Origin: Bdellovibrio sp. CG22_combo_CG10-13_8_21_14_all_39_27
GTDB lineage: Bacteria > Bdellovibrionota > Bacteriovoracia > Bacteriovoracales > Bacteriovoracaceae
Length of the DNA: 63,550 nt
Assembly (NCBI GenBank): GCA_002786715.1
Contig: PCTW01000038.1
Coordinates: forward strand, 124,492-188,041
Reading direction: 5' to 3'
Below, in pieces: positions 1 through 63,550 of the stretch. The notes below the pieces were generated by a model, which saw nothing but the letters and a program-made list of their open reading frames with translations, ran no database searches and was not told the origin of the DNA. Both the position numbers and the translations under genes were made by a program. Within the stretch, counting starts at the first letter, position 1, and every line of letters begins with the position of its first letter.

Positions 1-78
1 TACCGCCCAAACAAAGACTCCAACAAAAAGCAGTCCAAGTATTAGGGCGAAGGGAACGAGTATGATCATAGCGTTCAT
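1..78 (-). CDS. ccoS: CcoS, cbb3-type oxidase assembly protein (partial, 3' end outside window)
   Basis: The first 26 residues are visible: MNAMIILVPFALILGLLFVG and then VFVWAV. This is one hydrophobic helix ending in the F-x-W-A signature of CcoS, a small inner-membrane protein needed to insert cofactors into cbb3-type cytochrome c oxidase. Its ATG overlaps the stop of ccoI (ATGA), so the two are translationally coupled, which is the usual arrangement in cco maturation clusters. The rest of the gene runs off the left edge of the window. Confidence 0.8.
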   Translation of the reverse strand, partial: MNAMIILVPFALILGLLFVGVFVWAV

Positions 79-2486
79 AGAGTCTTTCCTAATTGGCGCA
101 GCCTTTTTGTGCCAAGGATGGTTGAAAAAAGAACAGTTAGTGAACTCAAAGGCATGAGTACTGCACCCCAAAGAGGTGTAATGAAGCCAAGCAACGCTAG
201 CGATAATCCCAAAAGATTATAGGTGAGCGAGAAAGCTAAATTTCTTTTTACAACAAATAGAGTTTCGCCGGAAATGTCTAACAATTCTATGACTTTGATC
301 AACCTTAAATCACTGATATGAACATCTGAAGCCTTCAGTGCGGCTTCAACACTTCCCTTGAGTGAAATTCCAACAAGCGAATGTGAGATGGCCATAGCAT
401 CATTGGCACCATCGCCAATCATAACAGGGTTTTTTATTGAGTTGAGAAAATCATTTTTTAATTCGGGACTGACTTGAGAGTGGCGTGAGTGACTAGGGAC
501 ATCGAGCTCCTTGCCAATTTTTGCGACTTGAGATTCATTGTCGCCGGAGAGAATGACGACAGAATAGTTTCGATCTTTTAAGCTTTGAACAACCTTTCGG
601 GAATCACTCTTGAGCGAGTCTTGAAAGACAAAAGTTGCGAGGAGAAGCTCTCCTGATTTTAGAGCAATCATTTTTTGATTTGATTCGCTTTCTACATCTT
701 CTAGTGAGTAGGGTTGATTGTTGATGCTACCAAAAAGACCTTTCGTTGATAGCTCTTCTATCGTTGCATGAGGGAGGGGGGCTCTCAGGCCGGGAGCTAA
801 GTGTAATCCAATATACTCTTTAAAAGCTTGGGCAATAGGATGTTGAGAATTCCATTCAAGAGTAAGGATGATTTGAAGAATGTGAGGAATATCATTAGTA
901 AAAAAATGAGCATCCACAATTCCGTAATGACCAAGAGTCAACGTTCCTGTTTTATCGAAAACAAAAGTTTCAGCGTGAGTAAGTCTTTCTAGAATAGACT
1001 CATTTTTAATAAAGATATTTTTTTTCGCAGCTAAAGATAAACTTCTAATAAAAGCTAGGGGAGTCGCTAGTCCAAGAGCGCAAGGACAGGTGACAATGAC
1101 AATGGCAAGCGCCACATTAAGCCCCTTGTGCCAATCTGAAACGATAAGATGATAGCCAAATGCAGTTAGGGCGATTGCAAGGACAGACCAAACGAGCACT
1201 TTGGAAATTTGATCTGCTCGATTGGAAATGGGAGCTTTTACACTCCAACCATCTTCAATCTGTTGATAAATTTTCCCCATTCTCGTTTGATTACCAATTT
1301 CTTGAACTTCAAGATCAAAGTCTGGACCGATATTAGTTGATCCTGCAAACACTCTTTGTCCGATCGAAATTTTTTCAGGACGAGATTCGCCAGTAAGGCT
1401 TGATTTATTAAGCGAAGAATTACCTCGAACAACGACTCCATCTACTGGCAAAACGTCATTTGTTTTAATTCGAACGATATCTTTTGGAGCCAATTCATTT
1501 TCTGAAATAAGAATTTCATTCCCATCAACTAATTTAGTCACCGCTTGATTGGAGAGTAAGTTCTTGAGTCCAATTTTGTTTAAACTGCGATGTTGTGCTT
1601 TTCTGAGAATATAACGAGAAGACAATAATAAAAAAACTAAGACACAGACGGAATCAAAGTAATTATCGGGATATCGCATGAGGGTATTGGCGACTCCTAC
1701 AAAAAAAGCTGTCAGGATAGCGATAGCGATTGGAAGATCTATCGAAATGGACTTGGCCAAAAGACCACGCCATGCAGATTTATAAAAGGGAATTGCAGAA
1801 TAGAAAACAACTGGAAGTGTAAGAGCTAAATTGATTAAATTAAAACTTTCGGCATAAATGCCATCAGCACCACCATAAATGCCAATAGCATAGATCATCA
1901 CATTCATGCTCGCTGCTGCAGAAACTCCAATCTTTAAAAGGAGCGAACGATCTTCCTGAAGAATCATTTTCTCTTGGTCATTCTCATCTCTTAGAGGAAA
2001 GGGGCGGTAACCCAATTTATTTAAGAGCATTGCTACTTTGGCAAAAGATGCACCCTTTTGGATCGTCACTTTTAGGGTTGAAGTGGAAAGATTGAGCCTT
2101 GAACTTATGATCTGAGGATCGAGCTGAGGTAGTTTTTCAAGTAGCCATAAACAAGCAATACAGTGAACTCCCTCTAGATAAAAATGAACACTTAGGCTCG
2201 AATCGGATTCTTTTTTAGAATAATTGTTTAAAAAATTTTCACTCTCAAAATGTTGGAAACTTTGTCCTTTTTCAGTGGCAGGAATTGTTAATTCAGAAAA
2301 TTCATTTTTATATTTGTAGTACTCACCAAGATTATGAGCTTGAAGAAGGCCGTAGACGCTTCTACAACCAGCACAACAAAACGAATGACCAGCTTCATCA
2401 TTAAAGAGATAGGTAATGTTTAAGCCACAATGATCGCAGGATTTTTGAGTTAAATCCTGCGTCCTCTCGGCCTCTAAGCTAGGCAT
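75..2486 (-). CDS. ccoI: CcoI/FixI-type copper-translocating P1B ATPase
   Basis: At 803 aa this is a full-length heavy-metal P-type ATPase. The N-terminus has a CcoI-type cysteine cluster (C17-x2-C20 and C37/C38/C41), followed by a degenerate HMA domain with HCIACLW near residue 110. The core shows the TGES actuator motif, the membrane CPC metal site (VTCPCALGL), the phosphorylation motif DKTGTLT and the hinge GDGANDAM. In the known family this pump delivers copper for assembly of the CuB centre of cbb3 oxidase. The ATG is preceded by AAGG with 5-nt spacing, and the gene starts 7 nt after the universal stress gene, so they form one operon. The ccoS overlap supports the CcoI assignment over a general CopA exporter. 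Confidence 0.93.
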   Translation of the reverse strand: MPSLEAERTQDLTQKSCDHCGLNITYLFNDEAGHSFCCAGCRSVYGLLQAHNLGEYYKYKNEFSELTIPATEKGQSFQHFESENFLNNYSKKESDSSLSVHFYLEGVHCIACLWLLEKLPQLDPQIISSRLNLSTSTLKVTIQKGASFAKVAMLLNKLGYRPFPLRDENDQEKMILQEDRSLLLKIGVSAAASMNVMIYAIGIYGGADGIYAESFNLINLALTLPVVFYSAIPFYKSAWRGLLAKSISIDLPIAIAILTAFFVGVANTLMRYPDNYFDSVCVLVFLLLSSRYILRKAQHRSLNKIGLKNLLSNQAVTKLVDGNEILISENELAPKDIVRIKTNDVLPVDGVVVRGNSSLNKSSLTGESRPEKISIGQRVFAGSTNIGPDFDLEVQEIGNQTRMGKIYQQIEDGWSVKAPISNRADQISKVLVWSVLAIALTAFGYHLIVSDWHKGLNVALAIVIVTCPCALGLATPLAFIRSLSLAAKKNIFIKNESILERLTHAETFVFDKTGTLTLGHYGIVDAHFFTNDIPHILQIILTLEWNSQHPIAQAFKEYIGLHLAPGLRAPLPHATIEELSTKGLFGSINNQPYSLEDVESESNQKMIALKSGELLLATFVFQDSLKSDSRKVVQSLKDRNYSVVILSGDNESQVAKIGKELDVPSHSRHSQVSPELKNDFLNSIKNPVMIGDGANDAMAISHSLVGISLKGSVEAALKASDVHISDLRLIKVIELLDISGETLFVVKRNLAFSLTYNLLGLSLALLGFITPLWGAVLMPLSSLTVLFSTILGTKRLRQLGKTL

Positions 2487-2493
2487 ACAAACC

Positions 2494-2940
2494 TTATTTT
2501 TGTGGTCTTAAGATATGAACGTCGCATGGAGAATACTTCACTAAATGCTCAGCAAATGATGAAGAGAAGAGTCCTGCAATACCATGCTTGCCTCTTGTGG
2601 CCACAATTACTAAATCTGCCTTTTTCTCATCTAAATACTCATGCACGCGTTGCTTTGGTGATTGAGTAAAATAAACGTGTTTTTCAGTGTTTTTTAGTTG
2701 TTCAGGAGTACAAATACTTGAGGCTAAGCCATCGAGAATTTTTAAGGTTGCAGATTCAATCTCTGGATACTTGTCTTCAGTTGGATAAATGAAAGGTGAA
2801 AAATCTGAAGTATAGATTTGAATTTCAAAGCAGTGAATAATATGAATCTTGTTCCCCTGAAGCAATGGAGAGTCTTTGAGAGTTTTTAACAAATCTAAAC
2901 TTTCATCATTCAAAGCAGCACAAATCACAACATTTTTCAT
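2494..2940 (-). CDS. Universal stress protein (UspA family)
   Basis: About 148 aa, a single Usp domain. It begins with a hydrophobic beta strand (KNVVICAALND) and ends with the ATP-binding loop pattern G-x2-G-x9-S/T seen as RGKHGIAGLFSSSFAEHLVK, followed by CDVHILRP. Usp proteins of this type bind ATP and often respond to oxygen limitation. The start at 2940 is chosen because GAGG sits 6 nt upstream; an in-frame ATG at 2952 lacks a good ribosome site. It is the first gene of the usp-ccoI-ccoS transcript and has an FNR-like promoter directly upstream, so low-oxygen induction is likely. Confidence 0.85.
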   Translation of the reverse strand: MKNVVICAALNDESLDLLKTLKDSPLLQGNKIHIIHCFEIQIYTSDFSPFIYPTEDKYPEIESATLKILDGLASSICTPEQLKNTEKHVYFTQSPKQRVHEYLDEKKADLVIVATRGKHGIAGLFSSSFAEHLVKYSPCDVHILRPQK

Positions 2941-2978
2941 ATTCAACCTCATGGAGATAAATCCTTAATCTTGAGTTT

Positions 2979-3019
2979 ATTATAGAACTGATTGTGCCAT
3001 AAAACATGACTTGAGTCAC
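2979..3019 (-). promoter_or_regulatory. FNR-type class II promoter of usp-ccoI-ccoS
   Basis: Read on the minus strand, the dyad GTGAC-TCAA-GTCAT (3006-3019) is followed by a perfect TATAAT (2979-2984). A start about 7 nt after the -10 box falls near 2972, which puts the dyad centre at about -41, the position used by FNR/CRP proteins at class II promoters. The half-sites resemble TTGAT/ATCAA with T to C changes. Confidence 0.65.
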
Positions 3020-3050
3020 ATTTGCTTAGGATAATTAGCACCGTAATTGA

Positions 3051-3431
3051 TTAAAAAACAAAGGGACTAGAGAGTACTTCATTGAGAGCTGTTCGAATGC
3101 TGTCAGAAGCGTCTCGTTTAAGAATTTCTTTAACCGTTGTGAGATCGATAAAAGAGATGATGCTATTAGGACGTACTGTTGCTTGAACTCCTGAGGACTG
3201 TTGATTTACGAGTTCTTTGAGACCTAAAACTTGACCACGATGCAAGGACATTCTTTTGCGGTTATTCTTAAGTAGATCAATCTGCCCCTCGCGCACAAAG
3301 TAGGCAACAATTGGGATTTGTCCTTCGTAATAAAGGATGGATTCCGATTTAAAATCTTTAAAATCAAGCAAGCTCTCGAGTGTTTCGAGCATTGGGGGTT
3401 GAATGGTAAAGACATCGATTTTCGTTTTCAT
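3051..3431 (-). CDS. Cyclic-nucleotide-binding-fold protein without DNA-binding domain
   Basis: About 126 aa resembling the beta-barrel sensor half of CRP/FNR proteins: ILYYEGQIPIVAYFVREGQI is followed by a short roll and the LGLKELV segment. The helix-turn-helix half is absent, and the polypeptide ends soon after the barrel. It lies 69 nt downstream of the fnr-type gene. It could be a stand-alone sensor or a partner of the regulator. The ATG at 3431 is preferred; an upstream GTG at 3455 would add 8 residues. The ligand is unknown, and the usual phosphate-binding R-x-A signature is not evident. Confidence 0.6.
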   Translation of the reverse strand: MKTKIDVFTIQPPMLETLESLLDFKDFKSESILYYEGQIPIVAYFVREGQIDLLKNNRKRMSLHRGQVLGLKELVNQQSSGVQATVRPNSIISFIDLTTVKEILKRDASDSIRTALNEVLSSPFVF

Positions 3432-3499
3432 CTTCTTATGATCATAACGGATCACGTGGATAAAAAAATAATCTAGGTCACGTTTTTAAAAATTAATGA

Positions 3500-4225
3500 T
3501 TAGTAATTGACGTTGGCCCATTCTAGAAGTTCAGCTTCATTTGTAATGAAAATGGTTTTACCTTCTTGCTCGATTAAGCCGGCATCTTTGAATTCAGAGA
3601 TAAAACGGATCAACGTTTCATTAGCAGTCCCGATCATTGTCGCCATCTCTTCGCGAGTAAGCTTGAGATCAAGCTTCCATCTCCCGTCATCAAGTTTTTG
3701 ACCATGAGTATCTTTCAGAAGAAGAAAGAGTTCAGCCAATCTTTCACGCACATTCTTTTGGTGCATTGATGTGATTCTTGATTCAGCAGCACCCATGTCG
3801 CGAGAGAGCTTATTGATAATCTCAAGAGAGACTTCAGGATTTTCAGAAATGGTTTTCATGATATATTTTTTATCAATGAAACAAACCTTGGTATCTTCAA
3901 GAGCTGTTGCAGTCGCAGAGTAGAATTGATCAGTGAAGAGAGAGCGGTGGCCTAAAATATCACCGGCTGAAACAATTCTTACGATTGATTCTTTACCGTC
4001 ACTTCCAATTTTAGATACTTTAATATTGCCAGATGATACACAGTAAATTCCAAAAGGATGATTGCCTTGAACAAAAAGAGTTTGACCCTTTTTGTAAACG
4101 TTTGTGACTTTGTGATTTGAAATGTCTTCCAGAGAAGCTAATTCCATGGCACAAAAAATTCCGTTCTCACGTGAAGGGCAGTCTTTACAATGAAGCGAGC
4201 CTTTGTTTGAATTTGTCTTTTGCAT
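3500..4225 (-). CDS. Crp/Fnr-family regulator with FNR-like cysteines
   Basis: 241 aa with an N-terminal cysteine cluster (C13-x2-C16-x8-C25), a cyclic-nucleotide-like barrel with a further Cys near 114 (DTKVCFID), a dimerisation helix, and a C-terminal helix-turn-helix (LTREEMATMIGTANETLIRF). Three N-terminal cysteines plus one internal cysteine match the ligand set of the oxygen-sensing [4Fe-4S] cluster of FNR, although the second spacing (x8 instead of x5) differs from E. coli. It heads a minus-strand cluster with cbb3 oxidase maturation genes, the classic FNR target. Its own promoter carries the same dyad type, so autoregulation is likely. Confidence 0.85.
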   Translation of the reverse strand: MQKTNSNKGSLHCKDCPSRENGIFCAMELASLEDISNHKVTNVYKKGQTLFVQGNHPFGIYCVSSGNIKVSKIGSDGKESIVRIVSAGDILGHRSLFTDQFYSATATALEDTKVCFIDKKYIMKTISENPEVSLEIINKLSRDMGAAESRITSMHQKNVRERLAELFLLLKDTHGQKLDDGRWKLDLKLTREEMATMIGTANETLIRFISEFKDAGLIEQEGKTIFITNEAELLEWANVNY

Positions 4226-4248
4226 AGAACGTCATCCTCTTGAAATTC

Positions 4249-4289
4249 AATATAACATTTATCAGGTGATTCTCCATGATGTAAATCAT
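4249..4289 (-). promoter_or_regulatory. FNR-type autoregulatory promoter of the fnr-like gene
   Basis: The symmetric ATGAT-GTAA-ATCAT (4276-4289) retains the TGAT-N4-ATCA core of the FNR box. On the minus strand a TATATT -10 element lies at 4249-4254. The predicted start near 4242 places the box centre at about -41 and leaves a 17-nt leader. The geometry matches the usp promoter at 2979-3019. Confidence 0.6.
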
Positions 4290-4319
4290 TTAAAATAAAT
4301 GTAAGTTATTGAATTTCCG

Positions 4320-5618
4320 TTATTCTAAAGAGGGATCGCTGTTATCCTGCTCACCAGTCACAACTGCTCTTTGATTTCTGTCAAATAAACTCAAAATCTG
4401 CTTATAAGTGACCTTAGATTCATAAAGTGAATTTACCATCGCCATATTAGAACGAGAGTTCATATGAAAATAGCTGGGCATCGCATTAGTTATGATGTCC
4501 AAATACTTATCTGGTGTTGAGTCAGGATTAAGTTCGAAATGGGCCTGTTGAAGTGAGTCATCAACATAAGCAAAGGTGTCACAACCATTGATGAGGAAAA
4601 TTTGGTATTGATCAGCAGCAAAGTTACCCATTCCTGCCAGTGCACGAATATTGGCCCCAAGACCAGAGTGACCTGAGTAGCTGATGAAGTCAGAGTTTAT
4701 TGTTCTTTGATTATATTTTGTAGCGAAATCAGATCGAGCGACACGAATTCCTTCAATTAAAAAAAGAGCAGCATCAACAGTTCCTTTCGGTGTTTCAAAA
4801 GTTAAATAAATTTCTGGATTTTGAATACCACGCGAAAAAGTATTACGAGTACCCAAAGTCACACTTGAAGATGTAGGCTTCCCAAATTTGTTAAGAAGCT
4901 CATTTACTGTCGAAACGTAAGCCGAAACTCCAGCATCGTATTCAGATGTTGCACCTTCAACTGCTTTTCCAAAGATAGCAGTGATAACGAGTTTCCCGTC
5001 TTCCCAAACTTTAGCGTACTCTGGATATTTATTTTTTGTGTTTTCACTTGAAACATTAAAATAGGCAACGGTGTGAATAACATCTTGGTTCGATTCCGAT
5101 TTGAGTGGGCAGCTACTTTTCTGAGGACGATAGTAATACCACAAAATTCCGCTGGTCACATTATGAGCTTCCCAAGCTATACATTTCTTACTTCCATGCT
5201 CATCAGCTCCATAGGTTTTGAAAAACTGAGAAATGGCATTAGGGCTAGTGTTTGATGGCAAAATAAAAGTAAATTTTTCTGGTACCTTTTGCTCAATTGG
5301 CCAGGCGATCATGAGCTTTGCCGAGTATTTAACTAAATAGCTACCGCGCTCTTGAGCGATGATTTCTTTAATTTCAATCTCTGTTCTACTGGTATCAGGA
5401 GTTCCGCCTTCGAGTCCATTGAGCTGACCAATGGTATAGAGTAATTGTTCTTCGATTTGAGGTTTGACCATCCATTGAGAAGGACTATTGGTAACGATTG
5501 TTCCCTCTGGAATAACTCCTTCAATGAGAATAGAGTGAGCTGAGTCAAATTTTTCATTAGCATAAGATGGAAGTAAGCTTAAGAATCCTAAAGCCAGGAT
5601 GATGGTTAGTGATTTCAC
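4320..5618 (-). CDS. Secreted protein with caspase/gingipain-like His-Cys pattern
   Basis: About 432 aa when started at the GTG at 5618, which has GAGGAGAG just upstream; an ATG at 5660 would put 14 extra residues before the signal peptide. The signal peptide is VKSLTIILALGFLSLLPSYA, cut before NEKF. Near the C-terminal third, FISYSGHSGLG is followed about 25 residues later by FLINGCDTFAYVDD. A His-Gly after one hydrophobic strand and a Cys after the next is the arrangement of clan CD peptidases (caspases, gingipains, clostripain, CHAT). The middle has the disulfide candidates KKCIAW and SSCPL. The neighbours do not suggest a pathway. Peptidase function is inferred from the motif alone. Confidence 0.5.
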   Translation of the reverse strand: MKSLTIILALGFLSLLPSYANEKFDSAHSILIEGVIPEGTIVTNSPSQWMVKPQIEEQLLYTIGQLNGLEGGTPDTSRTEIEIKEIIAQERGSYLVKYSAKLMIAWPIEQKVPEKFTFILPSNTSPNAISQFFKTYGADEHGSKKCIAWEAHNVTSGILWYYYRPQKSSCPLKSESNQDVIHTVAYFNVSSENTKNKYPEYAKVWEDGKLVITAIFGKAVEGATSEYDAGVSAYVSTVNELLNKFGKPTSSSVTLGTRNTFSRGIQNPEIYLTFETPKGTVDAALFLIEGIRVARSDFATKYNQRTINSDFISYSGHSGLGANIRALAGMGNFAADQYQIFLINGCDTFAYVDDSLQQAHFELNPDSTPDKYLDIITNAMPSYFHMNSRSNMAMVNSLYESKVTYKQILSLFDRNQRAVVTGEQDNSDPSLE

Positions 5619-5706
5619 GTTCTCTCCTCGAAAATCAAATATTTGTGAGAGATTTCTCAAATCAATTGCGAAACGTAAAGCTGAGAGTGAAGAAATTACA
5701 GTATTA

Positions 5707-5976
5707 TTAAACTTCTATGAGAACAAACGCCATTTCACCGACTTGAATTGTGGGGAAGGTTGCATCTTCGTTTAAATTCCAGGCTTCGATTTCATCTGGC
5801 AAAGGGCAAACGACTAGACCATCGCGAATCCATTCTTGAAGATAGCTTTGAGAATCATCAGAGAGAACTTGAAGAAAAAGTTCTGGCTCAATTGAAATAT
5901 CAACTAAAAAAAGATTTTCATTTTCTTGAAAAGGCAGAATTTCTTTCCAAGGTGTAAGTTTTACTGAAGGATGCAA
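5707..5976 (-). CDS. Small acidic hypothetical protein
   Basis: 89 aa from a TTG at 5976, rich in Glu, Leu and Ile, with no signal peptide, membrane segment or cysteine motif. The C-terminus (FPTIQVGEMAFVLIEV) reads as two beta strands. The start lies in the T-run of the histone terminator, and GGA is 7 nt upstream, so it may depend on read-through or its own promoter. It is not recognised as any family. The opposite strand is also open here but has poorer composition and no ribosome site. Confidence 0.4.
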   Translation of the reverse strand: MHPSVKLTPWKEILPFQENENLFLVDISIEPELFLQVLSDDSQSYLQEWIRDGLVVCPLPDEIEAWNLNEDATFPTIQVGEMAFVLIEV

Positions 5977-5983
5977 GTTTTTT

Positions 5984-6013
5984 CCAAAAACAAAAGGGAG
6001 TCCGAAGACTCCC
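5984..6013 (-). terminator. Rho-independent terminator of the histone gene
   Basis: On the minus strand, GGGAGTC-TTCG-GACTCCC is a perfect 7-bp stem with a stable TTCG tetraloop, followed by TTTTGTTTTT. It lies 13 nt after the histone stop codon. Confidence 0.85.
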
Positions 6014-6026
6014 CATTTGTAAAAAA

Positions 6027-6215
6027 TTAAAAGTCGGCAGCTTTAACTGTCTTACGACCATTTGAAACGCAACGCTCTTGAGCTTCTTTAACCATTTGAT
6101 GAACTTTTTCATTGAGCTTATCAAGAGCTTCTGATGAAACGTTCAGTCCTGTTGATTTAAGAGCATCTTTAGTTTTTGAACCAACGAGCAGCATTTCTGT
6201 TTCTTTGTTTTCCAT
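6027..6215 (-). CDS. Singlet histone-fold protein (bacterial histone, Bdellovibrio HBb type)
   Basis: 62 aa. The sequence after MENKETEMLL reads as a minimal histone fold: a short helix 1 (SKTKDALKSTG), a long central helix 2 (SSEALDKLNEKVHQMVKEAQ), then the L2 loop and helix 3 RKTVKAADF, the R-[KT]-[TV]...D signature of histones. The length fits the roughly 60-residue histone known from Bdellovibrio bacteriovorus, which lacks tails and coats DNA. The second ATG (6215) is chosen because AGGAG is 7 nt upstream; the ATG at 6221 is only 1 nt from it. The gene is monocistronic with a strong terminator, consistent with an abundant chromosomal protein. The function is inferred from the fold. Confidence 0.85.
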   Translation of the reverse strand: MENKETEMLLVGSKTKDALKSTGLNVSSEALDKLNEKVHQMVKEAQERCVSNGRKTVKAADF

Positions 6216-6335
6216 GAGCATTCTCCTATGTGGTGCAGAGGTTATCTTAGAGAGTTAATTCTATTGAGAAAAATTCAATGATCAATGACTAAGTTTATTT
6301 TTTGATAAGTAATTTGAAAGTTATTGATTTTTTAT

Positions 6336-6989
6336 TCAATGACGAATCAAATCAATTAACTTTTTTTCACCTTCAAGCAGTTGACTTTTTAAAACTGAAG
6401 CATATTGATCGAGAATTTCTGATTGATCACTTCGATCAACAACAATGGGTTCACCATAAGAGAGATAGATTTTTGAAAATGGTTTTGGAATTCGAAAGTC
6501 ATCCCAACTCTTATTGATCACCCAAAATTTTTCAGGATAAACGATGTAAGGAAGTACGGGAATGTTTGTGAGACGTGAAATTTCGAAAATTCCTTTTTTA
6601 GCTTCGTGTTTTGGCCCCTTGGGTCCGTCTACAGTAATAGCGCCAGGCAAACCAGTTTTAAGCAATCTAATCATAGCTTTCATGGCTTCTACGCCACCAC
6701 GGCTGGAGCTCCCTCTGGCCGTTTTATTTCCTAATCTTTCGCAAGTGACTGCCACCAGTTCTCCGTCTTTGGATCCCGAGACGATAACAGCATGTGGATT
6801 TCCAATTTCAGAGAAAATCGCACCAATTAAATTTTGATGCCAAATCGCATAAATGTAATGAGGAGGAGAGGTCGTCGCTTTGAGATTTTGAAGTCTTTCC
6901 GGATTTAAAATTTTGAATCGATAAGTTGTCGCAAGGACTCTTACGATAATAAAAGTTAAGAAAGAGATGATCTTAATTTTCAAATTCAT
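6336..6989 (-). CDS. Lysophospholipid acyltransferase-like protein (DUF374)
   Basis: 217 aa with an N-terminal hydrophobic anchor (IKIISFLTFIIVRVLATTY). The acyltransferase-like core has IWHQNLIGAIF, VSGSKDGELVA, then ARGSSSRGGVEAMKAMI and TVDGPKGPKHEAKKG. These are the conserved blocks of DUF374, which is related to KDO-lipid A acyltransferases and acts at the inner membrane on lipid A or phospholipid-like acceptors. It is the last gene of a minus-strand run of radical SAM, GT4 and this gene (gaps 9 and 16 nt), which suggests that the acylated lipid and the glycosylation belong to one surface pathway. Confidence 0.8.
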   Translation of the reverse strand: MNLKIKIISFLTFIIVRVLATTYRFKILNPERLQNLKATTSPPHYIYAIWHQNLIGAIFSEIGNPHAVIVSGSKDGELVAVTCERLGNKTARGSSSRGGVEAMKAMIRLLKTGLPGAITVDGPKGPKHEAKKGIFEISRLTNIPVLPYIVYPEKFWVINKSWDDFRIPKPFSKIYLSYGEPIVVDRSDQSEILDQYASVLKSQLLEGEKKLIDLIRH

Positions 6990-7005
6990 TTCACTTATTC
7001 ATATG

Positions 7006-8406
7006 TTAAGAATCTTTTACTGTCCATCGAAGACCGAATTCAAAGAGTAATTCCTCTTCATTTTTTGAAAGAAACCATTCACCGCGATGCGGATCTGCGA
7101 TTTTAAATTGCGATCCTTCATCAGTCACCCAGGGCGCTGTTATAAAATCGGGACCTTTTTCTCGCGGAAGACTTGTTTTCATTCCGTAGCTTTCAAAAAA
7201 GAGATGGGCCCAAGTGTCAGCATAATTTTCAAAGATTTGGCTTAACTTAATTTGATCTTCAGAGTTTTTAAAATACTGTGTGTATCTCGCAGCCAAGTCT
7301 GTTGCTAGTTTGCCAAATTGAAAGAGGCCAGGTTCCAACATTTTGGGAATTTGTAGTGCAATTAGTTGAGAAACGTCGTCATGGGAGCAAGCCGATTTAC
7401 GGGGTCCATGAACGAGGTCATTACTTAGAGCTTTCTCAATGGATTTCTTAATATCAAGAGGAGAGATTACTGGACCATAATGCGATTTATAGACCGGAAG
7501 ATAATCGACTTGGTTATTGAAAAAGGAGTCAAATTCAAGATGTCCACCCCATGCGGTTAAAAGTGCTCTGTGACCATTTTTAAGTGATCTCAATGCTGCC
7601 ATTCCAAAGTTCTCATCCGAATGGAGGGATGGGGAGATAAAAGTATGAGAATGGCTGAGGTAATTTGCATTAAGCTCTTCACGGTCAAGAAACCCATGAA
7701 ACTTAACTATCGAATTGAGCTTAAGCTTAACCACTAAGTCTTCAAGCGTTTTTAAATAGGCAGTAGATTTTTTGCCCATATTGGGACTGCCCAGGTGGTC
7801 TTCTTTTCCGAAAATGTCCAAAACAATTTTATTTCGGTTTTCTTCGTTTAATAATGAAATTCCCCAAAGGAGAGTATGAAGATTTTTTTGTTCAGAAATT
7901 CTTCCTGTAAAAATAAAATGATGGAGGTCCTTGGAGCGGGATTTTTGTTCAAGTTGTTGATCATCTATTGAAAAAGGTATTTTAAAAACTTTGGCTTTCA
8001 AATCAATTTTCTGGAGACAATGTATATCGGCATCTGAAGTCACAACAAAAAAATCGAATGCTTTCGTATTTTGAAGCCAGCCCCATTTTTCAAGTGGCCA
8101 TAGTCCAACAGAAGCAAGCCCATGGAGATAGAGCCCTATCGGGATTTCAAGATTGAGTTTTTGACGAATAATTTGATGAAGTTGATTTGCTTGAAGATTA
8201 AAGGCCGTAAAAAGTATTAAGTCAGACTTGAGAACAGATGCGAGTATCTTGGACGTTGAATCCTCTTCAACTTGATGGATAATAACCTCATGGCCTTGCT
8301 CTTGAAAGGCCTTGGTCCAATCCTGTACAATTCCGGGCAAAATTTCAGTCATACTTTGCCAAGATCTGTTTTGAAGGGTGTCAATAATGGTAAGTACTTT
8401 TGTCAA
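7006..8406 (-). CDS. GT4-type glycosyltransferase with altered EX7E motif
   Basis: 466 aa, GT-B fold. The nucleotide-sugar half has FIFTGRISEQKNLHTLLWG near residues 160-180, and the donor motif region reads DENFGMAALRSLKNGHRALL before TAWGG. In GT4 retaining enzymes the second Glu of EX7E contacts the donor; here that position is Arg (E-NFGMAAL-R). The C-terminal 100 residues are an extra domain. The start is TTG at 8406 with AGGG 7 nt upstream, 9 nt after the radical SAM gene. Two relatives in this window (31183-32481 and 35704-37104) share the -x-WGG ending. It may transfer an unusual sugar or be non-catalytic. Confidence 0.8.
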   Translation of the reverse strand: MTKVLTIIDTLQNRSWQSMTEILPGIVQDWTKAFQEQGHEVIIHQVEEDSTSKILASVLKSDLILFTAFNLQANQLHQIIRQKLNLEIPIGLYLHGLASVGLWPLEKWGWLQNTKAFDFFVVTSDADIHCLQKIDLKAKVFKIPFSIDDQQLEQKSRSKDLHHFIFTGRISEQKNLHTLLWGISLLNEENRNKIVLDIFGKEDHLGSPNMGKKSTAYLKTLEDLVVKLKLNSIVKFHGFLDREELNANYLSHSHTFISPSLHSDENFGMAALRSLKNGHRALLTAWGGHLEFDSFFNNQVDYLPVYKSHYGPVISPLDIKKSIEKALSNDLVHGPRKSACSHDDVSQLIALQIPKMLEPGLFQFGKLATDLAARYTQYFKNSEDQIKLSQIFENYADTWAHLFFESYGMKTSLPREKGPDFITAPWVTDEGSQFKIADPHRGEWFLSKNEEELLFEFGLRWTVKDS

Positions 8407-8415
8407 AGCTAGGCC

Positions 8416-9255
8416 CTATTTTACCGTAAACTCTTTCATCATGGATTCTGGTAGATCTGGTAAAACTTCAACGCGATTGCATGTCTTACAAGGAGTGTTC
8501 ATGTGGCGTAAAGCCTTGCGAAGTTCGTATCTAAACTTTTTATACTTCTCGCTGTTCCAAATATTGATAAGAGTATCTTCGCCAACATTTCCCATCATAT
8601 TATTTTGATAGAAGTCTTCAAAGCAAGGAAGAACGTTGCCGGCGACAGTGATGGTCACTATTTGTTCCGGAATGTAGCAAGGCAAAAGAACTGTGCTGCG
8701 CTCTGGCCCAGCTTTAACCACACCACCTCGATTGCTTTTTTTCAGCTCCTCATGAGTTTGATATTTGACTAAGCTCTTTTCTTGGTCGGAGAGTTTCTTC
8801 CAAGTGTGGTCAAAGCAATACTGATCTATCCCTTCGTGCTTGGTCACGACAAAGTGATCAATTCCGAAACTTACGAGTTTTTGAAATTTATCATAAGTTA
8901 ACAATGTACCATTGGTATAGAGTTCAATGGTGCAATCGGGAATGTATTGTTTAGTCATTTCGACATACTCAAAAAAATGGGAACAGAGCATTGGCTCATT
9001 AAAGAACTCGTAGGAAATTCTTCCTTTGAATTGAATGTCTTGGAGTTGTTGCATGATTCGTTGATAGATTTCAGGGGCCATTTCACCTTGCTCAATTCTT
9101 TCTCCAACACTATTAGGACAATAGCTACAAGTTCGGTTGCAGCGACTGTTGATCTCAATCTCAACTGCATAGAAAGTCTTTCCGTCCGTTGAGTACTCAA
9201 CAGGGAAGGGGTTTGTTTCATAGTTTTTCTTAGGTGACACCATCCTCTCTAGCAT
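8416..9255 (-). CDS. Radical SAM protein with C-terminal SPASM-like domain
   Basis: 279 aa. The SAM-binding cluster motif is CNRTCSYC near residue 40, followed by a short TIM-barrel core (ISYEFFNEPMLC, IELYTNGTLLT). The C-terminus has an auxiliary cluster set: VLPCFEDFYQN, then GNVGEDTLINIWNSEKYKKF, then CKTCNRVE. The IWNSxxYxxFR element is characteristic of SPASM enzymes. It is divergent from the carbamoyltransferase and upstream of GT4 and an acyltransferase in one operon. SPASM enzymes usually modify peptides, sugars or nucleosides; the substrate here is unknown. The ATG at 9255 has no clear ribosome site and could be replaced by ATG 9243 or GTG 9240. Confidence 0.85.
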   Translation of the reverse strand: MLERMVSPKKNYETNPFPVEYSTDGKTFYAVEIEINSRCNRTCSYCPNSVGERIEQGEMAPEIYQRIMQQLQDIQFKGRISYEFFNEPMLCSHFFEYVEMTKQYIPDCTIELYTNGTLLTYDKFQKLVSFGIDHFVVTKHEGIDQYCFDHTWKKLSDQEKSLVKYQTHEELKKSNRGGVVKAGPERSTVLLPCYIPEQIVTITVAGNVLPCFEDFYQNNMMGNVGEDTLINIWNSEKYKKFRYELRKALRHMNTPCKTCNRVEVLPDLPESMMKEFTVK

Positions 9256-9354
9256 AAGCTAAAACTGGAATTGCTCCAAGCACTTCTAACCTGAAATCAG
9301 TTAGTTAGACAAAAGAAACAGTCCCTTTTTAGGGATTTATGATAAACTTTCAGC

Positions 9355-11085
9355 ATGAAATACTTGGGTCTCTCTAAAACAATGTTTAATTCGGGAATAA
9401 GTCTCATTGAGGACAAGGGAGATTCAAGCCAGCTCTTAACCCTGATTACTGAGAGATGGGATCGTCAAAAATATTCTGGAGCATGGCCGGCCAAAGTTCT
9501 TCAGCAGATAAAGAAATCACATGAACTTAATCGATTGGATTTGATTTTGGAAAACCGAGATGTCATGACTCCCACTGAAAAAGAAGAAATGAATGACCAG
9601 CACTATCCCTTTTATGAATTTCTTAAAAATCAAGATTTAGAAAAATTTGTTCACAAAAATAACCCACAACTTAAATTTGTCAGTCATCATCTTTGTCATG
9701 CATGGGCTTCCGCCCTTTTTTCACCATTTGAAAAGAGCCTTATCTTAGTGGTCGATGGTTCGGGGAGTAGATTCTCTGATTTAGAGCTTGATCAAAAAAT
9801 GAAGAACTCTTCACTACAAGATGAGAATTTAAGTTATGAGTGTTATTCTCTATATGCTTGGAATGGAAAAGAGATAAAGCTTTTAGAAAAGAATTATCAC
9901 CAATATCAAAAAACGGCTCATGGTCCTTTAAAATTTTCTGAAGGTCTGGGAAGCATGTATGAAAAGGTTGCGCAGTTTATTTTTAATGAACCGACAGCAT
10001 CTGGTAAAGTGATGGGATTAGCTGCTTTCGGAAAACCTGTGATGAAAAAGCAAAGTCATTTTGATTTTCTCAATTCGCTTAATTGGAATAACAGTTTTAA
10101 TGGACAACGCAAAAAAGAGTGGCAAGAGTCTCCCCATCTCGAAATGTATAAACAAGTTGCAGCTGAAGCTCAGTGGCGATTTGAAGAAGAATGGCTTCAT
10201 AATGCGATTGAGCTCAAAAAGAATTATCCCGAATATGATCAACTCATTTTGGCAGGGGGATGTGCTCTTAACTGCACTGCTAATTGGAAACTTTATCAAC
10301 AGAAGATTTTTAAAGATATTTACGTTACGCCTTTTCCAGGGGATGAGTCGATTTCTATCGGCTTGGTCGCAAGGCCTTATCTAGAGAAAACCAACAAGAA
10401 TGTTTTTCGACAGCACCAGATTTCTTTTTGGGGCGAACCTCTCAATGCTCCTCAACTGAAACTAAATCAACTAGAAATCCTAAAAGCTAAATTTGAAGTG
10501 GTTGAACCTGAAGATATTGCTTCATTTACGGCTGAACTCATTTCTCAAGGACATGTCGTCGGATGGTTTCAAGGTCGCAGTGAAATTGGACCACGAGCGC
10601 TAGGGCACCGAAGTATTTTGTGTCGACCTGATACAGGAAAAGCCAAAGAGCACCTCAATAAGTTTGTTAAGTTTCGTGAAGATTTTAGACCCTATGGCAG
10701 TACCGTTCTTTTTGAACATGCTGCTCGCTTCTTTGAGACTCCAAGAGGTTTTGATAATTCTTTTATGTCCTTTGCGGTGCCGGTGAAAGGGGCATGGAAG
10801 GAATTGCTATCTGATATCGTTCATAAAGATGGTACATGCAGAATGCAAACTTTAAAATCAGAACAAGATGAGCTTTACTATCGGCTTCTCAAAGAGGTTG
10901 AAGAAAGAATAGGTATGGCTTTAGTTCTCAATACCAGTCTTAATATCATGGGACAGCCCATACTTGAGACGTTTGAAGATCTTTTAGAATTTCTAGAAAA
11001 AGTGAATTTAACGGGAGTCGCTTATGGGAACGTTTTCGTTTATACGAAAGCTGGCACCAAGGCTCCTCATTTAGCAGGGAAATGA
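9355..11085 (+). CDS. NodU/CmcH-family carbamoyltransferase
   Basis: 576 aa, the usual length. The N-terminal Kae1-like domain has the metal-binding HHLCHAWASALFSPF (about residues 110-125) and the ATP-site loop VVDGSGSR. The C-terminal YrdC-like domain contains GRSEIGPRALGHRSILC near residue 405. Enzymes of this family transfer carbamoyl from carbamoyl phosphate to hydroxyl groups of sugars or antibiotics through a carbamoyladenylate. It is followed with no gap by a radical SAM gene, so the two probably act on the same product. With the GT4 genes nearby, O-carbamoylation of a surface glycan is the simplest role. Confidence 0.88.
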   Translation: MKYLGLSKTMFNSGISLIEDKGDSSQLLTLITERWDRQKYSGAWPAKVLQQIKKSHELNRLDLILENRDVMTPTEKEEMNDQHYPFYEFLKNQDLEKFVHKNNPQLKFVSHHLCHAWASALFSPFEKSLILVVDGSGSRFSDLELDQKMKNSSLQDENLSYECYSLYAWNGKEIKLLEKNYHQYQKTAHGPLKFSEGLGSMYEKVAQFIFNEPTASGKVMGLAAFGKPVMKKQSHFDFLNSLNWNNSFNGQRKKEWQESPHLEMYKQVAAEAQWRFEEEWLHNAIELKKNYPEYDQLILAGGCALNCTANWKLYQQKIFKDIYVTPFPGDESISIGLVARPYLEKTNKNVFRQHQISFWGEPLNAPQLKLNQLEILKAKFEVVEPEDIASFTAELISQGHVVGWFQGRSEIGPRALGHRSILCRPDTGKAKEHLNKFVKFREDFRPYGSTVLFEHAARFFETPRGFDNSFMSFAVPVKGAWKELLSDIVHKDGTCRMQTLKSEQDELYYRLLKEVEERIGMALVLNTSLNIMGQPILETFEDLLEFLEKVNLTGVAYGNVFVYTKAGTKAPHLAGK

Positions 11086-12255
11086 TTGGAGATGAGTAAC
11101 TTATTTGATCATCCAATAATCAAAGCTCGTGCGAAGGAAGTTGCCGAGAGTAAAAAAAGGATCGAGTCGAAAGGACTCGATTCAGAAACATTTTGTCTCA
11201 TGCCTTTTGTGAACTTAATCCTTGAGCCAGATGGTTCAGTGGGACTTTGTCGTCAGAAAGGAACTGATTTCACTCTCGGCTATATTCAAGATCAAAGCAT
11301 CAATGAAATATGGAATGGGCCTTTTGCTCGCCGTTGGAGAAGAGAATTTCTTCAAGGGAAACCCCATATCTGTGAAACGGAACTCAAGCACAAGGGCTGT
11401 CAGCTTTGTCCTTCTCTGAATTCGATGTTAAGCAAAGCCGTTTTAACCGAAACACAAGCTCCGACACCTCTAAGGTTGACTGCCAATTTTAACGGTCGCT
11501 GTAATCTGCAGTGCCAAATGTGCGATGTTTGGAAAATGCCAAATGGACTATATAATGACGTCAATTTTTGGGAACCAGCAAAGAAAGATATTTTTCCCTT
11601 TCTCCATGAAATCGATATGCTCTCTGGCGAACCTTTTATTCAGCCGGACACCTATAGACTCATTGATGAAGTGTCTGCAGTTAATCCTGATTGTTTATGG
11701 TCGATCACAACCAATATGCACTGGAAGCTCAATGATCGCATTGAAAAATCCATGGATAAAATAAAATTCAAAAATCTTATTATGAGTATCGATAGTCTCA
11801 ACGCTCAAACTTATTACAAGATTCGTTATCCTGGAAAGCTAGATATCGTCATGGAAAACTTTAAACTCATTAAAGATTATGAAGCTCGAAGAGTTCAAAA
11901 GGGAATGACAGGTTTTAATATTCATATCAACTTTCTTATTCAGAAGGATAATTGGAAAGAAGCTAGAGAGATGATTAAGTTTTGCCTTGATCATCAAGCG
12001 ATGCCTTTTCTCACTTTTCTCTATCGACCTGAAGAGATGAGCCTATTAGATCTACCAGAGAATGAAAGAGAAGAAATTTTGGATTATTATTTTCATGAGT
12101 ACGACTGGTCAGAATTGGTTTTAATGCGTCGAGTCTGGTCCCCGCTTGTTGATTCACTACCTCGCCTCTCGAAAGCGAGCTATCTCACCCAAATTCAAAA
12201 CATAAAATCAAATCACACTCTCAAGTATGGGGAACAAGATTTAGAATTGACATAG
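11086..12255 (+). CDS. Radical SAM protein with N-terminal twitch domain
   Basis: 389 aa. The auxiliary cysteines precede the radical SAM core: FCLMPFVNLILEPDGSVGLC, the IWNGPFARRWRREF element, then CETELKHKGCQLC. The SAM motif CNLQCQMC is near residues 139-146, followed by MLSGEPF, TTNMHW and MSIDSLN. This N-terminal twitch layout is shared with the proteins at 21952, 30076, 43438 and 47382. The closest relative is 30076-31176. The start is TTG at 11086, directly after the carbamoyltransferase stop, with AGGGA 5 nt upstream; ATG 11092 is the alternative. The substrate is unknown, and coupling to the carbamoyltransferase suggests a shared one. Confidence 0.85.
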   Translation: MEMSNLFDHPIIKARAKEVAESKKRIESKGLDSETFCLMPFVNLILEPDGSVGLCRQKGTDFTLGYIQDQSINEIWNGPFARRWRREFLQGKPHICETELKHKGCQLCPSLNSMLSKAVLTETQAPTPLRLTANFNGRCNLQCQMCDVWKMPNGLYNDVNFWEPAKKDIFPFLHEIDMLSGEPFIQPDTYRLIDEVSAVNPDCLWSITTNMHWKLNDRIEKSMDKIKFKNLIMSIDSLNAQTYYKIRYPGKLDIVMENFKLIKDYEARRVQKGMTGFNIHINFLIQKDNWKEAREMIKFCLDHQAMPFLTFLYRPEEMSLLDLPENEREEILDYYFHEYDWSELVLMRRVWSPLVDSLPRLSKASYLTQIQNIKSNHTLKYGEQDLELT

Positions 12256-12328
12256 ATTTGACAACTCTTTGATCGTCTTTCACATGATTCAAACATAAGA
12301 TAAGCTTCTCAAAATTGGAGGTTTATTT

Positions 12329-12928
12329 ATGAAATTTATCATCTTGGCATTGTCGCTTTTAGCAAGTCAGGCTTTTGCCGCAAAATCAAAACCAACTAGC
12401 ATTACAATCGATACGGCGAAAAGCTCTGTCGTTTGGGTTGGTAAAAAAGTGACTGGTGAACATACTGGTAATGTAAATATAAAAGAAGGAAATCTCACCG
12501 TCGAAAATGATCGTCTCGTTGGCGGAGAGTTTGAGCTCGACATGGCCAGCATTTCAAATAGTGATCTCTCTGATGCAGAATGGAATAAGAAGCTCGTGGA
12601 CCACCTAAAGCATGAAGACTTTTTCAATGTCGAAAAATATAAAACCGCCAAACTTAAGATTAAGAATGTGATCTTAGGCAAGGGGGGTCACTATGATGTT
12701 ATGGCCGATTTAACGATTAGAGGAGTTACTAAGCCGGTGCTCTTTAAAGCAGAGTTAGAGAAAGAAAAAGATTCTAGCTATAAAGCCTCTTCTGAAATTG
12801 TCTTTAATCGCGCTGATTATGGGCTAAAATATAATTCAGGTAAGTTTTTTGATCCAAAAACACTCGGTGATAAACTCATTTATGATGATGTTACGGTGAA
12901 AGTTTCCTTAAAGACTAAAAAATTATAA
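12329..12928 (+). CDS. YceI-family secreted lipocalin-like protein
   Basis: 199 aa with the signal peptide MKFIILALSLLASQAFA. The mature part shows the YceI pattern: IDTAKSSVVWVGKKVTGEHTG, GGEFELDMASISNSDL, VDHLKHEDFFNVEKY, VMADLTIRGVTKPV and VFNRADYGLKYNSG. YceI proteins are periplasmic lipocalin-like barrels that bind isoprenoid or amphiphilic ligands. GGAGG precedes the ATG. A TTGACA hexamer at 12258-12263 suggests its own promoter, although no clean -10 element follows. A strong hairpin terminator closes the unit. Confidence 0.93.
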   Translation: MKFIILALSLLASQAFAAKSKPTSITIDTAKSSVVWVGKKVTGEHTGNVNIKEGNLTVENDRLVGGEFELDMASISNSDLSDAEWNKKLVDHLKHEDFFNVEKYKTAKLKIKNVILGKGGHYDVMADLTIRGVTKPVLFKAELEKEKDSSYKASSEIVFNRADYGLKYNSGKFFDPKTLGDKLIYDDVTVKVSLKTKKL

Positions 12929-12933
12929 TTTCA

Positions 12934-12957
12934 AAGCCTCCTTCGGGAGGCTTTTTT
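12934..12957. terminator. Bidirectional rho-independent terminator
   Basis: AAGCCTCC-TTCG-GGAGGCTT followed by TTTT on the plus strand and AAA on the other side. It serves the YceI gene and probably also the convergent small gene whose stop codon overlaps the T-run. Confidence 0.9.
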
Positions 12958-13201
12958 ATTGGCCTTGAATCATTAATTTAATTTTCTCTGAATTGATAGT
13001 CGGATCATTAAAATAGTCCCGAGCTTTTTGAATAAGGGCCTCATCAATCGACTTGCTTCCTTCTTTAATGGCACGGAAAGCTTCAAAGATTTCACCTTCA
13101 CGATCAGATCTTTTGCGAGCAATGGGAGCATAGAACTTGGCCCAAAAGAGAAGACCCAAAAGGACGGCCATCATTAAAAAAGCGATTACTTGAAAATTCA
13201 C
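12956..13201 (-). CDS. Small single-pass membrane protein
   Basis: About 81 aa from the GTG at 13201, which has GGAGG 5 nt upstream (an earlier GTG at 13219 lacks this). One transmembrane helix (VIAFLMMAVLLGLLFWAKFY) is followed by a charged cytoplasmic tail (RKRSDREGEIFEAFRAI) and a helical C-terminus. The family is not recognised. It is convergent with yceI and divergent from the gene at 13384. Confidence 0.6.
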   Translation of the reverse strand: MNFQVIAFLMMAVLLGLLFWAKFYAPIARKRSDREGEIFEAFRAIKEGSKSIDEALIQKARDYFNDPTINSEKIKLMIQGQ

Positions 13202-13383
13202 AGGAACCTCCGAAAACACCTTTATAAGTCCTTAATTTTGAAAGGGCAATATTGTCTAAACTTCAGACAGCATGGATTATTTTTACACAATAGGCCTTCG
13301 CATTTTCCCCTATTTAGGACCCCTCACAATGGCATTCCGCTTGCATTTAAAGCTTTGAATCAACTATGTGAGGAGAAAAGAGT

Positions 13384-14232
13384 ATGAAGAATTTAACTTT
13401 AGGACTAGTAACATTATTAATGTTCCAAGCCCCAACACTTTTGAAGGCAGAAGAGAAGCAACACCCTTGTGATTTTATCAAAGAGCGCATTGCTGCAAAA
13501 GATCCAAATTATGGAACGGAAGATTTTCAATCTTGTTTGAAGAGATTTCCTGATTATAAGCAAAAGCATGACGGCGTGGTTCGTCGTGAAGAAGAAAGAC
13601 AAAGAGAACTAGATCAGGAAGCTGATCAGGCGAGAATTGAAAGAGAGAGCAAAATCATCGTAAGAATTAGTGGTGATGCCTTAAAATCGGCAGAGTATAA
13701 TTTTTTAAAACTTCCAATCGTCGCTCGAAAAATTGAATATGGTTATAACGGTCGTATTGATAGCAATAAAGTTGTGACTACTCCGGATGATGCTTGTAAG
13801 TATATGGGCTTTGAAAAAGCTCTCAAAGGATCTGAGGTTGTGGGCTCACCAGACGACGAAAAAGATCGTTTTGGAAGATCTTCAAATCAATCAGCATTAG
13901 TTATCGATAAGGAATGGTTCTTAGGATCAAAAGAGCAAAAAGTCGCTCAACTTTATAGAACAAGTAACAATCGTCATGTTCTTTATGATGATACCAATGG
14001 TGCCTATATGCTTTACAAGTCTCTCACTTGTGAAAGAAAGCGCAAGAAGACAGAGCCGGTTCAAAAAGAGATTTTAGAAGCTGGTTATGTCCTTAACGAT
14101 CATAGTGGAGCAACTGAAACGACAAGAGTCGATGACTCAAGAAGATCAAACCGCTCAGTAGATGATATTTATGTAGGTGATTCTTCTAGCCGCGATGACT
14201 TCTTTAGACCTACCTTCAGTACATCTAAATAA
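13384..14232 (+). CDS. Secreted hypothetical protein
   Basis: 282 aa with a signal peptide (KNLTLGLVTLLMFQAPTLLKA). The mature chain has CDFIKERIAAKDPNYG...SC near the N-terminus, a highly charged helix (RREEERQRELDQEADQARIER), a central domain with CKYMGFEKAL and LTCER, and a Ser/Asp/Arg-rich disordered tail. Four cysteines could form two disulfides in the periplasm. AGGAG precedes the ATG, and a terminator follows, so it is a single-gene unit. It is not recognised as a family with a known function. Confidence 0.6.
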   Translation: MKNLTLGLVTLLMFQAPTLLKAEEKQHPCDFIKERIAAKDPNYGTEDFQSCLKRFPDYKQKHDGVVRREEERQRELDQEADQARIERESKIIVRISGDALKSAEYNFLKLPIVARKIEYGYNGRIDSNKVVTTPDDACKYMGFEKALKGSEVVGSPDDEKDRFGRSSNQSALVIDKEWFLGSKEQKVAQLYRTSNNRHVLYDDTNGAYMLYKSLTCERKRKKTEPVQKEILEAGYVLNDHSGATETTRVDDSRRSNRSVDDIYVGDSSSRDDFFRPTFSTSK

Positions 14233-14252
14233 AAAAGATTAGAAAAATACCT

Positions 14253-14280
14253 AAAGACCCGCACTTGCGGGTCTTTTTTT
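14253..14280 (+). terminator. Rho-independent terminator
   Basis: GACCCGC-ACTT-GCGGGTC, a perfect 7-bp stem extended by A-T pairs, followed by seven T. It lies 20 nt after the stop of the secreted protein gene. Confidence 0.9.
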
Positions 14281-14317
14281 ATGTTGAAAATTAAGAACTG
14301 AGGTAAAATGGACGGAG

Positions 14318-15307
14318 ATGAGTCAAAATTATTCTGAAGTTTTATTAAGCAATATCAACCCGGAAAAACCATTGCCGGCAGATCTCTTCGTAAAAGTTGA
14401 CGGGAAATTTATCAAGTTTCGAGAAAAGGGTGACCCTCTAACCACCGAAAGATTTGATCAATTTATCTCCAAAGGTGTTAAAAATCTTTATATCGCCTCA
14501 TCACTTATTATGTCATTTCTTGAATGGGTGAATGAAAGTAAAGAAAAAGAGATCGAAGAGCTAATTCAGATGGCCGGTGAAGAGAATAGAGGTTTTTTTG
14601 CTCAAGAAGGAGAAGTGAGAGCTTCAGTGTACGAAACCTTTTTAGAGCAAGAACTTACAAATGAAGTCGTTGAGAATCTTCAAACTTCAGTCAAAGGATT
14701 TGTTTCTAATATCAGTAAAAATCCTATCACTGCCAAAGCTATTGCAGCGCTCGCCGATAAGAATTCTACGATTGCGGATCATTCTATCAGTGTCGCTAAT
14801 CTTGCTGTCTATTTGGCCCTCGTCTGTGGACATGGCCATCAATTTGTACTTGAAAATATTTATATGGGCTCAATCTTTCACGACTACGGAAAAGCTAAAA
14901 TTCAAGCAAAAGATCTCATTAGCACTGATGGAAGACTTTATTCTCAAGCGATCCAGGATCACCCGGAGAAAAGTGCTAAAATGATTCAAAAAACGGAAGG
15001 AATGCCTCCCCAAGTTATTAATATTGTCCTTCAGCATCACGAGCAATTTAATGGGCATGGCTATCCTGCTGGACTGGCAGGTGAAGATGTTTATGAATTG
15101 GCGCAAATTGTTTCTATCGCAAATGTTTTTGATAATACGTTAAAAGAAAATGCCAAGCAACCAGTGGCGGAAAGAGTTAAGCGAGCCATTAAGGTTATCG
15201 AGTATGATAAAGGTAAAAACTGGAATCCTAAGTTTTTTCCCCGGGTCACTGATGCTCTAAGAAAAATCGAAGAAACTATCATCGAAAGAGAAAATCAACG
15301 TTTATAA
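14318..15307 (+). CDS. HD-GYP-domain protein, likely c-di-GMP phosphodiesterase
   Basis: 329 aa. The N-terminal part (about 1-130) is a regulatory region starting with ILLS-like helices. The HD-GYP domain has ADHSISVANLAVYLALVCGH, the HD pair in SIFHDYGKAKI (about 185), and HHEQFNGHGYPAGL (about 240), where the GYP signature is intact. The second metal histidines and the VFD end (SIANVFD) are present. Such enzymes hydrolyse c-di-GMP, and in Bdellovibrio c-di-GMP controls motility and predation. It overlaps the convergent amidohydrolase by 13 nt. The N-terminus may be a DUF3391-like sensor. Confidence 0.88.
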   Translation: MSQNYSEVLLSNINPEKPLPADLFVKVDGKFIKFREKGDPLTTERFDQFISKGVKNLYIASSLIMSFLEWVNESKEKEIEELIQMAGEENRGFFAQEGEVRASVYETFLEQELTNEVVENLQTSVKGFVSNISKNPITAKAIAALADKNSTIADHSISVANLAVYLALVCGHGHQFVLENIYMGSIFHDYGKAKIQAKDLISTDGRLYSQAIQDHPEKSAKMIQKTEGMPPQVINIVLQHHEQFNGHGYPAGLAGEDVYELAQIVSIANVFDNTLKENAKQPVAERVKRAIKVIEYDKGKNWNPKFFPRVTDALRKIEETIIERENQRL

Positions 15308-17388
15308 TCTTTCGCCAATTTGCTAGGAACACGACCAAGCTTTTGTTCTTTTCGAAGAGCTTCAACATTCTCTGGATCTCTGTTAACTGAAAATTCATCA
15401 TCCTTGTTGTCGGTTACAAATTTTGCAAGGCGATCAAGATAAGCGCTATCATTGCAGGAATAAAGAGAAGCAAATTTCTTAACTGCAAATTCCTTCTTCC
15501 CGTCATTGGTTTCAGTCGCATTTCGAGATTGGGTTAGCATATTGATCCCGATGAGTTTCTGAATATCATGAGCGCGATCAAGATTGATTCCAGATTGCTC
15601 ATAGAATTCCTTTAATAAAGAAACTTGATCAAGAGTTGATTGATGAACAAAAGCCTTCTTAGAAGAAAAGCCGCAGTCATCACTCGCTTCAAGCTCCATG
15701 CTCGAGACAATTTTTCCAAGCGCCATTAAGTGTTGAAGCTTCTGCTCTTTTGAAGCTTTTTTCTCATCGATAACAGGAATAGATTTTGAGGCAAGTTCAT
15801 TTAAGCCACTATAATAGAGAGGTAAAACTTCATAGTCAGTTTTCGCCACTCCTGATTGTTGGACATAGCTTTCATTTCCATAAAGAACCTTCCCGTCGAC
15901 GACAACAAGATTGATATCAGAGCTATAAGTCTTTCTCACGAGACTTGTATAGGGATCTTCATCAAGCTGTGAAGCTGCAATAAGTGTTCCCATCGCACCG
16001 ACTTTTAGTTGGCCAACTCCAAATTCGCCTTTGTCATTGTTGATCTCAAAATGATTAATCATTTTTGCCGGATTCTCTGTCATAAGAAGATAGAGTTCCT
16101 CGTCGGTAAAAATTTTCTTGAGTCCTTCTCCGTCAGGGTCTTTATCAATGTAAGCAGCAGCAAGCTTCGCTTCCTCTAAAATTCCACGTGAACCCGTTGG
16201 CAACCAATCCGATCCAAGAGATAGAGTTACTCCTGCTTCTTTTGCAGATTTGATATCAAGAGTCTGTCCATAGAGGAGGAGGTTAGAGTAGGGTGACCAG
16301 ATCAGTCCCATTCTATTGGTCCCCATGATTTTCATATCTTCTTTACTTATTCCTACGCCATGAACGAAATTGACATTGGGCTTGGCCATATCCAGTAGTT
16401 TAATAATCTCAAATTCAACCTGATTATAAGGATCATCTCTTCGTCCTTCTGCAAGGTGAGCAATAAGGGCTGCTCGTTTTGAATCTTTAAGGTAAGCTTT
16501 TTTGGAAGCAATTGTAGGATGAATCCAATAAACATATCTAATAAATTTGGGGTGAAGTTTTACTTTTGTGCATTTCTCTTTCAAGAGATTCTGGTCTTTC
16601 AGAATTTTTAAACCTTCGCGCGTATTTACATTCTCTGCTGTAATTCCTGGAATATCGCAGGCTTCGTTAAACTTGACCGCCAAAGCTTGTTCATAAGTTT
16701 TACCGGCCAAAATTAAAGGTCTTAATTCGTCCCAAACAAAAGTCATATCATTAGGAATGACAAGATCAGTAGGCGCTTGAACTGATTTTTTCTTTGATCG
16801 AATGGCTTTGGAGTCCTCAACTTGATGAATCGAAAAATTTTCAATACATGAGCTCGGACCTTGGAGATAAGTTGTGCCCAATACCATCGCTTGAAGTTCT
16901 GACCATCTAAAAGAAGCACATTCGATGGCCTTGCCGAAACCAATCCAAGGATTCATATTTGAACTAACGCTGTATTTATAATTTTTCCAATCTCTCCATT
17001 CGAATCTGTTTTTAAATTGCCCTTTGGCAAGATCCCATACTCCTAAGCTGTTTTGCTTGGTGTGATTATGCAAATCGATCAGTCCTGGAAACAGGAAATC
17101 ATATTTAGCTTTAAAATCAGCTTTGTTTTCAGCATTAGCATGAACGACGACGGCATCTTTAAAAGACTTGAGAGTATCTTTAAAATCAGTAGCACTATGT
17201 ATTGCTCGCATTTCACTAATAACATCATCTTGCATACGAACATAACCGAAAGCGTAAGGTTTACCTTCTTTTGATTGCAAATAACGATGAGGAATATTTC
17301 CAAAGACAACAAGTTCTGCTGACCATGCCTTAAAAGGATCGAGCATGGTAAGTATAATAAGAAAACCTAAGACCATTACTTTTTTCAT
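15295..17388 (-). CDS. Secreted amidohydrolase-family protein
   Basis: 697 aa with a signal peptide (MKKVMVLGFLIILTMLDPFKAWS-AE). The amidohydrolase core has FPGLIDLHNHTKQN (the HxH metal pair), a mid-region FVHGVGISKEDM, then SLGSDWLPTGS (the metal-binding Asp), and NPAKMINH at the end of the barrel. The C-terminal 150 residues form an extra domain with cysteines (DDCGFSS, LYSCND). In the family the enzymes hydrolyse C-N bonds of cyclic or deaminated substrates. It is the third gene of a minus-strand run after two lipoproteins (gaps 19 and 13 nt), so a shared periplasmic or surface role is likely. The substrate is unknown. Confidence 0.8.
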   Translation of the reverse strand: MKKVMVLGFLIILTMLDPFKAWSAELVVFGNIPHRYLQSKEGKPYAFGYVRMQDDVISEMRAIHSATDFKDTLKSFKDAVVVHANAENKADFKAKYDFLFPGLIDLHNHTKQNSLGVWDLAKGQFKNRFEWRDWKNYKYSVSSNMNPWIGFGKAIECASFRWSELQAMVLGTTYLQGPSSCIENFSIHQVEDSKAIRSKKKSVQAPTDLVIPNDMTFVWDELRPLILAGKTYEQALAVKFNEACDIPGITAENVNTREGLKILKDQNLLKEKCTKVKLHPKFIRYVYWIHPTIASKKAYLKDSKRAALIAHLAEGRRDDPYNQVEFEIIKLLDMAKPNVNFVHGVGISKEDMKIMGTNRMGLIWSPYSNLLLYGQTLDIKSAKEAGVTLSLGSDWLPTGSRGILEEAKLAAAYIDKDPDGEGLKKIFTDEELYLLMTENPAKMINHFEINNDKGEFGVGQLKVGAMGTLIAASQLDEDPYTSLVRKTYSSDINLVVVDGKVLYGNESYVQQSGVAKTDYEVLPLYYSGLNELASKSIPVIDEKKASKEQKLQHLMALGKIVSSMELEASDDCGFSSKKAFVHQSTLDQVSLLKEFYEQSGINLDRAHDIQKLIGINMLTQSRNATETNDGKKEFAVKKFASLYSCNDSAYLDRLAKFVTDNKDDEFSVNRDPENVEALRKEQKLGRVPSKLAKDYKR

Positions 17389-17401
17389 ATCAATTCCCTA
17401 A

Positions 17402-18250
17402 CTATATTCTCAATTCTTTTTTACTTAAAAACTCAATGAGCTCATTACTAAATTGAACGCTCATCACCATTTCGAAAGATTCTTCAGCCCCCGCGATCTC
17501 ACCAGAGTCCGGAAGGTCGAGATTGGAAAGTATTTGAGGAACTTTTCGAGTAGAGGCATAAGTTCTTATTTTTCGATAGTCATCTTTGATTTGTTCTCTC
17601 GAAGAGAATTTCACGCTTTGCCATTTCTTTAAGTAGCCGACTACCAATTTTTGTTTGCTCGTGTTGGATACAAAAACATCGTAGTTGTCTTCTATTTTAT
17701 GGCTTAAAGCTTGAATCATTTGAAGTCGCTCAAAGCTTTCTGCATTCTCAGTTAATTCAGGCTTCCAAATTGGACCGCCTTTTTTACGTACATCTTCCTC
17801 ATACATCATCATGACTTGTTTCAGAGCAAAAAGTGAGTCTACGGTCTCTTGGCTATCTGGCTCCACAATTTTTGAAGAGACAATATAGATTCCGGCTTCA
17901 TTCATAATTTTATGACTAGCAATGAGATATCTAAAGAGCTCGACCACTTTTGGGTTAGCGGGCATGAATTCTCTTGCTCCTAATTCACTTTCGAATGTTT
18001 TAATTTGAGAGAGATAGGTAGCAACCCTTTTTTTAAAAATTTCAAAGACGTGAAAGCGAGGATTTCCTCTGGGATTCATACTCTTGAGAGTTTCATCAAT
18101 ATGAGACTCTAGTTCTGCCAATCTGTCTCTTGCCGACATACTATAAAAATCAGTATTACTTACGGAACGACTTATAAACTTGGTTTCCTTAGAAGACCAA
18201 AAAGAACAAGAAGATAAAGTAAGTATCAGTAAAAGAATCGTCCACTTCAT
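17402..18250 (-). CDS. Hypothetical lipoprotein
   Basis: 282 aa with a lipobox signal peptide (MKWTILLLILTLSSC, cut at Cys15). The mature part is helical and charged, with no cysteine pairs or known motif. The ribosome site is GGAG 5 nt before the ATG. It lies between the UDG-like lipoprotein and the secreted amidohydrolase and is probably co-transcribed with both. Its family is not recognised. The position suggests it is a partner in that operon. Confidence 0.6.
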   Translation of the reverse strand: MKWTILLLILTLSSCSFWSSKETKFISRSVSNTDFYSMSARDRLAELESHIDETLKSMNPRGNPRFHVFEIFKKRVATYLSQIKTFESELGAREFMPANPKVVELFRYLIASHKIMNEAGIYIVSSKIVEPDSQETVDSLFALKQVMMMYEEDVRKKGGPIWKPELTENAESFERLQMIQALSHKIEDNYDVFVSNTSKQKLVVGYLKKWQSVKFSSREQIKDDYRKIRTYASTRKVPQILSNLDLPDSGEIAGAEESFEMVMSVQFSNELIEFLSKKELRI

Positions 18251-18269
18251 ATTGTCTCCAAAAAACTAC

Positions 18270-20276
18270 CTACAGTTCAGACTTGTTGAATTTCTCAAGT
18301 GATTTTAACTCTTCAGCATTCAAGTCTTTAACACTTGTTCTCCAGCTTGATGCCCATCGGGGAGCGATCACGCGGTAATAGTCACCGTTATAAACTTTTT
18401 TACCACTAATCGTTTCTTGAGCTCTCGCAGCTCTTGAACCACTGGTTCCCATCCACCATCTTGTATAGGCAGGTAAGTCTTCACGAGGAATTATGGAAAC
18501 ACTTCCCGAATATGAAGAAGACGGTTTTGAATCAAGATCTAAGTTAAGCTTCTTAACTTCAGCGAGGGCCGAGTTCCATTGTTTTTCGTGTCCCTTTTCA
18601 GGAGCTGTCAAATGAACAACAGAGAGCGATCCCCATTTTATTTTTTCAGCAATCGCTTTTGAGACTTCACCTAAGGTTAGAACAACTTGGGTTTTACCAT
18701 TTTTCAACACTGATTGAATGATTTCATCTCTAGAATCAAAAACCCCAGGGTTTAGGGCAACACTCATTTTTTCTGCTTCGCTCAAGTCCATTGTATCGAC
18801 AGGCAAGGATCTTAAGATAAAATAAGATTTTGTGGCACCCATGGCATTGAGAAAACTTTGAAGATACTGTCCGCCTGCACCAGTTAAGGCACGACCTGAA
18901 AACATGTCATCAAAAGATTGTTGATCTGCAAGGATTAAAACAGAAGCATTATCAAAGCGACCTCTGTAAATACCATTAGGACCAAAAGATTCGTGTGCCG
19001 TTACACCAAGAGAGGAGTAAGGCTGTTGAAAATAATCGATAAGCATCTTCCCATATTGACCAGGACCTTCATCATAGAGTCTTCTTCCGTTGACGGAACG
19101 AGGACTTTCATTTGGGAAATCCTTTTTATCCATATCAGATGGTGCAGAATTAAGTAACGATGGAGGATCTGAGTAGGTCAAACGGTGAACCGTCTCCTCT
19201 TTGCAGCGTCCATCAATTCTTTGAGTGTTATTATAACAACCGTTTTCACTATAGACCTGAATTGAGTTCTGTCCTCTTCTGTTTGATGTCGTTCCTTCGT
19301 TACCCATAACCCACGGTGTTCCAAAGGCAAAATCTCGATGTGGTATGGCTGCGTATCCATAGCGAAAGTCTTTGGTGAAATCTCTTTTCATGTCAGGATC
19401 TGTCTCAAGTTTGATTTCTTTATTTTTAATCAAATCTGCTACGATTTGTGCTTTTTTATTAAAATCAATTCTCAATCTTGCGCCTGCATCATCTCCACCA
19501 TTTCTTGCCGAAGCAGCTCCTGGATGTGAAACACCAATGATTCGAACATTTTTTAATTTTCCTGTTCCAGTACAGTATCCTCTGCTTAGTTGACTTGAAC
19601 TACATTTTCCACCATGACTTCTTACCCAAGTTGCAGCTGAATCTTTACCCGCAGTTCCAACTCCAATGACAAGACTTAAAGTCTCTTCATTTTGCTCGAG
19701 CATATAATCAAACATTTTGTGTCGATGCTGAACGACGATGCTCGATTCATCTTGAGCAAGCCACATCAATCTTTTTAGCTCTTCTACTTTTTTGGGATTC
19801 TTAGCATCTTCACCGAAAAGTGAATATTGGCCAGTAATCGTGTAAACAAAAGTATTCATGAAAAGATAAGAGCGATCGATACCGAGATAATTTAAGAACT
19901 TTTGCATTCTCGTTCCAGTTGAGCCTGTGAACGAACGATTGGAAACGTTTTCGTCTTGAGCGCCTTCCTGTCCAATAACAAAAACTTTAACTTCATTTTT
20001 TCCGAGTCGACCTCGATACCACATTGGCCCAAATATCCATCTGAATTTTTCACCAGTGCCTTGAAGAACTGCTTTACCAAAAGCGCGGAAGTTAGGAGTC
20101 TCTGCAAAGAGATCCGGCCATTTTGAATCTTTTGGTGCGCCGGGATCATATTCCCAGGCATAACCTCTATCTCCAAAAGATGAGATATGACGTTCTCCCT
20201 TGGATGTAAATTTTGAACAATTTACAATCGAAATGGACGTCAATAATAATGACACCAAAACTAATAGGCTTCTCAT
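18270..20276 (-). CDS. Lipoprotein with tandem uracil-DNA-glycosylase-like domains
   Basis: About 668 aa from the ATG at 20276 (GGAG 7 nt upstream). The N-terminus MRSLLVLVSLLLTSISIVNC ends in a lipobox-like Cys. Domain 1 (about residues 95-270) matches family-4-type UDGs: VFVIGQEGAQDE, RSFTGSTGTRMQKFLNYLGI, RSYLFMNTFVY, then SLVIGVGTAGKD and the HP motif in GVSHPGAASARN. Domain 2 (about 430-590) repeats the plan with ILADQQSFDD, GRALTGAGGQYLQSFLNAMG and VVLTLGEVSKA, but its HP position is replaced (HLTAPE). The iron-sulfur cysteines of true family-4 UDGs are absent. Export of a UDG fold is unusual. It heads a three-gene minus-strand operon. Confidence 0.7.
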   Translation of the reverse strand: MRSLLVLVSLLLTSISIVNCSKFTSKGERHISSFGDRGYAWEYDPGAPKDSKWPDLFAETPNFRAFGKAVLQGTGEKFRWIFGPMWYRGRLGKNEVKVFVIGQEGAQDENVSNRSFTGSTGTRMQKFLNYLGIDRSYLFMNTFVYTITGQYSLFGEDAKNPKKVEELKRLMWLAQDESSIVVQHRHKMFDYMLEQNEETLSLVIGVGTAGKDSAATWVRSHGGKCSSSQLSRGYCTGTGKLKNVRIIGVSHPGAASARNGGDDAGARLRIDFNKKAQIVADLIKNKEIKLETDPDMKRDFTKDFRYGYAAIPHRDFAFGTPWVMGNEGTTSNRRGQNSIQVYSENGCYNNTQRIDGRCKEETVHRLTYSDPPSLLNSAPSDMDKKDFPNESPRSVNGRRLYDEGPGQYGKMLIDYFQQPYSSLGVTAHESFGPNGIYRGRFDNASVLILADQQSFDDMFSGRALTGAGGQYLQSFLNAMGATKSYFILRSLPVDTMDLSEAEKMSVALNPGVFDSRDEIIQSVLKNGKTQVVLTLGEVSKAIAEKIKWGSLSVVHLTAPEKGHEKQWNSALAEVKKLNLDLDSKPSSSYSGSVSIIPREDLPAYTRWWMGTSGSRAARAQETISGKKVYNGDYYRVIAPRWASSWRTSVKDLNAEELKSLEKFNKSEL

Positions 20277-20519
20277 GAATGCGCTCCTTATCTTCTCAAT
20301 TGGGCTACACGATCCCAAATAAATTCTGACTATATTTTCTTCTGAATATGCTTTGAGTGATAGAAGACAATTTTTTCCGTCTTAGAGAAGTTATTGAAAT
20401 GAGAGAGCAGAAGAATGAGAAAAAGACTTTATCCGATAGAAATGATAGGGCTTTTGAAAAAAGTGAGATAATCATTTGAAAATAATTACATTTTCCCTTA
20501 TAACCTTGATTGAGGGGAT

Positions 20520-20774
20520 ATGAAAAAATTAGAAAATGATTTGGCCAAATTGATGGATCAAGAGAGTTTGAAACTTCTCCATCTTATTGGAATTAATACG
20601 GCAGAACAGCTTATAGGCCAAAATGCTGAGAGCCTCTTCGAAAAAATTTGTAGAAAAACAGAACTTCAACATGGCGGTCAGCTTAAACACTCAATTGAGC
20701 AAGCCGTTGCTAAAGTAGAATTAAAAAATAATACAAGGCAAGCTCGTAAAAAAAATCCACAGCTTTTAAACTAA
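20520..20774 (+). CDS. Small helical protein, possible helix-hairpin-helix (Cdd1-like)
   Basis: 84 aa. The central segment LLHLIGINTAEQLIGQNAESLFEKI resembles a helix-hairpin-helix with a G-I-x-T-A-x-x-L turn, as in Cdd1/DUF4332-type small proteins. The tail is Lys/Arg/Asn-rich. GAGGGG lies 2 nt before the ATG. Upstream, TTGAAA (20476) and TATAAC (20499) are separated by 17 nt and form a plausible promoter with a very short leader. DNA binding is a guess. Confidence 0.5.
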   Translation: MKKLENDLAKLMDQESLKLLHLIGINTAEQLIGQNAESLFEKICRKTELQHGGQLKHSIEQAVAKVELKNNTRQARKKNPQLLN

Positions 20775-20779
20775 TTTAA

Positions 20780-21799
20780 TCAGTTAATTTCAATCACAAC
20801 TTTTAAGGCATTTGATTTTGTTTGAGCACAAACAAAAGCTTCTGAAATCTGATCAATCGGGAAGCGGTGAGAAACAATCGTTTCTCCTAGTTTCTGAATT
20901 TCACTTTTCCACTCTTCAATTGTTTTAACAAAAGAACTTTTTGGAAGGCCGCGAGTCCACTTTATGCTCATGCAAGTTGTACCAGCTAGACGAGGGTCAA
21001 TTTTAATATCCTGAGAATATTTTCCAACAACGACTAGTTTGGTACCAATTGTTGCAAAAAGGGGGAGGTATTTCCAAAGACCTGGAGTACCACCATTATC
21101 ACCGGAACAATCGACAATAAGATCAAATTGGTGATGGGATTTTTTATCCATTAACCATTCGCCCAAGGATCGAGCAGGCAAACCAAGCTTTAGTGCGCTC
21201 TTGAGACGAAAGGGTTCAAGTTCGAGCATTTCAAAAGTGTAACCTTCGCGCTTTGCTCTAAGGGCCGTGAATAATCCAACAGGACCGGCACCCAAAACGA
21301 GAAGCTTTTCTTTTTTGTTTGATAGTTGCGAAAGTTGATTCATTGATTCATCTCCAACAGCAGCAACTTCAAGTAAAGTGAGAGAGCCATAATCAGCAAC
21401 TCTATCCATTTTCAAAAGGGCACGCTCAGGTAAGCTTGCCCAAGTTCTCAGCATTCCTTTGTCTTTTGATCCAATATAAATTCCATTATTGCAAAGATTG
21501 CCAAGATCCTCTTGGCAAAACTTACACTGGCCGCAACCAATTAAAGCTCCACTCGAAACGAGGTCTCCTACCATATACTTTGAAGTTGAAGAGGTGACAG
21601 CAACTTCTCCGACCCACTCATGTCCAAGAAAAATTTCTTTATCTGGCGCAAGTGTTTCAATAAAATTCAAATCAGAGCCGCAAATTCCAACGGCCAAGGG
21701 GCGCACAATTATATCTCCATCAGCAACTTGAGTGGGCATGGCCTCCATATCGCGAACTTCGAATCCCTTATTTTTGGTAAATACGACCTCTTTCTCCAA
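20780..21799 (-). CDS. Zinc-dependent alcohol dehydrogenase (glucose dehydrogenase-like MDR)
   Basis: About 339 aa. The catalytic zinc site is seen in GICGSDLNF and LGHEWVGEV, the structural zinc in CGQCKFCQEDLGNLC, and the Rossmann loop in LVLGAGPVGLFTALRAKREG. The layout matches medium-chain dehydrogenases of the glucose or sorbitol dehydrogenase type. The start is TTG at 21799 with AAGGAG 7 nt upstream; a TTG at 21805 is too close to that site. It is convergent with the small gene at 20520 and divergent from the radical SAM gene at 21952. It could make or degrade a sugar or cyclitol for the locus to its right. Confidence 0.85.
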   Translation of the reverse strand: MEKEVVFTKNKGFEVRDMEAMPTQVADGDIIVRPLAVGICGSDLNFIETLAPDKEIFLGHEWVGEVAVTSSTSKYMVGDLVSSGALIGCGQCKFCQEDLGNLCNNGIYIGSKDKGMLRTWASLPERALLKMDRVADYGSLTLLEVAAVGDESMNQLSQLSNKKEKLLVLGAGPVGLFTALRAKREGYTFEMLELEPFRLKSALKLGLPARSLGEWLMDKKSHHQFDLIVDCSGDNGGTPGLWKYLPLFATIGTKLVVVGKYSQDIKIDPRLAGTTCMSIKWTRGLPKSSFVKTIEEWKSEIQKLGETIVSHRFPIDQISEAFVCAQTKSNALKVVIEIN

Positions 21800-21951
21800 A
21801 TTCAAACTCCTTAATTTCGGTCTCTGCTACTAGAATCAAAGGTACCATAACTCTTAATAAAGGGGAATGAGCAACTAAAACGATCGAGTATAGTTTTGAA
21901 GAAGCATGATATTATATGAGCGAAGAAACAGATTAATTTAAGGGTGTAAAT

Positions 21952-23157
21952 TTGTCTTCAAATTCAGAGCTTAAAAAAAAATTCCTTTGTCCATTGCCAT
22001 GGATTCAGCTTTGTATTCATACCGATGGAACTCAAAAAGTTTGTTGTCACACAAACTTGCCTCATCATATTTCAAACACCAAGAACACACCCGCTAAGTT
22101 TGGATCGAAAGAGGATATGAAAGATTCAACAAATAATCCAGGCTTAGTTGAAATTCGAAAAACAATGATGGAAGGACGAATCCCATTGATGTGCCAAACA
22201 TGTAACCAAGAAGAATTGAAAACAGGTAGCTCGCCTCGAATTGAGATGCTGGAAAAATTTGAAAAAGACTTTGAAGAATCATTTAAAAGAACGGACAGCA
22301 CTGGAGTCATTACAAATCCCTCAGTAAAATACTTAGATTTTTCTATTGGAAACGAGTGTAATTTGGCCTGTCGAATGTGCAATCCCTATTACTCTTCAAA
22401 ACTTGAGCAAGAATGGAAAAGGGAAGGAGTCAAATTTAATTGGGAAAAAGTAGAAGAGGCGCATCTTTTTAGTCGATCGAAAAAAATGTTACCAGAATCA
22501 ATTCAAGACCTAGAACTAATTTGCTTCCAAGGAGGTGAACCCTTAATAAATAAAGGGCACCTGGATATTCTTCAGAGTTTAATTGAAAATGGGAAATCAC
22601 AAGATATAAAAATCGAATACAATACCAATTTATCTGCATTACCTCAAATATTACTTGAGTTGTGGTCACATTTCAAAAAAGTGAAACTCTTTGTTAGCTT
22701 AGATGGCATTGGTGAATTGCAAGAAATAATTAGGAGACCTTTGTCATGGGATAAGTTTTTATTGAATTTAGAAAAAGTAAAAAAAATGGATTCAATAGAA
22801 ATTGAATTTGTGACGGTTGTTCAAGCATACAATCTTCCTTTCTTGACTGAAATTTTTGACTTCGTATCAAAGTTTGTAGGCAAGCCAATATTGCCAAATC
22901 TAATCTATCTTCAAGAACCAGGTCACTTAACGCCAGAATCTTTAGATGCAGATTTATTAACGCAATCAATAATAAAGATACAAAATTACCTTGATTCAAG
23001 CTTTATAAACAATGAAGGGAAAGAGCTTAAAGCATTCCTTCAAAAATTGAAACCTGACAATGAGAAAAGAATGCTTTTTACGATCTTTAATAAAAAAATA
23101 GATCAGAGAGAAGATAAGAAATGGACTGACTATATAAAAAGATTGTTGAATAAGTGA
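21952..23157 (+). CDS. Radical SAM protein with N-terminal twitch domain
   Basis: 401 aa. The auxiliary cysteines are FLCPLPWIQL, QKVCCHTN and PLMCQTCNQEE. The SAM motif CNLACRMC is near residue 136, followed by ICFQGGEPL and FVSLDGIG. It is most similar to the protein at 47382-48632: both share CPxP[WF]I, VRL/QKVCCH, the C-x2-C-x2-E pair before SG/TGSSPRIE, and CNLACRMC. The start is TTG, with AAGGG 7 nt upstream. It opens a plus-strand run with an MBOAT acyltransferase and an SGNH-like protein, so acylation of a modified surface molecule is a reasonable context. Confidence 0.85.
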   Translation: MSSNSELKKKFLCPLPWIQLCIHTDGTQKVCCHTNLPHHISNTKNTPAKFGSKEDMKDSTNNPGLVEIRKTMMEGRIPLMCQTCNQEELKTGSSPRIEMLEKFEKDFEESFKRTDSTGVITNPSVKYLDFSIGNECNLACRMCNPYYSSKLEQEWKREGVKFNWEKVEEAHLFSRSKKMLPESIQDLELICFQGGEPLINKGHLDILQSLIENGKSQDIKIEYNTNLSALPQILLELWSHFKKVKLFVSLDGIGELQEIIRRPLSWDKFLLNLEKVKKMDSIEIEFVTVVQAYNLPFLTEIFDFVSKFVGKPILPNLIYLQEPGHLTPESLDADLLTQSIIKIQNYLDSSFINNEGKELKAFLQKLKPDNEKRMLFTIFNKKIDQREDKKWTDYIKRLLNK

Positions 23158-23167
23158 GTCGCGATCA

Positions 23168-24625
23168 ATGTCGTTCGATACATTAAATTATTATATTTTC
23201 TTTCCTCTTTTCTTTCTTGCCTACTGGCTATTTCCTTTCCGTTGGCGTGTCCCTCTAATGCTTGTCGGAAGTTATTATTTCTATGCCTGCGTCAAGCCCA
23301 TCTATCTCATCCTTATTGTGTTTTCTACGCTCGTTGACTATTTTTGCTCGAGAAAAATTGAAAGTGGAATCTCTAAAAAGAAATATTTGTGGATTTCTCT
23401 GGGAGTCAATTTATCTTTATTATCAATATTTAAATATCTAGATTTCTCAATAGCAGTTTTAAACGACTTGATATCACTCATGAATTTTGACTACAGCATT
23501 CCTTTGCAAAAATTAGAATTTCCAATAGGTATTTCCTTTTATACGTTACAAACCCTGAGTTACACCATCGATGTTTATAGAGGGGACATTCCTGCAGAGA
23601 AAAATATATTCAAGTTTTCACTTTTTGTTTGCTTCTTTCCACAATTAGTTGCGGGACCGCTAGAGAGAGCGGGAAAACTGCTGCCGCAATTTAGTCAAAA
23701 AAGGGAGTTCAATTATGATAGGGCAGTTGATGGGATTCTTTTAATTTTGTGGGGACTGATCAAGAAAACGGTTGTGTCAGATAGGCTTGTATTGATAATT
23801 GAGAGTGTTTATAAAAATGAGAACCATTCCTATTCAGGGATACATTTCGCGCTCGTTGGATTAATGATAAGTGCAAAGTTTTATGGTGATTTTTCGGGTT
23901 ACTCAGATATGGCTGTAGGATCGGCCAAATTGCTAGGAATTGAACTGTCCAAAAACTTCGACATTCCTTTTTGGTCAACGAGTATTACAAAGTTTTGGAG
24001 AAAATGGCATGTCACTTTATCAAACTGGTTGCATGATTATCTTTACTTAGCTTTTCCTATCTCCAAAACGAATAGAAATGCACCTGTAAGGTATCTCGCT
24101 GTCCTCGCAGTATTTATTGTGAGTGGACTATGGCATGGGCCGGCTTGGACTTTCGTTATATGGGGGACGATTAATGGTGTTCTATGCCTCATTTATATGT
24201 ACACAAGTCGTATCCGAGATGAAATTGCAAATCTCATGGGTTTTCAATTCATTCCATCTGCAATAAAGGGCATCATATCAGTCGCAATTACAAATACGCT
24301 AGTTGGATTCACGATGATCTTTTTCATGTCACCAAACTTGAAATTTGCCACAAGCTTTTTACGTAAAGTATTTAGTGAGTTTTCGCTTTTAAGATTTGAG
24401 GATTTTCTGAAAGCCTATGGATATTTTCAAAATGATTTAATTATTGCAACAGTCGTCATTGCAATCATCGAATTACTGAATTTTGCAAAGAACAAGAATA
24501 TGAAATTTACCAATATTCGATGTATGCCAATTTGGTTCCGATGGCCAACATATATAGTGGGATTAAGTATCTTCTTAATATTAAGTTATACTGAAAAAAG
24601 TGCTTTTAGCTATTTTTATTATTGA
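23168..24625 (+). CDS. MBOAT-family O-acyltransferase (AlgI-like)
   Basis: 485 aa, about 10-11 membrane helices. The MBOAT core has TKFWRKWHVTLSNWLHDYLY (about residues 275-293) and the catalytic His region VSGLWHGPAWTFVIWG (about 318-333). AlgI/PatA/DltB relatives move acyl groups across the inner membrane to a polysaccharide or peptidoglycan-like acceptor. It is followed by an overlapping SGNH-like partner, as in AlgI-AlgJ/AlgX and PatA-PatB systems. It lies 10 nt after a radical SAM gene. Confidence 0.92.
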   Translation: MSFDTLNYYIFFPLFFLAYWLFPFRWRVPLMLVGSYYFYACVKPIYLILIVFSTLVDYFCSRKIESGISKKKYLWISLGVNLSLLSIFKYLDFSIAVLNDLISLMNFDYSIPLQKLEFPIGISFYTLQTLSYTIDVYRGDIPAEKNIFKFSLFVCFFPQLVAGPLERAGKLLPQFSQKREFNYDRAVDGILLILWGLIKKTVVSDRLVLIIESVYKNENHSYSGIHFALVGLMISAKFYGDFSGYSDMAVGSAKLLGIELSKNFDIPFWSTSITKFWRKWHVTLSNWLHDYLYLAFPISKTNRNAPVRYLAVLAVFIVSGLWHGPAWTFVIWGTINGVLCLIYMYTSRIRDEIANLMGFQFIPSAIKGIISVAITNTLVGFTMIFFMSPNLKFATSFLRKVFSEFSLLRFEDFLKAYGYFQNDLIIATVVIAIIELLNFAKNKNMKFTNIRCMPIWFRWPTYIVGLSIFLILSYTEKSAFSYFYY

Positions 24626-25665
24626 TGAAAAAGTTTCTTTTAAAAACATTTATGGCTCTCTTTTTTGTTTATCTTCCCTGGATATTCTTTGTATCTTTAG
24701 GGCGAAATTATTACACTCCCATTGATTTTGCGAGCTGGGATTTTAAACACAAATTAATTAATGATGACAAATTCAATCCGAAAGAAATTGTCATTGGTGA
24801 CTCCTTGGCCATGACTGCAATAAACCCCAAACTGATTAACCCCGATTTGTATAATTTGGCACAAAGTGGCTCAACTCTTGTCGATGCCTATTATTACCTC
24901 AGGAAGTATTTGGCCGCAGGAAAAAATCCAAGGAGAGTCTTTTTAAGCTTTGGTACTACTCATTGGCAAAGCTCTGATGTTTTCAGAGAACAGACAATAG
25001 CCTATGGGTTTTTAAAATATGACGAATTTAATGAGTTTATTAATCTAACAGAGAAGCTCCCTCTTTTTTACTCGCCTGAAGAAGTTATAAGTATTTTTAA
25101 AAATTGGATTCCCTTTAATCTCTTCTTTAAGAATGCTATTTCAAGATTCAGAAAAGAAATAACTTATTTTGATTTTTTCATGATGCGGGTGGGACTTTCT
25201 CCAATGTTAATTAATCATGTAAAGAATAATCTTTTTGAAATTGAGAAGAATGTTAAAATTAAAAAATTAATGAAAGTTCAAATGTCTGAACATGACGGCC
25301 AACACTTATTTGAGAAAAAAAAGAACGTTAATGTGGTTAATCCCAGAGTCCAGTATGACAAGTGGAATGTCCATCCCATCAACAGGCTCTATTTTGAAAA
25401 AATAATCACCCTACTATCAGAACATAAAATAGATATAGAAATAGTTTTTGTCCCAAATAATCCCAATTCGTGGAATCAGTTCAGTAAGGCATTTTTTAAC
25501 GGAATGAATCAATTTTTTGGTTCTTACCAAATCTTTAATGGAAATTTGAAGTATAATCAAATTGAATCCTTTGCCATCGATAAACTAGGCGATATGGATC
25601 ACGTTAACGAAGATGGGATGATAGAATTTTCTCATTTATTTAAAGCAAGGTATTATAATAGATAA
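24625..25665 (+). CDS. SGNH/AlgJ-like membrane-anchored acyltransferase partner
   Basis: 346 aa with an N-terminal anchor (FLLKTFMALFFVYLPWIFFV). The SGNH block I is IVIGDSLAMTAINPK (Ser near 59), followed by LYNLAQSGSTLVDAY, and near the C-terminus LGDMDHVNEDG supplies the Asp-x2-His pair. This set is typical of proteins that complete O-acetylation in the periplasm after an MBOAT delivers the acyl group. Its ATG at 24625 overlaps the MBOAT stop (TGATG), so the two are translationally coupled. SGNH activity is inferred. Confidence 0.75.
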   Translation: MKKFLLKTFMALFFVYLPWIFFVSLGRNYYTPIDFASWDFKHKLINDDKFNPKEIVIGDSLAMTAINPKLINPDLYNLAQSGSTLVDAYYYLRKYLAAGKNPRRVFLSFGTTHWQSSDVFREQTIAYGFLKYDEFNEFINLTEKLPLFYSPEEVISIFKNWIPFNLFFKNAISRFRKEITYFDFFMMRVGLSPMLINHVKNNLFEIEKNVKIKKLMKVQMSEHDGQHLFEKKKNVNVVNPRVQYDKWNVHPINRLYFEKIITLLSEHKIDIEIVFVPNNPNSWNQFSKAFFNGMNQFFGSYQIFNGNLKYNQIESFAIDKLGDMDHVNEDGMIEFSHLFKARYYNR

Positions 25666-25725
25666 GAATCAATGAAATCTAAGGGATGTTGGAGATTATT
25701 GATAACTTTTTGAAGGAAGATTTTC

Positions 25726-26877
25726 ATGAATAAAAAGATTTCATTACCAATTATAATAGTAAGTTCTTTATTGTTAGGATTTTATATTGGTTATATTAAG
25801 GCAAAAAAATCTGAGATGAGTATTTCGGATATGTATATTCAGAAACAAAAAGAAGTAAAACGAAGCTCAAATATGCAATATGAATTTGAAGGACCATTGA
25901 TCATTGTAAATAGTCGTGAATTTACTTTTCTAGATCTTCCTTTGCAAACTCAAAAAACAATCATTGGTGAAAGTATTGAATATCGTCAAAGACTTAATGA
26001 GATTTTGAAAGGGTTTGGAGTGCAATACATGGTGGCTATTACGCGCAATCCAAATCAAGAGGTAGACTCGAGTGTCTTTACGGACATTGTGAGTTTTTAT
26101 GACGGAATAGTCACAGATCAAGAAGTGGAAGATGTTTACAACAAAAACATAAAAGTATTTCCTGTAGGACATGATAAAAAATTAACGCTCGGGAAAATAA
26201 AAGTCCAAATGATAGTGAATAAGATTACAGAATTTACAAATATGGAAGGCGCGAAATACTTATCGACTGGACAACTTGTATATAAGATTAAAAACCCTCC
26301 TTTGCCTTCCGCCTGGCTAAAGTATGAAAATGCTCCGATGCTGAAATTTTCTGATGATGCGAAGATTAAAATAAAATTAGTGATGAATTATAACTGTGAG
26401 AGGTGTGGTAACTTGCAAAAAGACTTAGGGGAATTGCTTGAAAAGTACGATCCTAAGAAATTAGAAATTACTCTATTGCATTATTCTAATAAGCACCTTG
26501 ATACAAGCTATTATTTTAACAAAGCGATTCTCTGTTTACGAGATCAGTCAGAAACTGCTTTTTGGAAGCTCAATTTAGAACTATTAGGAAGAACAAAAGA
26601 GATTTCTTTGCTTAAGGAAGATGATCTCGACAAGTCTCGTGAAATTCTTGAACAAATACTTAAGAGCGGAACTTTTGCTGATGTTAATCAAGAAAAGATT
26701 TTTGAATGTGTCAAAGATGAAACCAGCGGTAATAAAAATAGAAAATATCTTCTTACTATTCAAAATGATTTTCAGTACTTAACAAGATTACCTTTTCCAC
26801 TCGTTTTTATCAATGATACGAGAATAGAATATAGTTCAGGTTCTTTGCTTCAGGCAGTAGAGAATTTTGTAAATTAA
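25726..26877 (+). CDS. Membrane-anchored thioredoxin/DsbA-like protein with CERC motif
   Basis: 383 aa. An N-terminal signal anchor (ISLPIIIVSSLLLGFYIGYI) precedes a region of about 180 residues without a clear family, then a DsbA-like domain starting KIKLVMNYNCERCGNLQKDL with the CxxC near residues 222-225, and VFIND near the end in the cis-Pro position (LPFPLVFIND). The pattern matches DsbA/DsbG-type periplasmic oxidoreductases fused to an N-terminal peptidyl-prolyl-isomerase-like or linker region. GAAGGAAG lies 6 nt before the ATG. In this locus it may form or reshuffle disulfides in an exported partner. It is convergent with the ABC permease gene. Confidence 0.7.
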   Translation: MNKKISLPIIIVSSLLLGFYIGYIKAKKSEMSISDMYIQKQKEVKRSSNMQYEFEGPLIIVNSREFTFLDLPLQTQKTIIGESIEYRQRLNEILKGFGVQYMVAITRNPNQEVDSSVFTDIVSFYDGIVTDQEVEDVYNKNIKVFPVGHDKKLTLGKIKVQMIVNKITEFTNMEGAKYLSTGQLVYKIKNPPLPSAWLKYENAPMLKFSDDAKIKIKLVMNYNCERCGNLQKDLGELLEKYDPKKLEITLLHYSNKHLDTSYYFNKAILCLRDQSETAFWKLNLELLGRTKEISLLKEDDLDKSREILEQILKSGTFADVNQEKIFECVKDETSGNKNRKYLLTIQNDFQYLTRLPFPLVFINDTRIEYSSGSLLQAVENFVN

Positions 26878-26880
26878 AAA

Positions 26881-27657
26881 TTAGATAAAGTAGTAAATTT
26901 TTCTTTTAGCTTTTTTCCAAACGAAAAGAGCTAAAAGACTTATCACAACACAGAGAATGGTCGCTGTGAAGAAAGATGGAGCTATCTGAATCTCTCCATA
27001 ATTATTCAATACCAGTTGAAAAGGTCGAATCACTATATAATAGGGATTGAAATTGACCAGCCATCGATAATTCTCGGGAATATATTCAGGTGAATAAAAA
27101 ATGGGTGTTAGTAAATATAAAATATTATTTATAAATTGAGTGATGAATTGGACATCGCGGAAGAAGACTTGAAAAGTCGCAAGTATGGTTGTGAGGGCAA
27201 GAGTAAAGAACAAGAGAAGCATAATCGCAATCGGAAGCAATAGTAGAGAAGTATTGAGAGCAGGGGAATAAATAATAAGTGAAATGAGTAGTAAGGCAAA
27301 GGCTGCTAAGAAATTGATAAAGTTATCAAGCGTTTGGGAAAAAAGCAAAGCGAGCGGAGATAGTGAGAAAGATCTAATGATATCTCTTTGAATAACAAAA
27401 GTGCTTGTGGCCATCGAAATATTGTTGGTAATAAAAATCCAAGGCAATAAACCCCCTAAAAGGAAAAGAAAGTAATTTGGTATATTAACCTTGAGAATGG
27501 CCTTAAAAATGAGAGCATGCACACCAAAGAGTAAGATTGGATTAAGGACGACCCAGAGAAAACCTGCGATTGTCTTTCTGTAGCGCGATTTCATTTGGGC
27601 CCTCGTGAGGGTCAATGATATTCTAATAAAGTCTTTTAAATTCAATGCCTTACCCAT
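26881..27657 (-). CDS. ABC-2 type polysaccharide export permease (Wzm-like)
   Basis: 258 aa with six predicted membrane helices and the ABC-2/TagG-like pattern: SRYRKTIAGFLWVVLNPILLFGVHALIF, FLLGGLLPWIFITNNISMAT, QFINNILYLLTPIFYSPEYIP and NFNPYYIVIRPFQLVL. Wzm proteins form the channel that exports O-antigen or teichoic-acid-like polymers. The gene is divergent from its ATPase partner at 27750, an unusual arrangement, since Wzm and Wzt are normally adjacent in one operon. It is convergent with the CxxC protein gene, leaving only 3 nt between stops. Confidence 0.9.
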   Translation of the reverse strand: MGKALNLKDFIRISLTLTRAQMKSRYRKTIAGFLWVVLNPILLFGVHALIFKAILKVNIPNYFLFLLGGLLPWIFITNNISMATSTFVIQRDIIRSFSLSPLALLFSQTLDNFINFLAAFALLLISLIIYSPALNTSLLLLPIAIMLLLFFTLALTTILATFQVFFRDVQFITQFINNILYLLTPIFYSPEYIPENYRWLVNFNPYYIVIRPFQLVLNNYGEIQIAPSFFTATILCVVISLLALFVWKKAKRKIYYFI

Positions 27658-27749
27658 TCTTTCAAAGTGATATATAATAATGTCATAGGTTTACCTTTAA
27701 ATAACTGTAGTCTATCAACGAAATATTTACCAAAGGAATTTTTTACGAG

Positions 27750-28538
27750 ATGAACGTGGCGAAAGAACTTATCAATATCAAAAATTTTAACGTCATATAC
27801 GATGTACCATTTTATGGAGAATCAGCATTGACTGTAAGAGATCTCATTACATCTATTGGACTGAAGAAATTCTTTAATAAAGCAGGACGAGAAAAGCTTC
27901 ATCTTTTGAAAGACATCAGTCTTACTGTGAAAGAAGGCGAACGATTAGGCATCTTGGGTGTCAATGGAACAGGAAAAACGACCCTGTGTCGTCACATCGC
28001 AGGACTTGAAGGCGAAAAAAATCTTTGTAACGGCAAAGTTGTTGGAATTTTTAATACAGCAATTGGTGTCATGCCTGAGCTAACAGGGAGAGAAAATGCC
28101 AAACTGCTCGTCGAATTATTATATGGAGAACTGTCGAAAGAAGAAAAGAAAGATATTGTTGATTCAAGTCTAGAGTTTTCTGAACTCGGAAAAATGGTTG
28201 ATACACCCTTCAAAGTTTACAGCAAGGGAATGATGGCAAGATTGTTTCTTTCTGTCGTCAGCTCAAGACCGTCAGAAGTACTAATCTTAGACGAAGTATT
28301 CGATGGAGCAGACGTCTTTTTCAATGAGAAGATCACAAAACGAGTCATGGAAATGATTTCAAAATCAGGATGTGTACTCTTTGTGAGTCATGATAATCCG
28401 AAGCTTCTCGAGGTATGTAATAGAGGCATCGTTATCAATAATGGCAAAATTCAATTTGATGGAGAGATTTCAGAAGCTATCAATTGGTATGAATCAAATT
28501 GTCGGCCAAAGGCAATAAAGCAAGATGAAAAAGTTTAA
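27750..28538 (+). CDS. ABC transporter ATPase for polysaccharide export (Wzt N-domain type)
   Basis: 262 aa. Walker A GVNGTGKTT (about 69-77), signature YSKGMMARL (about 155), Walker B LILDEVFDGAD and the H-loop VSHD are all present. The protein stops after the nucleotide-binding domain and lacks the C-terminal glycan-binding domain of O-antigen Wzt proteins, so the exported polymer would be recognised elsewhere or not at all. The 3' end overlaps the S24/S26 peptidase gene by 14 nt, coupling export with peptidase production. It is divergent from the permease across a 92-bp spacer. Confidence 0.9.
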   Translation: MNVAKELINIKNFNVIYDVPFYGESALTVRDLITSIGLKKFFNKAGREKLHLLKDISLTVKEGERLGILGVNGTGKTTLCRHIAGLEGEKNLCNGKVVGIFNTAIGVMPELTGRENAKLLVELLYGELSKEEKKDIVDSSLEFSELGKMVDTPFKVYSKGMMARLFLSVVSSRPSEVLILDEVFDGADVFFNEKITKRVMEMISKSGCVLFVSHDNPKLLEVCNRGIVINNGKIQFDGEISEAINWYESNCRPKAIKQDEKV

Positions 28539-28872
28539 AATAAGTGGAGACAGTATGAATCCATTATTTGAAGATGGTCAATTCGTTGTCGGCAATACTC
28601 TTTTTGATTTTGATCAATTGAAAAAGTTCGACATTATTGTTTATGAATTTAATGGTCAACATTTCTGTCATTACTTATGGAAAAAATTTAATAATTTTGA
28701 AACCCAGGAAAGGGATATTGTTCAAACTAGACCACTCAATCCAGTTTGGGATTATGACGACTATATAGCGAAAGATAAAATAGTTGCAGTAGTTGTTAAT
28801 AAAAAAATAAGTAAAATGAGGCAACTCTATATCGAGTTTATATCGCTCTTTGTAGGGAAAGGAAAAGTGTAA
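28525..28872 (+). CDS. Small S24/S26-type peptidase with predicted Ser-His pair
   Basis: 115 aa. The catalytic Ser10 lies in the LexA/signal-peptidase motif ISGDSMNPLFEDG, followed by QFVVGN and FDIIVY. Where bacterial SPase I or LexA has the catalytic Lys (vKR), this protein has HFCHYLWKK, so His49 aligns with Lys and a Ser-His arrangement like ER-type signal peptidases or SipW is suggested. There is no N-terminal membrane helix. Two more blocks align with 35310-35711: IVQTRPLNPVWDYDDYIAKD and IVAVVV. The start overlaps the ABC ATPase. The target is unknown; leader removal from a small protein or peptide is possible. Confidence 0.65.
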   Translation: MKKFKISGDSMNPLFEDGQFVVGNTLFDFDQLKKFDIIVYEFNGQHFCHYLWKKFNNFETQERDIVQTRPLNPVWDYDDYIAKDKIVAVVVNKKISKMRQLYIEFISLFVGKGKV

Positions 28873-28874
28873 CG

Positions 28875-30089
28875 ATGAAAATAGTTTCATTAATGCTATC
28901 AATCTTAATTTGTGGAATTGCTCAGGCCCAGAGTCAATTTTATATGAAAGCTAATAATTGGTTTGATGGAAGTGAATTCCATATTAATGAAACAGTATTT
29001 ATTAAAGTTTCAAAAGGAGTAATTGATTCAATTTCAACCTCTATCCCCTCGAAAAAAGAAAAACTGATTGATATTAAGGACGATGTATTAATTCCTGGGC
29101 TTATTGATGGCCATACCCATGTGCTTTTTGAAGACGCGACAAATGGTAAAGATTTTCAAAAGGCCTTAATAGCAAATTTACACATGAATCGAAAGAAAAG
29201 AAAAAAAGAAGGTGAAAAAGTTCTCCAAGCCTACTTGGAATCGGGATTTACCACTTTGATAGACCTTGGCAATAGTGGTGAATTTATCGATCTGGAATTA
29301 AGAAATAGGAAGCCAAGAGTAATGGTATCAGGTCCAGGTATCTCGGTTGAGAAAGCCCAGTTTAGCAAAGAGAGTTCATTAAGTGATGTAAGCAAAGAAT
29401 ATCTCATTATTGATTTTTCAAAGAATATTAATGAGCAACTTAGAATTTACAAAGAAAAGAAAGTTGATTTTATCAAAGTATATGCAGATAACGATCCTGG
29501 TTTAGGAATAATGAGTGTTGAGCAATTAAAAATTATTAAGAAGTGGTGTGATGAGAACAATTTTCAACTTCATGTTCATTCCGAAGAAAGTCCATCAATA
29601 AAAAGAGCTTTAGACGCGAAGGCAGATTATATTCATCATGTTTATGACCTTGATGAAGAAATTCTAAACCGTCTCGATTCCTCAACTTCAATTCTCGTTC
29701 CAACTTATTCAGGTTGGGCTTTAAAAGACTATATTAGTGAAACACGTGAAATTAATGGACCATTTTTAAATCAGAAAAAATTACTAAAGTCTGGTCATGC
29801 AGCCTTTGGCTCAGATGCGTATTTTAAGATACCTCAAATGGATCGAGGGCAGCAAGCACTGGAGAGCTTAATCAGTCTAACAAAATGGGGATTGTCGACA
29901 TCCGAAATATTAAAATTGGCCACTTCAAATTGGAATGTAAAATTCATGAAAAGACCTATTGGTGTCATTCAAAAATTTGCAGTTGCAGATTTTATCGTGG
30001 TAGATCATGAAATCTTGAAGTCAATAGAAGGGTTACGAAAAATAAAAATGGTTTTTTTCAAGGGTAAGAAAGCTCATGAAAAGCACTGA
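28875..30089 (+). CDS. Secreted amidohydrolase (imidazolonepropionase-like)
   Basis: 404 aa with a signal peptide (KIVSLMLSILICGIAQA-QS). The metal motifs are IPGLIDGHTHVLFED (HxH), a carboxylated-Lys candidate in DFIKVYAD, histidines in LHVHSEES and IHHVYDL, and the catalytic Asp in AFGSDAYF. The C-terminal KFAVADFIVVDHEIL is the usual closing beta strand. The substrate is unknown. It overlaps the next radical SAM gene by 14 nt, so an exported hydrolase is translationally coupled to a cytosolic radical SAM enzyme. The larger amidohydrolase at 15295-17388 is only distantly related. Confidence 0.85.
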   Translation: MKIVSLMLSILICGIAQAQSQFYMKANNWFDGSEFHINETVFIKVSKGVIDSISTSIPSKKEKLIDIKDDVLIPGLIDGHTHVLFEDATNGKDFQKALIANLHMNRKKRKKEGEKVLQAYLESGFTTLIDLGNSGEFIDLELRNRKPRVMVSGPGISVEKAQFSKESSLSDVSKEYLIIDFSKNINEQLRIYKEKKVDFIKVYADNDPGLGIMSVEQLKIIKKWCDENNFQLHVHSEESPSIKRALDAKADYIHHVYDLDEEILNRLDSSTSILVPTYSGWALKDYISETREINGPFLNQKKLLKSGHAAFGSDAYFKIPQMDRGQQALESLISLTKWGLSTSEILKLATSNWNVKFMKRPIGVIQKFAVADFIVVDHEILKSIEGLRKIKMVFFKGKKAHEKH

Positions 30090-31176
30090 TTTAAAAAACT
30101 CTAATGATGTTTTAAAATATTTAAGGGAACATGACTTACCTGAAAATTTTTGCATTATCCCTTTTATAAATCTTATCCTGGGGCCTGGCGGAGATGTTTC
30201 CATTTGTCGCCAAAAGGGCAGTAAGCACGTTGTTGGACACCTCAATAAAAATTCGATCTCTGAAATTTGGAATAATGAGTATCTTCAAAGGTGGCGTCAG
30301 GAGTTTTTGGATGGAAAGCCGAAAATCTGTGAGCATGAAACAAAGTACGTTCACTGTCATTTAGCACCTGAACATTATTGGAATACTTCTTTAACTGATT
30401 TGAAGAAAGAAATGCCTTATCCCTTTAAAAAACTAACAGCAAACTTCAATGGTGAATGCAACATGAAGTGTGTCATGTGCGACGTGTGGAAACAGGAAAA
30501 CAACTATTATGATGAGGATAACTTTTGGAATGAAGCGAGAACAAGTATTCTTCCTTATATTCAAGAAATTGAGATGTTGTCTGGCGAGCCATTAATCCAA
30601 GAAGATACTTTTAGGTTGATTGATGAGGCTTTAGAGATCAATCCCAAAATTCAATGGTCTTTTACGACAAATGGATTTTGGACATTTGAAGGAAGAATTG
30701 AAGAATCTTTAAAAAAGATTCCTATTAAGAGATTTATTTTCAGTATTGATTCTTTGAATCCTGAAAAATATAGAAAAATACGAATTGGCGGGAAACTTGA
30801 GGAAGTTCTATTAAATGTTAAAAAGATTGCAAAGTTTGGACATCGGTCATCCCAACCCTTTTCTGTGACAATACATTTTTTAGTCATGAGAAATAATTTT
30901 GAGGAAGTGGCACCTTTTCTTCAGTTCTGTAGAGAAAATCAGATTAAGTATATCCTTGACCTCTGTGAATTTCCCAACGCTTTATCCATTTTAACCTTGG
31001 ATGATACTCAAAAGAAGATGATCTTAGATAAATGGCTAGATCAATCAGATAGACAAAGCTTGCAGGGAATGAGCGGTATTGTGATAAGACTTCTTTCACA
31101 ATTAGAATCTGTTGAAAAGAAAGGTTTTCTCATAAAGCTAATGGAGCGTATAATTGACCAAAAGGAAAATATTTAG
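30076..31176 (+). CDS. Radical SAM protein with N-terminal twitch domain, last auxiliary Cys lost
   Basis: 366 aa, the closest relative in the window of 11086-12255. Shared blocks are FC-I/L-x-PF-I/V-NLIL, CRQKG, SEIWN...RWRQEF, GKPKICE, the SAM motif CNMKCVMC (about 128-135) followed by DVWK, then MLSGEPL and SIDSLNPEKYRKIR. The auxiliary motif reads HCHLAP where the relative has GCQLCP, so one cluster ligand is Ala. The auxiliary cluster is therefore probably absent or differently liganded. It sits between the secreted amidohydrolase and a GT4 gene, all on the plus strand with overlaps or short gaps. Confidence 0.87.
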   Translation: MKSTDLKNSNDVLKYLREHDLPENFCIIPFINLILGPGGDVSICRQKGSKHVVGHLNKNSISEIWNNEYLQRWRQEFLDGKPKICEHETKYVHCHLAPEHYWNTSLTDLKKEMPYPFKKLTANFNGECNMKCVMCDVWKQENNYYDEDNFWNEARTSILPYIQEIEMLSGEPLIQEDTFRLIDEALEINPKIQWSFTTNGFWTFEGRIEESLKKIPIKRFIFSIDSLNPEKYRKIRIGGKLEEVLLNVKKIAKFGHRSSQPFSVTIHFLVMRNNFEEVAPFLQFCRENQIKYILDLCEFPNALSILTLDDTQKKMILDKWLDQSDRQSLQGMSGIVIRLLSQLESVEKKGFLIKLMERIIDQKENI

Positions 31177-31182
31177 GAGATT

Positions 31183-32481
31183 ATGAAAAAAGTAGCAGTT
31201 CTGCACTCATCTCATTTGGTAGAATGGCAAAGTTGCCAGACTATCGGAAATAATCTTCTCTCTGCCTATCAAATGATGGCAGAGGATAAGAATTTTGATG
31301 TGAAATTCTGTAAAATCTCAAACAAGAACGAGCTTTTGGAAAATGTTAGAATTTCCGAAAAGTTGCTAGAGTGGGGCGTCGATAGAATTGTTTGGATCGA
31401 GTATAGTCCAACTCCGTTAAATTTTTTAAATATTCTTGAAAGTCATTTTGTGGGCAATTCTAATCGACCAGAGTTGGTCATTCACGTCTATGGTGATTTC
31501 GTTCTTAATATAGCGGATTGGAATTCCATGCAGGACTTATTGGCAAAATATTCAGTAAAGTTTATCGCGGCTTCTGAAAAGCAAGGTGTTCTGGTATCAA
31601 AGCTTCTTCAAAAGGGTTCAAGCTTAGTAGAAGTATGTCCGTTCCCTGTTAATTGTGATCAATTTAGATTTGATGGAAAGAAAAGAGAACTCTTTCGTCA
31701 AAAATATCATTTTGAAAATAATGAATTAGTTATTTTGTATAGTGGGCGACTTTCTTATCAAAAGAATATCTTTCATCTTCTTTATATAGTTAAGGATTTT
31801 GTAAAGCTAACTTCCTCAGATGTCCGTTTAGTTCTTGCTGGCCCTATAGATGATTTAGGAATGCCTTATATCGGATTGTCTGGTCCACTTGGAGCCTTTT
31901 TCGGACAATTTAAAATGGTAAGAAAAAATGTCAGGGAACTTTTTGATACTGGCAAAGTTCAAATATTGGGGAACGTGGATCAAGAAGAGCTTAGAGGGCT
32001 TTATTGCGCAAGCGATCTCTTGGTGAATTTATCGACCCATAATGATGAAGATTATGGAATGGCCCCTGCTGAGGCTTTGTGCTCTGGGCTTCCCGCATTG
32101 CTGTCTGCATGGGGAGGGTTCTGTAGTTTTAAATCACTCTTTAGTAAATTTGTTTTTTCTATTCCTTTGGTAATTGAAATGGGCAGATTTCTTCCATCAT
32201 ATAAAAAAGGGCTAAAAGAACTCATGTCGTTTAGTGCTTTGTCAAAGGAGCAAAGGCTTGAGCTTTCAGAATTGGCCAGATCAAAAATTGGAATAGAATC
32301 TATCGCGCAACAGTTGAAGAAAGTCGAGACTGAGAAATTCGAGGGATTCTCGCAAGACTTCGTAAAAGTTTTGGCAGCCTTTTCAAGTGTTAACAAAGGG
32401 CCTTTTAAAGGACCTCGGGGACAATTGAGCCAGCTCTATTTTAATATCTATAGCGATTACGGAGAAATGAATAATGAGTAA
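31183..32481 (+). CDS. GT4-type glycosyltransferase with intact EX7E
   Basis: 432 aa. The donor half has ILYSGRLSYQKNIFHLLYI (about 185) and the motif DEDYGMAPAEALCSGLPALL before SAWGG, in which E-DYGMAPA-E is the complete EX7E pair. It is the only one of the three GT4 relatives in the window that keeps the second Glu. AGGAG lies just before the ATG. The 3' end overlaps the next hypothetical gene by 8 nt. It probably adds a sugar to the product of the locus. Confidence 0.87.
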   Translation: MKKVAVLHSSHLVEWQSCQTIGNNLLSAYQMMAEDKNFDVKFCKISNKNELLENVRISEKLLEWGVDRIVWIEYSPTPLNFLNILESHFVGNSNRPELVIHVYGDFVLNIADWNSMQDLLAKYSVKFIAASEKQGVLVSKLLQKGSSLVEVCPFPVNCDQFRFDGKKRELFRQKYHFENNELVILYSGRLSYQKNIFHLLYIVKDFVKLTSSDVRLVLAGPIDDLGMPYIGLSGPLGAFFGQFKMVRKNVRELFDTGKVQILGNVDQEELRGLYCASDLLVNLSTHNDEDYGMAPAEALCSGLPALLSAWGGFCSFKSLFSKFVFSIPLVIEMGRFLPSYKKGLKELMSFSALSKEQRLELSELARSKIGIESIAQQLKKVETEKFEGFSQDFVKVLAAFSSVNKGPFKGPRGQLSQLYFNIYSDYGEMNNE

Positions 32482-33430
32482 GTCATGGGTACTCAATAGT
32501 GCCGACGAAATGGAGACTTTTAATACCAGAGACTTCTGGACAGAAGAAGATGGTTTAGTTGAAAGCCTTACTCTTTCGCTGTCCCCGCACTCTGGCTTAT
32601 ATTTTAGTGATCTGAGTCCAATTTTTAGCTATGAGATCCAAAAAATGGAAAGCTTGAATTTGTTTAGCCATTTGCATTTACGTGATGGAGCTTCACTTCT
32701 ACTCAATTTTTTTCTTAACAATCCCAAGCCTTCAAACATCAGAACTAAAATCTCAATTCATGAAAGTTTAAAAGACCTCGTTCCTTCGGATTGGAGAGAT
32801 CAAGTTCAGTTTATTGAACTCGTTTCATTGCGGCAGGCTTCAAAGAAAAGAGCTTATTATATAATGGGAAGTAGTGTCGGATTTGATACTTTTACTCATG
32901 TACAAAAAATAATAGATGGTGGGATAGAAGAGGTTGTCTTTTTAGCCTCAATGGTTGGAACTTTGGGCAGTAGTGAAAGAGCAAGCATGGGAGCACAGTT
33001 TATAAGCTTGTCTAATCAAATTATTGAAAAGTTTTCTAGCATTAAAATTAAATTTGAAGAGCTTAAAAAAATTAACCTCAATGATGTTTCTCAGTCGTTA
33101 GTTGCGATTGATCGAGATTTGTTTAATTACTGTTCTGATAGTTATGTTGCTCACTTGCTTTTGAGTCAAGGGGCATGCACTGAAGCTTTATTTGCGGGCG
33201 ATCCCACGCGATTTATAGAGCTAGGTTTAAATTATGGCCAACAACTTGTAGATGCAGAAATTGATACAGATAAGAGTAAAGAGCTTTGGGATTTTATCCA
33301 AAAAATGAATATTAGTTCTAGTAATGATAGAAATGTTAGTCGCGAATTTGGTCAACTCGAACAATATTTGAATCCGGCCCTTATTGATTTAGGGCGTACG
33401 TTGATAGAAGGGAAATTTTTTAAAAAATGA
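32474..33430 (+). CDS. Hypothetical protein of the glycosylation operon
   Basis: 318 aa, no signal peptide or membrane helix. Visible segments are a hydrophobic strand (QVQFIELVSLRQASKKRAYYIMGSS) and a Gly/Ser-rich loop (GTLGSSERASMGAQF). The start ATG 32474 has GGAG 9 nt upstream. The gene overlaps the GT4 stop and the next gene's ATG (ATGA), so translation of all three is coupled. No family was recognised. The context argues for a role with the GT4 enzyme, for example in acceptor binding. Confidence 0.6.
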   Translation: MSKSWVLNSADEMETFNTRDFWTEEDGLVESLTLSLSPHSGLYFSDLSPIFSYEIQKMESLNLFSHLHLRDGASLLLNFFLNNPKPSNIRTKISIHESLKDLVPSDWRDQVQFIELVSLRQASKKRAYYIMGSSVGFDTFTHVQKIIDGGIEEVVFLASMVGTLGSSERASMGAQFISLSNQIIEKFSSIKIKFEELKKINLNDVSQSLVAIDRDLFNYCSDSYVAHLLLSQGACTEALFAGDPTRFIELGLNYGQQLVDAEIDTDKSKELWDFIQKMNISSSNDRNVSREFGQLEQYLNPALIDLGRTLIEGKFFKK

Positions 33431-34317
33431 GCCTTTCAAATTTAAGTTATTTTCTCTATCTGCCTTTTTATAAAATTTCTAAATATTTTCTCGAAAGTGT
33501 TTGTGATCATGTTAGCACAAGGCATAGTTTTTACTTCAAAAAGATAGTTTTCCTTATTAGTGATATTGATTTCACCCTTTTTGTGAAAGGGTCACTTTCA
33601 AAAAAGGGCTCCATAAAAATTAGAAAAAGATTCAATCTCCTAAAGAAAATATTCCCGATTCTGGGTGAATGTAATGTCTATGACCAAGAAAGTATTGATC
33701 AATTTATTCTTTTACTAAATCCGTTAGAGGCAGCAAGAGACCCTTTTCTGTTTTCTCAATTAAAATTGACTCATGAAATAAGTTTGTCCCAAAAGCTGAT
33801 TTTCTTGATGAGACTGTTTAAGGGGGATCAGAGTAATTTACAATTTAGACTTCAAAAAAGATTTCAGAAGCTATCTTATTGTTTTTCCCTTTTCCACCCT
33901 AAGAGGGAGTTATTACCCTCGGATGTCTCAAACCTCGATTTTCTTATTCGATACCTGAAGCAAAATGTCATTGAAGAAGAAGGATGGGCTTTTTTAGACT
34001 TTCTCATCTTGAAAACCCTTAGAGTTGAGCAAGGTGATACAGTATTTGAAAAATTGTGGAATATCGATATATTTGATTCTCGCGAAGGAATTGAGTTCGA
34101 TAGTCTTTCAAATGAACTTTTCTTTCAGAATATTTGCTGGGAATTCTGGGGTCTATGCTCACAAATACCTTTTATCAGAGACTATCGAATTGCCACTAAC
34201 TATTTATTAATTCAGCAGGCCAACCTCCTGTCGGTGGGAAAAGAGCGTGACGATATTGAAAAGTATAAAGAGGTCACTGACCAAATCATTGAGCAATTTC
34301 AAAACTTTATCGATTAA
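33427..34317 (+). CDS. Hypothetical protein, Leu/Phe-rich helical
   Basis: 296 aa, rich in Phe, Leu, Ile and Lys, predicted mostly helical, without a clear membrane segment or metal motif. Its ATG overlaps the stop of the previous gene (ATGA). It may be a structural or regulatory partner of the two upstream proteins. No family was recognised, and the protein ends normally, so I see no truncation. Confidence 0.6.
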   Translation: MSLSNLSYFLYLPFYKISKYFLESVCDHVSTRHSFYFKKIVFLISDIDFTLFVKGSLSKKGSIKIRKRFNLLKKIFPILGECNVYDQESIDQFILLLNPLEAARDPFLFSQLKLTHEISLSQKLIFLMRLFKGDQSNLQFRLQKRFQKLSYCFSLFHPKRELLPSDVSNLDFLIRYLKQNVIEEEGWAFLDFLILKTLRVEQGDTVFEKLWNIDIFDSREGIEFDSLSNELFFQNICWEFWGLCSQIPFIRDYRIATNYLLIQQANLLSVGKERDDIEKYKEVTDQIIEQFQNFID

Positions 34318-34368
34318 GCCTAATTTTTATCAAGTCGATTTTAGCAAACTCGATGCTATAATGGTCGA

Positions 34369-35313
34369 ATGGATCAGATGTCACTTGTCTTACAGCATTT
34401 TCAGAACGAAAAGGATTTCGTCGAAGTCTTTTGGAATATTGACAAGAATCCAACTGCTGCTATTTGGGCAAAATTACTAAAGAGTTCACTCGATCAAAAA
34501 GCATTTTTTCACCCTCGCTATACTGGGTTTCTTCACGGTCCCAAGAATATGGCTTACATGACTGATCTTTTGAATCGCTGTATTGATATAATTAATACAG
34601 GTGATCTTTATAAAATAAAAGAAAGAGCTGAGGGGAAATGGTCACAAGAGTTTTCAAACATTATCCACCATCATTTTGAAATTCTTTGCGGAACTGTAGA
34701 GAATCATTCTGAAATATATAAAAAAAGCTCTCCCGAAATTAGAAATGCTATTCGTGGCTTGAATCAAGTGACTCATGATATGGAAGCTTTTTACCGTGCC
34801 AAGGAACGAGTTGAACATTTTCCAGAAACTTATTTTTCGTCAATTATTATGCAGAATAAAGATGGCAAACGTTATGAATTTCCTGATTTTGTGTATGACC
34901 AATTCAAGCTTGCAACAAAGTTTGGAGCTGTACATCTCAATTATTTTCAAATTGGAAAAACGTGGTGGGAAGTCTTTTTAGATGAAGATGAAGAAATTTT
35001 TCCTGAAGCTATATCTCCCCATCGGGTAATGAGTGGAGGCTTTGATATCTTTTTTGGGGAGTACTCACCACCGCCTGAAGTGTGGCAGAGATTTGAAAGG
35101 TTCTTACTTGCTCATGGTCAAAATATTCATGATAAAAAGCTATGCATCGGTTATTGCCAAGTGGCCCAATTGGCCAATCCTGACAAGTATTCTAGAGAAC
35201 AGTGGCGGCAACTTATTGGTGAACACTGTCATGTTAAAGAAATAAGACTTCATAATGAAGGACAGATTGTAAGTCGGCTTGAATTACCAGCGAAAATTGG
35301 CGATGAGTTTTAA
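34369..35313 (+). CDS. Hypothetical protein of the glycosylation operon
   Basis: 314 aa, no signal peptide or membrane helix. The C-terminal half carries several aromatic and histidine-containing segments: KFGAVHLNYFQIGKTWWEVF, a Pro-rich loop (GEYSPPPEVW) and LIGEHCHVKEIRL. A perfect TATAAT at 34357-34362 lies 6-12 nt before the ATG and could give an internal, near-leaderless transcript, although no good -35 is visible. It is the last plus-strand gene of the run and overlaps the convergent S26-like gene by 4 nt. The family is not recognised. Confidence 0.6.
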   Translation: MDQMSLVLQHFQNEKDFVEVFWNIDKNPTAAIWAKLLKSSLDQKAFFHPRYTGFLHGPKNMAYMTDLLNRCIDIINTGDLYKIKERAEGKWSQEFSNIIHHHFEILCGTVENHSEIYKKSSPEIRNAIRGLNQVTHDMEAFYRAKERVEHFPETYFSSIIMQNKDGKRYEFPDFVYDQFKLATKFGAVHLNYFQIGKTWWEVFLDEDEEIFPEAISPHRVMSGGFDIFFGEYSPPPEVWQRFERFLLAHGQNIHDKKLCIGYCQVAQLANPDKYSREQWRQLIGEHCHVKEIRLHNEGQIVSRLELPAKIGDEF

Positions 35314-35711
35314 TCTTTTATTTTATAGATTTCACTTTTAAGTATTTTTTTCAATTTCCAAGAATAATACCAATAGGGCATATGCAATTTAATCTGACCT
35401 AAGATATGCTTTTTTTTAATAGACCACTCAAGGGGATGTCCTTTAATATTGGAGACAATGACTTCATCCGTCTCGATGTTGACAATAAATCCATAGAGAA
35501 GGGACGTATTTTGCCAATAGACAATGGGAAGATTTTTTTTCAATTCTTTGAGCGGAATAACAACGATTGCTTGTTGAAGTTTTACAAAAGGAATCATGTC
35601 ATCTTTTAACGCCGTAAATGAAAGTCCCTTCGAGATGGCCAAAAGCTTCTTTGCCTGTGCAAATTGAAAATCATCTAAATGATAATGGATGGATTCAATT
35701 TTTTTACTCAA
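35310..35711 (-). CDS. Catalytically dead S24/S26 peptidase-like protein
   Basis: 133 aa. The C-terminal 100 residues align by eye with the peptidase at 28525-28872: LKDDMIPFVKLQQAIVV against SGDSMNPLFEDGQFVV, PIVYWQNTSLLYGFIV against IIVYEFNGQHFCHYLW, and ILGQIKL against IVAVVV. The catalytic Ser is replaced by Asp38 and the His by Gly, so both catalytic positions are lost while the fold seems kept. Its start overlaps the stop of the upstream GT4 gene (35704-37104) by 8 nt. It may bind the same substrate as the active paralogue without cutting, as a scaffold or chaperone. The homology claim rests on a visual alignment. Confidence 0.5.
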   Translation of the reverse strand: MSKKIESIHYHLDDFQFAQAKKLLAISKGLSFTALKDDMIPFVKLQQAIVVIPLKELKKNLPIVYWQNTSLLYGFIVNIETDEVIVSNIKGHPLEWSIKKKHILGQIKLHMPYWYYSWKLKKILKSEIYKIKD

Positions 35712-37104
35712 AATTGAAAATCTCTTTTAAGTTCAGAGGTAGCTCGGTGACTTTTTCAAGGTAGGCGATATTCGAATGAATGCTTTTTAAAACTTCTTTC
35801 AACTGGGGGAACTGCTTTATCGCTTCAGCGGTGACTAAGATTTCAGATGATTTCATTATGTCAGCCATGGCCCACTTTTGTGAAACTTGGGTACCGTCCA
35901 AAATGACTTTTTTGGAATTTACATAATGCTCTTTCTCAAAAACTGAAAAGAGCTGTTGGTTTTCTTCGAGATTGTTTGTGCCAAGCCTCGATACAATAAT
36001 GACAATATTATGAACTGCTTGAGTTTCAAAATGTTTTTCAATTTTGCGGATAAGTTTTTTGCCTTCGTTGGAATCGGCGTAGGGGGCGAGTTGATCTCGT
36101 GAAAGAAGCACGGCCAGAGGGCCAGCTTGTTGAACAAATTGCTGATGGATTGCAGACAAATCTGACCGATCAATTGTCTTTGGACGTGAAAAATTTTCTG
36201 AGGTTAATGACGAAGAATGGTTCGGTTGAGATTTCGCAATTTTGTTCGCGATTGATCTCGTGAGAGCAAGCCTTATTCCCAAAGGGGTCAAATCAGTACT
36301 TAGGAGATGAGAGGACACCTTGAGATGATTTTTAAAGGCAATGTCTTTATAACCTCCCCAATCACTAGTAATAGTGGCAATTCCTTTTTCATGAGCTTGT
36401 GCTATTGATACGCCAAAATCTTCCATGATAAAGCGCGATAAGGAAATTAGTGTGCTCTCCTTAGTTAAAAGACTTGGCCATTCTAAAGATTTTTTCATGC
36501 CTTCGAAACGCGGCGGTTGTTTCCATTTCAAATGAGAAACCAACGACAAAATTTCTGATTCAAATGATTTCTTGAATATCATTCTTCCCTGATCTTGATT
36601 GTATTCATCATCAAATGAGCCAAAAAGTGTTAATTGGTACTCGGGAGAGTGGATATGTTGAAGAAAGTATAAAGTCCAAATGAGATCGAGAATATTCTTT
36701 TGTCTCGAGATCCTTCCGGCATAGATTAACTTTTTTGTCACTGGGTTAATGTCTTCATTCGCCTGATCAAATAGGCTTCGAGGGATTACAGATACTTGAT
36801 TTGGTTCTAAACCTAAAATTTCAATAGCCGCTAACTTTGAAGATTCTGACATTACCCAAAGATAAATATTTTCCCCAGGCCAATAGGGCATTTCTGCTAA
36901 TGACCTTAAGAGATTTCCATAAAGAATGATGTGTACTTTTGAAGCATTTTTTTTAAAACGAATCCACTGGGTCGTATCGTCAGGGAACCATAACTCTTCC
37001 TGAGGAAATTTTATTTCAAAAAACGCCCTAATCTTTTGACTTAAAAGATTTAAACTTTCTTGGCATAAAAGGTCAGCATCGGGGATAAGTTCATGAACTT
37101 TCAT
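35704..37104 (-). CDS. GT4-type glycosyltransferase with Gln in EX7E
   Basis: 466 aa. The donor half has KLIYAGRISRQKNILDLIWTL and EDFGVSIAQAHEKGIATI before TSDWGG; the second Glu of EX7E is Gln (E-DFGVSIA-Q). The C-terminal 120 residues form an extra alpha/beta domain (VHNIVIIVSRLGTNNLEENQ). The same WGG block is present in the GT4 proteins at 7006 and 31183, so the three form a paralogous set. It is divergent from the GT-C gene at 37151 and coupled to the dead S26-like gene. Confidence 0.82.
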   Translation of the reverse strand: MKVHELIPDADLLCQESLNLLSQKIRAFFEIKFPQEELWFPDDTTQWIRFKKNASKVHIILYGNLLRSLAEMPYWPGENIYLWVMSESSKLAAIEILGLEPNQVSVIPRSLFDQANEDINPVTKKLIYAGRISRQKNILDLIWTLYFLQHIHSPEYQLTLFGSFDDEYNQDQGRMIFKKSFESEILSLVSHLKWKQPPRFEGMKKSLEWPSLLTKESTLISLSRFIMEDFGVSIAQAHEKGIATITSDWGGYKDIAFKNHLKVSSHLLSTDLTPLGIRLALTRSIANKIAKSQPNHSSSLTSENFSRPKTIDRSDLSAIHQQFVQQAGPLAVLLSRDQLAPYADSNEGKKLIRKIEKHFETQAVHNIVIIVSRLGTNNLEENQQLFSVFEKEHYVNSKKVILDGTQVSQKWAMADIMKSSEILVTAEAIKQFPQLKEVLKSIHSNIAYLEKVTELPLNLKEIFNFE

Positions 37105-37150
37105 TTGTTTAATTGTATCTCTAAATAGGTCTTCGTGCTACTATGTTCAA

Positions 37151-38920
37151 GTGAATACAACATCTTGGAAAGATCGTAAAATTATTCAACTCCTCTTTTG
37201 GATTGGGGTGGTATGGTTTTTTTACGGCTTCACTCTGTTTTTTGACTTTTTTGTTTTTGATGATGGGCTTCATATTTGGGATAATGCCATTACGGGAGTT
37301 CGCACTCCGAATGACTTATTTTATTATTGGCGTTTCTCTTTGACCCCAGTTATTTATTTTGTTTGGCAGTTGGTTTCTATTGTTTTTTCCAATCAAGATC
37401 CGGCACCCTTTCGAGCCTTAAATTTTGTGCTTATGGGAGGCTGCTCTTTTCTAGTCTTTGATTTAAGTCGCACCTATTTAAAATTAATTTCAAAAGGTTA
37501 CCATGCATTTGAATATTTCCTTCCTTTTTTAGCAGGTCTTTTCTTTCTTCTGCACCCTTCTCAAGTCGAGTCCATTGTTTGGGTTTCCTCAGGAAGGACA
37601 TTGCTTGCAACATTTTTTGCTCTTCTTTCTTTAAAATCTCTATCCCTCGTTGAGGAGGAATCTGATTTTTCTAAGTACACATTCTTAACTGTCGTTTTTT
37701 TCGTTTTGGGAGTTTTGTCTAAACCATCTATTGTGACCCTTCCTGTGCTAATGGCAGGCTTGCTTTATTTAAAAGGGAAAAATATTAAGCAAGCTTTGAG
37801 CGTACTTTGGCCGATTATATTAATCGGAATTGTGATGGGCTTTCTCCATATTAGTGAAGTGTTTACCCCTTATCTTAAAACTCTGAGTTACGCAGATCGA
37901 TTGATTATTGTTTTAGATAGTATTTCGAGCTACTTCAAAATTTTATATTTTCCCTTTATTCAAAGTTTTGATTATGCCCGAAACCCGGCCAATGTTCTGA
38001 GCGAATGGTATGCAAACAAATGGTTATTCCTCATTTCTCCTTCGTTAATACTAATATCTATTTTTTCTGGTCTCTTTACGAAACGTTTTAAGACATGGTC
38101 CCTCTTTATGTTGGGTTTTTACGCTCTTTTACTGCCTAATATGGGCTTTATTTATTATGACTTTCAGAACATAAGTACTGTCTCAAGTCGTTATTTACAT
38201 TTACCTTTGGTCATCGTCTCTTTTGCCATCATTCCTCTTGGCCTATTTCTAATTGATAAATGGAAGAACTATTCAATCGCTTTGGCATGCTCTACTTTGG
38301 GAGTATTTATTTTAATGGCCCTGATTAATTTTAATTACGCTCGCTTATGGGTTAATTCATTAGAAGTTCTATCGCATAGTCGATCCATTACTGGTCCCAC
38401 ATATCCTCTTAGTATGTCGATGGGCAATCTTTACATGCGATCTGGAAAATATAAATTAGCGGAGAAAGAATTTTTAGAAGCATGGGACTTAGAGCCAATT
38501 GACTATGGTCCAGTCCTTGCCTTGATTGAACTCTATCAAATCTATAAATTTAAAGGTCCGATCGATAATTTTTTGACAAAGGTTCGCGAAAGAGGAGTTT
38601 TTATTACTCCGGACAAAAGTTTTGAGATTGCAAAGCTTTACGCTGAAATTGATAATTATGAGAGAGCGCGCCATTTTTCTAACATTGCTTACAAATCAAA
38701 TATTGAACCCGAAGCCAGCAAGGCTTTTTACTTGAAAAGTATTGAAATGCTCAATAGAAAAAAGATAAATCATTATCTTTTTGTGATTAAGAATTTTATT
38801 GAATTAAAGAAGTTTAAAATGGCGCAAGATATATATGAAGTAGCAACTTTAGAATTTCCAAATTCGCGAGAATTATTAGATCTTAAGAATAATCTACCTA
38901 GTACTAACGGTGAAAATTAG
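37151..38920 (+). CDS. GT-C-type membrane glycosyltransferase with C-terminal TPR-like region
   Basis: 589 aa from a GTG. About 11 membrane helices fill residues 1-400, including the luminal loop LLHPSQVESIVWVSSGRTLL, which resembles the HP-x2-[ST]E-x2-[AV]W signature of TMTC/DUF1736-like GT-C enzymes. An early Asp-Asp loop (FVFDDGLH) is in the expected place for the catalytic Asp. Residues 415-589 are helical pairs similar to TPRs (KYKLAEKEFLEAWDLEPIDYGP). These enzymes use lipid-linked sugars on the periplasmic side. It leads a plus-strand run with two anchored small proteins. Confidence 0.75.
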   Translation: MNTTSWKDRKIIQLLFWIGVVWFFYGFTLFFDFFVFDDGLHIWDNAITGVRTPNDLFYYWRFSLTPVIYFVWQLVSIVFSNQDPAPFRALNFVLMGGCSFLVFDLSRTYLKLISKGYHAFEYFLPFLAGLFFLLHPSQVESIVWVSSGRTLLATFFALLSLKSLSLVEEESDFSKYTFLTVVFFVLGVLSKPSIVTLPVLMAGLLYLKGKNIKQALSVLWPIILIGIVMGFLHISEVFTPYLKTLSYADRLIIVLDSISSYFKILYFPFIQSFDYARNPANVLSEWYANKWLFLISPSLILISIFSGLFTKRFKTWSLFMLGFYALLLPNMGFIYYDFQNISTVSSRYLHLPLVIVSFAIIPLGLFLIDKWKNYSIALACSTLGVFILMALINFNYARLWVNSLEVLSHSRSITGPTYPLSMSMGNLYMRSGKYKLAEKEFLEAWDLEPIDYGPVLALIELYQIYKFKGPIDNFLTKVRERGVFITPDKSFEIAKLYAEIDNYERARHFSNIAYKSNIEPEASKAFYLKSIEMLNRKKINHYLFVIKNFIELKKFKMAQDIYEVATLEFPNSRELLDLKNNLPSTNGEN

Positions 38921-39379
38921 ATGAAGCGCTCAAGTTTAATCGCGGTTATTTTTTTATTGCTTTGGGGTGTCTACCATCTATCATCTCAAATGAATTGGGA
39001 AAGGGAAGTGGCCCTCGTCACCTCTATTCGAAGAAATCAATGGATTAAAAATGAAAAGCTGAGTCCACTTACTTATCCAGTCCAGCGGAGTGAGAAAATA
39101 AGACTTTGTCATAGGGATAGTGAGCGCATTAGCGAATTGTTACTTTTGAAAAGTGGTCGATTTACTTTTAAATTGTTGGATACGAAGGGGAATCAGGATC
39201 TTAGGAGCCGGTCTCTCGAAGGTTATTATTCCATTAATAGAGGTGATATCTTTTTTGCCGAAGAACATCAATTTCATGGTGGTAGCATTCTTATGCTCAA
39301 TAGTGATTTAACTCCTAAAGTGATTTCTTTTGGTCGGACTTTGCTAAGCGTTGCTGATTGTAAAAATTTTGCTTTATAA
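38921..39379 (+). CDS. Small membrane-anchored protein
   Basis: 152 aa. A short N-terminal hydrophobic anchor (SSLIAVIFLLLWGVYHL) precedes a beta-rich domain with IRLCHRDSERI, then GYYSINRGDIFF, and ends near VADCKNF. The two cysteines could be paired in the periplasm. The order (anchor, Cys-containing strand, YxISxGxxFF, final Cys) resembles the next protein, so the two may be related. The start follows the GT-C stop codon directly. The function is not known. Confidence 0.55.
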   Translation: MKRSSLIAVIFLLLWGVYHLSSQMNWEREVALVTSIRRNQWIKNEKLSPLTYPVQRSEKIRLCHRDSERISELLLLKSGRFTFKLLDTKGNQDLRSRSLEGYYSINRGDIFFAEEHQFHGGSILMLNSDLTPKVISFGRTLLSVADCKNFAL

Positions 39380-39435
39380 TCCTATTGTCTCTCATTTAGT
39401 TTATAATGATAAAGATTCTATTTTTTGGAGGAATT

Positions 39436-40041
39436 GTGGCTAAATCAGGCGGAAGTAATTATGGAGTTATTTTTGGAATAGGAGCCTTGATTGGAATTGG
39501 ACTCCTTTTGAAAGTAGTTCTTGATCATAATGGGCAGCTAATTGCCCAGGAAGAAAAAATCCAAACTTTAAACAACCAAATTGTTGAACTTAAAACATCA
39601 TTTGAGGTGGCCCTAGGGACGATTGATACCAAGCTCGCTGCTACTCGCTTGGAAGCGTTAGAGAATACGAAGACTAGTAATGTTCAAACAGTAGCTGCTG
39701 AAAATCCTTATGTTCAAAAAGTGCCCGCCAAGATGTCAGTGAAGAAAGGCTATTTTTGTCAATCCGATAACTCTGGAAAAAGTACTATCGTTTTTTTTGA
39801 GGGCGATTCGAATATAAAAGCTTGGGCCGACACCGATGACACATTGGCGTCTATTAAAGGCAAAAGTCCGGATACAGTAGGAACTTATAAAATCAGTAAT
39901 GGGTTTTTATACCTCTCACTCGTTCAAGCTGGAAAAAGAGTAAATAGACGGGCCGCGATTATTACTTTCGATGAAGACGGCGTAATCACCGAATTCGACT
40001 ATTATAATAATATATTTAGCGCCCTCACTTGCCCCTTCTAG
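39436..40041 (+). CDS. Membrane-anchored protein with coiled coil and C-terminal beta domain
   Basis: About 201 aa from a GTG at 39436 (GGAGG 4 nt upstream; an ATG at 39406 has no ribosome site). The helix YGVIFGIGALIGIGLLLKVV is followed by a coiled coil (IAQEEKIQTLNNQIVELKTS), then a domain with GYFCQSDNSGKST and TYKISNGFLYLSL, and it ends at ALTCPF. The Cys pair and the YKISNGFLYL block recall the preceding protein. Its position right before the large pilin-like gene suggests a role in fibre assembly or anchoring, which is inference. Confidence 0.55.
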   Translation: MAKSGGSNYGVIFGIGALIGIGLLLKVVLDHNGQLIAQEEKIQTLNNQIVELKTSFEVALGTIDTKLAATRLEALENTKTSNVQTVAAENPYVQKVPAKMSVKKGYFCQSDNSGKSTIVFFEGDSNIKAWADTDDTLASIKGKSPDTVGTYKISNGFLYLSLVQAGKRVNRRAAIITFDEDGVITEFDYYNNIFSALTCPF

Positions 40042-40157
40042 TTAGGTAATTTGCCACAAATTCGTTGCATTCATTCATTTGTCAATATTTTATATTTACA
40101 TTTAAGTATTCCTTAAGAAAGACCGAAAACTAAGTAATTCCATATTGTTAAGATAAT

Positions 40158-40238
40158 TATTCCAAGTCTCTTGGTTGAAACTATTGGAATAGGGTTAGAA
40201 TATTAAAAATAATGCCAAGTGTCTAAAAGTTGAAACTA
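40158..40238 (+). promoter_or_regulatory. Repeat-rich region upstream of the pilin-like gene
   Basis: The 243-bp gap 40042-40284 has no gene. It holds an imperfect direct repeat, CCAAGTCTCTTGGTTGAAAC (from 40162) and CCAAGTGTCTAAAAGTTGAA (from 40215), about 53 bp apart. The first copy contains the dyad CCAAG-TCT-CTTGG, and TATTCCAA (40158) pairs with TTGGAATA (40184). These could be operator sites for the large fibre gene. Confidence 0.4.
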
Positions 40239-40284
40239 AAACGGCTTAAGTGACACTAATTTGGCTTAAAACTAGGGTAGTTTT

Positions 40285-42561
40285 ATGAAAAAGCGAATGA
40301 GTTTTTTAGCGATCGTCAAAGAGCTGCTGACCAGTAAAGACCAGCATGGTTTTTCTCTGGCGGAAGTTATGGTGGCTGCAGGTATGATGGGCGCACTCTC
40401 TTTAGTAGTTGTGAACTTATCAAAGACTGCTAACAAAACGACAAAAACCATTAGCCAGACAGTCGAGATTACAGAGATCCATTCGACTGTGTTGCGAGCT
40501 CTTTCGATTGAGTCAGCCTGTCAGGAGACAATGACGAGATCGACTTCTGGAGGACCGGCATTGAATGTCGATGGCATCACAGGGGCACCTCAACCTGTTG
40601 TCAATATTTATGGAAAGATCACTCAGCTTGGTACATTTCCTGTGGTTATTACTTCTGACCCAACGGATGTAAATGGGGACGGTAAACCAGATAACGAATA
40701 TGGTGATCAAGCAGGGACAGTAAACGTTCAAGGTATTCAAGTTGAAAATTATATTCAGACTGGTACATCAGCTGCAGCTGGTGAGCGATATGGTTCAGTT
40801 GATATTCGTATTACTTATCGTAAAGGTCACCAAAGTGCCGTCGGTAACGATAATATTATCAAAGATGGTTCTTATGGCGGTGTGAATGCAACGAAAATTA
40901 TTAGAGGTGTTCAAGTTGTAGCAACAACTGCAGGTGACATCGTTTCGTGTCGAGCAGACTCAAGCCAGTTCTTACAAGCTGCCTGTGATATGTTTAGTGG
41001 TGAACTTTTATCGAGTACCGTTTCTTCAGGTTTCAAATGTCACAACATAAAACTTTTCAATACTCCTGATGCTGGAACAGGAAACCTTAATAATAAATTT
41101 TCTCTTATCGGTAGACACGATGCCGCTTCTCCAAATGCCGAAGGTTCAATTAAGGCGGAAGGTGGCTTAGTTGTCGGTTCAGCAGGTGGTATGCCTCAGT
41201 TTACAGATGACACAGTAGCTCCTGGTCAGGGTAATGCTCTTATTCAAAACACTTTATCTGTCGGTGCCAATGGCGCCTACAATGCGACAGCTGCAGTTGG
41301 TGCAAACGGTGCACTGGTGCAAGGGGCATTGATGGTTTCGGGCTTGGCCCTTTCAAAACCAGCTGGCGCAGGTGTCGGTGACGGATATTTTACTGGTGGG
41401 TTAACAGTTGGGACTGACATGACTTCAACTTCGACTTCTGCTAATACGGCCGGAGATTTGTCAGTTCAAAGTAATGCTAAGATTCGGTCGAGCTTATACG
41501 TAGGACCTTTCCCTGCTCCTGCAATTACGGACATGGTGAGAATTAATGATACAGGTGCTGGTGCTTTTACAAATTCTCTTTCAGTAACAGGTGGAACAAC
41601 TTCATTGGCCAGAACTTCGGATGGTGTGGCTTTAAGTGTTACCAACGGTTCAACTGCAATGAGTTATGGGAGCACTATTACAAATGTCAGTGCTGTAAAA
41701 AATAGTGCAGTAACAGTTAACGTGAATAGTGTTACAGGATATCCGCTTGAAGTTAAGCAAACAAATCCAAACTTTAGAGTTTCTAATAGTGGAGAGATTA
41801 CTATTTATAACGGATCCGGTACGTTGCCGGGCAATGTCGTAACCCAAATTGCATCGGGCGCAGGTGCGGGTTATAGACCTTCTTATATTTACAATATGCC
41901 AACGTATTCATCAGGAAATTTAACGGCCTCTCAATATAATGAAATTCCCAATAAACGTTGGGTTCTTGAGGCTGTGTATAACTCTCTCTCGGATCAAGTG
42001 GATAAGACATCTTTATTGAATGCCGTTTCAAATATTGCAGCCCAGCCATTTGACGCTATTATGATGGCAATTTGCGATAATATTAAAGTGAAGTCGATGA
42101 GTACCGGAGCGTATTCGTCCGGCGCCGTTTCTGGTGCAAACTGTATGATAGATTCTTATGTTTGTGGGGATAACGGGACAACTCAAAGATGTTCCACTCA
42201 CTATTCTGTAAATTACAATGCAACAGGCACACTTACAGTCGGCGGGACAGCTTCGATTACTGGTAACACGACGATAGGTGGAAATTTAACTGCAAATGGT
42301 GGTTATATTTACGCTACAGCAGGATATATCAGATCAGCCTCCTACGTTCGCGGTGATAGCCATGTTTATGGTGGAACCTATGTTCAAGCTGGTGGCTCTG
42401 CTAAAACCGGCTTATCAGGAATTTGCGGTTCAAGTGGTACATGCGCAACTCGATTTGGTCGCTATGTTTGTAATAATGGTGGTGTTGTGATTGGTATGGT
42501 TAACGGACAATTAATCTGTGCTCGAAACGGTGGTGGTGTATCAGGTCCAGTTGGAATCTAA
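40285..42561 (+). CDS. Prepilin-type protein with long tail-fibre-like C-terminus
   Basis: 758 aa. A 22-residue leader ends in HG, and the mature start FSLAEVMVAAGMMGALSLVV has Phe at +1 and Glu at +5, the type IV prepilin peptidase pattern. The next ~80 residues are pilin-like. A calcium-loop-like DVNGDGKPDN lies near 130. From about residue 280 the chain becomes Gly/Ser/Thr/Asn-rich with short repeated beta segments, ending in YVCNNGGVVIGMVNGQLIC; this resembles the PilV/tail-fibre style. A normal pilin is 120-180 aa. The next gene encodes an S74 chaperone domain, which normally trimerises and folds phage tail fibres. It probably forms a pilus-tip or surface adhesin. TAGGG lies upstream of the ATG. 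Confidence 0.8.
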   Translation: MKKRMSFLAIVKELLTSKDQHGFSLAEVMVAAGMMGALSLVVVNLSKTANKTTKTISQTVEITEIHSTVLRALSIESACQETMTRSTSGGPALNVDGITGAPQPVVNIYGKITQLGTFPVVITSDPTDVNGDGKPDNEYGDQAGTVNVQGIQVENYIQTGTSAAAGERYGSVDIRITYRKGHQSAVGNDNIIKDGSYGGVNATKIIRGVQVVATTAGDIVSCRADSSQFLQAACDMFSGELLSSTVSSGFKCHNIKLFNTPDAGTGNLNNKFSLIGRHDAASPNAEGSIKAEGGLVVGSAGGMPQFTDDTVAPGQGNALIQNTLSVGANGAYNATAAVGANGALVQGALMVSGLALSKPAGAGVGDGYFTGGLTVGTDMTSTSTSANTAGDLSVQSNAKIRSSLYVGPFPAPAITDMVRINDTGAGAFTNSLSVTGGTTSLARTSDGVALSVTNGSTAMSYGSTITNVSAVKNSAVTVNVNSVTGYPLEVKQTNPNFRVSNSGEITIYNGSGTLPGNVVTQIASGAGAGYRPSYIYNMPTYSSGNLTASQYNEIPNKRWVLEAVYNSLSDQVDKTSLLNAVSNIAAQPFDAIMMAICDNIKVKSMSTGAYSSGAVSGANCMIDSYVCGDNGTTQRCSTHYSVNYNATGTLTVGGTASITGNTTIGGNLTANGGYIYATAGYIRSASYVRGDSHVYGGTYVQAGGSAKTGLSGICGSSGTCATRFGRYVCNNGGVVIGMVNGQLICARNGGGVSGPVGI

Positions 42562-42634
42562 GCCCTGTGCTTGATGACTTGTAGGACCTCTGCTAGACTA
42601 AAACTGAGTGGTTTTATTACTAAGGAAAAATGTT

Positions 42635-43066
42635 ATGGCTGAGCAACAAAACGAAAAGAAAAAAGAATACTCTTTTGGTGGAATCAAAGAATTCAATTTG
42701 GAAGAAATCGAGAAAGAAGTGCTCAATGATAGCGTTTATCTCGATGTGTTTGCGGGCTCTGATTTGGCCTTCAAAGAAAACATTCAACCACTTTTAAACC
42801 CACTTGAAGCCTTAAAGAAACTCGATGGAGTTCTTTATAATTATAAGCCTGAGACAGGCTTAGAAACTGAACTTCGTCCTGGATTTATTGCTCAGAATGT
42901 TGAAAAGGTTGTCCCTTTAGCAGTTGCTGTTGATGAGTCGGGTCTTAAATACGTCAACTATTCAGCGCTAGCACCAATGCTGGTTGAATCAGTTAAAGAG
43001 CTTGCCAAAGTTGTTGAAGCCCAAGCGAACGAAATCGCTGAGCTCAAGAAAAAGCTTAATCAGTAA
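42635..43066 (+). CDS. Stand-alone S74 (endosialidase-type) intramolecular chaperone domain
   Basis: 143 aa from the ATG at 42635 (AAGGA 8 nt upstream). The S74 signature is GSDLAFKENIQPL (the SDxxxKENI block), then LETELRPGFIAQNVEKVVPL and YVNYSALAPMLVESVKELAK, and a C-terminal coiled coil. S74 domains are usually the last part of a fibre protein and help it trimerise, then may cut themselves off. Here it is a separate gene 73 nt after the fibre gene and has no signal peptide. Chaperoning in trans is proposed. Confidence 0.82.
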   Translation: MAEQQNEKKKEYSFGGIKEFNLEEIEKEVLNDSVYLDVFAGSDLAFKENIQPLLNPLEALKKLDGVLYNYKPETGLETELRPGFIAQNVEKVVPLAVAVDESGLKYVNYSALAPMLVESVKELAKVVEAQANEIAELKKKLNQ

Positions 43067-43070
43067 TTTT

Positions 43071-43352
43071 TTATTTTAATAATTTTTTAGAAAGCAGGCT
43101 TGAAACGAAAGTTTCAACGTCTGCATCTAATTGTGCAGAAGTGACGTTATAATCGCTCATGATTTGCGCTTTAATGTCTGTGAGATTCATTTTCTTCTCT
43201 AAGCCCTTCCAGACTTCAGCGGCCACGCCGTCGATTTTATAGAAGAGTTCTGAGTCGTCCATTTTCATAAGAACGAAGGTTCCATCTTGGTTGTTTCGAG
43301 AAACAACATCTTCATGGACTTGGTAAACTTTATTCTGGTCTAAATTACTCAT
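43071..43352 (-). CDS. PqqD-like protein (RiPP recognition element fold)
   Basis: 93 aa from ATG 43352 (AAGGAAGGG upstream; an earlier start at 43382 has none). The PqqD pattern is visible: VVSRNNQDGTFVLMKMDDSE, FYKIDGVAAEVWKGLEKKM, and a C-terminal helix with DYNVTSAQLDADVETFVSSL. PqqD domains bind the leader of a peptide substrate and present it to a radical SAM enzyme. The gene is divergent from the radical SAM gene at 43438 across 85 bp. No precursor peptide was found close by, so the ligand is unknown. PqqD-like proteins also occur in exopolysaccharide loci. Confidence 0.75.
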   Translation of the reverse strand: MSNLDQNKVYQVHEDVVSRNNQDGTFVLMKMDDSELFYKIDGVAAEVWKGLEKKMNLTDIKAQIMSDYNVTSAQLDADVETFVSSLLSKKLLK

Positions 43353-43437
43353 GATACCCTTCCTTAAACTCTGTTCAATCAATTCTTAGACGACAAGAAC
43401 CTACTGTCAATATATCATAGACTAAAGGAAAATTCGG

Positions 43438-44796
43438 TTGAAAAAAGATAAACGCTACCAAAAAATAGACCAAATTAGTCCGAGTTTTTGCTTGGCCAAA
43501 TGGCTACAGGTCACTATTGATCTCAAGCACGGAACAAATCATAGTTGTCATCATCCAGAGCGACACATCATTCCTACCCAGTTATTAGAAAACAAGCCTG
43601 ATGTTCTTCATAATACGCCCTTTAAAAAGCGCCAACGCAAACTGATGCTCGAGGGAGTTCGACCGCCAGAGTGTAGCTATTGCTGGACCGTCGAAGACGC
43701 GCCCGGTGAGCATATCTCTGATCGTTATATAAAGTCGACTGATCCCTGGGCCTGGGACTCGCTAGAGAAGATTGCCAAGTTACCGTGGGATCAAGACATT
43801 AATCCAACCTACGTCGAAGTGATGTTTGATTCGATTTGTAATCTTTCCTGTAGTTATTGCATGGCCGATATCTCGACTTCGATTATGAAAGAAATGAAGG
43901 AATTCGGGCCTTATCCTGTCACAGATCAGCAGCATAGAATGCCAAAGCATGCAGACCGAGTCGATGATGAGGAAAATATTTTTCAAAAAGCTTTTTGGAA
44001 ATGGCTCCCTACTTTGAGTCAAGATCTACAAGTTTTAAGAATTACGGGAGGAGAACCGCTATTGTCTCCGCAAAATGATAAGCTTCTTGAATTTTTTGAG
44101 ACACATACTTTTAAAAAACTCGAACTCATCGTTAACACCAATCTCTCAATGCCATCTGAATTTGTGCGCGGGAAATTATTAAGAGTTAAAAAACTGGTCG
44201 ATAACAAAAGAGTGGCTGGTTTTGAGCTTTATACAAGTCTCGATGCCTTCGATTCTGCCGCTGCCTATATTCGCAGTGGTCTTAATCTCGAACTTTTTTG
44301 GAAAAATATAGAACTCGTTCATGAGCTTTTTCCAGAATCTCAAATTGTCATCATGTGTGCTTACAATATTCTCAGCATGGGAAGTTTTGATGAGCTGATT
44401 CAATGTGTTCGATCCTATAAAGAAAAAGGTTATAAGTTGGTTCTCGATTTATCCTATGTTAAAAATCCTTTTTATCTGCGAGCCAATTTGGCCACTGAAG
44501 ACTTGAGAACGAAGCTCGAATCTTCCTATGCGCTCATGAAGTCTCTTTGTGCCCAAGGCCTATTTTCGGCACATGAGCTATCCAAACTAGAGACAGTTTA
44601 TAATTGGGTAAAATCTCCTAATGAACAAAGTGATATTTTAAGAGGAAGAAGAGACTTTTATTCATTTATTAATGAATATGATAAGCGAAAGAAAACCAAT
44701 TTTTTAAAAACCTTTCCTGAATATGAAGCCTTTTATAAAACCTGTCATAAGGTTTTCGAGTTCACTGAAGCTGATCGCCTAGCCTCGAAGAAATAG
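43438..44796 (+). CDS. Radical SAM protein with N-terminal twitch domain
   Basis: 452 aa, the longest of the set. N-terminal auxiliary cysteines are FCLAKWLQVTIDLKHGTNHSC, and the C-x2-C pair in PPECSYCWTVEDAPG. The SAM motif CNLSCSYC is near residue 134, followed by a charged insert, RITGGEPLLS and YTSLDAFD. The C-terminal 100 residues have no cysteine cluster. It is divergent from the PqqD-like gene, the usual partner arrangement of peptide-modifying radical SAM enzymes. The start is TTG with AAAGGA upstream. Confidence 0.85.
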   Translation: MKKDKRYQKIDQISPSFCLAKWLQVTIDLKHGTNHSCHHPERHIIPTQLLENKPDVLHNTPFKKRQRKLMLEGVRPPECSYCWTVEDAPGEHISDRYIKSTDPWAWDSLEKIAKLPWDQDINPTYVEVMFDSICNLSCSYCMADISTSIMKEMKEFGPYPVTDQQHRMPKHADRVDDEENIFQKAFWKWLPTLSQDLQVLRITGGEPLLSPQNDKLLEFFETHTFKKLELIVNTNLSMPSEFVRGKLLRVKKLVDNKRVAGFELYTSLDAFDSAAAYIRSGLNLELFWKNIELVHELFPESQIVIMCAYNILSMGSFDELIQCVRSYKEKGYKLVLDLSYVKNPFYLRANLATEDLRTKLESSYALMKSLCAQGLFSAHELSKLETVYNWVKSPNEQSDILRGRRDFYSFINEYDKRKKTNFLKTFPEYEAFYKTCHKVFEFTEADRLASKK

Positions 44797-45924
44797 CTGA
44801 AATTTGCGAATACGTTTAATTAAAGTATGTCTAATGGCATTTTTTAAGTTAAAAGGACGTGGCTGATAGTTTTTAGGAATCATATCTCCGAGGTTTCCAG
44901 GGTTAACAATTTTGTCTTTCAGACGTTCATCTTTGAGGACTTGCAAAAATTGCTGATGCTCGGGATGATCGGGGAGATAGACTAGTCGTTTTTTAAATTC
45001 CGCTGGAGAGTAAGTATTCCAGTTGACGATCTTTTGAAAGAAAACTTCATCTGCGCCTGCATCATGGCCAATATCAACCAAACGAGGCATTTCTTGATAG
45101 TTATAATCTTGAACGACAAAGTCGAGTCTGAGTCTCTCGATTTCACCTTTCGCCCGCAGTTGACCCAAAAACTTAATATTTTGCATGAGAATTTTCCAAT
45201 TGCCACCGACTCTCGTTATTCCATAAGTCGCTTCTGAACCAGCATCGAGAGAGATGCAAACCAGACCGACGTGACCATGGATGTTCTTGAGTTGTTCCCA
45301 GGTTTTCTCTGTTAGCATGACTCCATTGGATACAATTTGAATTTTTAAATTTTTATAAGTGTTGAAATCAATTTCGCTTAAAAAACTTCTAAAGTGCTGA
45401 CTAGAAAAGGGGTCGCCACTAGAGCAAAAAATAATCTCGCTAGCGTTGGAGAGTGCTTCCTTTTTGATTTTTTCACCAGCTCGATCAATAGTTTCTCTTT
45501 CGGAGGGATTATTATTATGAGAAATATAATCTGTGCGACAACTTGGACAGGCCAAATTACAAGTTTGATCATAGTTGAGATTAAGAATCTTAGGGCCATA
45601 ATCTAATTTGGTTTTTTTATTTTTTATGATATCCCACATCACCGGGTCTTCAATAATCAACTTGTCAGGGAGGCTTCCTGATTGAATCTCAGGACAATCT
45701 TCAATTTTACAAAAACGATAACTACCATCAAGAATACCACTTCTTATATTTTGAAAGGACTGACTGTTCCAAATCTGTTCAACGGACTCTTTGGAAAAAT
45801 CTCCAACTTCCTCTTCTACCAATTGTGGGCAGCAAGCAAAACACGGCATTCGACCGTCGTCTCTTTTTGAGCCGATTTCTAAATATTGAAAGGGTTTAGG
45901 GCAAAATTTACTCTTTAAATCCAT
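44779..45924 (-). CDS. Radical SAM/SPASM-type protein
   Basis: 381 aa. N-terminal cysteines are FCPKPF and MPCFACCPQL, followed by the IWNSQSFQNIRSGILDG element and CKIEDC. The SAM motif CNLACPSC is near residue 121, then FCSSGDPF and VCISLDAGS. The C-terminus is basic (RHTLIKRIRKFQLFLRG). The 3' end overlaps the convergent radical SAM gene by 18 nt, and the start overlaps the preceding GT-C gene by 17 nt on the minus strand, so a minus-strand operon of radical SAM 47382, GT-C 45908 and this gene is indicated. The substrate is unknown. Confidence 0.85.
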   Translation of the reverse strand: MDLKSKFCPKPFQYLEIGSKRDDGRMPCFACCPQLVEEEVGDFSKESVEQIWNSQSFQNIRSGILDGSYRFCKIEDCPEIQSGSLPDKLIIEDPVMWDIIKNKKTKLDYGPKILNLNYDQTCNLACPSCRTDYISHNNNPSERETIDRAGEKIKKEALSNASEIIFCSSGDPFSSQHFRSFLSEIDFNTYKNLKIQIVSNGVMLTEKTWEQLKNIHGHVGLVCISLDAGSEATYGITRVGGNWKILMQNIKFLGQLRAKGEIERLRLDFVVQDYNYQEMPRLVDIGHDAGADEVFFQKIVNWNTYSPAEFKKRLVYLPDHPEHQQFLQVLKDERLKDKIVNPGNLGDMIPKNYQPRPFNLKNAIRHTLIKRIRKFQLFLRG

Positions 45925-47365
45925 AAAATTTTTGAAAATGGGTTCCTGCCAATTGTTTATAATCTTCTAAGTTTGAAATCATTTTATGCCATTCATCTGT
46001 TCCCGAAAATCCAGACACCGTGAAAAAATAGGGTTTTTGATCAAAGTTTTTCATCTCAAATTCTTTAAGCTCGAGAGCCTTAAATTGTGGCATCTTGTCC
46101 CAGTCAATCGCATAGCGGGCAACGTCCTTTAAATAGACAACCATGGCATATGAAACCTTATCACAAATGATGATATCTGACGCCTTTCTTGTATTAGATA
46201 TAAATTTCATAACAGGAACCAGGTCGGACTGGGGTTGAAAGGTAAAAGTGGAGGCTTGCATGAGGACTAAGGGCCCTAGAAAAAGGCTTAGCCTTTTTTG
46301 CTTTTTTGCATCAATATCGCTGAGGATTTCCAACAGAAAAAGCGTAACCGAGATAAAAGATAAAGCATGAAGTCCTAGGCTATAGCGTTCTTGAAATGAA
46401 ATGGGGGAGATTTTCATTAAGTCTAAAATAAAATATATACTGAATGAAGCAAGTATGAAAAATGAGATTTTTTTATGTTGAATAGTTCTTTGCTCATTCT
46501 TTTTAGTGAAATGTAAATAAGTTGGATAACTAACAAGACATAAAAACAAAGGGTGGGAGAAAGTGCTTTTTAAAGCATCCCATCCACCAATACTAAGATA
46601 CAACTGATCCGTATAATGAAAATTAAGATCCGAGAGTTGGAACCTCATTGTGAAAAAAAGAGTGATAAGTATATAGGCAACGGGAATTAAATTTATAAGG
46701 ATAAAATTTTTCTTTTGAAGTTTAGTTTCTAGATAAAAGTAAGTGAAGATAAAATATAAAGTATAACTAAACCAAAAGGTGTATCGGCTTCCTAGGAAAA
46801 AGAGCAGGATGAGGGCCATCGACCATTTGGGTTTATCTAATGTCGCTTGTTCAAGTGACATTAAGTAAAAGAGATAGAACACTCCGCAAATTTCCATCAT
46901 ATAAGGTCTGACAGTAAACGCATAATTGATAAAAAGAGGATCTAGAAAGAAGAGCGAAATGACGAGAAAGGGGATGAACTTCGTCTCTTTAAGATTAGCT
47001 AAAGATTTTGAGAAAATAATGATACTAAGAAAGAAAAAAGACATAGGAAGCAATCTTAACCACAGAGTATGGTTTGAAAGAAAACTCCAAAAATGCAAGA
47101 GATAAGTAAAGAGTCCTGGGTCCAAGCTTCCGCCCCGTCTGTTGACAAGCCAAGTCTCTAGTAAGCCATTTGAAGAAATCCTACCTTCAAAAATTTCATG
47201 TACCTGTATTCCTTTCGCAGTGAAATAAAGAATGACTTCATCGAGATTAAAATTATTGTAAAATAATCCTTTTCGTATCAGAACAAGAATTAAAAAAAGA
47301 AAGAGAACTAAAGGTAGTCGATCATAATTATCTTTTTTCTTAATGTACGAAATTAGCTCTTTCAA
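45908..47365 (-). CDS. GT-C-type polytopic membrane protein (glycosyltransferase 39-like)
   Basis: About 485 aa from a TTG at 47365 (AAGGA about 10 nt upstream, after the stop of the previous gene); an ATG at 47419 would overlap that gene and add 18 residues. About 11 hydrophobic helices are followed by a small soluble tail. The loop after helix 1 contains NNFNLDEVILYF, an Asp-Glu pair where GT-C enzymes have their catalytic acid. The C-terminal globular part contains IICDKVSYAMVVYLKD. Related enzymes transfer sugars from polyprenyl phosphate. It is sandwiched between two radical SAM genes with overlaps. Confidence 0.72.
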   Translation of the reverse strand: MKELISYIKKKDNYDRLPLVLFLFLILVLIRKGLFYNNFNLDEVILYFTAKGIQVHEIFEGRISSNGLLETWLVNRRGGSLDPGLFTYLLHFWSFLSNHTLWLRLLPMSFFFLSIIIFSKSLANLKETKFIPFLVISLFFLDPLFINYAFTVRPYMMEICGVFYLFYLMSLEQATLDKPKWSMALILLFFLGSRYTFWFSYTLYFIFTYFYLETKLQKKNFILINLIPVAYILITLFFTMRFQLSDLNFHYTDQLYLSIGGWDALKSTFSHPLFLCLVSYPTYLHFTKKNEQRTIQHKKISFFILASFSIYFILDLMKISPISFQERYSLGLHALSFISVTLFLLEILSDIDAKKQKRLSLFLGPLVLMQASTFTFQPQSDLVPVMKFISNTRKASDIIICDKVSYAMVVYLKDVARYAIDWDKMPQFKALELKEFEMKNFDQKPYFFTVSGFSGTDEWHKMISNLEDYKQLAGTHFQKFYGFKE

Positions 47366-47381
47366 ATTTCCAAAATTCCTT

Positions 47382-48632
47382 TTAACTCGGTTGATCTTTA
47401 AACAACAGAGGAAGTACATCTTTCATTGAGTCGCCCCGTTTTTGGTCAAGTTTTTTACTAAAAAGAAGAAAATCTAAAAATTTTTCTCCTGGGTTTGCCT
47501 TTAGTGCGGTGTCAATGAGAGAAAATAATTTAGAGATATGCACTGAATGTCTTTTACGAATGGAGCCATCCAGGTCATTGCTTTCAAAAAAATGGGTAAT
47601 TTCATTTTTTATTTTCATTAATAGCTCTTTCGGAAGAACATTTAAATTAAGAGTTGCTGGGGCAAAAACTGGATTGAATTCTGGTATGGCCAGTTCAGCA
47701 ATCTTCAATGAAAAAGTGAACTTTAATAAGTTAACCAGACCCAGTAGTGAGTAGGCACTTAACGTCGTTACAATTTTGAGGTCGTATTTTGGTTGCTTAG
47801 ATAACTCTAAAAACTTATCCAAATTTTTTTTAACTTCATTCCAATCACATCCATAGCGAATATACTCAGCCAGTTCCTCCACTGCGTCTATACTGCAGAA
47901 AAATGAAATTTTTTTAAATTGTTTAAAATCTTCCAAAAGATGATTGGGATAGGTCGTGGCATTGGTATAAAAACTGAGCTCAATTTCAGAGGCCCTTGGA
48001 TGCTTGGCCATTTTTTTAATTAAAAACTCGACGTAAGGAGAGAGAAAAGGCTCACCTCCCGTAATTTTCATCTCTGAAAGATGATCGAGCAAATTCTCTA
48101 ATAATCCGTTTTCTTCAACAAGGAGAGAAAGTTTCTTCGTATCGATAAAAAACTCAGGGTCATCAGGTCTTACGAGTCCAAGCTTTTCCCATTCATGAGC
48201 TATTTTGACAGAATATCGTGGATGGCACATTCGACATGCAAGATTGCAAATGTTATCAGTCGAATAATGGAAATGCTTTATCTCAACCTCGATTGAGCCA
48301 TCGGGTTGAATGGTCGGTGCAATTTTTTCTAGGTCGGTGTGAAATTCTCTAAGATATTCAATTCGAGGTGAATGCCCTGAAGAAATTTCTGATTGATGAC
48401 AATTCTGGCAAGCAGCCGGGATTTTATTTGAGAGCATTTCTAGTCGAACTTGCTTGAGATAGTTACTGTTGATAATTTCAGAAATATTCTTGACCTGAGT
48501 AAAGCGGAGAGGCTTGCCTGAGGTGTCTTTAATCATGTCACGTTGGGAGATATGACAGCAGAGGCGAACGCTTTGATCACTCTCTACACTTAGTCCGATA
48601 AATGGCATTGGGCAGACGAACTTATATTTCAT
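47382..48632 (-). CDS. Radical SAM protein with N-terminal twitch domain
   Basis: 416 aa. N-terminal cysteines are FVCPMPFIGL, VRLCCHIS and PAACQNCHQSE, followed by SGHSPRIEYL. The SAM motif CNLACRMC is near residue 126, then MKITGGEPF and FFCSIDAVEEL. It is closest to 21952-23157. AGAGG lies upstream of the ATG. It is the first gene of the minus-strand operon that continues with the GT-C and the second radical SAM gene. Confidence 0.85.
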   Translation of the reverse strand: MKYKFVCPMPFIGLSVESDQSVRLCCHISQRDMIKDTSGKPLRFTQVKNISEIINSNYLKQVRLEMLSNKIPAACQNCHQSEISSGHSPRIEYLREFHTDLEKIAPTIQPDGSIEVEIKHFHYSTDNICNLACRMCHPRYSVKIAHEWEKLGLVRPDDPEFFIDTKKLSLLVEENGLLENLLDHLSEMKITGGEPFLSPYVEFLIKKMAKHPRASEIELSFYTNATTYPNHLLEDFKQFKKISFFCSIDAVEELAEYIRYGCDWNEVKKNLDKFLELSKQPKYDLKIVTTLSAYSLLGLVNLLKFTFSLKIAELAIPEFNPVFAPATLNLNVLPKELLMKIKNEITHFFESNDLDGSIRKRHSVHISKLFSLIDTALKANPGEKFLDFLLFSKKLDQKRGDSMKDVLPLLFKDQPS

Positions 48633-48646
48633 AAATTTTCATCCTC

Positions 48647-49375
48647 TCAATCTCCGAAATGATATACGAGTTGAGCTCCTGCATACCAAATATTTTCTTT
48701 GAACTGATAAGTCGTATTTAATCTATTTTTAAAATCTTCAGAAGACTCCCAGTTAACGATTCGGTTGGCGAGTAGTGGTCCAAAGCTAACATTGTTCGAG
48801 TAGTGATAGCTATAAGTAAAATATGTCCAATATTCTTGAATCGCTGAACTTCTGGTTTCCATTGGAATGCTCAATTCTTCCATCAGAGTAAAATGTGACT
48901 TTGTAAGAAAGTAGGAAATTCCAATTCTTGGTTTTATGAATCCCCGTCCAACAGTAAAATTTTTTTCATAAGTGAGTCTTACTTCATAAGTCATACGATC
49001 ATTAATGAGATTTTTATATGTAAAGTCAGTGAGAAAACTATCTTGTCCTTGAGTCTTGCGATCCAACCAGTGCCACGCGCTCTCTTTAATCCAATCGTTA
49101 TCATGACGAAGGCCATAACTTCTTTGATAAAATAGACCTATTTTAAAATTTCGAGAAAGACTTCGTCGCAGACCTAAACGAGCACTTTGAAAGGCTTGAC
49201 TCTCTTCCCATTCAGAAAATTTAACTTCGGCGAAGTATTGTGTTTTATTTCTTATGTAAAATGTTCGAGCTTCTACTAGGGCTTGAACTTTTTCATGCTG
49301 ACGCGTTGGAATGTTGCCCGCAAATACTGCTTCTGAGAGGAAATATATTACTAAGAGGTGAAGCTTCTTAGTCAT
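48647..49375 (-). CDS. Outer-membrane beta-barrel-like protein (DUF2490-like)
   Basis: 242 aa. A signal peptide (LHLLVIYFLSEAVFA-GN) is followed by alternating hydrophobic and aromatic strands such as YFAEVKFSEWEES, NFKIGLFYQRSYG, FTLMEELSIP and IWYAGAQLVYHFGD. The final strand ends in an aromatic-x-[DGN] pattern typical of outer-membrane barrels. The start overlaps the FecR-like gene's stop by 8 nt, so the two are co-expressed. Substrate or ligand unknown. It is 14 nt upstream of the radical SAM operon and may share a transcript with it. Confidence 0.65.
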   Translation of the reverse strand: MTKKLHLLVIYFLSEAVFAGNIPTRQHEKVQALVEARTFYIRNKTQYFAEVKFSEWEESQAFQSARLGLRRSLSRNFKIGLFYQRSYGLRHDNDWIKESAWHWLDRKTQGQDSFLTDFTYKNLINDRMTYEVRLTYEKNFTVGRGFIKPRIGISYFLTKSHFTLMEELSIPMETRSSAIQEYWTYFTYSYHYSNNVSFGPLLANRIVNWESSEDFKNRLNTTYQFKENIWYAGAQLVYHFGD

Positions 49376-50006
49376 AGTCTCGCCCTAAGAGATCTGTATA
49401 AGCTTCTTCAATCGACACATTATTCTCAAGATTGCCACTGTTCTCATCCATGGACCAATTCAATTTTTTGGTCCATGCCAATGGCTTTGGTGGTGACATT
49501 TTATCTTTCTTAACACCAATTCCTTCACCAGCTTTTACGAGGGCCTTAGTCTTTCGTGACTTTGCCTCAACGAGCCCTTCGTTCACGCACATCCATACGT
49601 CTTCTTTAGGATTTTTTCCGTAAGAAACAAAAAATTCTGTACCTCTTACACCGAGCGATACTTGACGAGTTTTGACTTTAAATTTTTCTTTTTGAAGTTT
49701 TTCATTCAAAGCCTTTCTAATTTTGAAAAAGGCAGAACCGGATATTAAGCTTGCGGTTGTCGGAGTTTCCTTTTTCGCGTTTTCAACTTTTAATTCTGTA
49801 TTTTCGTTTATTTTAATTTTAGATTTGTCATCGAGTTCAATAATGGCGAGAGATTTGCTCTCAACTTTAACGACGTCTTTGTCGTTGAGCTTTGACCCTT
49901 TCGTTGCTGGTTTGTTATTGACAAGAACCTGCCCTTTTACAAATTTAATTTCTGAGGCGAAAAGAGAAAACGCTAGAAAGTAGGCGAATAAAAATAACCG
50001 ATTCAT
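49368..50006 (-). CDS. FecR-domain secreted protein
   Basis: 212 aa with a signal peptide (LFLFAYFLAFSLFA-SE). The FecR domain pattern is FVKGQVLVNNKPATKGSKLN, DVVKVESKSLAIIELDD, then LISGSAFFKIRK and VSLGVRGTEFFVSYG. FecR-like proteins sit in the envelope and often bind periplasmic or extracellular signals. GGAG is 5 nt before the ATG. The outer-membrane barrel gene follows with an overlap, so they are likely partners. Confidence 0.85.
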   Translation of the reverse strand: MNRLFLFAYFLAFSLFASEIKFVKGQVLVNNKPATKGSKLNDKDVVKVESKSLAIIELDDKSKIKINENTELKVENAKKETPTTASLISGSAFFKIRKALNEKLQKEKFKVKTRQVSLGVRGTEFFVSYGKNPKEDVWMCVNEGLVEAKSRKTKALVKAGEGIGVKKDKMSPPKPLAWTKKLNWSMDENSGNLENNVSIEEAYTDLLGRDYD

Positions 50007-50057
50007 TTAGTCTCCAATGAATAATTCATACTCTCTATTGTAACGTGAAATAAATAG

Positions 50058-50546
50058 CTACAGATGGTTTTTTTCGAATTCGATGACTTGTTCTAGAGAT
50101 TGTTGATGAAATTTGATAGCAAATTCTCCTAGAGAAACCGCCAATTCAGGATTGACCGACTTAAAAGTTCCTTTCTTATCAAAAGATAGGTGAGGATTTT
50201 GATTTTCAATTTCTTCAAAAGTGATATTGGTAACAAACTCGGCATGCTCAAATCCGGCAATTGTATTTTTGCCTATCTTAGGCGCAGGAACTTCGACGAG
50301 AGGGATTACATAGTCTCGAAAAAGTATAGGTTCAAACAATTTGTAGGTACTGATCAATCTGCCATTGACGTCACTTTCAATCAACAACTCGCCTAATTTA
50401 GAAAATATTTTCTTTGTTTCTTGATAATGACTCTCATCAGACGTTCTGTAACAAACATGATCAATTTTCCAATCATGAATTTGAACAGAGTGTTTTTCAA
50501 TAAGTGTGAAAAGTTGCGTGAGAAATTGTATGGCCAGTTTATGCAT
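50058..50546 (-). CDS. YecM-like VOC-fold protein
   Basis: 162 aa. The VOC metal-binding type pattern KIDHVCYRTSDESHYQETKK is near residue 28, and later PLVEVPAPK and FEHAEFVT supply further ligands. This matches YecM, a small cytosolic protein of unknown function with a glyoxalase-like fold. GGGTG precedes the ATG. A terminator for the upstream MOSC operon lies just before it, so it has its own promoter or low read-through. Confidence 0.8.
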   Translation of the reverse strand: MHKLAIQFLTQLFTLIEKHSVQIHDWKIDHVCYRTSDESHYQETKKIFSKLGELLIESDVNGRLISTYKLFEPILFRDYVIPLVEVPAPKIGKNTIAGFEHAEFVTNITFEEIENQNPHLSFDKKGTFKSVNPELAVSLGEFAIKFHQQSLEQVIEFEKNHL

Positions 50547-50561
50547 GTATCACCCATGAGC

Positions 50562-50592
50562 AAAAAAAAAGCCGGATTGGGTTAAATCCGGC
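50562..50592 (-). terminator. Rho-independent terminator of the Bax-GNAT-MOSC operon
   Basis: On the minus strand, GCCGGATT-TAACCC-AATCCGGC is followed by nine T. It lies about 115 nt after the MOSC stop. Confidence 0.85.
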
Positions 50593-50709
50593 TTTAATAT
50601 GATTCACTCCGAAGAGATTACCACCTAAGTGTTTTGAGAAGTGATTTATACGCTTTTTGAAAGGTGATTGCAAGGGTCAATTATTAAGAAAATTGTCTTT
50701 TAAAATCAG

Positions 50710-51360
50710 TTACTTATCAAGGACGTCTTGAAGTTTCGGCTTCCATCCCTTGTCCATCAGACCGGTGTCGTAACATCTTCTTAAAAAATCGAGATCTGAA
50801 AATTTCTCTAGGCCATAGCCCTGGTCGTGGAGTTTTGAAACTGGAAGATCAGGAAAGGGAGATTCTAGCAGTGATAAATAATCTCCTTCTTGAACAACCC
50901 CTTCTTCGAGCACACGGTAAAACCAACCGGTTCTCCCCGAGCGAATGATTTCCTTCAACACACGTTCATCTTCATAGCCATAATTTAAAGTAGCGCAGGG
51001 TCTACGACATACAGTCAGTTGAATCTTGGCCGTACCTAAAGAATAGATATCGCCAATATTGAGATCAGTCTCAGTAAGTTCTTTTGTTAAGAGGTTTTCA
51101 CCAAAAGAGCCTGGAATAAAACGCGAAGCAATTTCAGGAAATCTTTCTTTTAAATGTTGATAATTTTCTTGAGAGTAATGGTGAATGACTCGCATATCAC
51201 CACCGTGATATTTTCGATTAACCACTGAATCACCCTCAATCCCATGTTGAGTGACTCTAATAGAATCGCGACGAATTTTTTTTATGGCGCTTTCAATCCC
51301 ATTTGATAGTTTTGCTCCAACGCCAGTGAAAACACCAATCACTTGAAATTTTTTATTCAT
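50710..51360 (-). CDS. MOSC-domain protein (YiiM-like)
   Basis: 216 aa. The MOSC features are a GDSVVNRKYHGG block, PGSFGENLLT, DIYSLGTAKIQLTVCRRPC (the conserved Cys that binds molybdenum cofactor or sulfur) and GRTGWFYRVLEEG. The C-terminal 3-alpha-type segment is the extra region of YiiM-like proteins, which reduce N-hydroxylated bases with molybdenum cofactor. The start overlaps the GNAT gene's stop. It is the last gene of the operon. Confidence 0.88.
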   Translation of the reverse strand: MNKKFQVIGVFTGVGAKLSNGIESAIKKIRRDSIRVTQHGIEGDSVVNRKYHGGDMRVIHHYSQENYQHLKERFPEIASRFIPGSFGENLLTKELTETDLNIGDIYSLGTAKIQLTVCRRPCATLNYGYEDERVLKEIIRSGRTGWFYRVLEEGVVQEGDYLSLLESPFPDLPVSKLHDQGYGLEKFSDLDFLRRCYDTGLMDKGWKPKLQDVLDK

Positions 51361-51892
51361 AATCCTCTCTCTTTAAGCGATAGAGAACATGTCGCTCAAG
51401 TTTGTGTCCAACTTCAACTCTGGGATGATTGAACTCACCATTCAAATCGAGCTTCATGTCGATTCTTTTCATCACATTAATCGAAGGCTGATTGAGAACT
51501 GCGGTAAAGGAGACGATCTCTTCAAGCTTCAGTTGATTAAAGGCAAAATTTAAGACGGCCTTAGCTCCTTCCGTTGCGTAGCCGTTACCCCAATGCTCTT
51601 TATCAATTCTCCAGCCAATTTCTGTACAAGGAGTAAAATGTGTTTCGTAAGCAGGATGGGCCAGACCAATAAAACCTAAAAATTGGTGATCACTTTTACG
51701 TTCTACTGCAAATAATCCATAGCCTTGTTCTTGGATGAGTCCAATCGTCTTATCTATAAAAGCATTGCTTTCTTCCTTGCTGAAGACATTTGGAAAAAAG
51801 CACATGGTTTCGGGGTCTGCATTGAGTTTACAAAAAGCAGCTCGATCAGAATCGATCCATTGTCTTAAGAGAAGTCTTTCAGTTTCAATCAT
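51353..51892 (-). CDS. GNAT-family N-acetyltransferase (RimJ/RimL type)
   Basis: 179 aa. The fold pattern is IETERLLLRQWIDSDRAAF, GFIGLAHPAY, EIGWRIDKEHWGNGYATEG (acetyl-CoA loop) and SFTAVLNQPSINVMKRI. RimJ/RimL relatives acetylate protein N-termini or small amines. The start is 7 nt after the Bax-inhibitor gene, and the stop overlaps the MOSC start, so all three form one minus-strand operon. No specific substrate can be named. Confidence 0.88.
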   Translation of the reverse strand: MIETERLLLRQWIDSDRAAFCKLNADPETMCFFPNVFSKEESNAFIDKTIGLIQEQGYGLFAVERKSDHQFLGFIGLAHPAYETHFTPCTEIGWRIDKEHWGNGYATEGAKAVLNFAFNQLKLEEIVSFTAVLNQPSINVMKRIDMKLDLNGEFNHPRVEVGHKLERHVLYRLKREDYE

Positions 51893-51899
51893 AAAAAAA

Positions 51900-52616
51900 T
51901 TATTTTCTTCTTCCCATAAATCTCAACAAGAACAAAAAGAGATTGATGAAGTCGAGATAAAGAGCAAGGGCTCCCATAATCGCAGACTTTGTCGCCATTT
52001 CAGAACCTTCAGTTTGATAGGGCGCCATCGCTTTAATCTTTTGTGTGTCATAAGCAGTAAGTCCAGAAAAAACCAGAATCCCCACCATGGAGAAGACCAT
52101 ATCCATTTGACCGCCTCTCATGCTTGGTACAAAGAACGAAATCAAACTAAAGATGATGATTCCCCAAAGTCCCATATGACAAAAAGTTCCAACCGGTCCT
52201 AAGTCTCTTTTTGTGACATAACCGAAAAAAGATAGACCCGCAAAAGCACAGGCTGCTGCTACGAAAGCATTTTGAATACTCGCACCTGTGTAGATCATTG
52301 AAAAAATGGAGAAGGTCACTCCGTTTAATGCCGCATAAGTGAGAAAGGCCAGTATTGCTGAAAGGGCTGACATTTTCTGGAGACGAGCTCCTAAGTAAAT
52401 CACCAATCCAAACTCAGCAATGATAATTCCGTAGAAAAGAACTTGGTTTGAGGCCACAGCGTAAAGAATTTCTTGGTCAGATGCAATTAAGTAAGCCACA
52501 AAAGCAGTGAGCGCCACACCAAGAGTCATCCAACGATAAACCGTCGTCATAAAGATTGAGGTCATCGCTTCTGCTCTTCCTGGAGCATGAGAGTAGTTAT
52601 TGTTTTGGATTTCCAT
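51900..52616 (-). CDS. Bax inhibitor-1 family membrane protein (YbhL/YccA-like)
   Basis: 238 aa with seven hydrophobic helices. The BI-1 signature includes FMTTVYRWMTLGVALTAFVA, LTYAALNGVTFSIFSMIYTG and GLTAYDTQKIKAMAP (the conserved Asp-Thr pair), with AIMGALALYLDFINLF near the end. These proteins are pH-sensitive calcium leak or membrane-protease partners. AAGGAAG lies upstream of the ATG. It is divergent from the ada gene. Confidence 0.92.
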   Translation of the reverse strand: MEIQNNNYSHAPGRAEAMTSIFMTTVYRWMTLGVALTAFVAYLIASDQEILYAVASNQVLFYGIIIAEFGLVIYLGARLQKMSALSAILAFLTYAALNGVTFSIFSMIYTGASIQNAFVAAACAFAGLSFFGYVTKRDLGPVGTFCHMGLWGIIIFSLISFFVPSMRGGQMDMVFSMVGILVFSGLTAYDTQKIKAMAPYQTEGSEMATKSAIMGALALYLDFINLFLFLLRFMGRRK

Positions 52617-52712
52617 AAAACTTCCTTAATTAAGAGATGGACCTATTTTGAAGGACAAAATCGCAAATGTCATATTATTCAAAGCTAGAGGTAAATACTC
52701 AAGAAAAGGGAA

Positions 52713-52732
52713 GATGTCCGAATTCCGCTAGT
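52713..52732. promoter_or_regulatory. Candidate Ada/AraC operator, copy 1
   Basis: GATGTCCGAATTCCGCTAGT lies 31 bp before the ada start codon. A 17/20-identical copy occurs at 54631-54650. A TATATT at 52752 would give an almost leaderless start at the ATG, with the motif just upstream of the -35 zone, suitable for an activator. Confidence 0.5.
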
Positions 52733-52763
52733 TTGCTTCTCTTAACTCTTATATATTCTACAA

Positions 52764-54170
52764 ATGCCAGAACTAACTGATGCAGAACTTAAAAAAATTA
52801 TTGCCCGCAGAGATCCTCGGTTTGATGGCCGTTTCTATTTTGGAGTTAAAACAACTAAGATCTATTGTCGTCCAGTGTGTCCGGCAAAACCAAAGCCTGA
52901 AAACATTCTGATTTTTAAAAGTCATTCTGAGGCTGAGCAAAAAGGTTATCGACCTTGTAAACGGTGCAAGCCCGATCTCTTTCCGGGACAAAGAAGTATC
53001 GACTCTAAGTATATTCAAGTCGGATTGGCGTTGGAAATAATTGATGCAAGTGAAGACTTTTTAAGTGTTAGTGAAATTGCTCAGTCATTAAGAATAACAA
53101 CCCGACATTTAAGAAGATTATTTGAAGAGTATTTAGGGGCATCACCAATTGAAGTGATAAACTCGAATAGATTGCATCTCGCCAAGAAGTTTCTAACTGA
53201 GACTAAAAGATCGGTAACTGAAATCGCCTATGCTGTGGGATATAATTCGCTGCGAAGATTTAATGAATCCTTTAAAGAACTCTACAAAGTAACGCCTTCA
53301 CAATTAAGAAAAGAATACTCGCCAAGAGAGAGTTCTGTTGACTCGATTCAGTTAGAGATTTTGGTGAGAAAACCCTATGACTGGAATTACGTCATTCACC
53401 ACTTGGATAAACATCTCATTTATGGCTCAGAAATTATTACCAATGGAAAATATTTGCGATTTATTCCTTCTTCGAAAAACCAATGGGGAACAATTTTAGT
53501 TTGCTTTGATGAGCAAAAAAGTATTTTGTCTTTAGAATGTTCAAGGCTTTCTCTGTCAGAGATAAAGTCGCAGTTGCCTAAAATTAAAAAGCTATTTGAT
53601 GTCGACCATAATCCTAACAATATTCCATCATCTCGAAAAAACGATAAATCGATGAGAGTGCCTGGTTGCTATAATAGCTTTGAAATTGCAGTTTCAATCA
53701 TTATTGGTCAATTGATCACAACAAAACAGGCCAAAAAGAAAGTAGAAGAACTTGTGAAAAAGTTTGGAGAAAGGTCAACTGGCCCGACAAGTGAACATGA
53801 CATCATCTTCTTTCCATCTCCCGCCATTTTGGCCAATGCTGAACTTGAAGTTCTTGGATTGCCTAAAGTAAAGGCTAATGCCATTCGAATGTTATCTCAA
53901 CAAATCAATCAAAAGAAACTGGAATTATCTTATTTAAAAGATATTGAATCGACAAAGTTGAAGTTACTGGAAATCAAAGGAATTGGTCCCTGGACGACAG
54001 AGCTTATTGCCATGAGATGTCTTGGAGATATTAATGCTTTTCCTTCCTCAGATCTTTTTATTCGAAGGGCATTAAACGAGAACATGATTAATGAAGAAAA
54101 GTGGCAAGGTTTAAGAGCTTACTTATGTCATCTTGTCTGGAGAGATTTATATAAGGAATTATTAAAATGA
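52764..54170 (+). CDS. Bifunctional Ada regulator and AlkA 3-methyladenine DNA glycosylase
   Basis: 468 aa. Residues 1-75 are the Ada zinc-binding module with four cysteines (YCRPVCPAKP, RPCKRCKPD) that takes methyl groups from phosphotriesters. Then comes an AraC-type HTH (LSVSEIAQSLRITTRHLRRL, VTEIAYAVGYNSLRRFNESF). The C-terminal half is the AlkA N-domain plus HhH-GPD glycosylase (LEIKGIGPWTTELIAMRCLG, with AFPSSD carrying the catalytic Asp). The stop overlaps the ogt start (ATGA). This fusion both senses and repairs alkylation. No ribosome site is seen, so a leaderless start is likely. Confidence 0.93.
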   Translation: MPELTDAELKKIIARRDPRFDGRFYFGVKTTKIYCRPVCPAKPKPENILIFKSHSEAEQKGYRPCKRCKPDLFPGQRSIDSKYIQVGLALEIIDASEDFLSVSEIAQSLRITTRHLRRLFEEYLGASPIEVINSNRLHLAKKFLTETKRSVTEIAYAVGYNSLRRFNESFKELYKVTPSQLRKEYSPRESSVDSIQLEILVRKPYDWNYVIHHLDKHLIYGSEIITNGKYLRFIPSSKNQWGTILVCFDEQKSILSLECSRLSLSEIKSQLPKIKKLFDVDHNPNNIPSSRKNDKSMRVPGCYNSFEIAVSIIIGQLITTKQAKKKVEELVKKFGERSTGPTSEHDIIFFPSPAILANAELEVLGLPKVKANAIRMLSQQINQKKLELSYLKDIESTKLKLLEIKGIGPWTTELIAMRCLGDINAFPSSDLFIRRALNENMINEEKWQGLRAYLCHLVWRDLYKELLK

Positions 54171-54652
54171 ATGAAAGACAAATGAAATTTAAGACAAATT
54201 TTGGGTTTATCTATATCTGTGCCACTTCAGAGTTTGTAACAAAAGTATCGTGGCAAAAAGTAAGTGTAAAAATGGCCAGCGATAAAAGAGAGAAAAAACT
54301 CATCGAAATGGCTTCAACACAAATTTACGAATATCTGGATGGAAGGCGAAAGCAATTTGACCTTCCTCTTTCATATCAAGGGACGTCATTCCAAGAAGAA
54401 GTCTGGAGCAATCTTCTTAAAATACCGTACGGTCAAACTCAAAGCTACACAGAGTTAGCAGTTCAAATAGAAAGGCCACTTGCTGTTCGAGCGGTAGGAA
54501 CTGCAAATGGACAAAATCCTCTTTGCCTAATAATTCCCTGCCATCGAGTGATTGCAAAATCAGGTCAGCTATCAGGCTATATCGGCGGGGAGAAAATCAA
54601 AGAAAAACTTCTCGAATTAGAAAAAATGATGATGTCCGGTTTCCGCAAGTAA
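54167..54652 (+). CDS. ogt: Methylated-DNA--protein-cysteine methyltransferase
   Basis: 161 aa. The active-site motif IPCHRVIAKSGQLSGYIGG and the helix-turn-helix AVQIERPLAVRAVGTANGQNP are standard for O6-alkylguanine transferases, with a variable N-terminal domain. It is translationally coupled to ada-alkA, so both are part of the adaptive response. The last codons overlap the second copy of the putative operator. Confidence 0.94.
   Translation: MNERQMKFKTNFGFIYICATSEFVTKVSWQKVSVKMASDKREKKLIEMASTQIYEYLDGRRKQFDLPLSYQGTSFQEEVWSNLLKIPYGQTQSYTELAVQIERPLAVRAVGTANGQNPLCLIIPCHRVIAKSGQLSGYIGGEKIKEKLLELEKMMMSGFRK
54631..54650. promoter_or_regulatory. Candidate Ada/AraC operator, copy 2
   Basis: GATGTCCGGTTTCCGCAAGT has 17 of 20 bases in common with copy 1 and lies at the end of ogt, 43 bp before the SDR gene. 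This would put the SDR gene under the same regulator. Part of it is coding sequence, so chance similarity is not excluded. Confidence 0.4.
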
Positions 54653-54692
54653 CTACGTAAAAGATATTTTACTCTGTTGAAAAGGAGTTCTT

Positions 54693-55421
54693 ATGAATAT
54701 CGAAAATAAAGTAGTTTTTGTTACAGGAAGCAATAGAGGAATTGGAAGATCTTTAGTCGAGGCGGTTTTAGCGAAAGGAGCGAATAAAGTTTATGCTTCT
54801 TCACGAAATGCTTCGTCTCGAATTGGTTTTAACGATGAAAGAGTTGTTTACCTCAATTTAGATATAACAGAGCTAAATCAAATTAAAAAAGCTTCAGAGA
54901 TGGCTCAAGACACGCAAATTTTGATTAATAATGCAGGCATACTAAACCAAGGAAATATTCTAGAGGGAGACTTTGAGAATATTCACTCAAACATGAACGT
55001 CAATTTCTTCTCAACTATTAATATGATGAGAGAGTTTGTTCCAATATTAGAGAGAAATAAATCATCGGCCATTATTAACATCGTTTCAATTGCCGCATAT
55101 TCAAATTTTCCTTTTATTGCTGGATATTCTGCTTCGAAAGCGGCACTTTATTCGGCAACTCAGGCCGCGAGAATTGAGCTTAAAAAGAAAGGGATTCAAG
55201 TCTTTGCTGTTAATCCGGGAGCAATCGATACAGATATGAACAAAGGTTATGAAGGAGAAATGACTAGTTCCAAAGACGTCGCCTTGGCGATTTTGAATGA
55301 ACTGGCATTAGATGTTCCCGATATTATTCCAGACAAAGTAGGTAAAGCCATGTTTGAAGTATGGAAAGCAGACCCTGCTGGATTAGAAGCGATGGCTTCA
55401 AAAATGTATCATAAAGAATAA
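54693..55421 (+). CDS. SDR-family oxidoreductase
   Basis: 242 aa, classical short-chain dehydrogenase. Cofactor loop TGSNRGIGRSL, NNAG motif (INNAGIL), catalytic Ser in NIVSIAAYS and YSASKAAL (the YxxxK pair). VNPGAIDTDMN is the usual PG motif. The strongest ribosome site (AAGGAG) precedes the ATG. The substrate cannot be named. Its position after the alkylation operon and the operator copy suggest co-regulation. Confidence 0.92.
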   Translation: MNIENKVVFVTGSNRGIGRSLVEAVLAKGANKVYASSRNASSRIGFNDERVVYLNLDITELNQIKKASEMAQDTQILINNAGILNQGNILEGDFENIHSNMNVNFFSTINMMREFVPILERNKSSAIINIVSIAAYSNFPFIAGYSASKAALYSATQAARIELKKKGIQVFAVNPGAIDTDMNKGYEGEMTSSKDVALAILNELALDVPDIIPDKVGKAMFEVWKADPAGLEAMASKMYHKE

Positions 55422-55430
55422 GCTTGAATT

Positions 55431-55454
55431 TTATTTAACCATATGGTTAAATAA
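55431..55454. promoter_or_regulatory. Perfect 24-bp palindrome in the arsR-like promoter
   Basis: TTATTTAACC-ATAT-GGTTAAATAA is fully symmetric. A TTGAAT (55424) with a 17-bp spacer and TTAAAT (55447) forms a sigma-70-like promoter, and the palindrome covers the spacer and the -10. This is a typical ArsR autorepression operator. The ribosome site AAGGAA follows at once. Confidence 0.8.
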
Positions 55455-55458
55455 GGAA

Positions 55459-55833
55459 ATGGTAGCAACCGACTCGCTTTCACTTATTTTCTCGGCCTTA
55501 AGTGATCCTACTCGTAGAAGTATTCTCGGGAGGTTAGCTCATGGAGAGCTTTCTGTTACAGAGCTGGCAGGCCCTTATGAAATGAGTCTTCCGGCCATCA
55601 CAAAACATCTCAAAGTCCTCGAAAAAGCAAAGCTGATAACAAGAGGCAAGGAGGCGCAATGGCGTCCCTGTCAGCTTGAAGCTAAAAGTCTAAAGAAAGC
55701 CGACGATTGGATTTCTACCTATCGCAGTCATTGGGAAGAAAGTTTTGATCGGCTCGATGAATACTTAAAAACAATTCAGAAAGACGAAAATCAACCAGGA
55801 GAGAAAAGTGGCAAAAGCAAAAAAAGAAAATGA
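55459..55833 (+). CDS. ArsR-family transcriptional regulator
   Basis: 124 aa. Winged-helix pattern ALSDPTRRSILGRLAHGELS, VTELAGPYEMSLPAITKHLK and RGKEAQWRPCQLE. It has a single Cys in the wing, so it does not show the CxC metal site of ArsR proper and belongs with SdpR/YdfF-type regulators that pair with SRPBCC genes. Its stop overlaps the next gene by 26 nt. Autorepression via the 24-bp palindrome is expected. Confidence 0.9.
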   Translation: MVATDSLSLIFSALSDPTRRSILGRLAHGELSVTELAGPYEMSLPAITKHLKVLEKAKLITRGKEAQWRPCQLEAKSLKKADDWISTYRSHWEESFDRLDEYLKTIQKDENQPGEKSGKSKKRK

Positions 55834-56758
55834 GCTAAGATTAGTTCGCGTTTTTGATGCTCCGGCAAAACTCATTTGGGAAGTTTGGACTGATGAAAAA
55901 CATGTCGGTCATTGGTGGGGCCCGCGCGGATTTAGCATTACTACAAAAAGCAAAGATGTGAGGCCTGGAGGAAAATGGATCTATACTATGCATGGACCAG
56001 ACGGCGTCGATTATCCAAACATCACAACATATTACGAAGTCGAAAAATACTCAAAGCTTGTTTACGATCACGGTGCCAATGAAAACCAAGAGGCCTTATT
56101 CAGAGTGACTGTCACTTTTGAAGAATTCAAAGGTAAAACAGTAATGGATATGACCATGGCCTTGGCGACACCTGAAGCGGCTAAAGAAATTGCCAAATTT
56201 ATTAAAGCAGCTGGTGGCAACGCGACTTGGGATCGCCTTGGTGAATATCTCGAAGAACAACAAAAACAAAAAGATGTTTTCATCATCAATCGCTCATTTA
56301 AAACAGACCAAAAAACACTTTTTGAAATGTGGACAAATCCTGAGCATTTATCAAAGTGGATGGGACCAGCAGGTGCGACTATGGACTATATCAATGTCGC
56401 TATCAAAGAAGGTTCAAGTGCACATTATAAATTAACAACTCCAGATGGTGATTTTCACTTCGGTAAAATGGATTATAAAAAAATACGACCACATGAGTTT
56501 ATCCAGTACGTACAATCTTTTAGTGATGAAAAAGGCAATCTCGTCAAACCAGGCTTTGCTCCAACTTGGCCCGATCAAATGTTAACCACTGTCGTTTTCA
56601 CAGATGAAGGAGATGGTGAAACTCGTCTGGCTTTATCATGGGAAGTTTTTGGCGATGCTACAGAGATTGAGCGCAAAACATTCCACGATGCTAAAGCTGG
56701 CATGACTGGTGGTTGGAGCGGATCGTTCGATAAACTGGAATCTCTTTTAAAGAACTAA
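55808..56758 (+). CDS. Tandem SRPBCC/AHSA1-domain protein
   Basis: 316 aa from a GTG. Two AHSA1-like domains are fused: the first has LVRVFDAPAKLIWEVWTDEK, HWWGPRGFSI and GKWIYTMHGPDG; the second starts near 158 with INRSFKTDQKTLFEMWTNPE, KWMGPAGATM and HYKLTTPDGDFHFGKM. The double domain is longer than the usual 150-residue single-domain protein. These folds bind hydrophobic ligands. Coupled to ArsR by overlap; the ligand probably relieves repression. Confidence 0.88.
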   Translation: MAKAKKENELRLVRVFDAPAKLIWEVWTDEKHVGHWWGPRGFSITTKSKDVRPGGKWIYTMHGPDGVDYPNITTYYEVEKYSKLVYDHGANENQEALFRVTVTFEEFKGKTVMDMTMALATPEAAKEIAKFIKAAGGNATWDRLGEYLEEQQKQKDVFIINRSFKTDQKTLFEMWTNPEHLSKWMGPAGATMDYINVAIKEGSSAHYKLTTPDGDFHFGKMDYKKIRPHEFIQYVQSFSDEKGNLVKPGFAPTWPDQMLTTVVFTDEGDGETRLALSWEVFGDATEIERKTFHDAKAGMTGGWSGSFDKLESLLKN

Positions 56759-57340
56759 ATAGAAAACCGTCGTCAAAAGTAAGCTGGCCATAAAATAATT
56801 AAAGATTCTTAATTTTTTATGGCTGCTTAAAAATCTTCTAATTTGTTTTCCTAAGACCACCCAGGTGCTGACCGAAGGAAGATTAACAACTCCAAAAGCC
56901 AAGGCGACTTTCATCACTTCTTGAAATGTATTTGAAGGTGCGTACAGAGTGATCGCACTCAAGGCCATGGTCCATGCTTTGGGGTTGACCCATTGGAATA
57001 GTGCGGCCTGAATAAAAGTGAAAGGCTTACTCTGCCCAGTTGTTTCTGGCGATACAGGAGCTGCGACTGCAATTTTATAAGAGAGATAAATGAGATAGGT
57101 TATGCTCACTACTTTCAAGATTTTTTGAATGATGGGATAGATAGCAAACAACTGCATTAACCCAACTCCAACGAGACCAACCATCAACGCAAAACCGATA
57201 CTCACTCCCAACATATGAGGGAGTGATTTTTTGATTCCAAAATTAGTTCCAGAGCTCATCAACATAATGTTGTTAGGTCCTGGGGTGATGGATGAAACCA
57301 AAGCAAAGGCCAATAAAGCGAAAAGTGTTTCGTTGTTCAT
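56747..57340 (-). CDS. LysE-family amino-acid exporter
   Basis: 197 aa with about six helices. The signature is ALVSSITPGPNNIMLMSSGTNFG, and PHMLGVSIGFALMVGLVGVG matches the RhtB/LysE motif. It exports amino acids or similar metabolites from the inner membrane. It is divergent from the Lrp/AsnC regulator at 57414, a standard arrangement. Confidence 0.92.
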   Translation of the reverse strand: MNNETLFALLAFALVSSITPGPNNIMLMSSGTNFGIKKSLPHMLGVSIGFALMVGLVGVGLMQLFAIYPIIQKILKVVSITYLIYLSYKIAVAAPVSPETTGQSKPFTFIQAALFQWVNPKAWTMALSAITLYAPSNTFQEVMKVALAFGVVNLPSVSTWVVLGKQIRRFLSSHKKLRIFNYFMASLLLTTVFYLVL

Positions 57341-57376
57341 GTTTAGAATATAGCAGGGAATCGTTTTTTGGTTCTT

Positions 57377-57404
57377 GCTATTTTGAGCATGAAAATGCTA
57401 TTTT
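57377..57404. promoter_or_regulatory. Putative Lrp/AsnC operator between lysE and lrp genes
   Basis: Two GCTATTTT repeats at 57377 and 57397 lie 20 bp (about two helical turns) apart, with AGCAT-GAAA-ATGCT (57386-57399) as a dyad between them. The Lrp start codon is 10 nt further on. Confidence 0.5.
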
Positions 57405-57413
57405 ACGCAATAA

Positions 57414-57866
57414 ATGACTACAATAGACGAATTTGACGAAAGAATATTGCAAGAATTAAAAGCTAACGGCCGAATCAGTAATGCTGAGCTGGCAGGTCGA
57501 ATTGGCCTTTCTCCATCAGCTTGCTTGAGACGAGTGCAAGAACTCGAAAGATCAGGTGTCATCAAAGGCTACGGTGCCATTATCGACAACTCACTGTTGG
57601 GAATTGGCTTTACCGCCTACATCACAGTTGGACTCTCTGTTCACACCAAAAAATCTCAAAACGATTTTGAAAAGGCCATCGTCAAATCACCCGAAGTTCG
57701 CGAATGCCACAACGTCACAGGTTCATTTGAATACATCTTAAGAGTCGAAACTAAAGACTTGGCCTCTTACAAATTTTTCCACACAGACGTTCTCGGAACT
57801 TTGCCACAGGTCAATTCCATCTCAACTTATGTGGTGATGGAATCGGCAAAAGACGAGAGACAATAA
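57414..57866 (+). CDS. Lrp/AsnC-family transcriptional regulator
   Basis: 150 aa. N-terminal HTH ILQELKANGRISNAELAGRI and GLSPSACLRRVQELERSG, followed by the RAM ligand domain with ECHNVTGSFEYILRVETKDL. It probably senses an amino acid and controls the divergent LysE-type exporter. No ribosome site is clear upstream of the ATG. Confidence 0.92.
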   Translation: MTTIDEFDERILQELKANGRISNAELAGRIGLSPSACLRRVQELERSGVIKGYGAIIDNSLLGIGFTAYITVGLSVHTKKSQNDFEKAIVKSPEVRECHNVTGSFEYILRVETKDLASYKFFHTDVLGTLPQVNSISTYVVMESAKDERQ

Positions 57867-57905
57867 AAAGGAAAATGATTTAAGACATTTTAAGAAAACT
57901 CATTT

Positions 57906-57938
57906 TTAAGCGCTGTTTAATAAGGAGTGTGCTGGAAC
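57906..57938 (+). repeat. Left copy of a 33-bp imperfect inverted repeat
   Basis: TTAAGCGCTGTTTAA, 4 nt, GAGTGTGCTGGAAC. Read on the opposite strand, 62428-62460 has the same order and spacing (TTAAACAGTGCTTAA, 4 nt, GAGTGTGTTGGAAC), with 25/33 identity and 13/14 in the inner core. The outer 15-mers also match as a direct repeat (14/15). The pair may mark island ends. Confidence 0.5.
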
Positions 57939-58088
57939 TTTCGAGGGAGACTAAATGGATTATCAGACTCGTTAAATGGGGTCAAAGCTAGAACCAAAAC
58001 AGGTAAGGGCAAGTGGTGGGCTAGAGCAGTTCTCGAGATTTATAAAAGATACAAATTAGAGACCGAAAGCATTTCTAACAAACTGTGA
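57927..58088 (+). pseudogene. Possible C-terminal remnant of a serine recombinase
   Basis: A 53-codon frame starting GTG. The segment GLSDSLNGVKARTKTGKGKW followed by WARAVLEIYKRYKLE recalls the end of the recombinase domain of serine recombinases (LN-x-x-G-[IV]-x-[TA]-R-x-G-K-W-x2-x-[AS]-V-x2-I). No N-terminal catalytic domain is present upstream, so it would be a relic. Alternative: a short frame with chance similarity. Confidence 0.35.
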
Positions 58089-58325
58089 CATTGCTCACAG
58101 ATGACGCATTGCGGGGCCATTTTTATCATATTAATACCTGATATAATTAAGAGATCCTGAGATAAATTGAGACGACTGGTCACTACCCAATCGTCTCAAA
58201 TCGGGTCAATCAATCCAGAGGGCAAAGCCCAAGGACAAGGATTATTGACTAGCATGAGCCAATAATAATCCCTGCCCAGATTTTGGTCAAGCCCTCGCAA
58301 CGCTTTCCGTCAATATGGAAAGAGG
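58083..58325. other. Non-coding stretch with clustered inverted repeats
   Basis: Part of the 543-bp gene-poor interval 57867-58409. The dyads are CTGTGA/TCACAG (58083-58100), TTGAGACGA/TCGTCTCAA (58167-58199), GAGGGC/GCCCTC (58218-58296) enclosing GGATTATTG (58239) and CAATAATAATCC (58260), and CTTTCC/GGAAAG (58303-58322). No poly-T follows, so it is not a simple terminator. A structured RNA or a recombination site is possible. Nothing else was seen in the rest of the interval except the remnant and repeat listed separately. Confidence 0.4.
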
Positions 58326-58409
58326 GGGTGAGGTATGAGTGGTTAGCAGATTTCATTGATCAAAGTTGTATGTACTAACTAAAAAAACATTATTTCAAAG
58401 GAAGAAAAA

Positions 58410-58646
58410 ATGAGTAAACAAAAGAAAACCACTCATGTGGTACCAAACAAAAAAGATGGCGGCTGGGATATTAAACAAGGCGGAGGTCAAAGATCTTCTG
58501 GGAACTTTGACAGAAAGTCAGATGCTATCGATAGGGCAAGAGATATTAGTAAGAATCTTGGAAGTGAACTTTACATCCATAATAAAGATGGAAAAATTGG
58601 CTCTAAAGATAGTCATGGGAATGATCCTCACCCTCCTAAGGGTTAA
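58410..58646 (+). CDS. DUF2188-family small protein
   Basis: 78 aa. THVVPNKKDGGWDIKQGGGQ, FDRKSDAIDRARDI and ELYIHNKDGKI with GNDPHPPKG at the end match DUF2188, a short domain common on mobile elements and in accessory regions. AAAGGAAG precedes the ATG. A strong terminator follows 8 nt after the stop, so it is a single-gene transcript, with the helical-SH3 gene starting just behind the terminator. Confidence 0.85.
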   Translation: MSKQKKTTHVVPNKKDGGWDIKQGGGQRSSGNFDRKSDAIDRARDISKNLGSELYIHNKDGKIGSKDSHGNDPHPPKG

Positions 58647-58653
58647 CAAACTC

Positions 58654-58680
58654 AGGGGGAGGATTTCCTCCCCCTTTTTT
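58654..58680 (+). terminator. Rho-independent terminator
   Basis: AGGGGGAGGA pairs with TCCTCCCCCT (58666-58675) through a very tight TT loop (effectively AT/TT-rich), followed by TTTTT. It separates the DUF2188 gene from the next gene. Confidence 0.85.
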
Positions 58681-58693
58681 GAAGGAAAGAATG

Positions 58694-59614
58694 ATGACAA
58701 TAAGAGAGATGATTGAATCATTAAGTAAATCGAATCCCACGAATCAGTTTGCGGCCTTAAATAAAAATTTGAACGCATTTAATTCTGTTTTTGAGAAATC
58801 AGCTATTAATCAAATGGCAGAGGCAATGTCTAAGAGGAGTCTTGGTATTGAGTCATTGATAAATCAGTCCGCGCTAACGAATCTTAGCGTGGTCACAAAA
58901 GCTTTTGAAGCAAACAACTTAACTGGGTTGAGTAATACAATCAAAGTTATTTCTGAAATGAATAAGGCTATCGCACCAACTATGACTGCTTTGGCTCAAA
59001 TTCAATTAGCTTCAGCTAAGAGTATGATCCCAGTTATAAACGCAACTCGATCCATCTTGGTATCAAATGAGTTTCAGTCGACCATTCAAAGTATCGTGAA
59101 CTCAGATGTTACTAGAGGATTGGTTGCTTTTAACAGGTATGCTGAGAGTGTTAATTGGAGTGAGGATAAGTTAAGGCATTTATTTGAAGAGTATTACCAT
59201 GATGAAAATGAAGTACGTTCTGAACCTGAAAAGAATTTAGTTCAGACATTATTTGTCTTGTTAGCTTTTCTTACCGGACAAGATTTTTCAAATCTAATGG
59301 ATGAGAAGAAAAGAAAAATTTTCATTGCTCAGTTAATGTACTTAGCCGTAACTCTTTCTGGTACTCGAAATATTTGTAACCACTCTAGCTCTATCGTTAA
59401 TCAAGCTCAAATTGAAAGAATTGTATGTGTTGCCTCAAGAGGTTGTGTTATTAGAACTGGTCCAGGCTACGAATTTAAAAGAGTAAAGGTTGTACCTAAA
59501 GGCTTTGTTTCAAAAAAGCTTGAGCAACATGAAGAATGGACAAAAGTCGAATTTTATTCTTTAGAATCGGGTATCAGCGAAGGATGGATAAAAACCAGCC
59601 TTTTACGTTTGTAA
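58694..59614 (+). CDS. Helical protein with C-terminal SH3-like domain
   Basis: About 306 aa from ATG 58694 (AAGGA 7 nt upstream; an ATG at 58691 is also possible). The N-terminal 160 residues are Asn/Ser/Ala-rich amphipathic helices. The middle has a hydrophobic helix (KNLVQTLFVLLAFLTGQDF). The C-terminal ~65 residues (CVASRGCVIRTGPGYEFKRV, VVPKG, WTKVEFYSLESGISEGWIKT) form a bacterial SH3-like module that often binds cell-wall peptides. A role in wall targeting or toxicity is a guess. Confidence 0.6.
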   Translation: MTIREMIESLSKSNPTNQFAALNKNLNAFNSVFEKSAINQMAEAMSKRSLGIESLINQSALTNLSVVTKAFEANNLTGLSNTIKVISEMNKAIAPTMTALAQIQLASAKSMIPVINATRSILVSNEFQSTIQSIVNSDVTRGLVAFNRYAESVNWSEDKLRHLFEEYYHDENEVRSEPEKNLVQTLFVLLAFLTGQDFSNLMDEKKRKIFIAQLMYLAVTLSGTRNICNHSSSIVNQAQIERIVCVASRGCVIRTGPGYEFKRVKVVPKGFVSKKLEQHEEWTKVEFYSLESGISEGWIKTSLLRL

Positions 59615-59712
59615 AAATCAGTTCCGGAATTTCCTAGTTCTGGAATTTGAATATTTTTAAGTTCGCAATACCCAAAGTAAATAGTATTGGTTCGCATAGA
59701 CGAGGAGAGATT

Positions 59713-61116
59713 TTGTTTAAATATGATTCCTACGGCGGAAGTTACCGCCCAAACCATTTTATCATTACGATCGGAGCATCGAATAAAGTCTTAGAAGAAG
59801 GGCAGCCTGGCCTTGACCAACTTAATCGAAGCCAACTCTCTTTATTTGTGCATGAGTATTGGCATTACCTACAAAATATTTCTACTCCAGCGGGAGTCGA
59901 AGAAATCACCATTTATCAAGTACTATTGTCTTTGTTATGGAGGACACTTGAGATTGGAGAAACAGTAAAATCATCGAAGGAGTTTAGCGCTTCAGACATT
60001 GAAGAATATGAAAAGTGTATTGATTTGCTAAATATACTTCAAGGGGACAGATATCCTGCTGGCGTCACGAGAGATCAAAACAGGCAGATTAATTCTTTTA
60101 AAATCATAGATGTCGTTGAAGAACAGTCTGGCTATAAATTCCTGAAGCAAAGCCGCTCTGCTTTAAAATTATCTTTAGAGTATGAAAGCAAGAGCTTAGA
60201 TAAAACTCAAACTACTACGTTTAATTTTGGAAAGCATGCTTTATTTGAGGGGCTTGCCTACGAGATTGACAGGTCAGTGGAAAAGGGGGCGAGTATTGAT
60301 GGCGTAGGTGGAGAAGATAATGCTTTTTTATTTCCTTACCATGTAATGAGAGAGCTCGCTCTTTTCAAGTTTGACAATATTTCGCGAATAGAAATTCTAG
60401 CATTAGGAACTTTAGCCTTGCTATATCCCTCTCCTGGTGTCCATTATTGGAAACTGCTCCAAAGTTATCAAACCATCAGAAAATCAGGGTTTGATATTTC
60501 TTCTTCTTTAGAAAAGCTAATCTCTATATCTTTAGAGGAGAATGAAAATTATTTCAAAACTTTAATGATGGAACTAGAAGACATCTCTAAAATACACCAG
60601 CGAAGAGGTGTTACACAATATGCGTGGGAATATCTCATTTCAACCTTCAGAAAACTTCTATCAAGACGAAAAGATAATCCTTTATTTGACCTAGAGCCTT
60701 TTGCCAAAAATATGGCAGAAGATGAAAAATTGCATCGCCTTATGATGGAATACCAACCTTGCATTGTTCTACAAGAGAATTTTTCTGTTACAAACGATGA
60801 TATTCAAAAAGATTATTTGTTTTCCTTTTCAAACTTGAAAGTGGCTGGCTTTTCGCTCTCTGACATGATGGGAACATTACAGTGTCTACACCATTTCATG
60901 GAATCTCATCGAGGGAGCAAAATTTTTATGAAGACGGACGATATAAAAAGAACTTGCCCAATGTACTCATGCTGTAATTTACCAACAAGAAAAAATAACC
61001 CAAAAATCTGTAAACATACTCCCTGGAAAGCCTATCAGAGAAATCCTTCTGATACTTGCTGGTATGGATCGGCATTGGCTTCACTAGTGGGGGCGGTCGA
61101 AGTAAGTAAAAAATAA
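59713..61116 (+). CDS. Gluzincin-like HExxH protein
   Basis: About 467 aa from a TTG at 59713 with GGAG 5 nt upstream; a TTG at 59647 would add 22 residues. LFVHEYWHYLQNISTP gives HExxH, and about 120 residues later HALFEGLAYEIDRSVEK supplies a candidate third Glu ligand. There is no signal peptide. Cysteines near the C-terminus (RTCPMYSCCNLP, NPKICKHTPW, SDTCWYGS) might bind another metal. It is convergent with the two-gene unit on the minus strand. Peptidase activity is inferred from the motif pair. Confidence 0.55.
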   Translation: MFKYDSYGGSYRPNHFIITIGASNKVLEEGQPGLDQLNRSQLSLFVHEYWHYLQNISTPAGVEEITIYQVLLSLLWRTLEIGETVKSSKEFSASDIEEYEKCIDLLNILQGDRYPAGVTRDQNRQINSFKIIDVVEEQSGYKFLKQSRSALKLSLEYESKSLDKTQTTTFNFGKHALFEGLAYEIDRSVEKGASIDGVGGEDNAFLFPYHVMRELALFKFDNISRIEILALGTLALLYPSPGVHYWKLLQSYQTIRKSGFDISSSLEKLISISLEENENYFKTLMMELEDISKIHQRRGVTQYAWEYLISTFRKLLSRRKDNPLFDLEPFAKNMAEDEKLHRLMMEYQPCIVLQENFSVTNDDIQKDYLFSFSNLKVAGFSLSDMMGTLQCLHHFMESHRGSKIFMKTDDIKRTCPMYSCCNLPTRKNNPKICKHTPWKAYQRNPSDTCWYGSALASLVGAVEVSKK

Positions 61117-61734
61117 TTAATAGTGGAGAGGCATTTGCTTAGCTGAGAACATAATCAGTGCAACGTCATTATTAAGCATTTTTAAAAACTTTGCCCCTGA
61201 AACTCCGTCAAATTGATACCCTTCTGCTTCAAAAAATTTATAAGTGTATGAATCAAAGATTAAATCGATTGCCTGAAACAAATGAGAATTCTCAGCTCTA
61301 TGCACCTCTCCCTCAAAAGGAATCATAGTTTCTTCTTCTGAAAAATCGGCTTTTGCTGTAATTTGCCTCCAGTTGTCTTCTGTAATCCTGACAACAAGAT
61401 CGCTAGCCCCTAGAGTGTTAATATCAATAGTTTTTAGCAACCCCTTAATTTGATCTTGATCAGAAGCAGGCATCATATAAAACTCTTCAGGTGAATAAAG
61501 CAATAAGGCTGAAAATAAAGGACAATTTATCTTTTCATCTTTTTTTAGCGATTCAATCTCTGCTTCAAGCTGATTCTGCTGCTCATTTGCAGAAAGGTTT
61601 CTAAATGATGAACTTATAATATTTCCCACTATCGTTCCTTCCTTCGTGAGAAGTATTTCGACCTTATCTCTTTCATCTACGACATATTTTTTGACAAAAT
61701 GATCTAAAATAATTTTTTCTTTTTCATTTTTCAT
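61117..61734 (-). CDS. Hypothetical acidic protein
   Basis: 205 aa, charged, without signal peptide. It starts within the ATGA overlap of the upstream gene, so the two are co-translated. The stop directly abuts the convergent gluzincin-like gene. No family was recognised. The segment NEQQNQLEAEIESLKKDEK looks like a coiled coil. Confidence 0.55.
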   Translation of the reverse strand: MKNEKEKIILDHFVKKYVVDERDKVEILLTKEGTIVGNIISSSFRNLSANEQQNQLEAEIESLKKDEKINCPLFSALLLYSPEEFYMMPASDQDQIKGLLKTIDINTLGASDLVVRITEDNWRQITAKADFSEEETMIPFEGEVHRAENSHLFQAIDLIFDSYTYKFFEAEGYQFDGVSGAKFLKMLNNDVALIMFSAKQMPLHY

Positions 61735-62216
61735 GAATATATCCTTGTCGCTTTAGCAAGCTCGATTGTTAGAGAGTGCATTTTATTATTGAAAAATATC
61801 AGAACATCGTTTTTTGAATGCCAATTGATGTCTTCATCTTTAAATAGTCCTCGAATATTATGAGAATTCAAGCGCTGATAAAGTTTTTTGTCTGATTCAT
61901 ATCGATCAGTGTTTTTCCATAAAAGCTGTAACATCTTGATACTTTGAGCTGACTTTGCCAATAATCTGTTACCAGGCTCCTTCGTAATTGCTATATTATA
62001 AAGTTTTCCAAAATCGTGAGCATGCTTTGGCAATGACTGGACAGGCTCTCTTATTATAAGGGCCCTCAATGCACATTCCGCAGCTAACCCAAAGAGGTAA
62101 TGGCTTACAGGATAGGGATTTTCTCCTATTTTTTGTCCTGCTGTTACTAGGCGTTGGAATGCGCCTTCATATGTTGATCCGTCCCATTTACTTTTCATTG
62201 TTACATTTTCATACAT
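61731..62216 (-). CDS. Small helical protein, HEPN-like at most
   Basis: 161 aa. PVSHYLFGLAAECALRALII and KHAHDFGKLYN resemble the helical HEPN/AbiV-type pattern (AAECALKALL), but the RNase motif R-x4-6-H is not convincing (only RLNSH is seen). If it is HEPN it may be inactive. It is coupled to the acidic protein downstream, which could be a partner as in toxin-antitoxin pairs. No ribosome site is obvious. Confidence 0.45.
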   Translation of the reverse strand: MYENVTMKSKWDGSTYEGAFQRLVTAGQKIGENPYPVSHYLFGLAAECALRALIIREPVQSLPKHAHDFGKLYNIAITKEPGNRLLAKSAQSIKMLQLLWKNTDRYESDKKLYQRLNSHNIRGLFKDEDINWHSKNDVLIFFNNKMHSLTIELAKATRIYS

Positions 62217-62427
62217 ACCGAGTGAACACTAATATTTGCTGGTTTCAATAATTATTATCTACCTATTCCGTATGGTACTCAAGAAGAAAAAGAGTATTCA
62301 CTTAATTAAGGATCCTTAACTAGGGCCGATCATCACTATCTAGAATATTCTCGACTGATTCAAAAGCTGGGTTTGAGAGTAGCTTAAGGTTGTGGGCGTA
62401 ACGAAGTGTTGTATCAATGTAACAAAG

Positions 62428-62460
62428 GTTCCAACACACTCGTCCTTAAGCACTGTTTAA
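62428..62460 (-). repeat. Right copy of the 33-bp imperfect inverted repeat
   Basis: Read on the minus strand: TTAAACAGTGCTTAA, 4 nt, GAGTGTGTTGGAAC, mirroring 57906-57938. The gene-free interval 62217-62515 also contains the palindrome TTAAGGATCCTTAA (62306-62319) but no gene that I can support. Confidence 0.5.
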
Positions 62461-62515
62461 AAGAAGAGCGCTAGAAGAACAATCATATTTTTTCTAGTGT
62501 GATTCGTCTTTAGGG

Positions 62516-63376
62516 CTACCGTTTCATCTTAACTGCAATATGGTAATGGAAGTTGTCTATTGGTGGCTTTGGAAAAACCCAATTTAAAATTCCATTTTGT
62601 ATAAAGCATTGTGAAGTATCATTTTTAGACCAGTTTGCTGTTGTTGAAATCCCAAGTTTGTTTATTTGAAATACAACATCTATGTCATCCATCTTGCGAA
62701 GTTGCTTTCCACATCCACTTAGAACTGTACTCAAATAATAGCCAAGCATCTTAGTTACTTGTTCTTCGTATGCGCCACCGCTTTTCGTTTTACTATGTTT
62801 TTTGGCTACCTCAATCATTGGTTGAAGCTGAGCCTCGGATACAGCTTTGTAATCGGGGTTGTCAGAGTAGAACTTATAAGACTGCACTAAAGCTCTAAAG
62901 GCGTTGATAGACTTTGTATATTCTTCCTCATCTCTACTTGTAAGTACCATTAACACAATTACTTTTGACTCTTCAACATATGCGACGACTTCATGGTTAC
63001 CCATATTATTTAGCCATTCTTTAAGAATGATTTTTTTATTATTTGCAGTGATTGTTTCTAAGTCTCTCACTTTTATGTTTGGGGATTTGGGCTTCATTTC
63101 ATTTAGATTGAAATTTACAAGTTCATCAATATTATTCTGACCTGTTCTCTTTAATGCTACATTTGCATACATAACTGCTTTTGAATTTGCCCAAGAGCCG
63201 CCAATAGGATGAAAGACAGCATGAAGCCCATTGTTTCTTCCTGATACATTATCTAAAACCCAACCCTTTGGAGCTTTTAAACTGAAAAGGTGGCTCTGAC
63301 CCCAAATGATGCCAGTGTCATTTGCAAAAATGCTTGTAGATAAAAAAATAGCAATTAAAATTAAGATTTTTTTCAT
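62516..63376 (-). CDS. Secreted hypothetical protein
   Basis: About 286 aa from ATG 63376 (GAGAG 8 nt upstream; an earlier TTG at 63391 is poorer). Signal peptide KKILILIAIFLSTSIFA-ND. The mature part starts with SLKAPKGWVLDN, then a strand-rich region with VIVLMVLTSRDEEEYTKSIN, resembling small periplasmic domains (PsbP-like or DUF1795). Cysteines LSGCGKQL and SQCFIQN could pair. It starts 18 nt after the stop of the frame at the window edge, so both may be one operon. Confidence 0.6.
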   Translation of the reverse strand: MKKILILIAIFLSTSIFANDTGIIWGQSHLFSLKAPKGWVLDNVSGRNNGLHAVFHPIGGSWANSKAVMYANVALKRTGQNNIDELVNFNLNEMKPKSPNIKVRDLETITANNKKIILKEWLNNMGNHEVVAYVEESKVIVLMVLTSRDEEEYTKSINAFRALVQSYKFYSDNPDYKAVSEAQLQPMIEVAKKHSKTKSGGAYEEQVTKMLGYYLSTVLSGCGKQLRKMDDIDVVFQINKLGISTTANWSKNDTSQCFIQNGILNWVFPKPPIDNFHYHIAVKMKR

Positions 63377-63394
63377 TTTTTGCACTCTCAATAT

Positions 63395-63550
63395 TTAGGT
63401 CTCTAATTTCTGGTTTAACTTGATGGTAGTGTTCCAGTTTCTTATCGTAATAAGTTTGTACTCAGGTCTAGAAATTATTTTCGATAAGTAACTTTTAGAT
63501 GCCTCGCTTTTTAATCTCGAAAAATAAAGGACATCTTTACCAACCGACAT
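63395..63550 (-). CDS. Partial or short reading frame at the window edge
   Basis: The minus strand is open from the window edge. It reads MSVGKDVLYFSRLKSEASKS and ends KLNQKLET at a TAA. An ATG is exactly at 63550, so it could be a complete 51-residue protein or the end of a longer one. The composition is protein-like and it sits 18 nt before the secreted protein gene. No family was recognised. Confidence 0.4.
   Translation of the reverse strand: MSVGKDVLYFSRLKSEASKSYLSKIISRPEYKLITIRNWNTTIKLNQKLET

Follow-up and report, generated by a model that had tools for sequence, protein, structure and literature searches.

The window, meaning the whole stretch of 63,550 nucleotides that was analysed, carries between positions 7006 and 48632 a crowded locus whose open reading frames (ORFs) overlap or abut, as the first-pass annotation had described. 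Seven intact radical SAM genes lie within 41 kb, against 36 radical SAM matches across the 4.08 Mb genome, and this density is not a matter of chance. The features are given below, in order of position; the counts refer to 24 related loci, collected solely via the S74 protein K, of which 15 are full-flank.

7006-8406, minus strand: A, GT4 glycosyltransferase (PF00534, 53 bits; 11 of 15 full-flank loci)
8416-9255, minus strand: B, radical SAM enzyme of 279 residues with C-terminal SPASM domain (near K in 8 of 15 full-flank loci)
9355-11085, plus strand: C, NodU/CmcH-type carbamoyltransferase (PF16861 and PF02543; 11 of 15 full-flank loci)
11086-12255, plus strand: D, N-terminal-SPASM radical SAM enzyme (family profile and neighbourhood)
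21952-25665, plus strand: radical SAM (21952), MBOAT (23168) and SGNH-like (24622) genes, probably outside the core
25726-26877, plus strand: P, thioredoxin-like protein, semi-conserved (PF13462)
26881-27657, minus strand: H, ABC-2 (Wzm-type) permease (PF01061; 11 of 15 full-flank loci)
27750-28538, plus strand: I, Wzt-type ATPase of 262 residues (PF00005, closest to NF050108; 10 of 15 full-flank loci)
28525-28872, plus strand: J, small S24/S26-like peptidase (9 of 15 full-flank loci)
28875-30089, plus strand: T, amidohydrolase with apparent signal peptide, semi-conserved (PF01979)
30076-31176, plus strand: D2, second copy of D, 43% identical by sequence comparison
31183-32481, plus strand: E, GT4 glycosyltransferase that starts the E-F-G row (PF00534, 62.6 bits; 11 of 15 full-flank loci)
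32474-33430, plus strand: F, protein without family match, after E (11 of 15 full-flank loci)
33427-34317, plus strand: G, unknown protein, after F (12 of 15 full-flank loci)
35310-35711, minus strand: U, degenerate homologue of J
35704-37104, minus strand: R, third GT4-like protein
37151-38920, plus strand: O, polytopic protein with C-terminal TPR-like part, semi-conserved (sequence and related loci)
40285-42561, plus strand: N, prepilin-like fibre protein (GFSLAEV start) without S74 domain, semi-conserved (5 of 15 full-flank loci)
42635-42757, plus strand: K, N-terminal part of 41 residues, leader and candidate core, MAEQQNEKKKEYSFGGIKEFNLEEIEKEVLNDSVYLDVFAG (conservation and shared leader motif)
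42758-43066, plus strand: K, C-terminal part, S74 self-cleaving chaperone domain (Pfam PF13884, 51.5 bits)
43071-43382, minus strand: L, PqqD-like RiPP recognition element (RRE; PF05402, 44 bits; start probably 43352)
43438-44796, plus strand: M, N-twitch radical SAM enzyme (NF033640; within 10 kb of K in 15 of 24 loci)
44779-45924, minus strand: Q, N-twitch radical SAM protein (close relative in few related loci)
45908-48632, minus strand: polytopic protein (45908) and radical SAM (47382) genes, probably outside the core

All seven radical SAM proteins named in the first-pass annotation score above the Pfam cut-off (8416-9255, 44779-45924 and 47382-48632 on the minus strand; 11086-12255, 21952-23157, 30076-31176 and 43438-44796 on the plus strand), and inspection of the sequences finds CX3CX2C intact in each. 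In six of them the SPASM/twitch part precedes the radical SAM domain (NCBIfam NF033640, curated cut-off 170 bits): the proteins at 21952 (327 bits), 43438 (286.5 bits) and 47382 (314 bits) exceed the cut-off, and those at 11086, 30076 and 44779 are divergent members below it. The protein at 8416 has the usual radical SAM-SPASM order. Twitch enzymes together with a PqqD domain had been taken as a sign of a modified peptide. Twitch genes alone are an insufficient sign, and we rejected the notion that N-twitch genes are RiPP enzymes per se, because loci of 60, 30 and 20 kb are rich in them and lack the conserved core partners. A phage origin was likewise discarded, since a tblastn search of 50,697 phage records with M returned nothing.

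Pfam or NCBIfam matches confirm the carbamoyltransferase, the MBOAT protein, the Wzm/Wzt-type exporter and the PqqD-like protein. Two of the three proposed GT4 enzymes are clear; the third, R, falls just under the cut-off (26.2 against 26.4 bits), yet is homologous to the other two and is fused to A in two relatives. Of the proposed pair of S26 peptidases, J retains the serine of SMxP and has, like Sec11, a His where Lys would otherwise stand; its homologue U has lost the catalytic serine (DDMIP). A GDSL-like motif is visible in the SGNH-like protein, for which there is no Pfam match, and the two GT-C candidates are polytopic proteins with no family match. F has neither a Pfam or NCBIfam match nor a significant PDB sequence match, and its AlphaFold model, of moderate quality (pLDDT 76.6), retrieves no PDB fold match below E 0.001.

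The density of the locus is real, but its unity is not complete. About 9 kb of its middle part (12329-21805; YceI, HD, amidohydrolase, UDG-like and other genes) looks unrelated to the rest. The MBOAT gene, the SGNH-like gene, the GT-C candidate at 45908 and the radical SAM gene at 47382, all previously counted as members, have a counterpart in none of the 24 related loci, and the radical SAM protein at 21952 has weak matches in four. The protein at 34369, considered as a relative of an ORF beside the precursor of locus L108, gave no significant phmmer match.

The first-pass annotation did not name a precursor, a role for which K (42635-43066) is the candidate. Its ATG is preceded by AAGGA, and its leader, YSFGGIKEFNLEEIE, has the pattern YxFGGI-x-EFNLxxIE. 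A short, near-invariant candidate core follows, VYLDVFAG in this genome, and the S74 part begins at the predicted cleavage serine of the SDxxxK motif. Near-invariant cores are unlike those of most RiPP natural products and like those of cofactor precursors, and the S74 self-cleaving domain is otherwise known from virus tail fibres. Among 15 K proteins the leader and core share 75% mean pairwise identity, against 41% for the S74 part. SDxxxK is present in 24 of 25 K proteins; the S74 serine is replaced by Cys in the K of L066, and that of L112 is missing the YxFGG part of the leader. K was detected in Bdellovibrionota only, at 24 loci.

For L, the closest NCBIfam model is lasso_PqqD_Bac, with a score below the cut-off of that model. 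In three genomes (G241, which holds the locus listed as both L062 and L110; G121; G191) PqqD and K form a single ORF. In an AlphaFold model of this fusion (mean pLDDT 89.8, although pTM is only 0.60) the leader stretch LKSFN is predicted as a strand followed by a helix, the partner of the strand not being visible. The N-terminal domain matches the folds of the lasso RREs TbiB1 (Z 9.8) and TfuB1 (8.5), and the C-terminal domain those of MyRF ICA (Z 9.3) and the phage K1F chaperone (7.2).

Comparative genomics places K mostly amid the same dozen genes, in an order that is scrambled between loci. PqqD was found in 20 of the 24 loci, F, G and D in 16, E, H and M in 15, and A, C and I in 14; for full-flank loci the figures are 14 of 15 for PqqD and 10 to 12 for most other core families, and L064 holds all 12 core families inside 20 kb. 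D directly follows K in many loci (in the window it is 31 kb away), and in several genomes M lies away from K. In a survey of 241 genomes, with thresholds picked after the lists had been viewed, 24 of the 25 K genomes have a PqqD of this type (E<1e-15) and 24 a member of the D family (E<1e-120); of the 216 genomes that lack K, 4 have such a PqqD and none a D-family member. At looser thresholds (1e-10 and 1e-40), 10 and 7 K-less genomes also hold relatives of PqqD or D, respectively. Adjacency, fusion and this phyletic match all link the PqqD domain to the precursor. A zinc alcohol dehydrogenase gene is located near K in three loci. The first-pass annotation had envisaged a hybrid glycopeptide or modified surface glycan and proposed a search for co-occurrence in relatives; within 10 kb, PqqD, two N-twitch radical SAM families, GT4, carbamoyltransferase, exporter and S26-like genes do recur (24 loci), a recurrence that supports the peptide/sugar idea in kind. 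One homologous locus (L054) is on a contig labelled Halobacteriovorax marinus, and since this genus has cultured members the idea can be tested.

Near PqqD the leader motif of K, YxFGG[ILV], also begins small peptides whose cores are quite different. In L107, L113, L115, L104 and L105, small ORFs that open with [YF]xFG[GDEQ][ILV] and continue into unrelated cores lie 0.3-3.5 kb from PqqD, the one in L115 being recovered by a K-leader HMM (E 0.003). Related leaders adjoin two radical SAM genes in L108 and are fused to a PqqD-like domain in L109. Loci L104 and L105, from genomes without K, contain E and F beside PqqD together with a different YxFGG-type precursor, and in L115 E likewise accompanies such a precursor. 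A regular-expression search of the window gave no further credible YxFGG small ORF, the matches being a 30-residue ORF, an ORF antisense to the radical SAM gene at 44779 and one far outside the cluster. In L103, an S74 protein with a similar leader and a Gly/Ser-rich stretch adjoins YcaO and a nitroreductase-type oxidase, which are the LAP enzyme pair. The leader and core of L103 found no convincing second case in the 241 genomes; a match in G074 does not look like a precursor. In the literature searched, neither the YxFGG[ILV] leader type nor the leader-core-S74 architecture was found, and the sole publication pairing 'RiPP' with 'peptidase S74' was a proteomics survey of enterococci.

These results support the view that K is conserved and precursor-like, that it belongs with PqqD and radical SAM enzymes, and that other precursor-like peptides share its leader. 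K and the leader-sharing small ORFs near PqqD present what is expected of RiPPs, a ribosomal precursor with conserved leader and core beside modifying enzymes, and the PqqD-K fusion, the leader strand, the lasso-type RRE match and the shared leaders with differing cores all follow RiPP logic. Most likely, then, the locus houses a conserved gene set whose product is a chemically modified, perhaps sugar-decorated, exported peptide. Its conserved core is probably a RiPP-type pathway in which K is the precursor, bound by PqqD and modified by N-twitch radical SAM enzymes, with glycosylation, carbamoylation, S74 release and export as presumed further steps. In this reading, L would bind the leader of K as an added beta-strand and present K to the N-terminal-twitch enzymes D and M, perhaps also B, which would modify the core, conceivably through a cross-link in the invariant Y-x-D-V-F stretch. 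The GT4 enzymes A, E and R and the carbamoyltransferase C may attach a carbamoylated glycan to the peptide, the S74 domain may cut itself off K at G|S, J could serve as the leader peptidase, and H and I could export the product. We infer the substrate and chemistry of each enzyme, as well as the attachment of sugar to the peptide rather than to a separate glycan. Several points count against this scheme: the near-invariant core, the departures in L066 and L112, the distance from K of D in the window and of M in several genomes, the low pTM of the fusion model with no visible partner for the leader strand, and the thresholds of the phyletic survey. In addition, no result places the action of the glycosyltransferases on the peptide, and other loci have N-twitch radical SAM proteins but neither K nor PqqD.

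The exporter and carbamoyltransferase are classical glycan genes, MBOAT and SGNH proteins act in glycan acylation, and 51 of 241 genomes, many of them K-less, contain F and thus probably the E-F-G row. Such observations would suit two interleaved systems sharing one island, a surface glycan (GT4, carbamoyltransferase, radical SAM, Wzm/Wzt) and an independent small RiPP (K, PqqD and one or two radical SAM enzymes). We consider this unlikely, given that E, F, G, H, I, A and C accompany K through scrambled orders and deep branches and that the K-less L104, L105 and L115 have E, the first two also F by PqqD, alongside another YxFGG-type precursor.

The near-invariant core could also point to a glycosylated redox cofactor for dehydrogenases, as with PQQ or mycofactocin. 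The PqqD-radical SAM-peptidase-glycosyltransferase set is that of mycofactocin, which is oligoglycosylated (PMC7491314), and the zinc alcohol dehydrogenase mentioned above would fit; nevertheless, most loci have a Wzm/Wzt-type exporter, which speaks for export of the product, and no dehydrogenase is consistently linked, leaving a cofactor a rather improbable outcome. That K acts on the fibre protein N, as a trans-acting trimerisation chaperone or as what is left of a MAT-type tail-fibre adhesin, seems highly improbable, even though S74 domains end mosaic adhesive trimer fibres in Bdellovibrio (PMC10769870) and N, with no S74 domain of its own, immediately precedes K in the window: only 5 of 15 full-flank loci have N close to K, K has no apparent signal peptide, and its conserved part is the N-terminal peptide, whose leader is common to S74-less small peptides and which is itself fused to PqqD in three genomes.

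Returning to K as a RiPP precursor, a broader proposition can be offered tentatively, with rather less than even confidence. Bdellovibrionota may possess a precursor format in which the core is followed by a self-cleaving S74 domain that frees the modified peptide, and a shared glycosylation-carbamoylation-export chassis may also serve other YxFGG-leader precursors, placing glycosylated radical-SAM peptides on the surface or in the secretions of predatory-lineage bacteria.

Among known systems, the MAT fibres of Bdellovibrio bacteriovorus share with K an S74 domain bearing SDxxxK. The S74 domain of Bd3182 has been shown to self-cleave, and MAT adhesins are defined by a signal peptide, a beta domain of about 130 residues and a long fibre before S74 (PMC10769870); K has no apparent signal peptide and no fibre, only 41 residues preceding the serine. 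LAP systems (microcin B17-like) are akin to L103, with its S74 protein, Gly/Ser-rich stretch, YcaO and nitroreductase-type oxidase, but in the window cluster no YcaO was matched and radical SAM enzymes are found instead. ABC-transporter-dependent O-antigen and capsule clusters, like the window, have a Wzm/Wzt pair; the proteins scanned from 7006 to 50006 gave no Pfam match for an initiating phosphoglycosyltransferase (WecA/WbaP) or nucleotide-sugar genes, which could lie elsewhere in the genome. Lasso peptides have in common with the window an RRE of B1 type (L by HMM, the PqqD-K fusion by its fold match to TbiB1) and a leader, YxxPxL, of the same spacing as YxFGGI, with Gly replacing Pro in K, but the same scanned proteins include no Pfam match for the Asn-synthetase-like cyclase or the B2 transglutaminase-like protease.

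Mycofactocin and PQQ, like the window, combine a conserved precursor core, a discrete PqqD, radical SAM enzymes, a peptidase and a nearby glycosyltransferase (MftF in mycofactocin). The differences are that the window precursor bears S74, that most of the radical SAM enzymes have the auxiliary-cluster domain N-terminal, and that a Wzm/Wzt-type exporter and a carbamoyltransferase are added. Against the mycofactocin and PQQ models the window radical SAM proteins score weakly, and none reaches MftC equivalog level (mycofact_rSAM, 20-24 bits against a cut-off of 265). Within the NF033640 subfamily, for which we found no substrate assignment, a link to K exists solely for the D and M branches; for the N-terminal-twitch enzymes, K is thereby a specific substrate candidate whose recognition motif is defined. 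If the sugars sit on the peptide, the product would be another glycan-decorated radical-SAM RiPP besides mycofactocin.

K, which we propose to be the precursor of a ribosomally synthesized and post-translationally modified peptide (RiPP), consists of a Pfam S74 domain preceded by just 41 residues, MAEQQNEKKKEYSFGGIKEFNLEEIEKEVLNDSVYLDVFAG, after which comes SD...K. Its gene and that of its neighbour L are placed as follows.

42608-43066 (+), ORF of K, between a fibre-like gene at 40285 and the PqqD gene; likely start ATG at 42635, with AAGGA upstream
43071-43382 (-), L, PqqD-like protein

SDxxxK is the S74 catalytic motif, at whose serine the Bdellovibrio MAT fibre Bd3182 cleaves itself (PMC10769870). 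Counted from the YxFGG motif, mean pairwise identity among K relatives is 75% in the 41-residue part versus 41% in the S74 domain. In one relative (L066, 9983 onward), the sole case among 25, Cys replaces the catalytic serine (FAGCD).

ORF calling and family scans bore out in outline the gene inventory of the first-pass annotation for this stretch (contig 82, 124492-188041) of a 4.08 Mb genome: seven radical SAM genes, a NodU-type carbamoyltransferase, MBOAT and PqqD proteins and, for the Wzm/Wzt-type exporter, an ABC-2 permease with a Wzt-like ATPase were all found. Two of the three claimed GT4 enzymes are clear and the third marginal, while no family model in these scans supports the two GT-C enzymes or the SGNH protein. 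A small S24/S26-like protein is also present. The usual order of domains in radical SAM enzymes is reversed in six of the seven, whose SPASM/twitch part is N-terminal (NCBIfam NF033640). The seemingly unrelated stretch 12329-21805 (YceI, HD, amidohydrolase, UDG-like and others) separates the locus into two blocks; the alcohol dehydrogenase at 20780, the one gene of this stretch searched for in related loci, has a match in 3 of 24. Also within it, a 682-residue ORF (18270-20318) pairs a hydrophobic N-terminal segment with a uracil-DNA-glycosylase superfamily match (29.8 bits), which one would not usually expect in a protein that is exported. By their sequence, adjacent ORFs at 52764-54652 resemble an alkylation repair pair, one being like an Ada/AlkA fusion and the other like a methylguanine-DNA methyltransferase. 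A FecR-domain gene and a second gene adjoin the cluster at 48647-50006, and a homologous pair adjoins PqqD in another locus (L108, 7304-8696).

Scanning GTDB with an alignment of K proteins yielded 24 related loci, labelled as Bacteriovoracaceae, Bacteriovorax, Halobacteriovorax, Halobacteriovoraceae, Bdellovibrio or Bdellovibrionales, with some others from 'Deltaproteobacteria' MAGs. HMMs of the cluster genes were searched within 10 kb per side, and 15 loci offered full flanks.

Loci with a match to each cluster gene (of 24; of the 15 with full flanks)
L, PqqD-like: 20, one as a fusion; 14
G, protein of the E-F-G row: 16; 12
F, protein of the same row: 16; 11
D, N-terminal twitch radical SAM (11086): 16; 11
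E, GT4 (31183): 15; 11
H, Wzm-type permease: 15; 11
M, N-terminal twitch radical SAM (43438): 15; 10
A, GT4 (7006): 14; 11
C, carbamoyltransferase (9355): 14; 11
I, Wzt-type ATPase: 14; 10
J, S24/S26-like peptidase (28525): 12; 9
B, C-terminal SPASM radical SAM (8416): 8; 8

The grouping of twitch radical SAM, GT4, S26-like and PqqD genes that the first-pass annotation had proposed seeking in relatives thus recurs, and one Bdellovibrionales MAG (L064) holds all twelve core families. Gene order and strand are scrambled among the loci, which therefore share content beyond the synteny of close relatives. MBOAT, SGNH and the genes at 45908, 47382, 35310, 38921 and 39406 have no match in the 24 loci within 10 kb per side, and three radical SAM-rich control stretches lacking K (60, 30 and 20 kb) matched none of A, C, E to J, K or L. 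In another part of this genome (L039, G000:C79:48000-67999), three tandem N-twitch radical SAM genes (10001-11191, 11178-12434, 12424-13647) stand without the conserved partners. A and a further GT4 protein, R (35704), are apparently fused as one protein of 926-941 residues in two loci (L026:13263-16043, in G002; L029:6313-9138).

Across 241 genomes of the phylum, with E-value thresholds chosen after the lists were seen, 25 have a strong K match; the K-associated type of PqqD (E<1e-15) occurs in 24 of these and four others, and the D family (E<1e-120) in 24 and no others among the 241. At looser limits (1e-10 for PqqD, 1e-40 for D), 10 and 7 non-K genomes also match. Fisher values for association with K, 7e-28 for PqqD and 3e-32 for D, ignore relatedness and indicate order of size only. 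F is wider than K (51 genomes), as are generic relatives of M.

In genomes with K-type PqqD that lack K, small ORFs carry the same leader with different cores; L108 and L109, at the end of the list, show related leaders.

L115: small ORF ending KEYYFGGIKPLSVTQIMGLIGVLFSSVQNLRAGSPCGGPCGPCAGGAGTACGSGGTGYPCTTSPCW, surrounded by genes for PqqD, radical SAM and GT4 proteins; K-leader HMM, E 0.003
L113: small ORF ending TYYFGGLTVKKIEIVEDVFAIAQSPINCIGPITFGPFGPFGS; K-type leader, different core
L107: small ORF ending NFKFGQIKKIASTRKQHRPIIHGGSGTCTS, adjoining PqqD and J
L104 and L105: small ORFs containing YFFGELKKIELSEDDT, their cores rich in Pro/Gly; E and F adjoin, and PqqD is 1.2 kb away
L108: ORF containing KPYFGGLTIVSLNDID, immediately followed by two radical SAM genes
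L109, 2739-3236: PqqD-like protein with C-terminal end FGGIKKENIVFEEDSVLDAYSQSILSCGGCGGATLFCT

The hallmark of RiPPs is one leader kept ahead of differing cores, next to a RiPP recognition element (RRE). Judged from sequence, the K leader is a RiPP leader, because the same leader precedes varied cores beside a PqqD-type RRE. K departs from these S74-free peptides in joining this leader to a near-invariant core and an S74 domain. The leader motif was sought in roughly 8,400 small ORFs drawn from 1.36 Mb of sequence, and the remaining matches were discounted as antisense, very short or at least 4.5 kb from PqqD. The L109 tail resembles a leader with a Cys-rich core (SCGGCGGATLFCT), possibly an RRE-precursor fusion; the PqqD match is weak, its 19.8 bits falling short of the Pfam cut-off. 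In L103, GFQFGDLKK resembles the leader, and after it come a longer stretch with a Gly/Ser-rich end and then an S74 domain; the next two genes encode YcaO and an oxidase of nitroreductase type, the two enzymes used for azole RiPPs, so that PqqD, S74 protein, YcaO and oxidase adjoin (9425-12512) and may form an azole RiPP system with an S74-bearing precursor. A 104-residue ORF ending FVCNSNFICHSNCYTPPPKSRSRR (L118:2393-2707), which adjoins a 641-residue gene and has radical SAM, D-like and H genes in its vicinity, is a possible precursor with no YxFGG leader.

PqqD and K form a single ORF of 252-266 residues in three genomes (G241, the same protein as L062; G121; G191), and Pfam recognizes both domains in the first. 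The structure model of this fusion (mean pLDDT 89.8, pTM 0.60) renders the leader segment LKSFN as a strand and LAQIESEVL as a helix, both fairly confidently, with the region around YLDVFAG poorly defined. Fold comparison pairs its N-terminal domain with the lasso RREs TbiB1 (Z 9.8, rmsd 2.3, 86 residues) and TfuB1 (8.5), whose structures both include leader peptides, and its C-terminal domain with the MyRF ICA domain (9.3) and the K1F chaperone (7.2). In RREs, a known leader is usually bound as a strand along beta3 (PMC12710340). Binding of the K leader to PqqD stays a prediction, since the partner strand of the leader is not visible in the model.

In the mechanism we propose, L would capture the leader of K, and D, M and perhaps B would alter the core by radical chemistry; three-residue cyclophane motifs exist, and by likeness to them a cross-link at Y-x-D is a speculation. 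Glycosyltransferases A, E and R would add sugars, which C would carbamoylate; the S74 domain would cut between G and S, yielding a free peptide ending DVFAG; J, which has an SMxP serine and, as in Sec11-type peptidases, His at the general-base position, would trim the leader; and H/I would export the product. The K-L-D/M link and the leader relationship are the only parts backed by data of this analysis; the sugars, carbamoylation, S74 cleavage, trimming and export would follow from family knowledge and the conserved company. RRE fusions to glycosyltransferases and carbamoyltransferases are reported (PMC12710340), and oligoglycosylation of a radical-SAM RiPP has a precedent in mycofactocin (PMC7491314).

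Because the attachment of sugar to peptide is predicted only, we retain, as a rather improbable alternative, two systems sharing an island, surface glycan genes and an independent small RiPP. A cofactor derived from the K core also fits, given the near-invariance of that core, but the exporter speaks against it. That K is a mere fibre chaperone is unlikely because of the PqqD-K fusions and the S74-free peptides bearing its leader.

The open literature searched gave no description of this leader motif, of a leader-core-S74 architecture or of a precursor assigned to the N-twitch radical SAM branches D and M; the thirteen recognition motifs of PMC12710340 lie outside this comparison and may overlap. 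The component parts are known families; what may be categorically new, a possibility we hold somewhat short of even, is the leader-core-S74 precursor format, with S74 freeing a modified peptide and a glycosylation-carbamoylation-export chassis common to YxFGG precursors.
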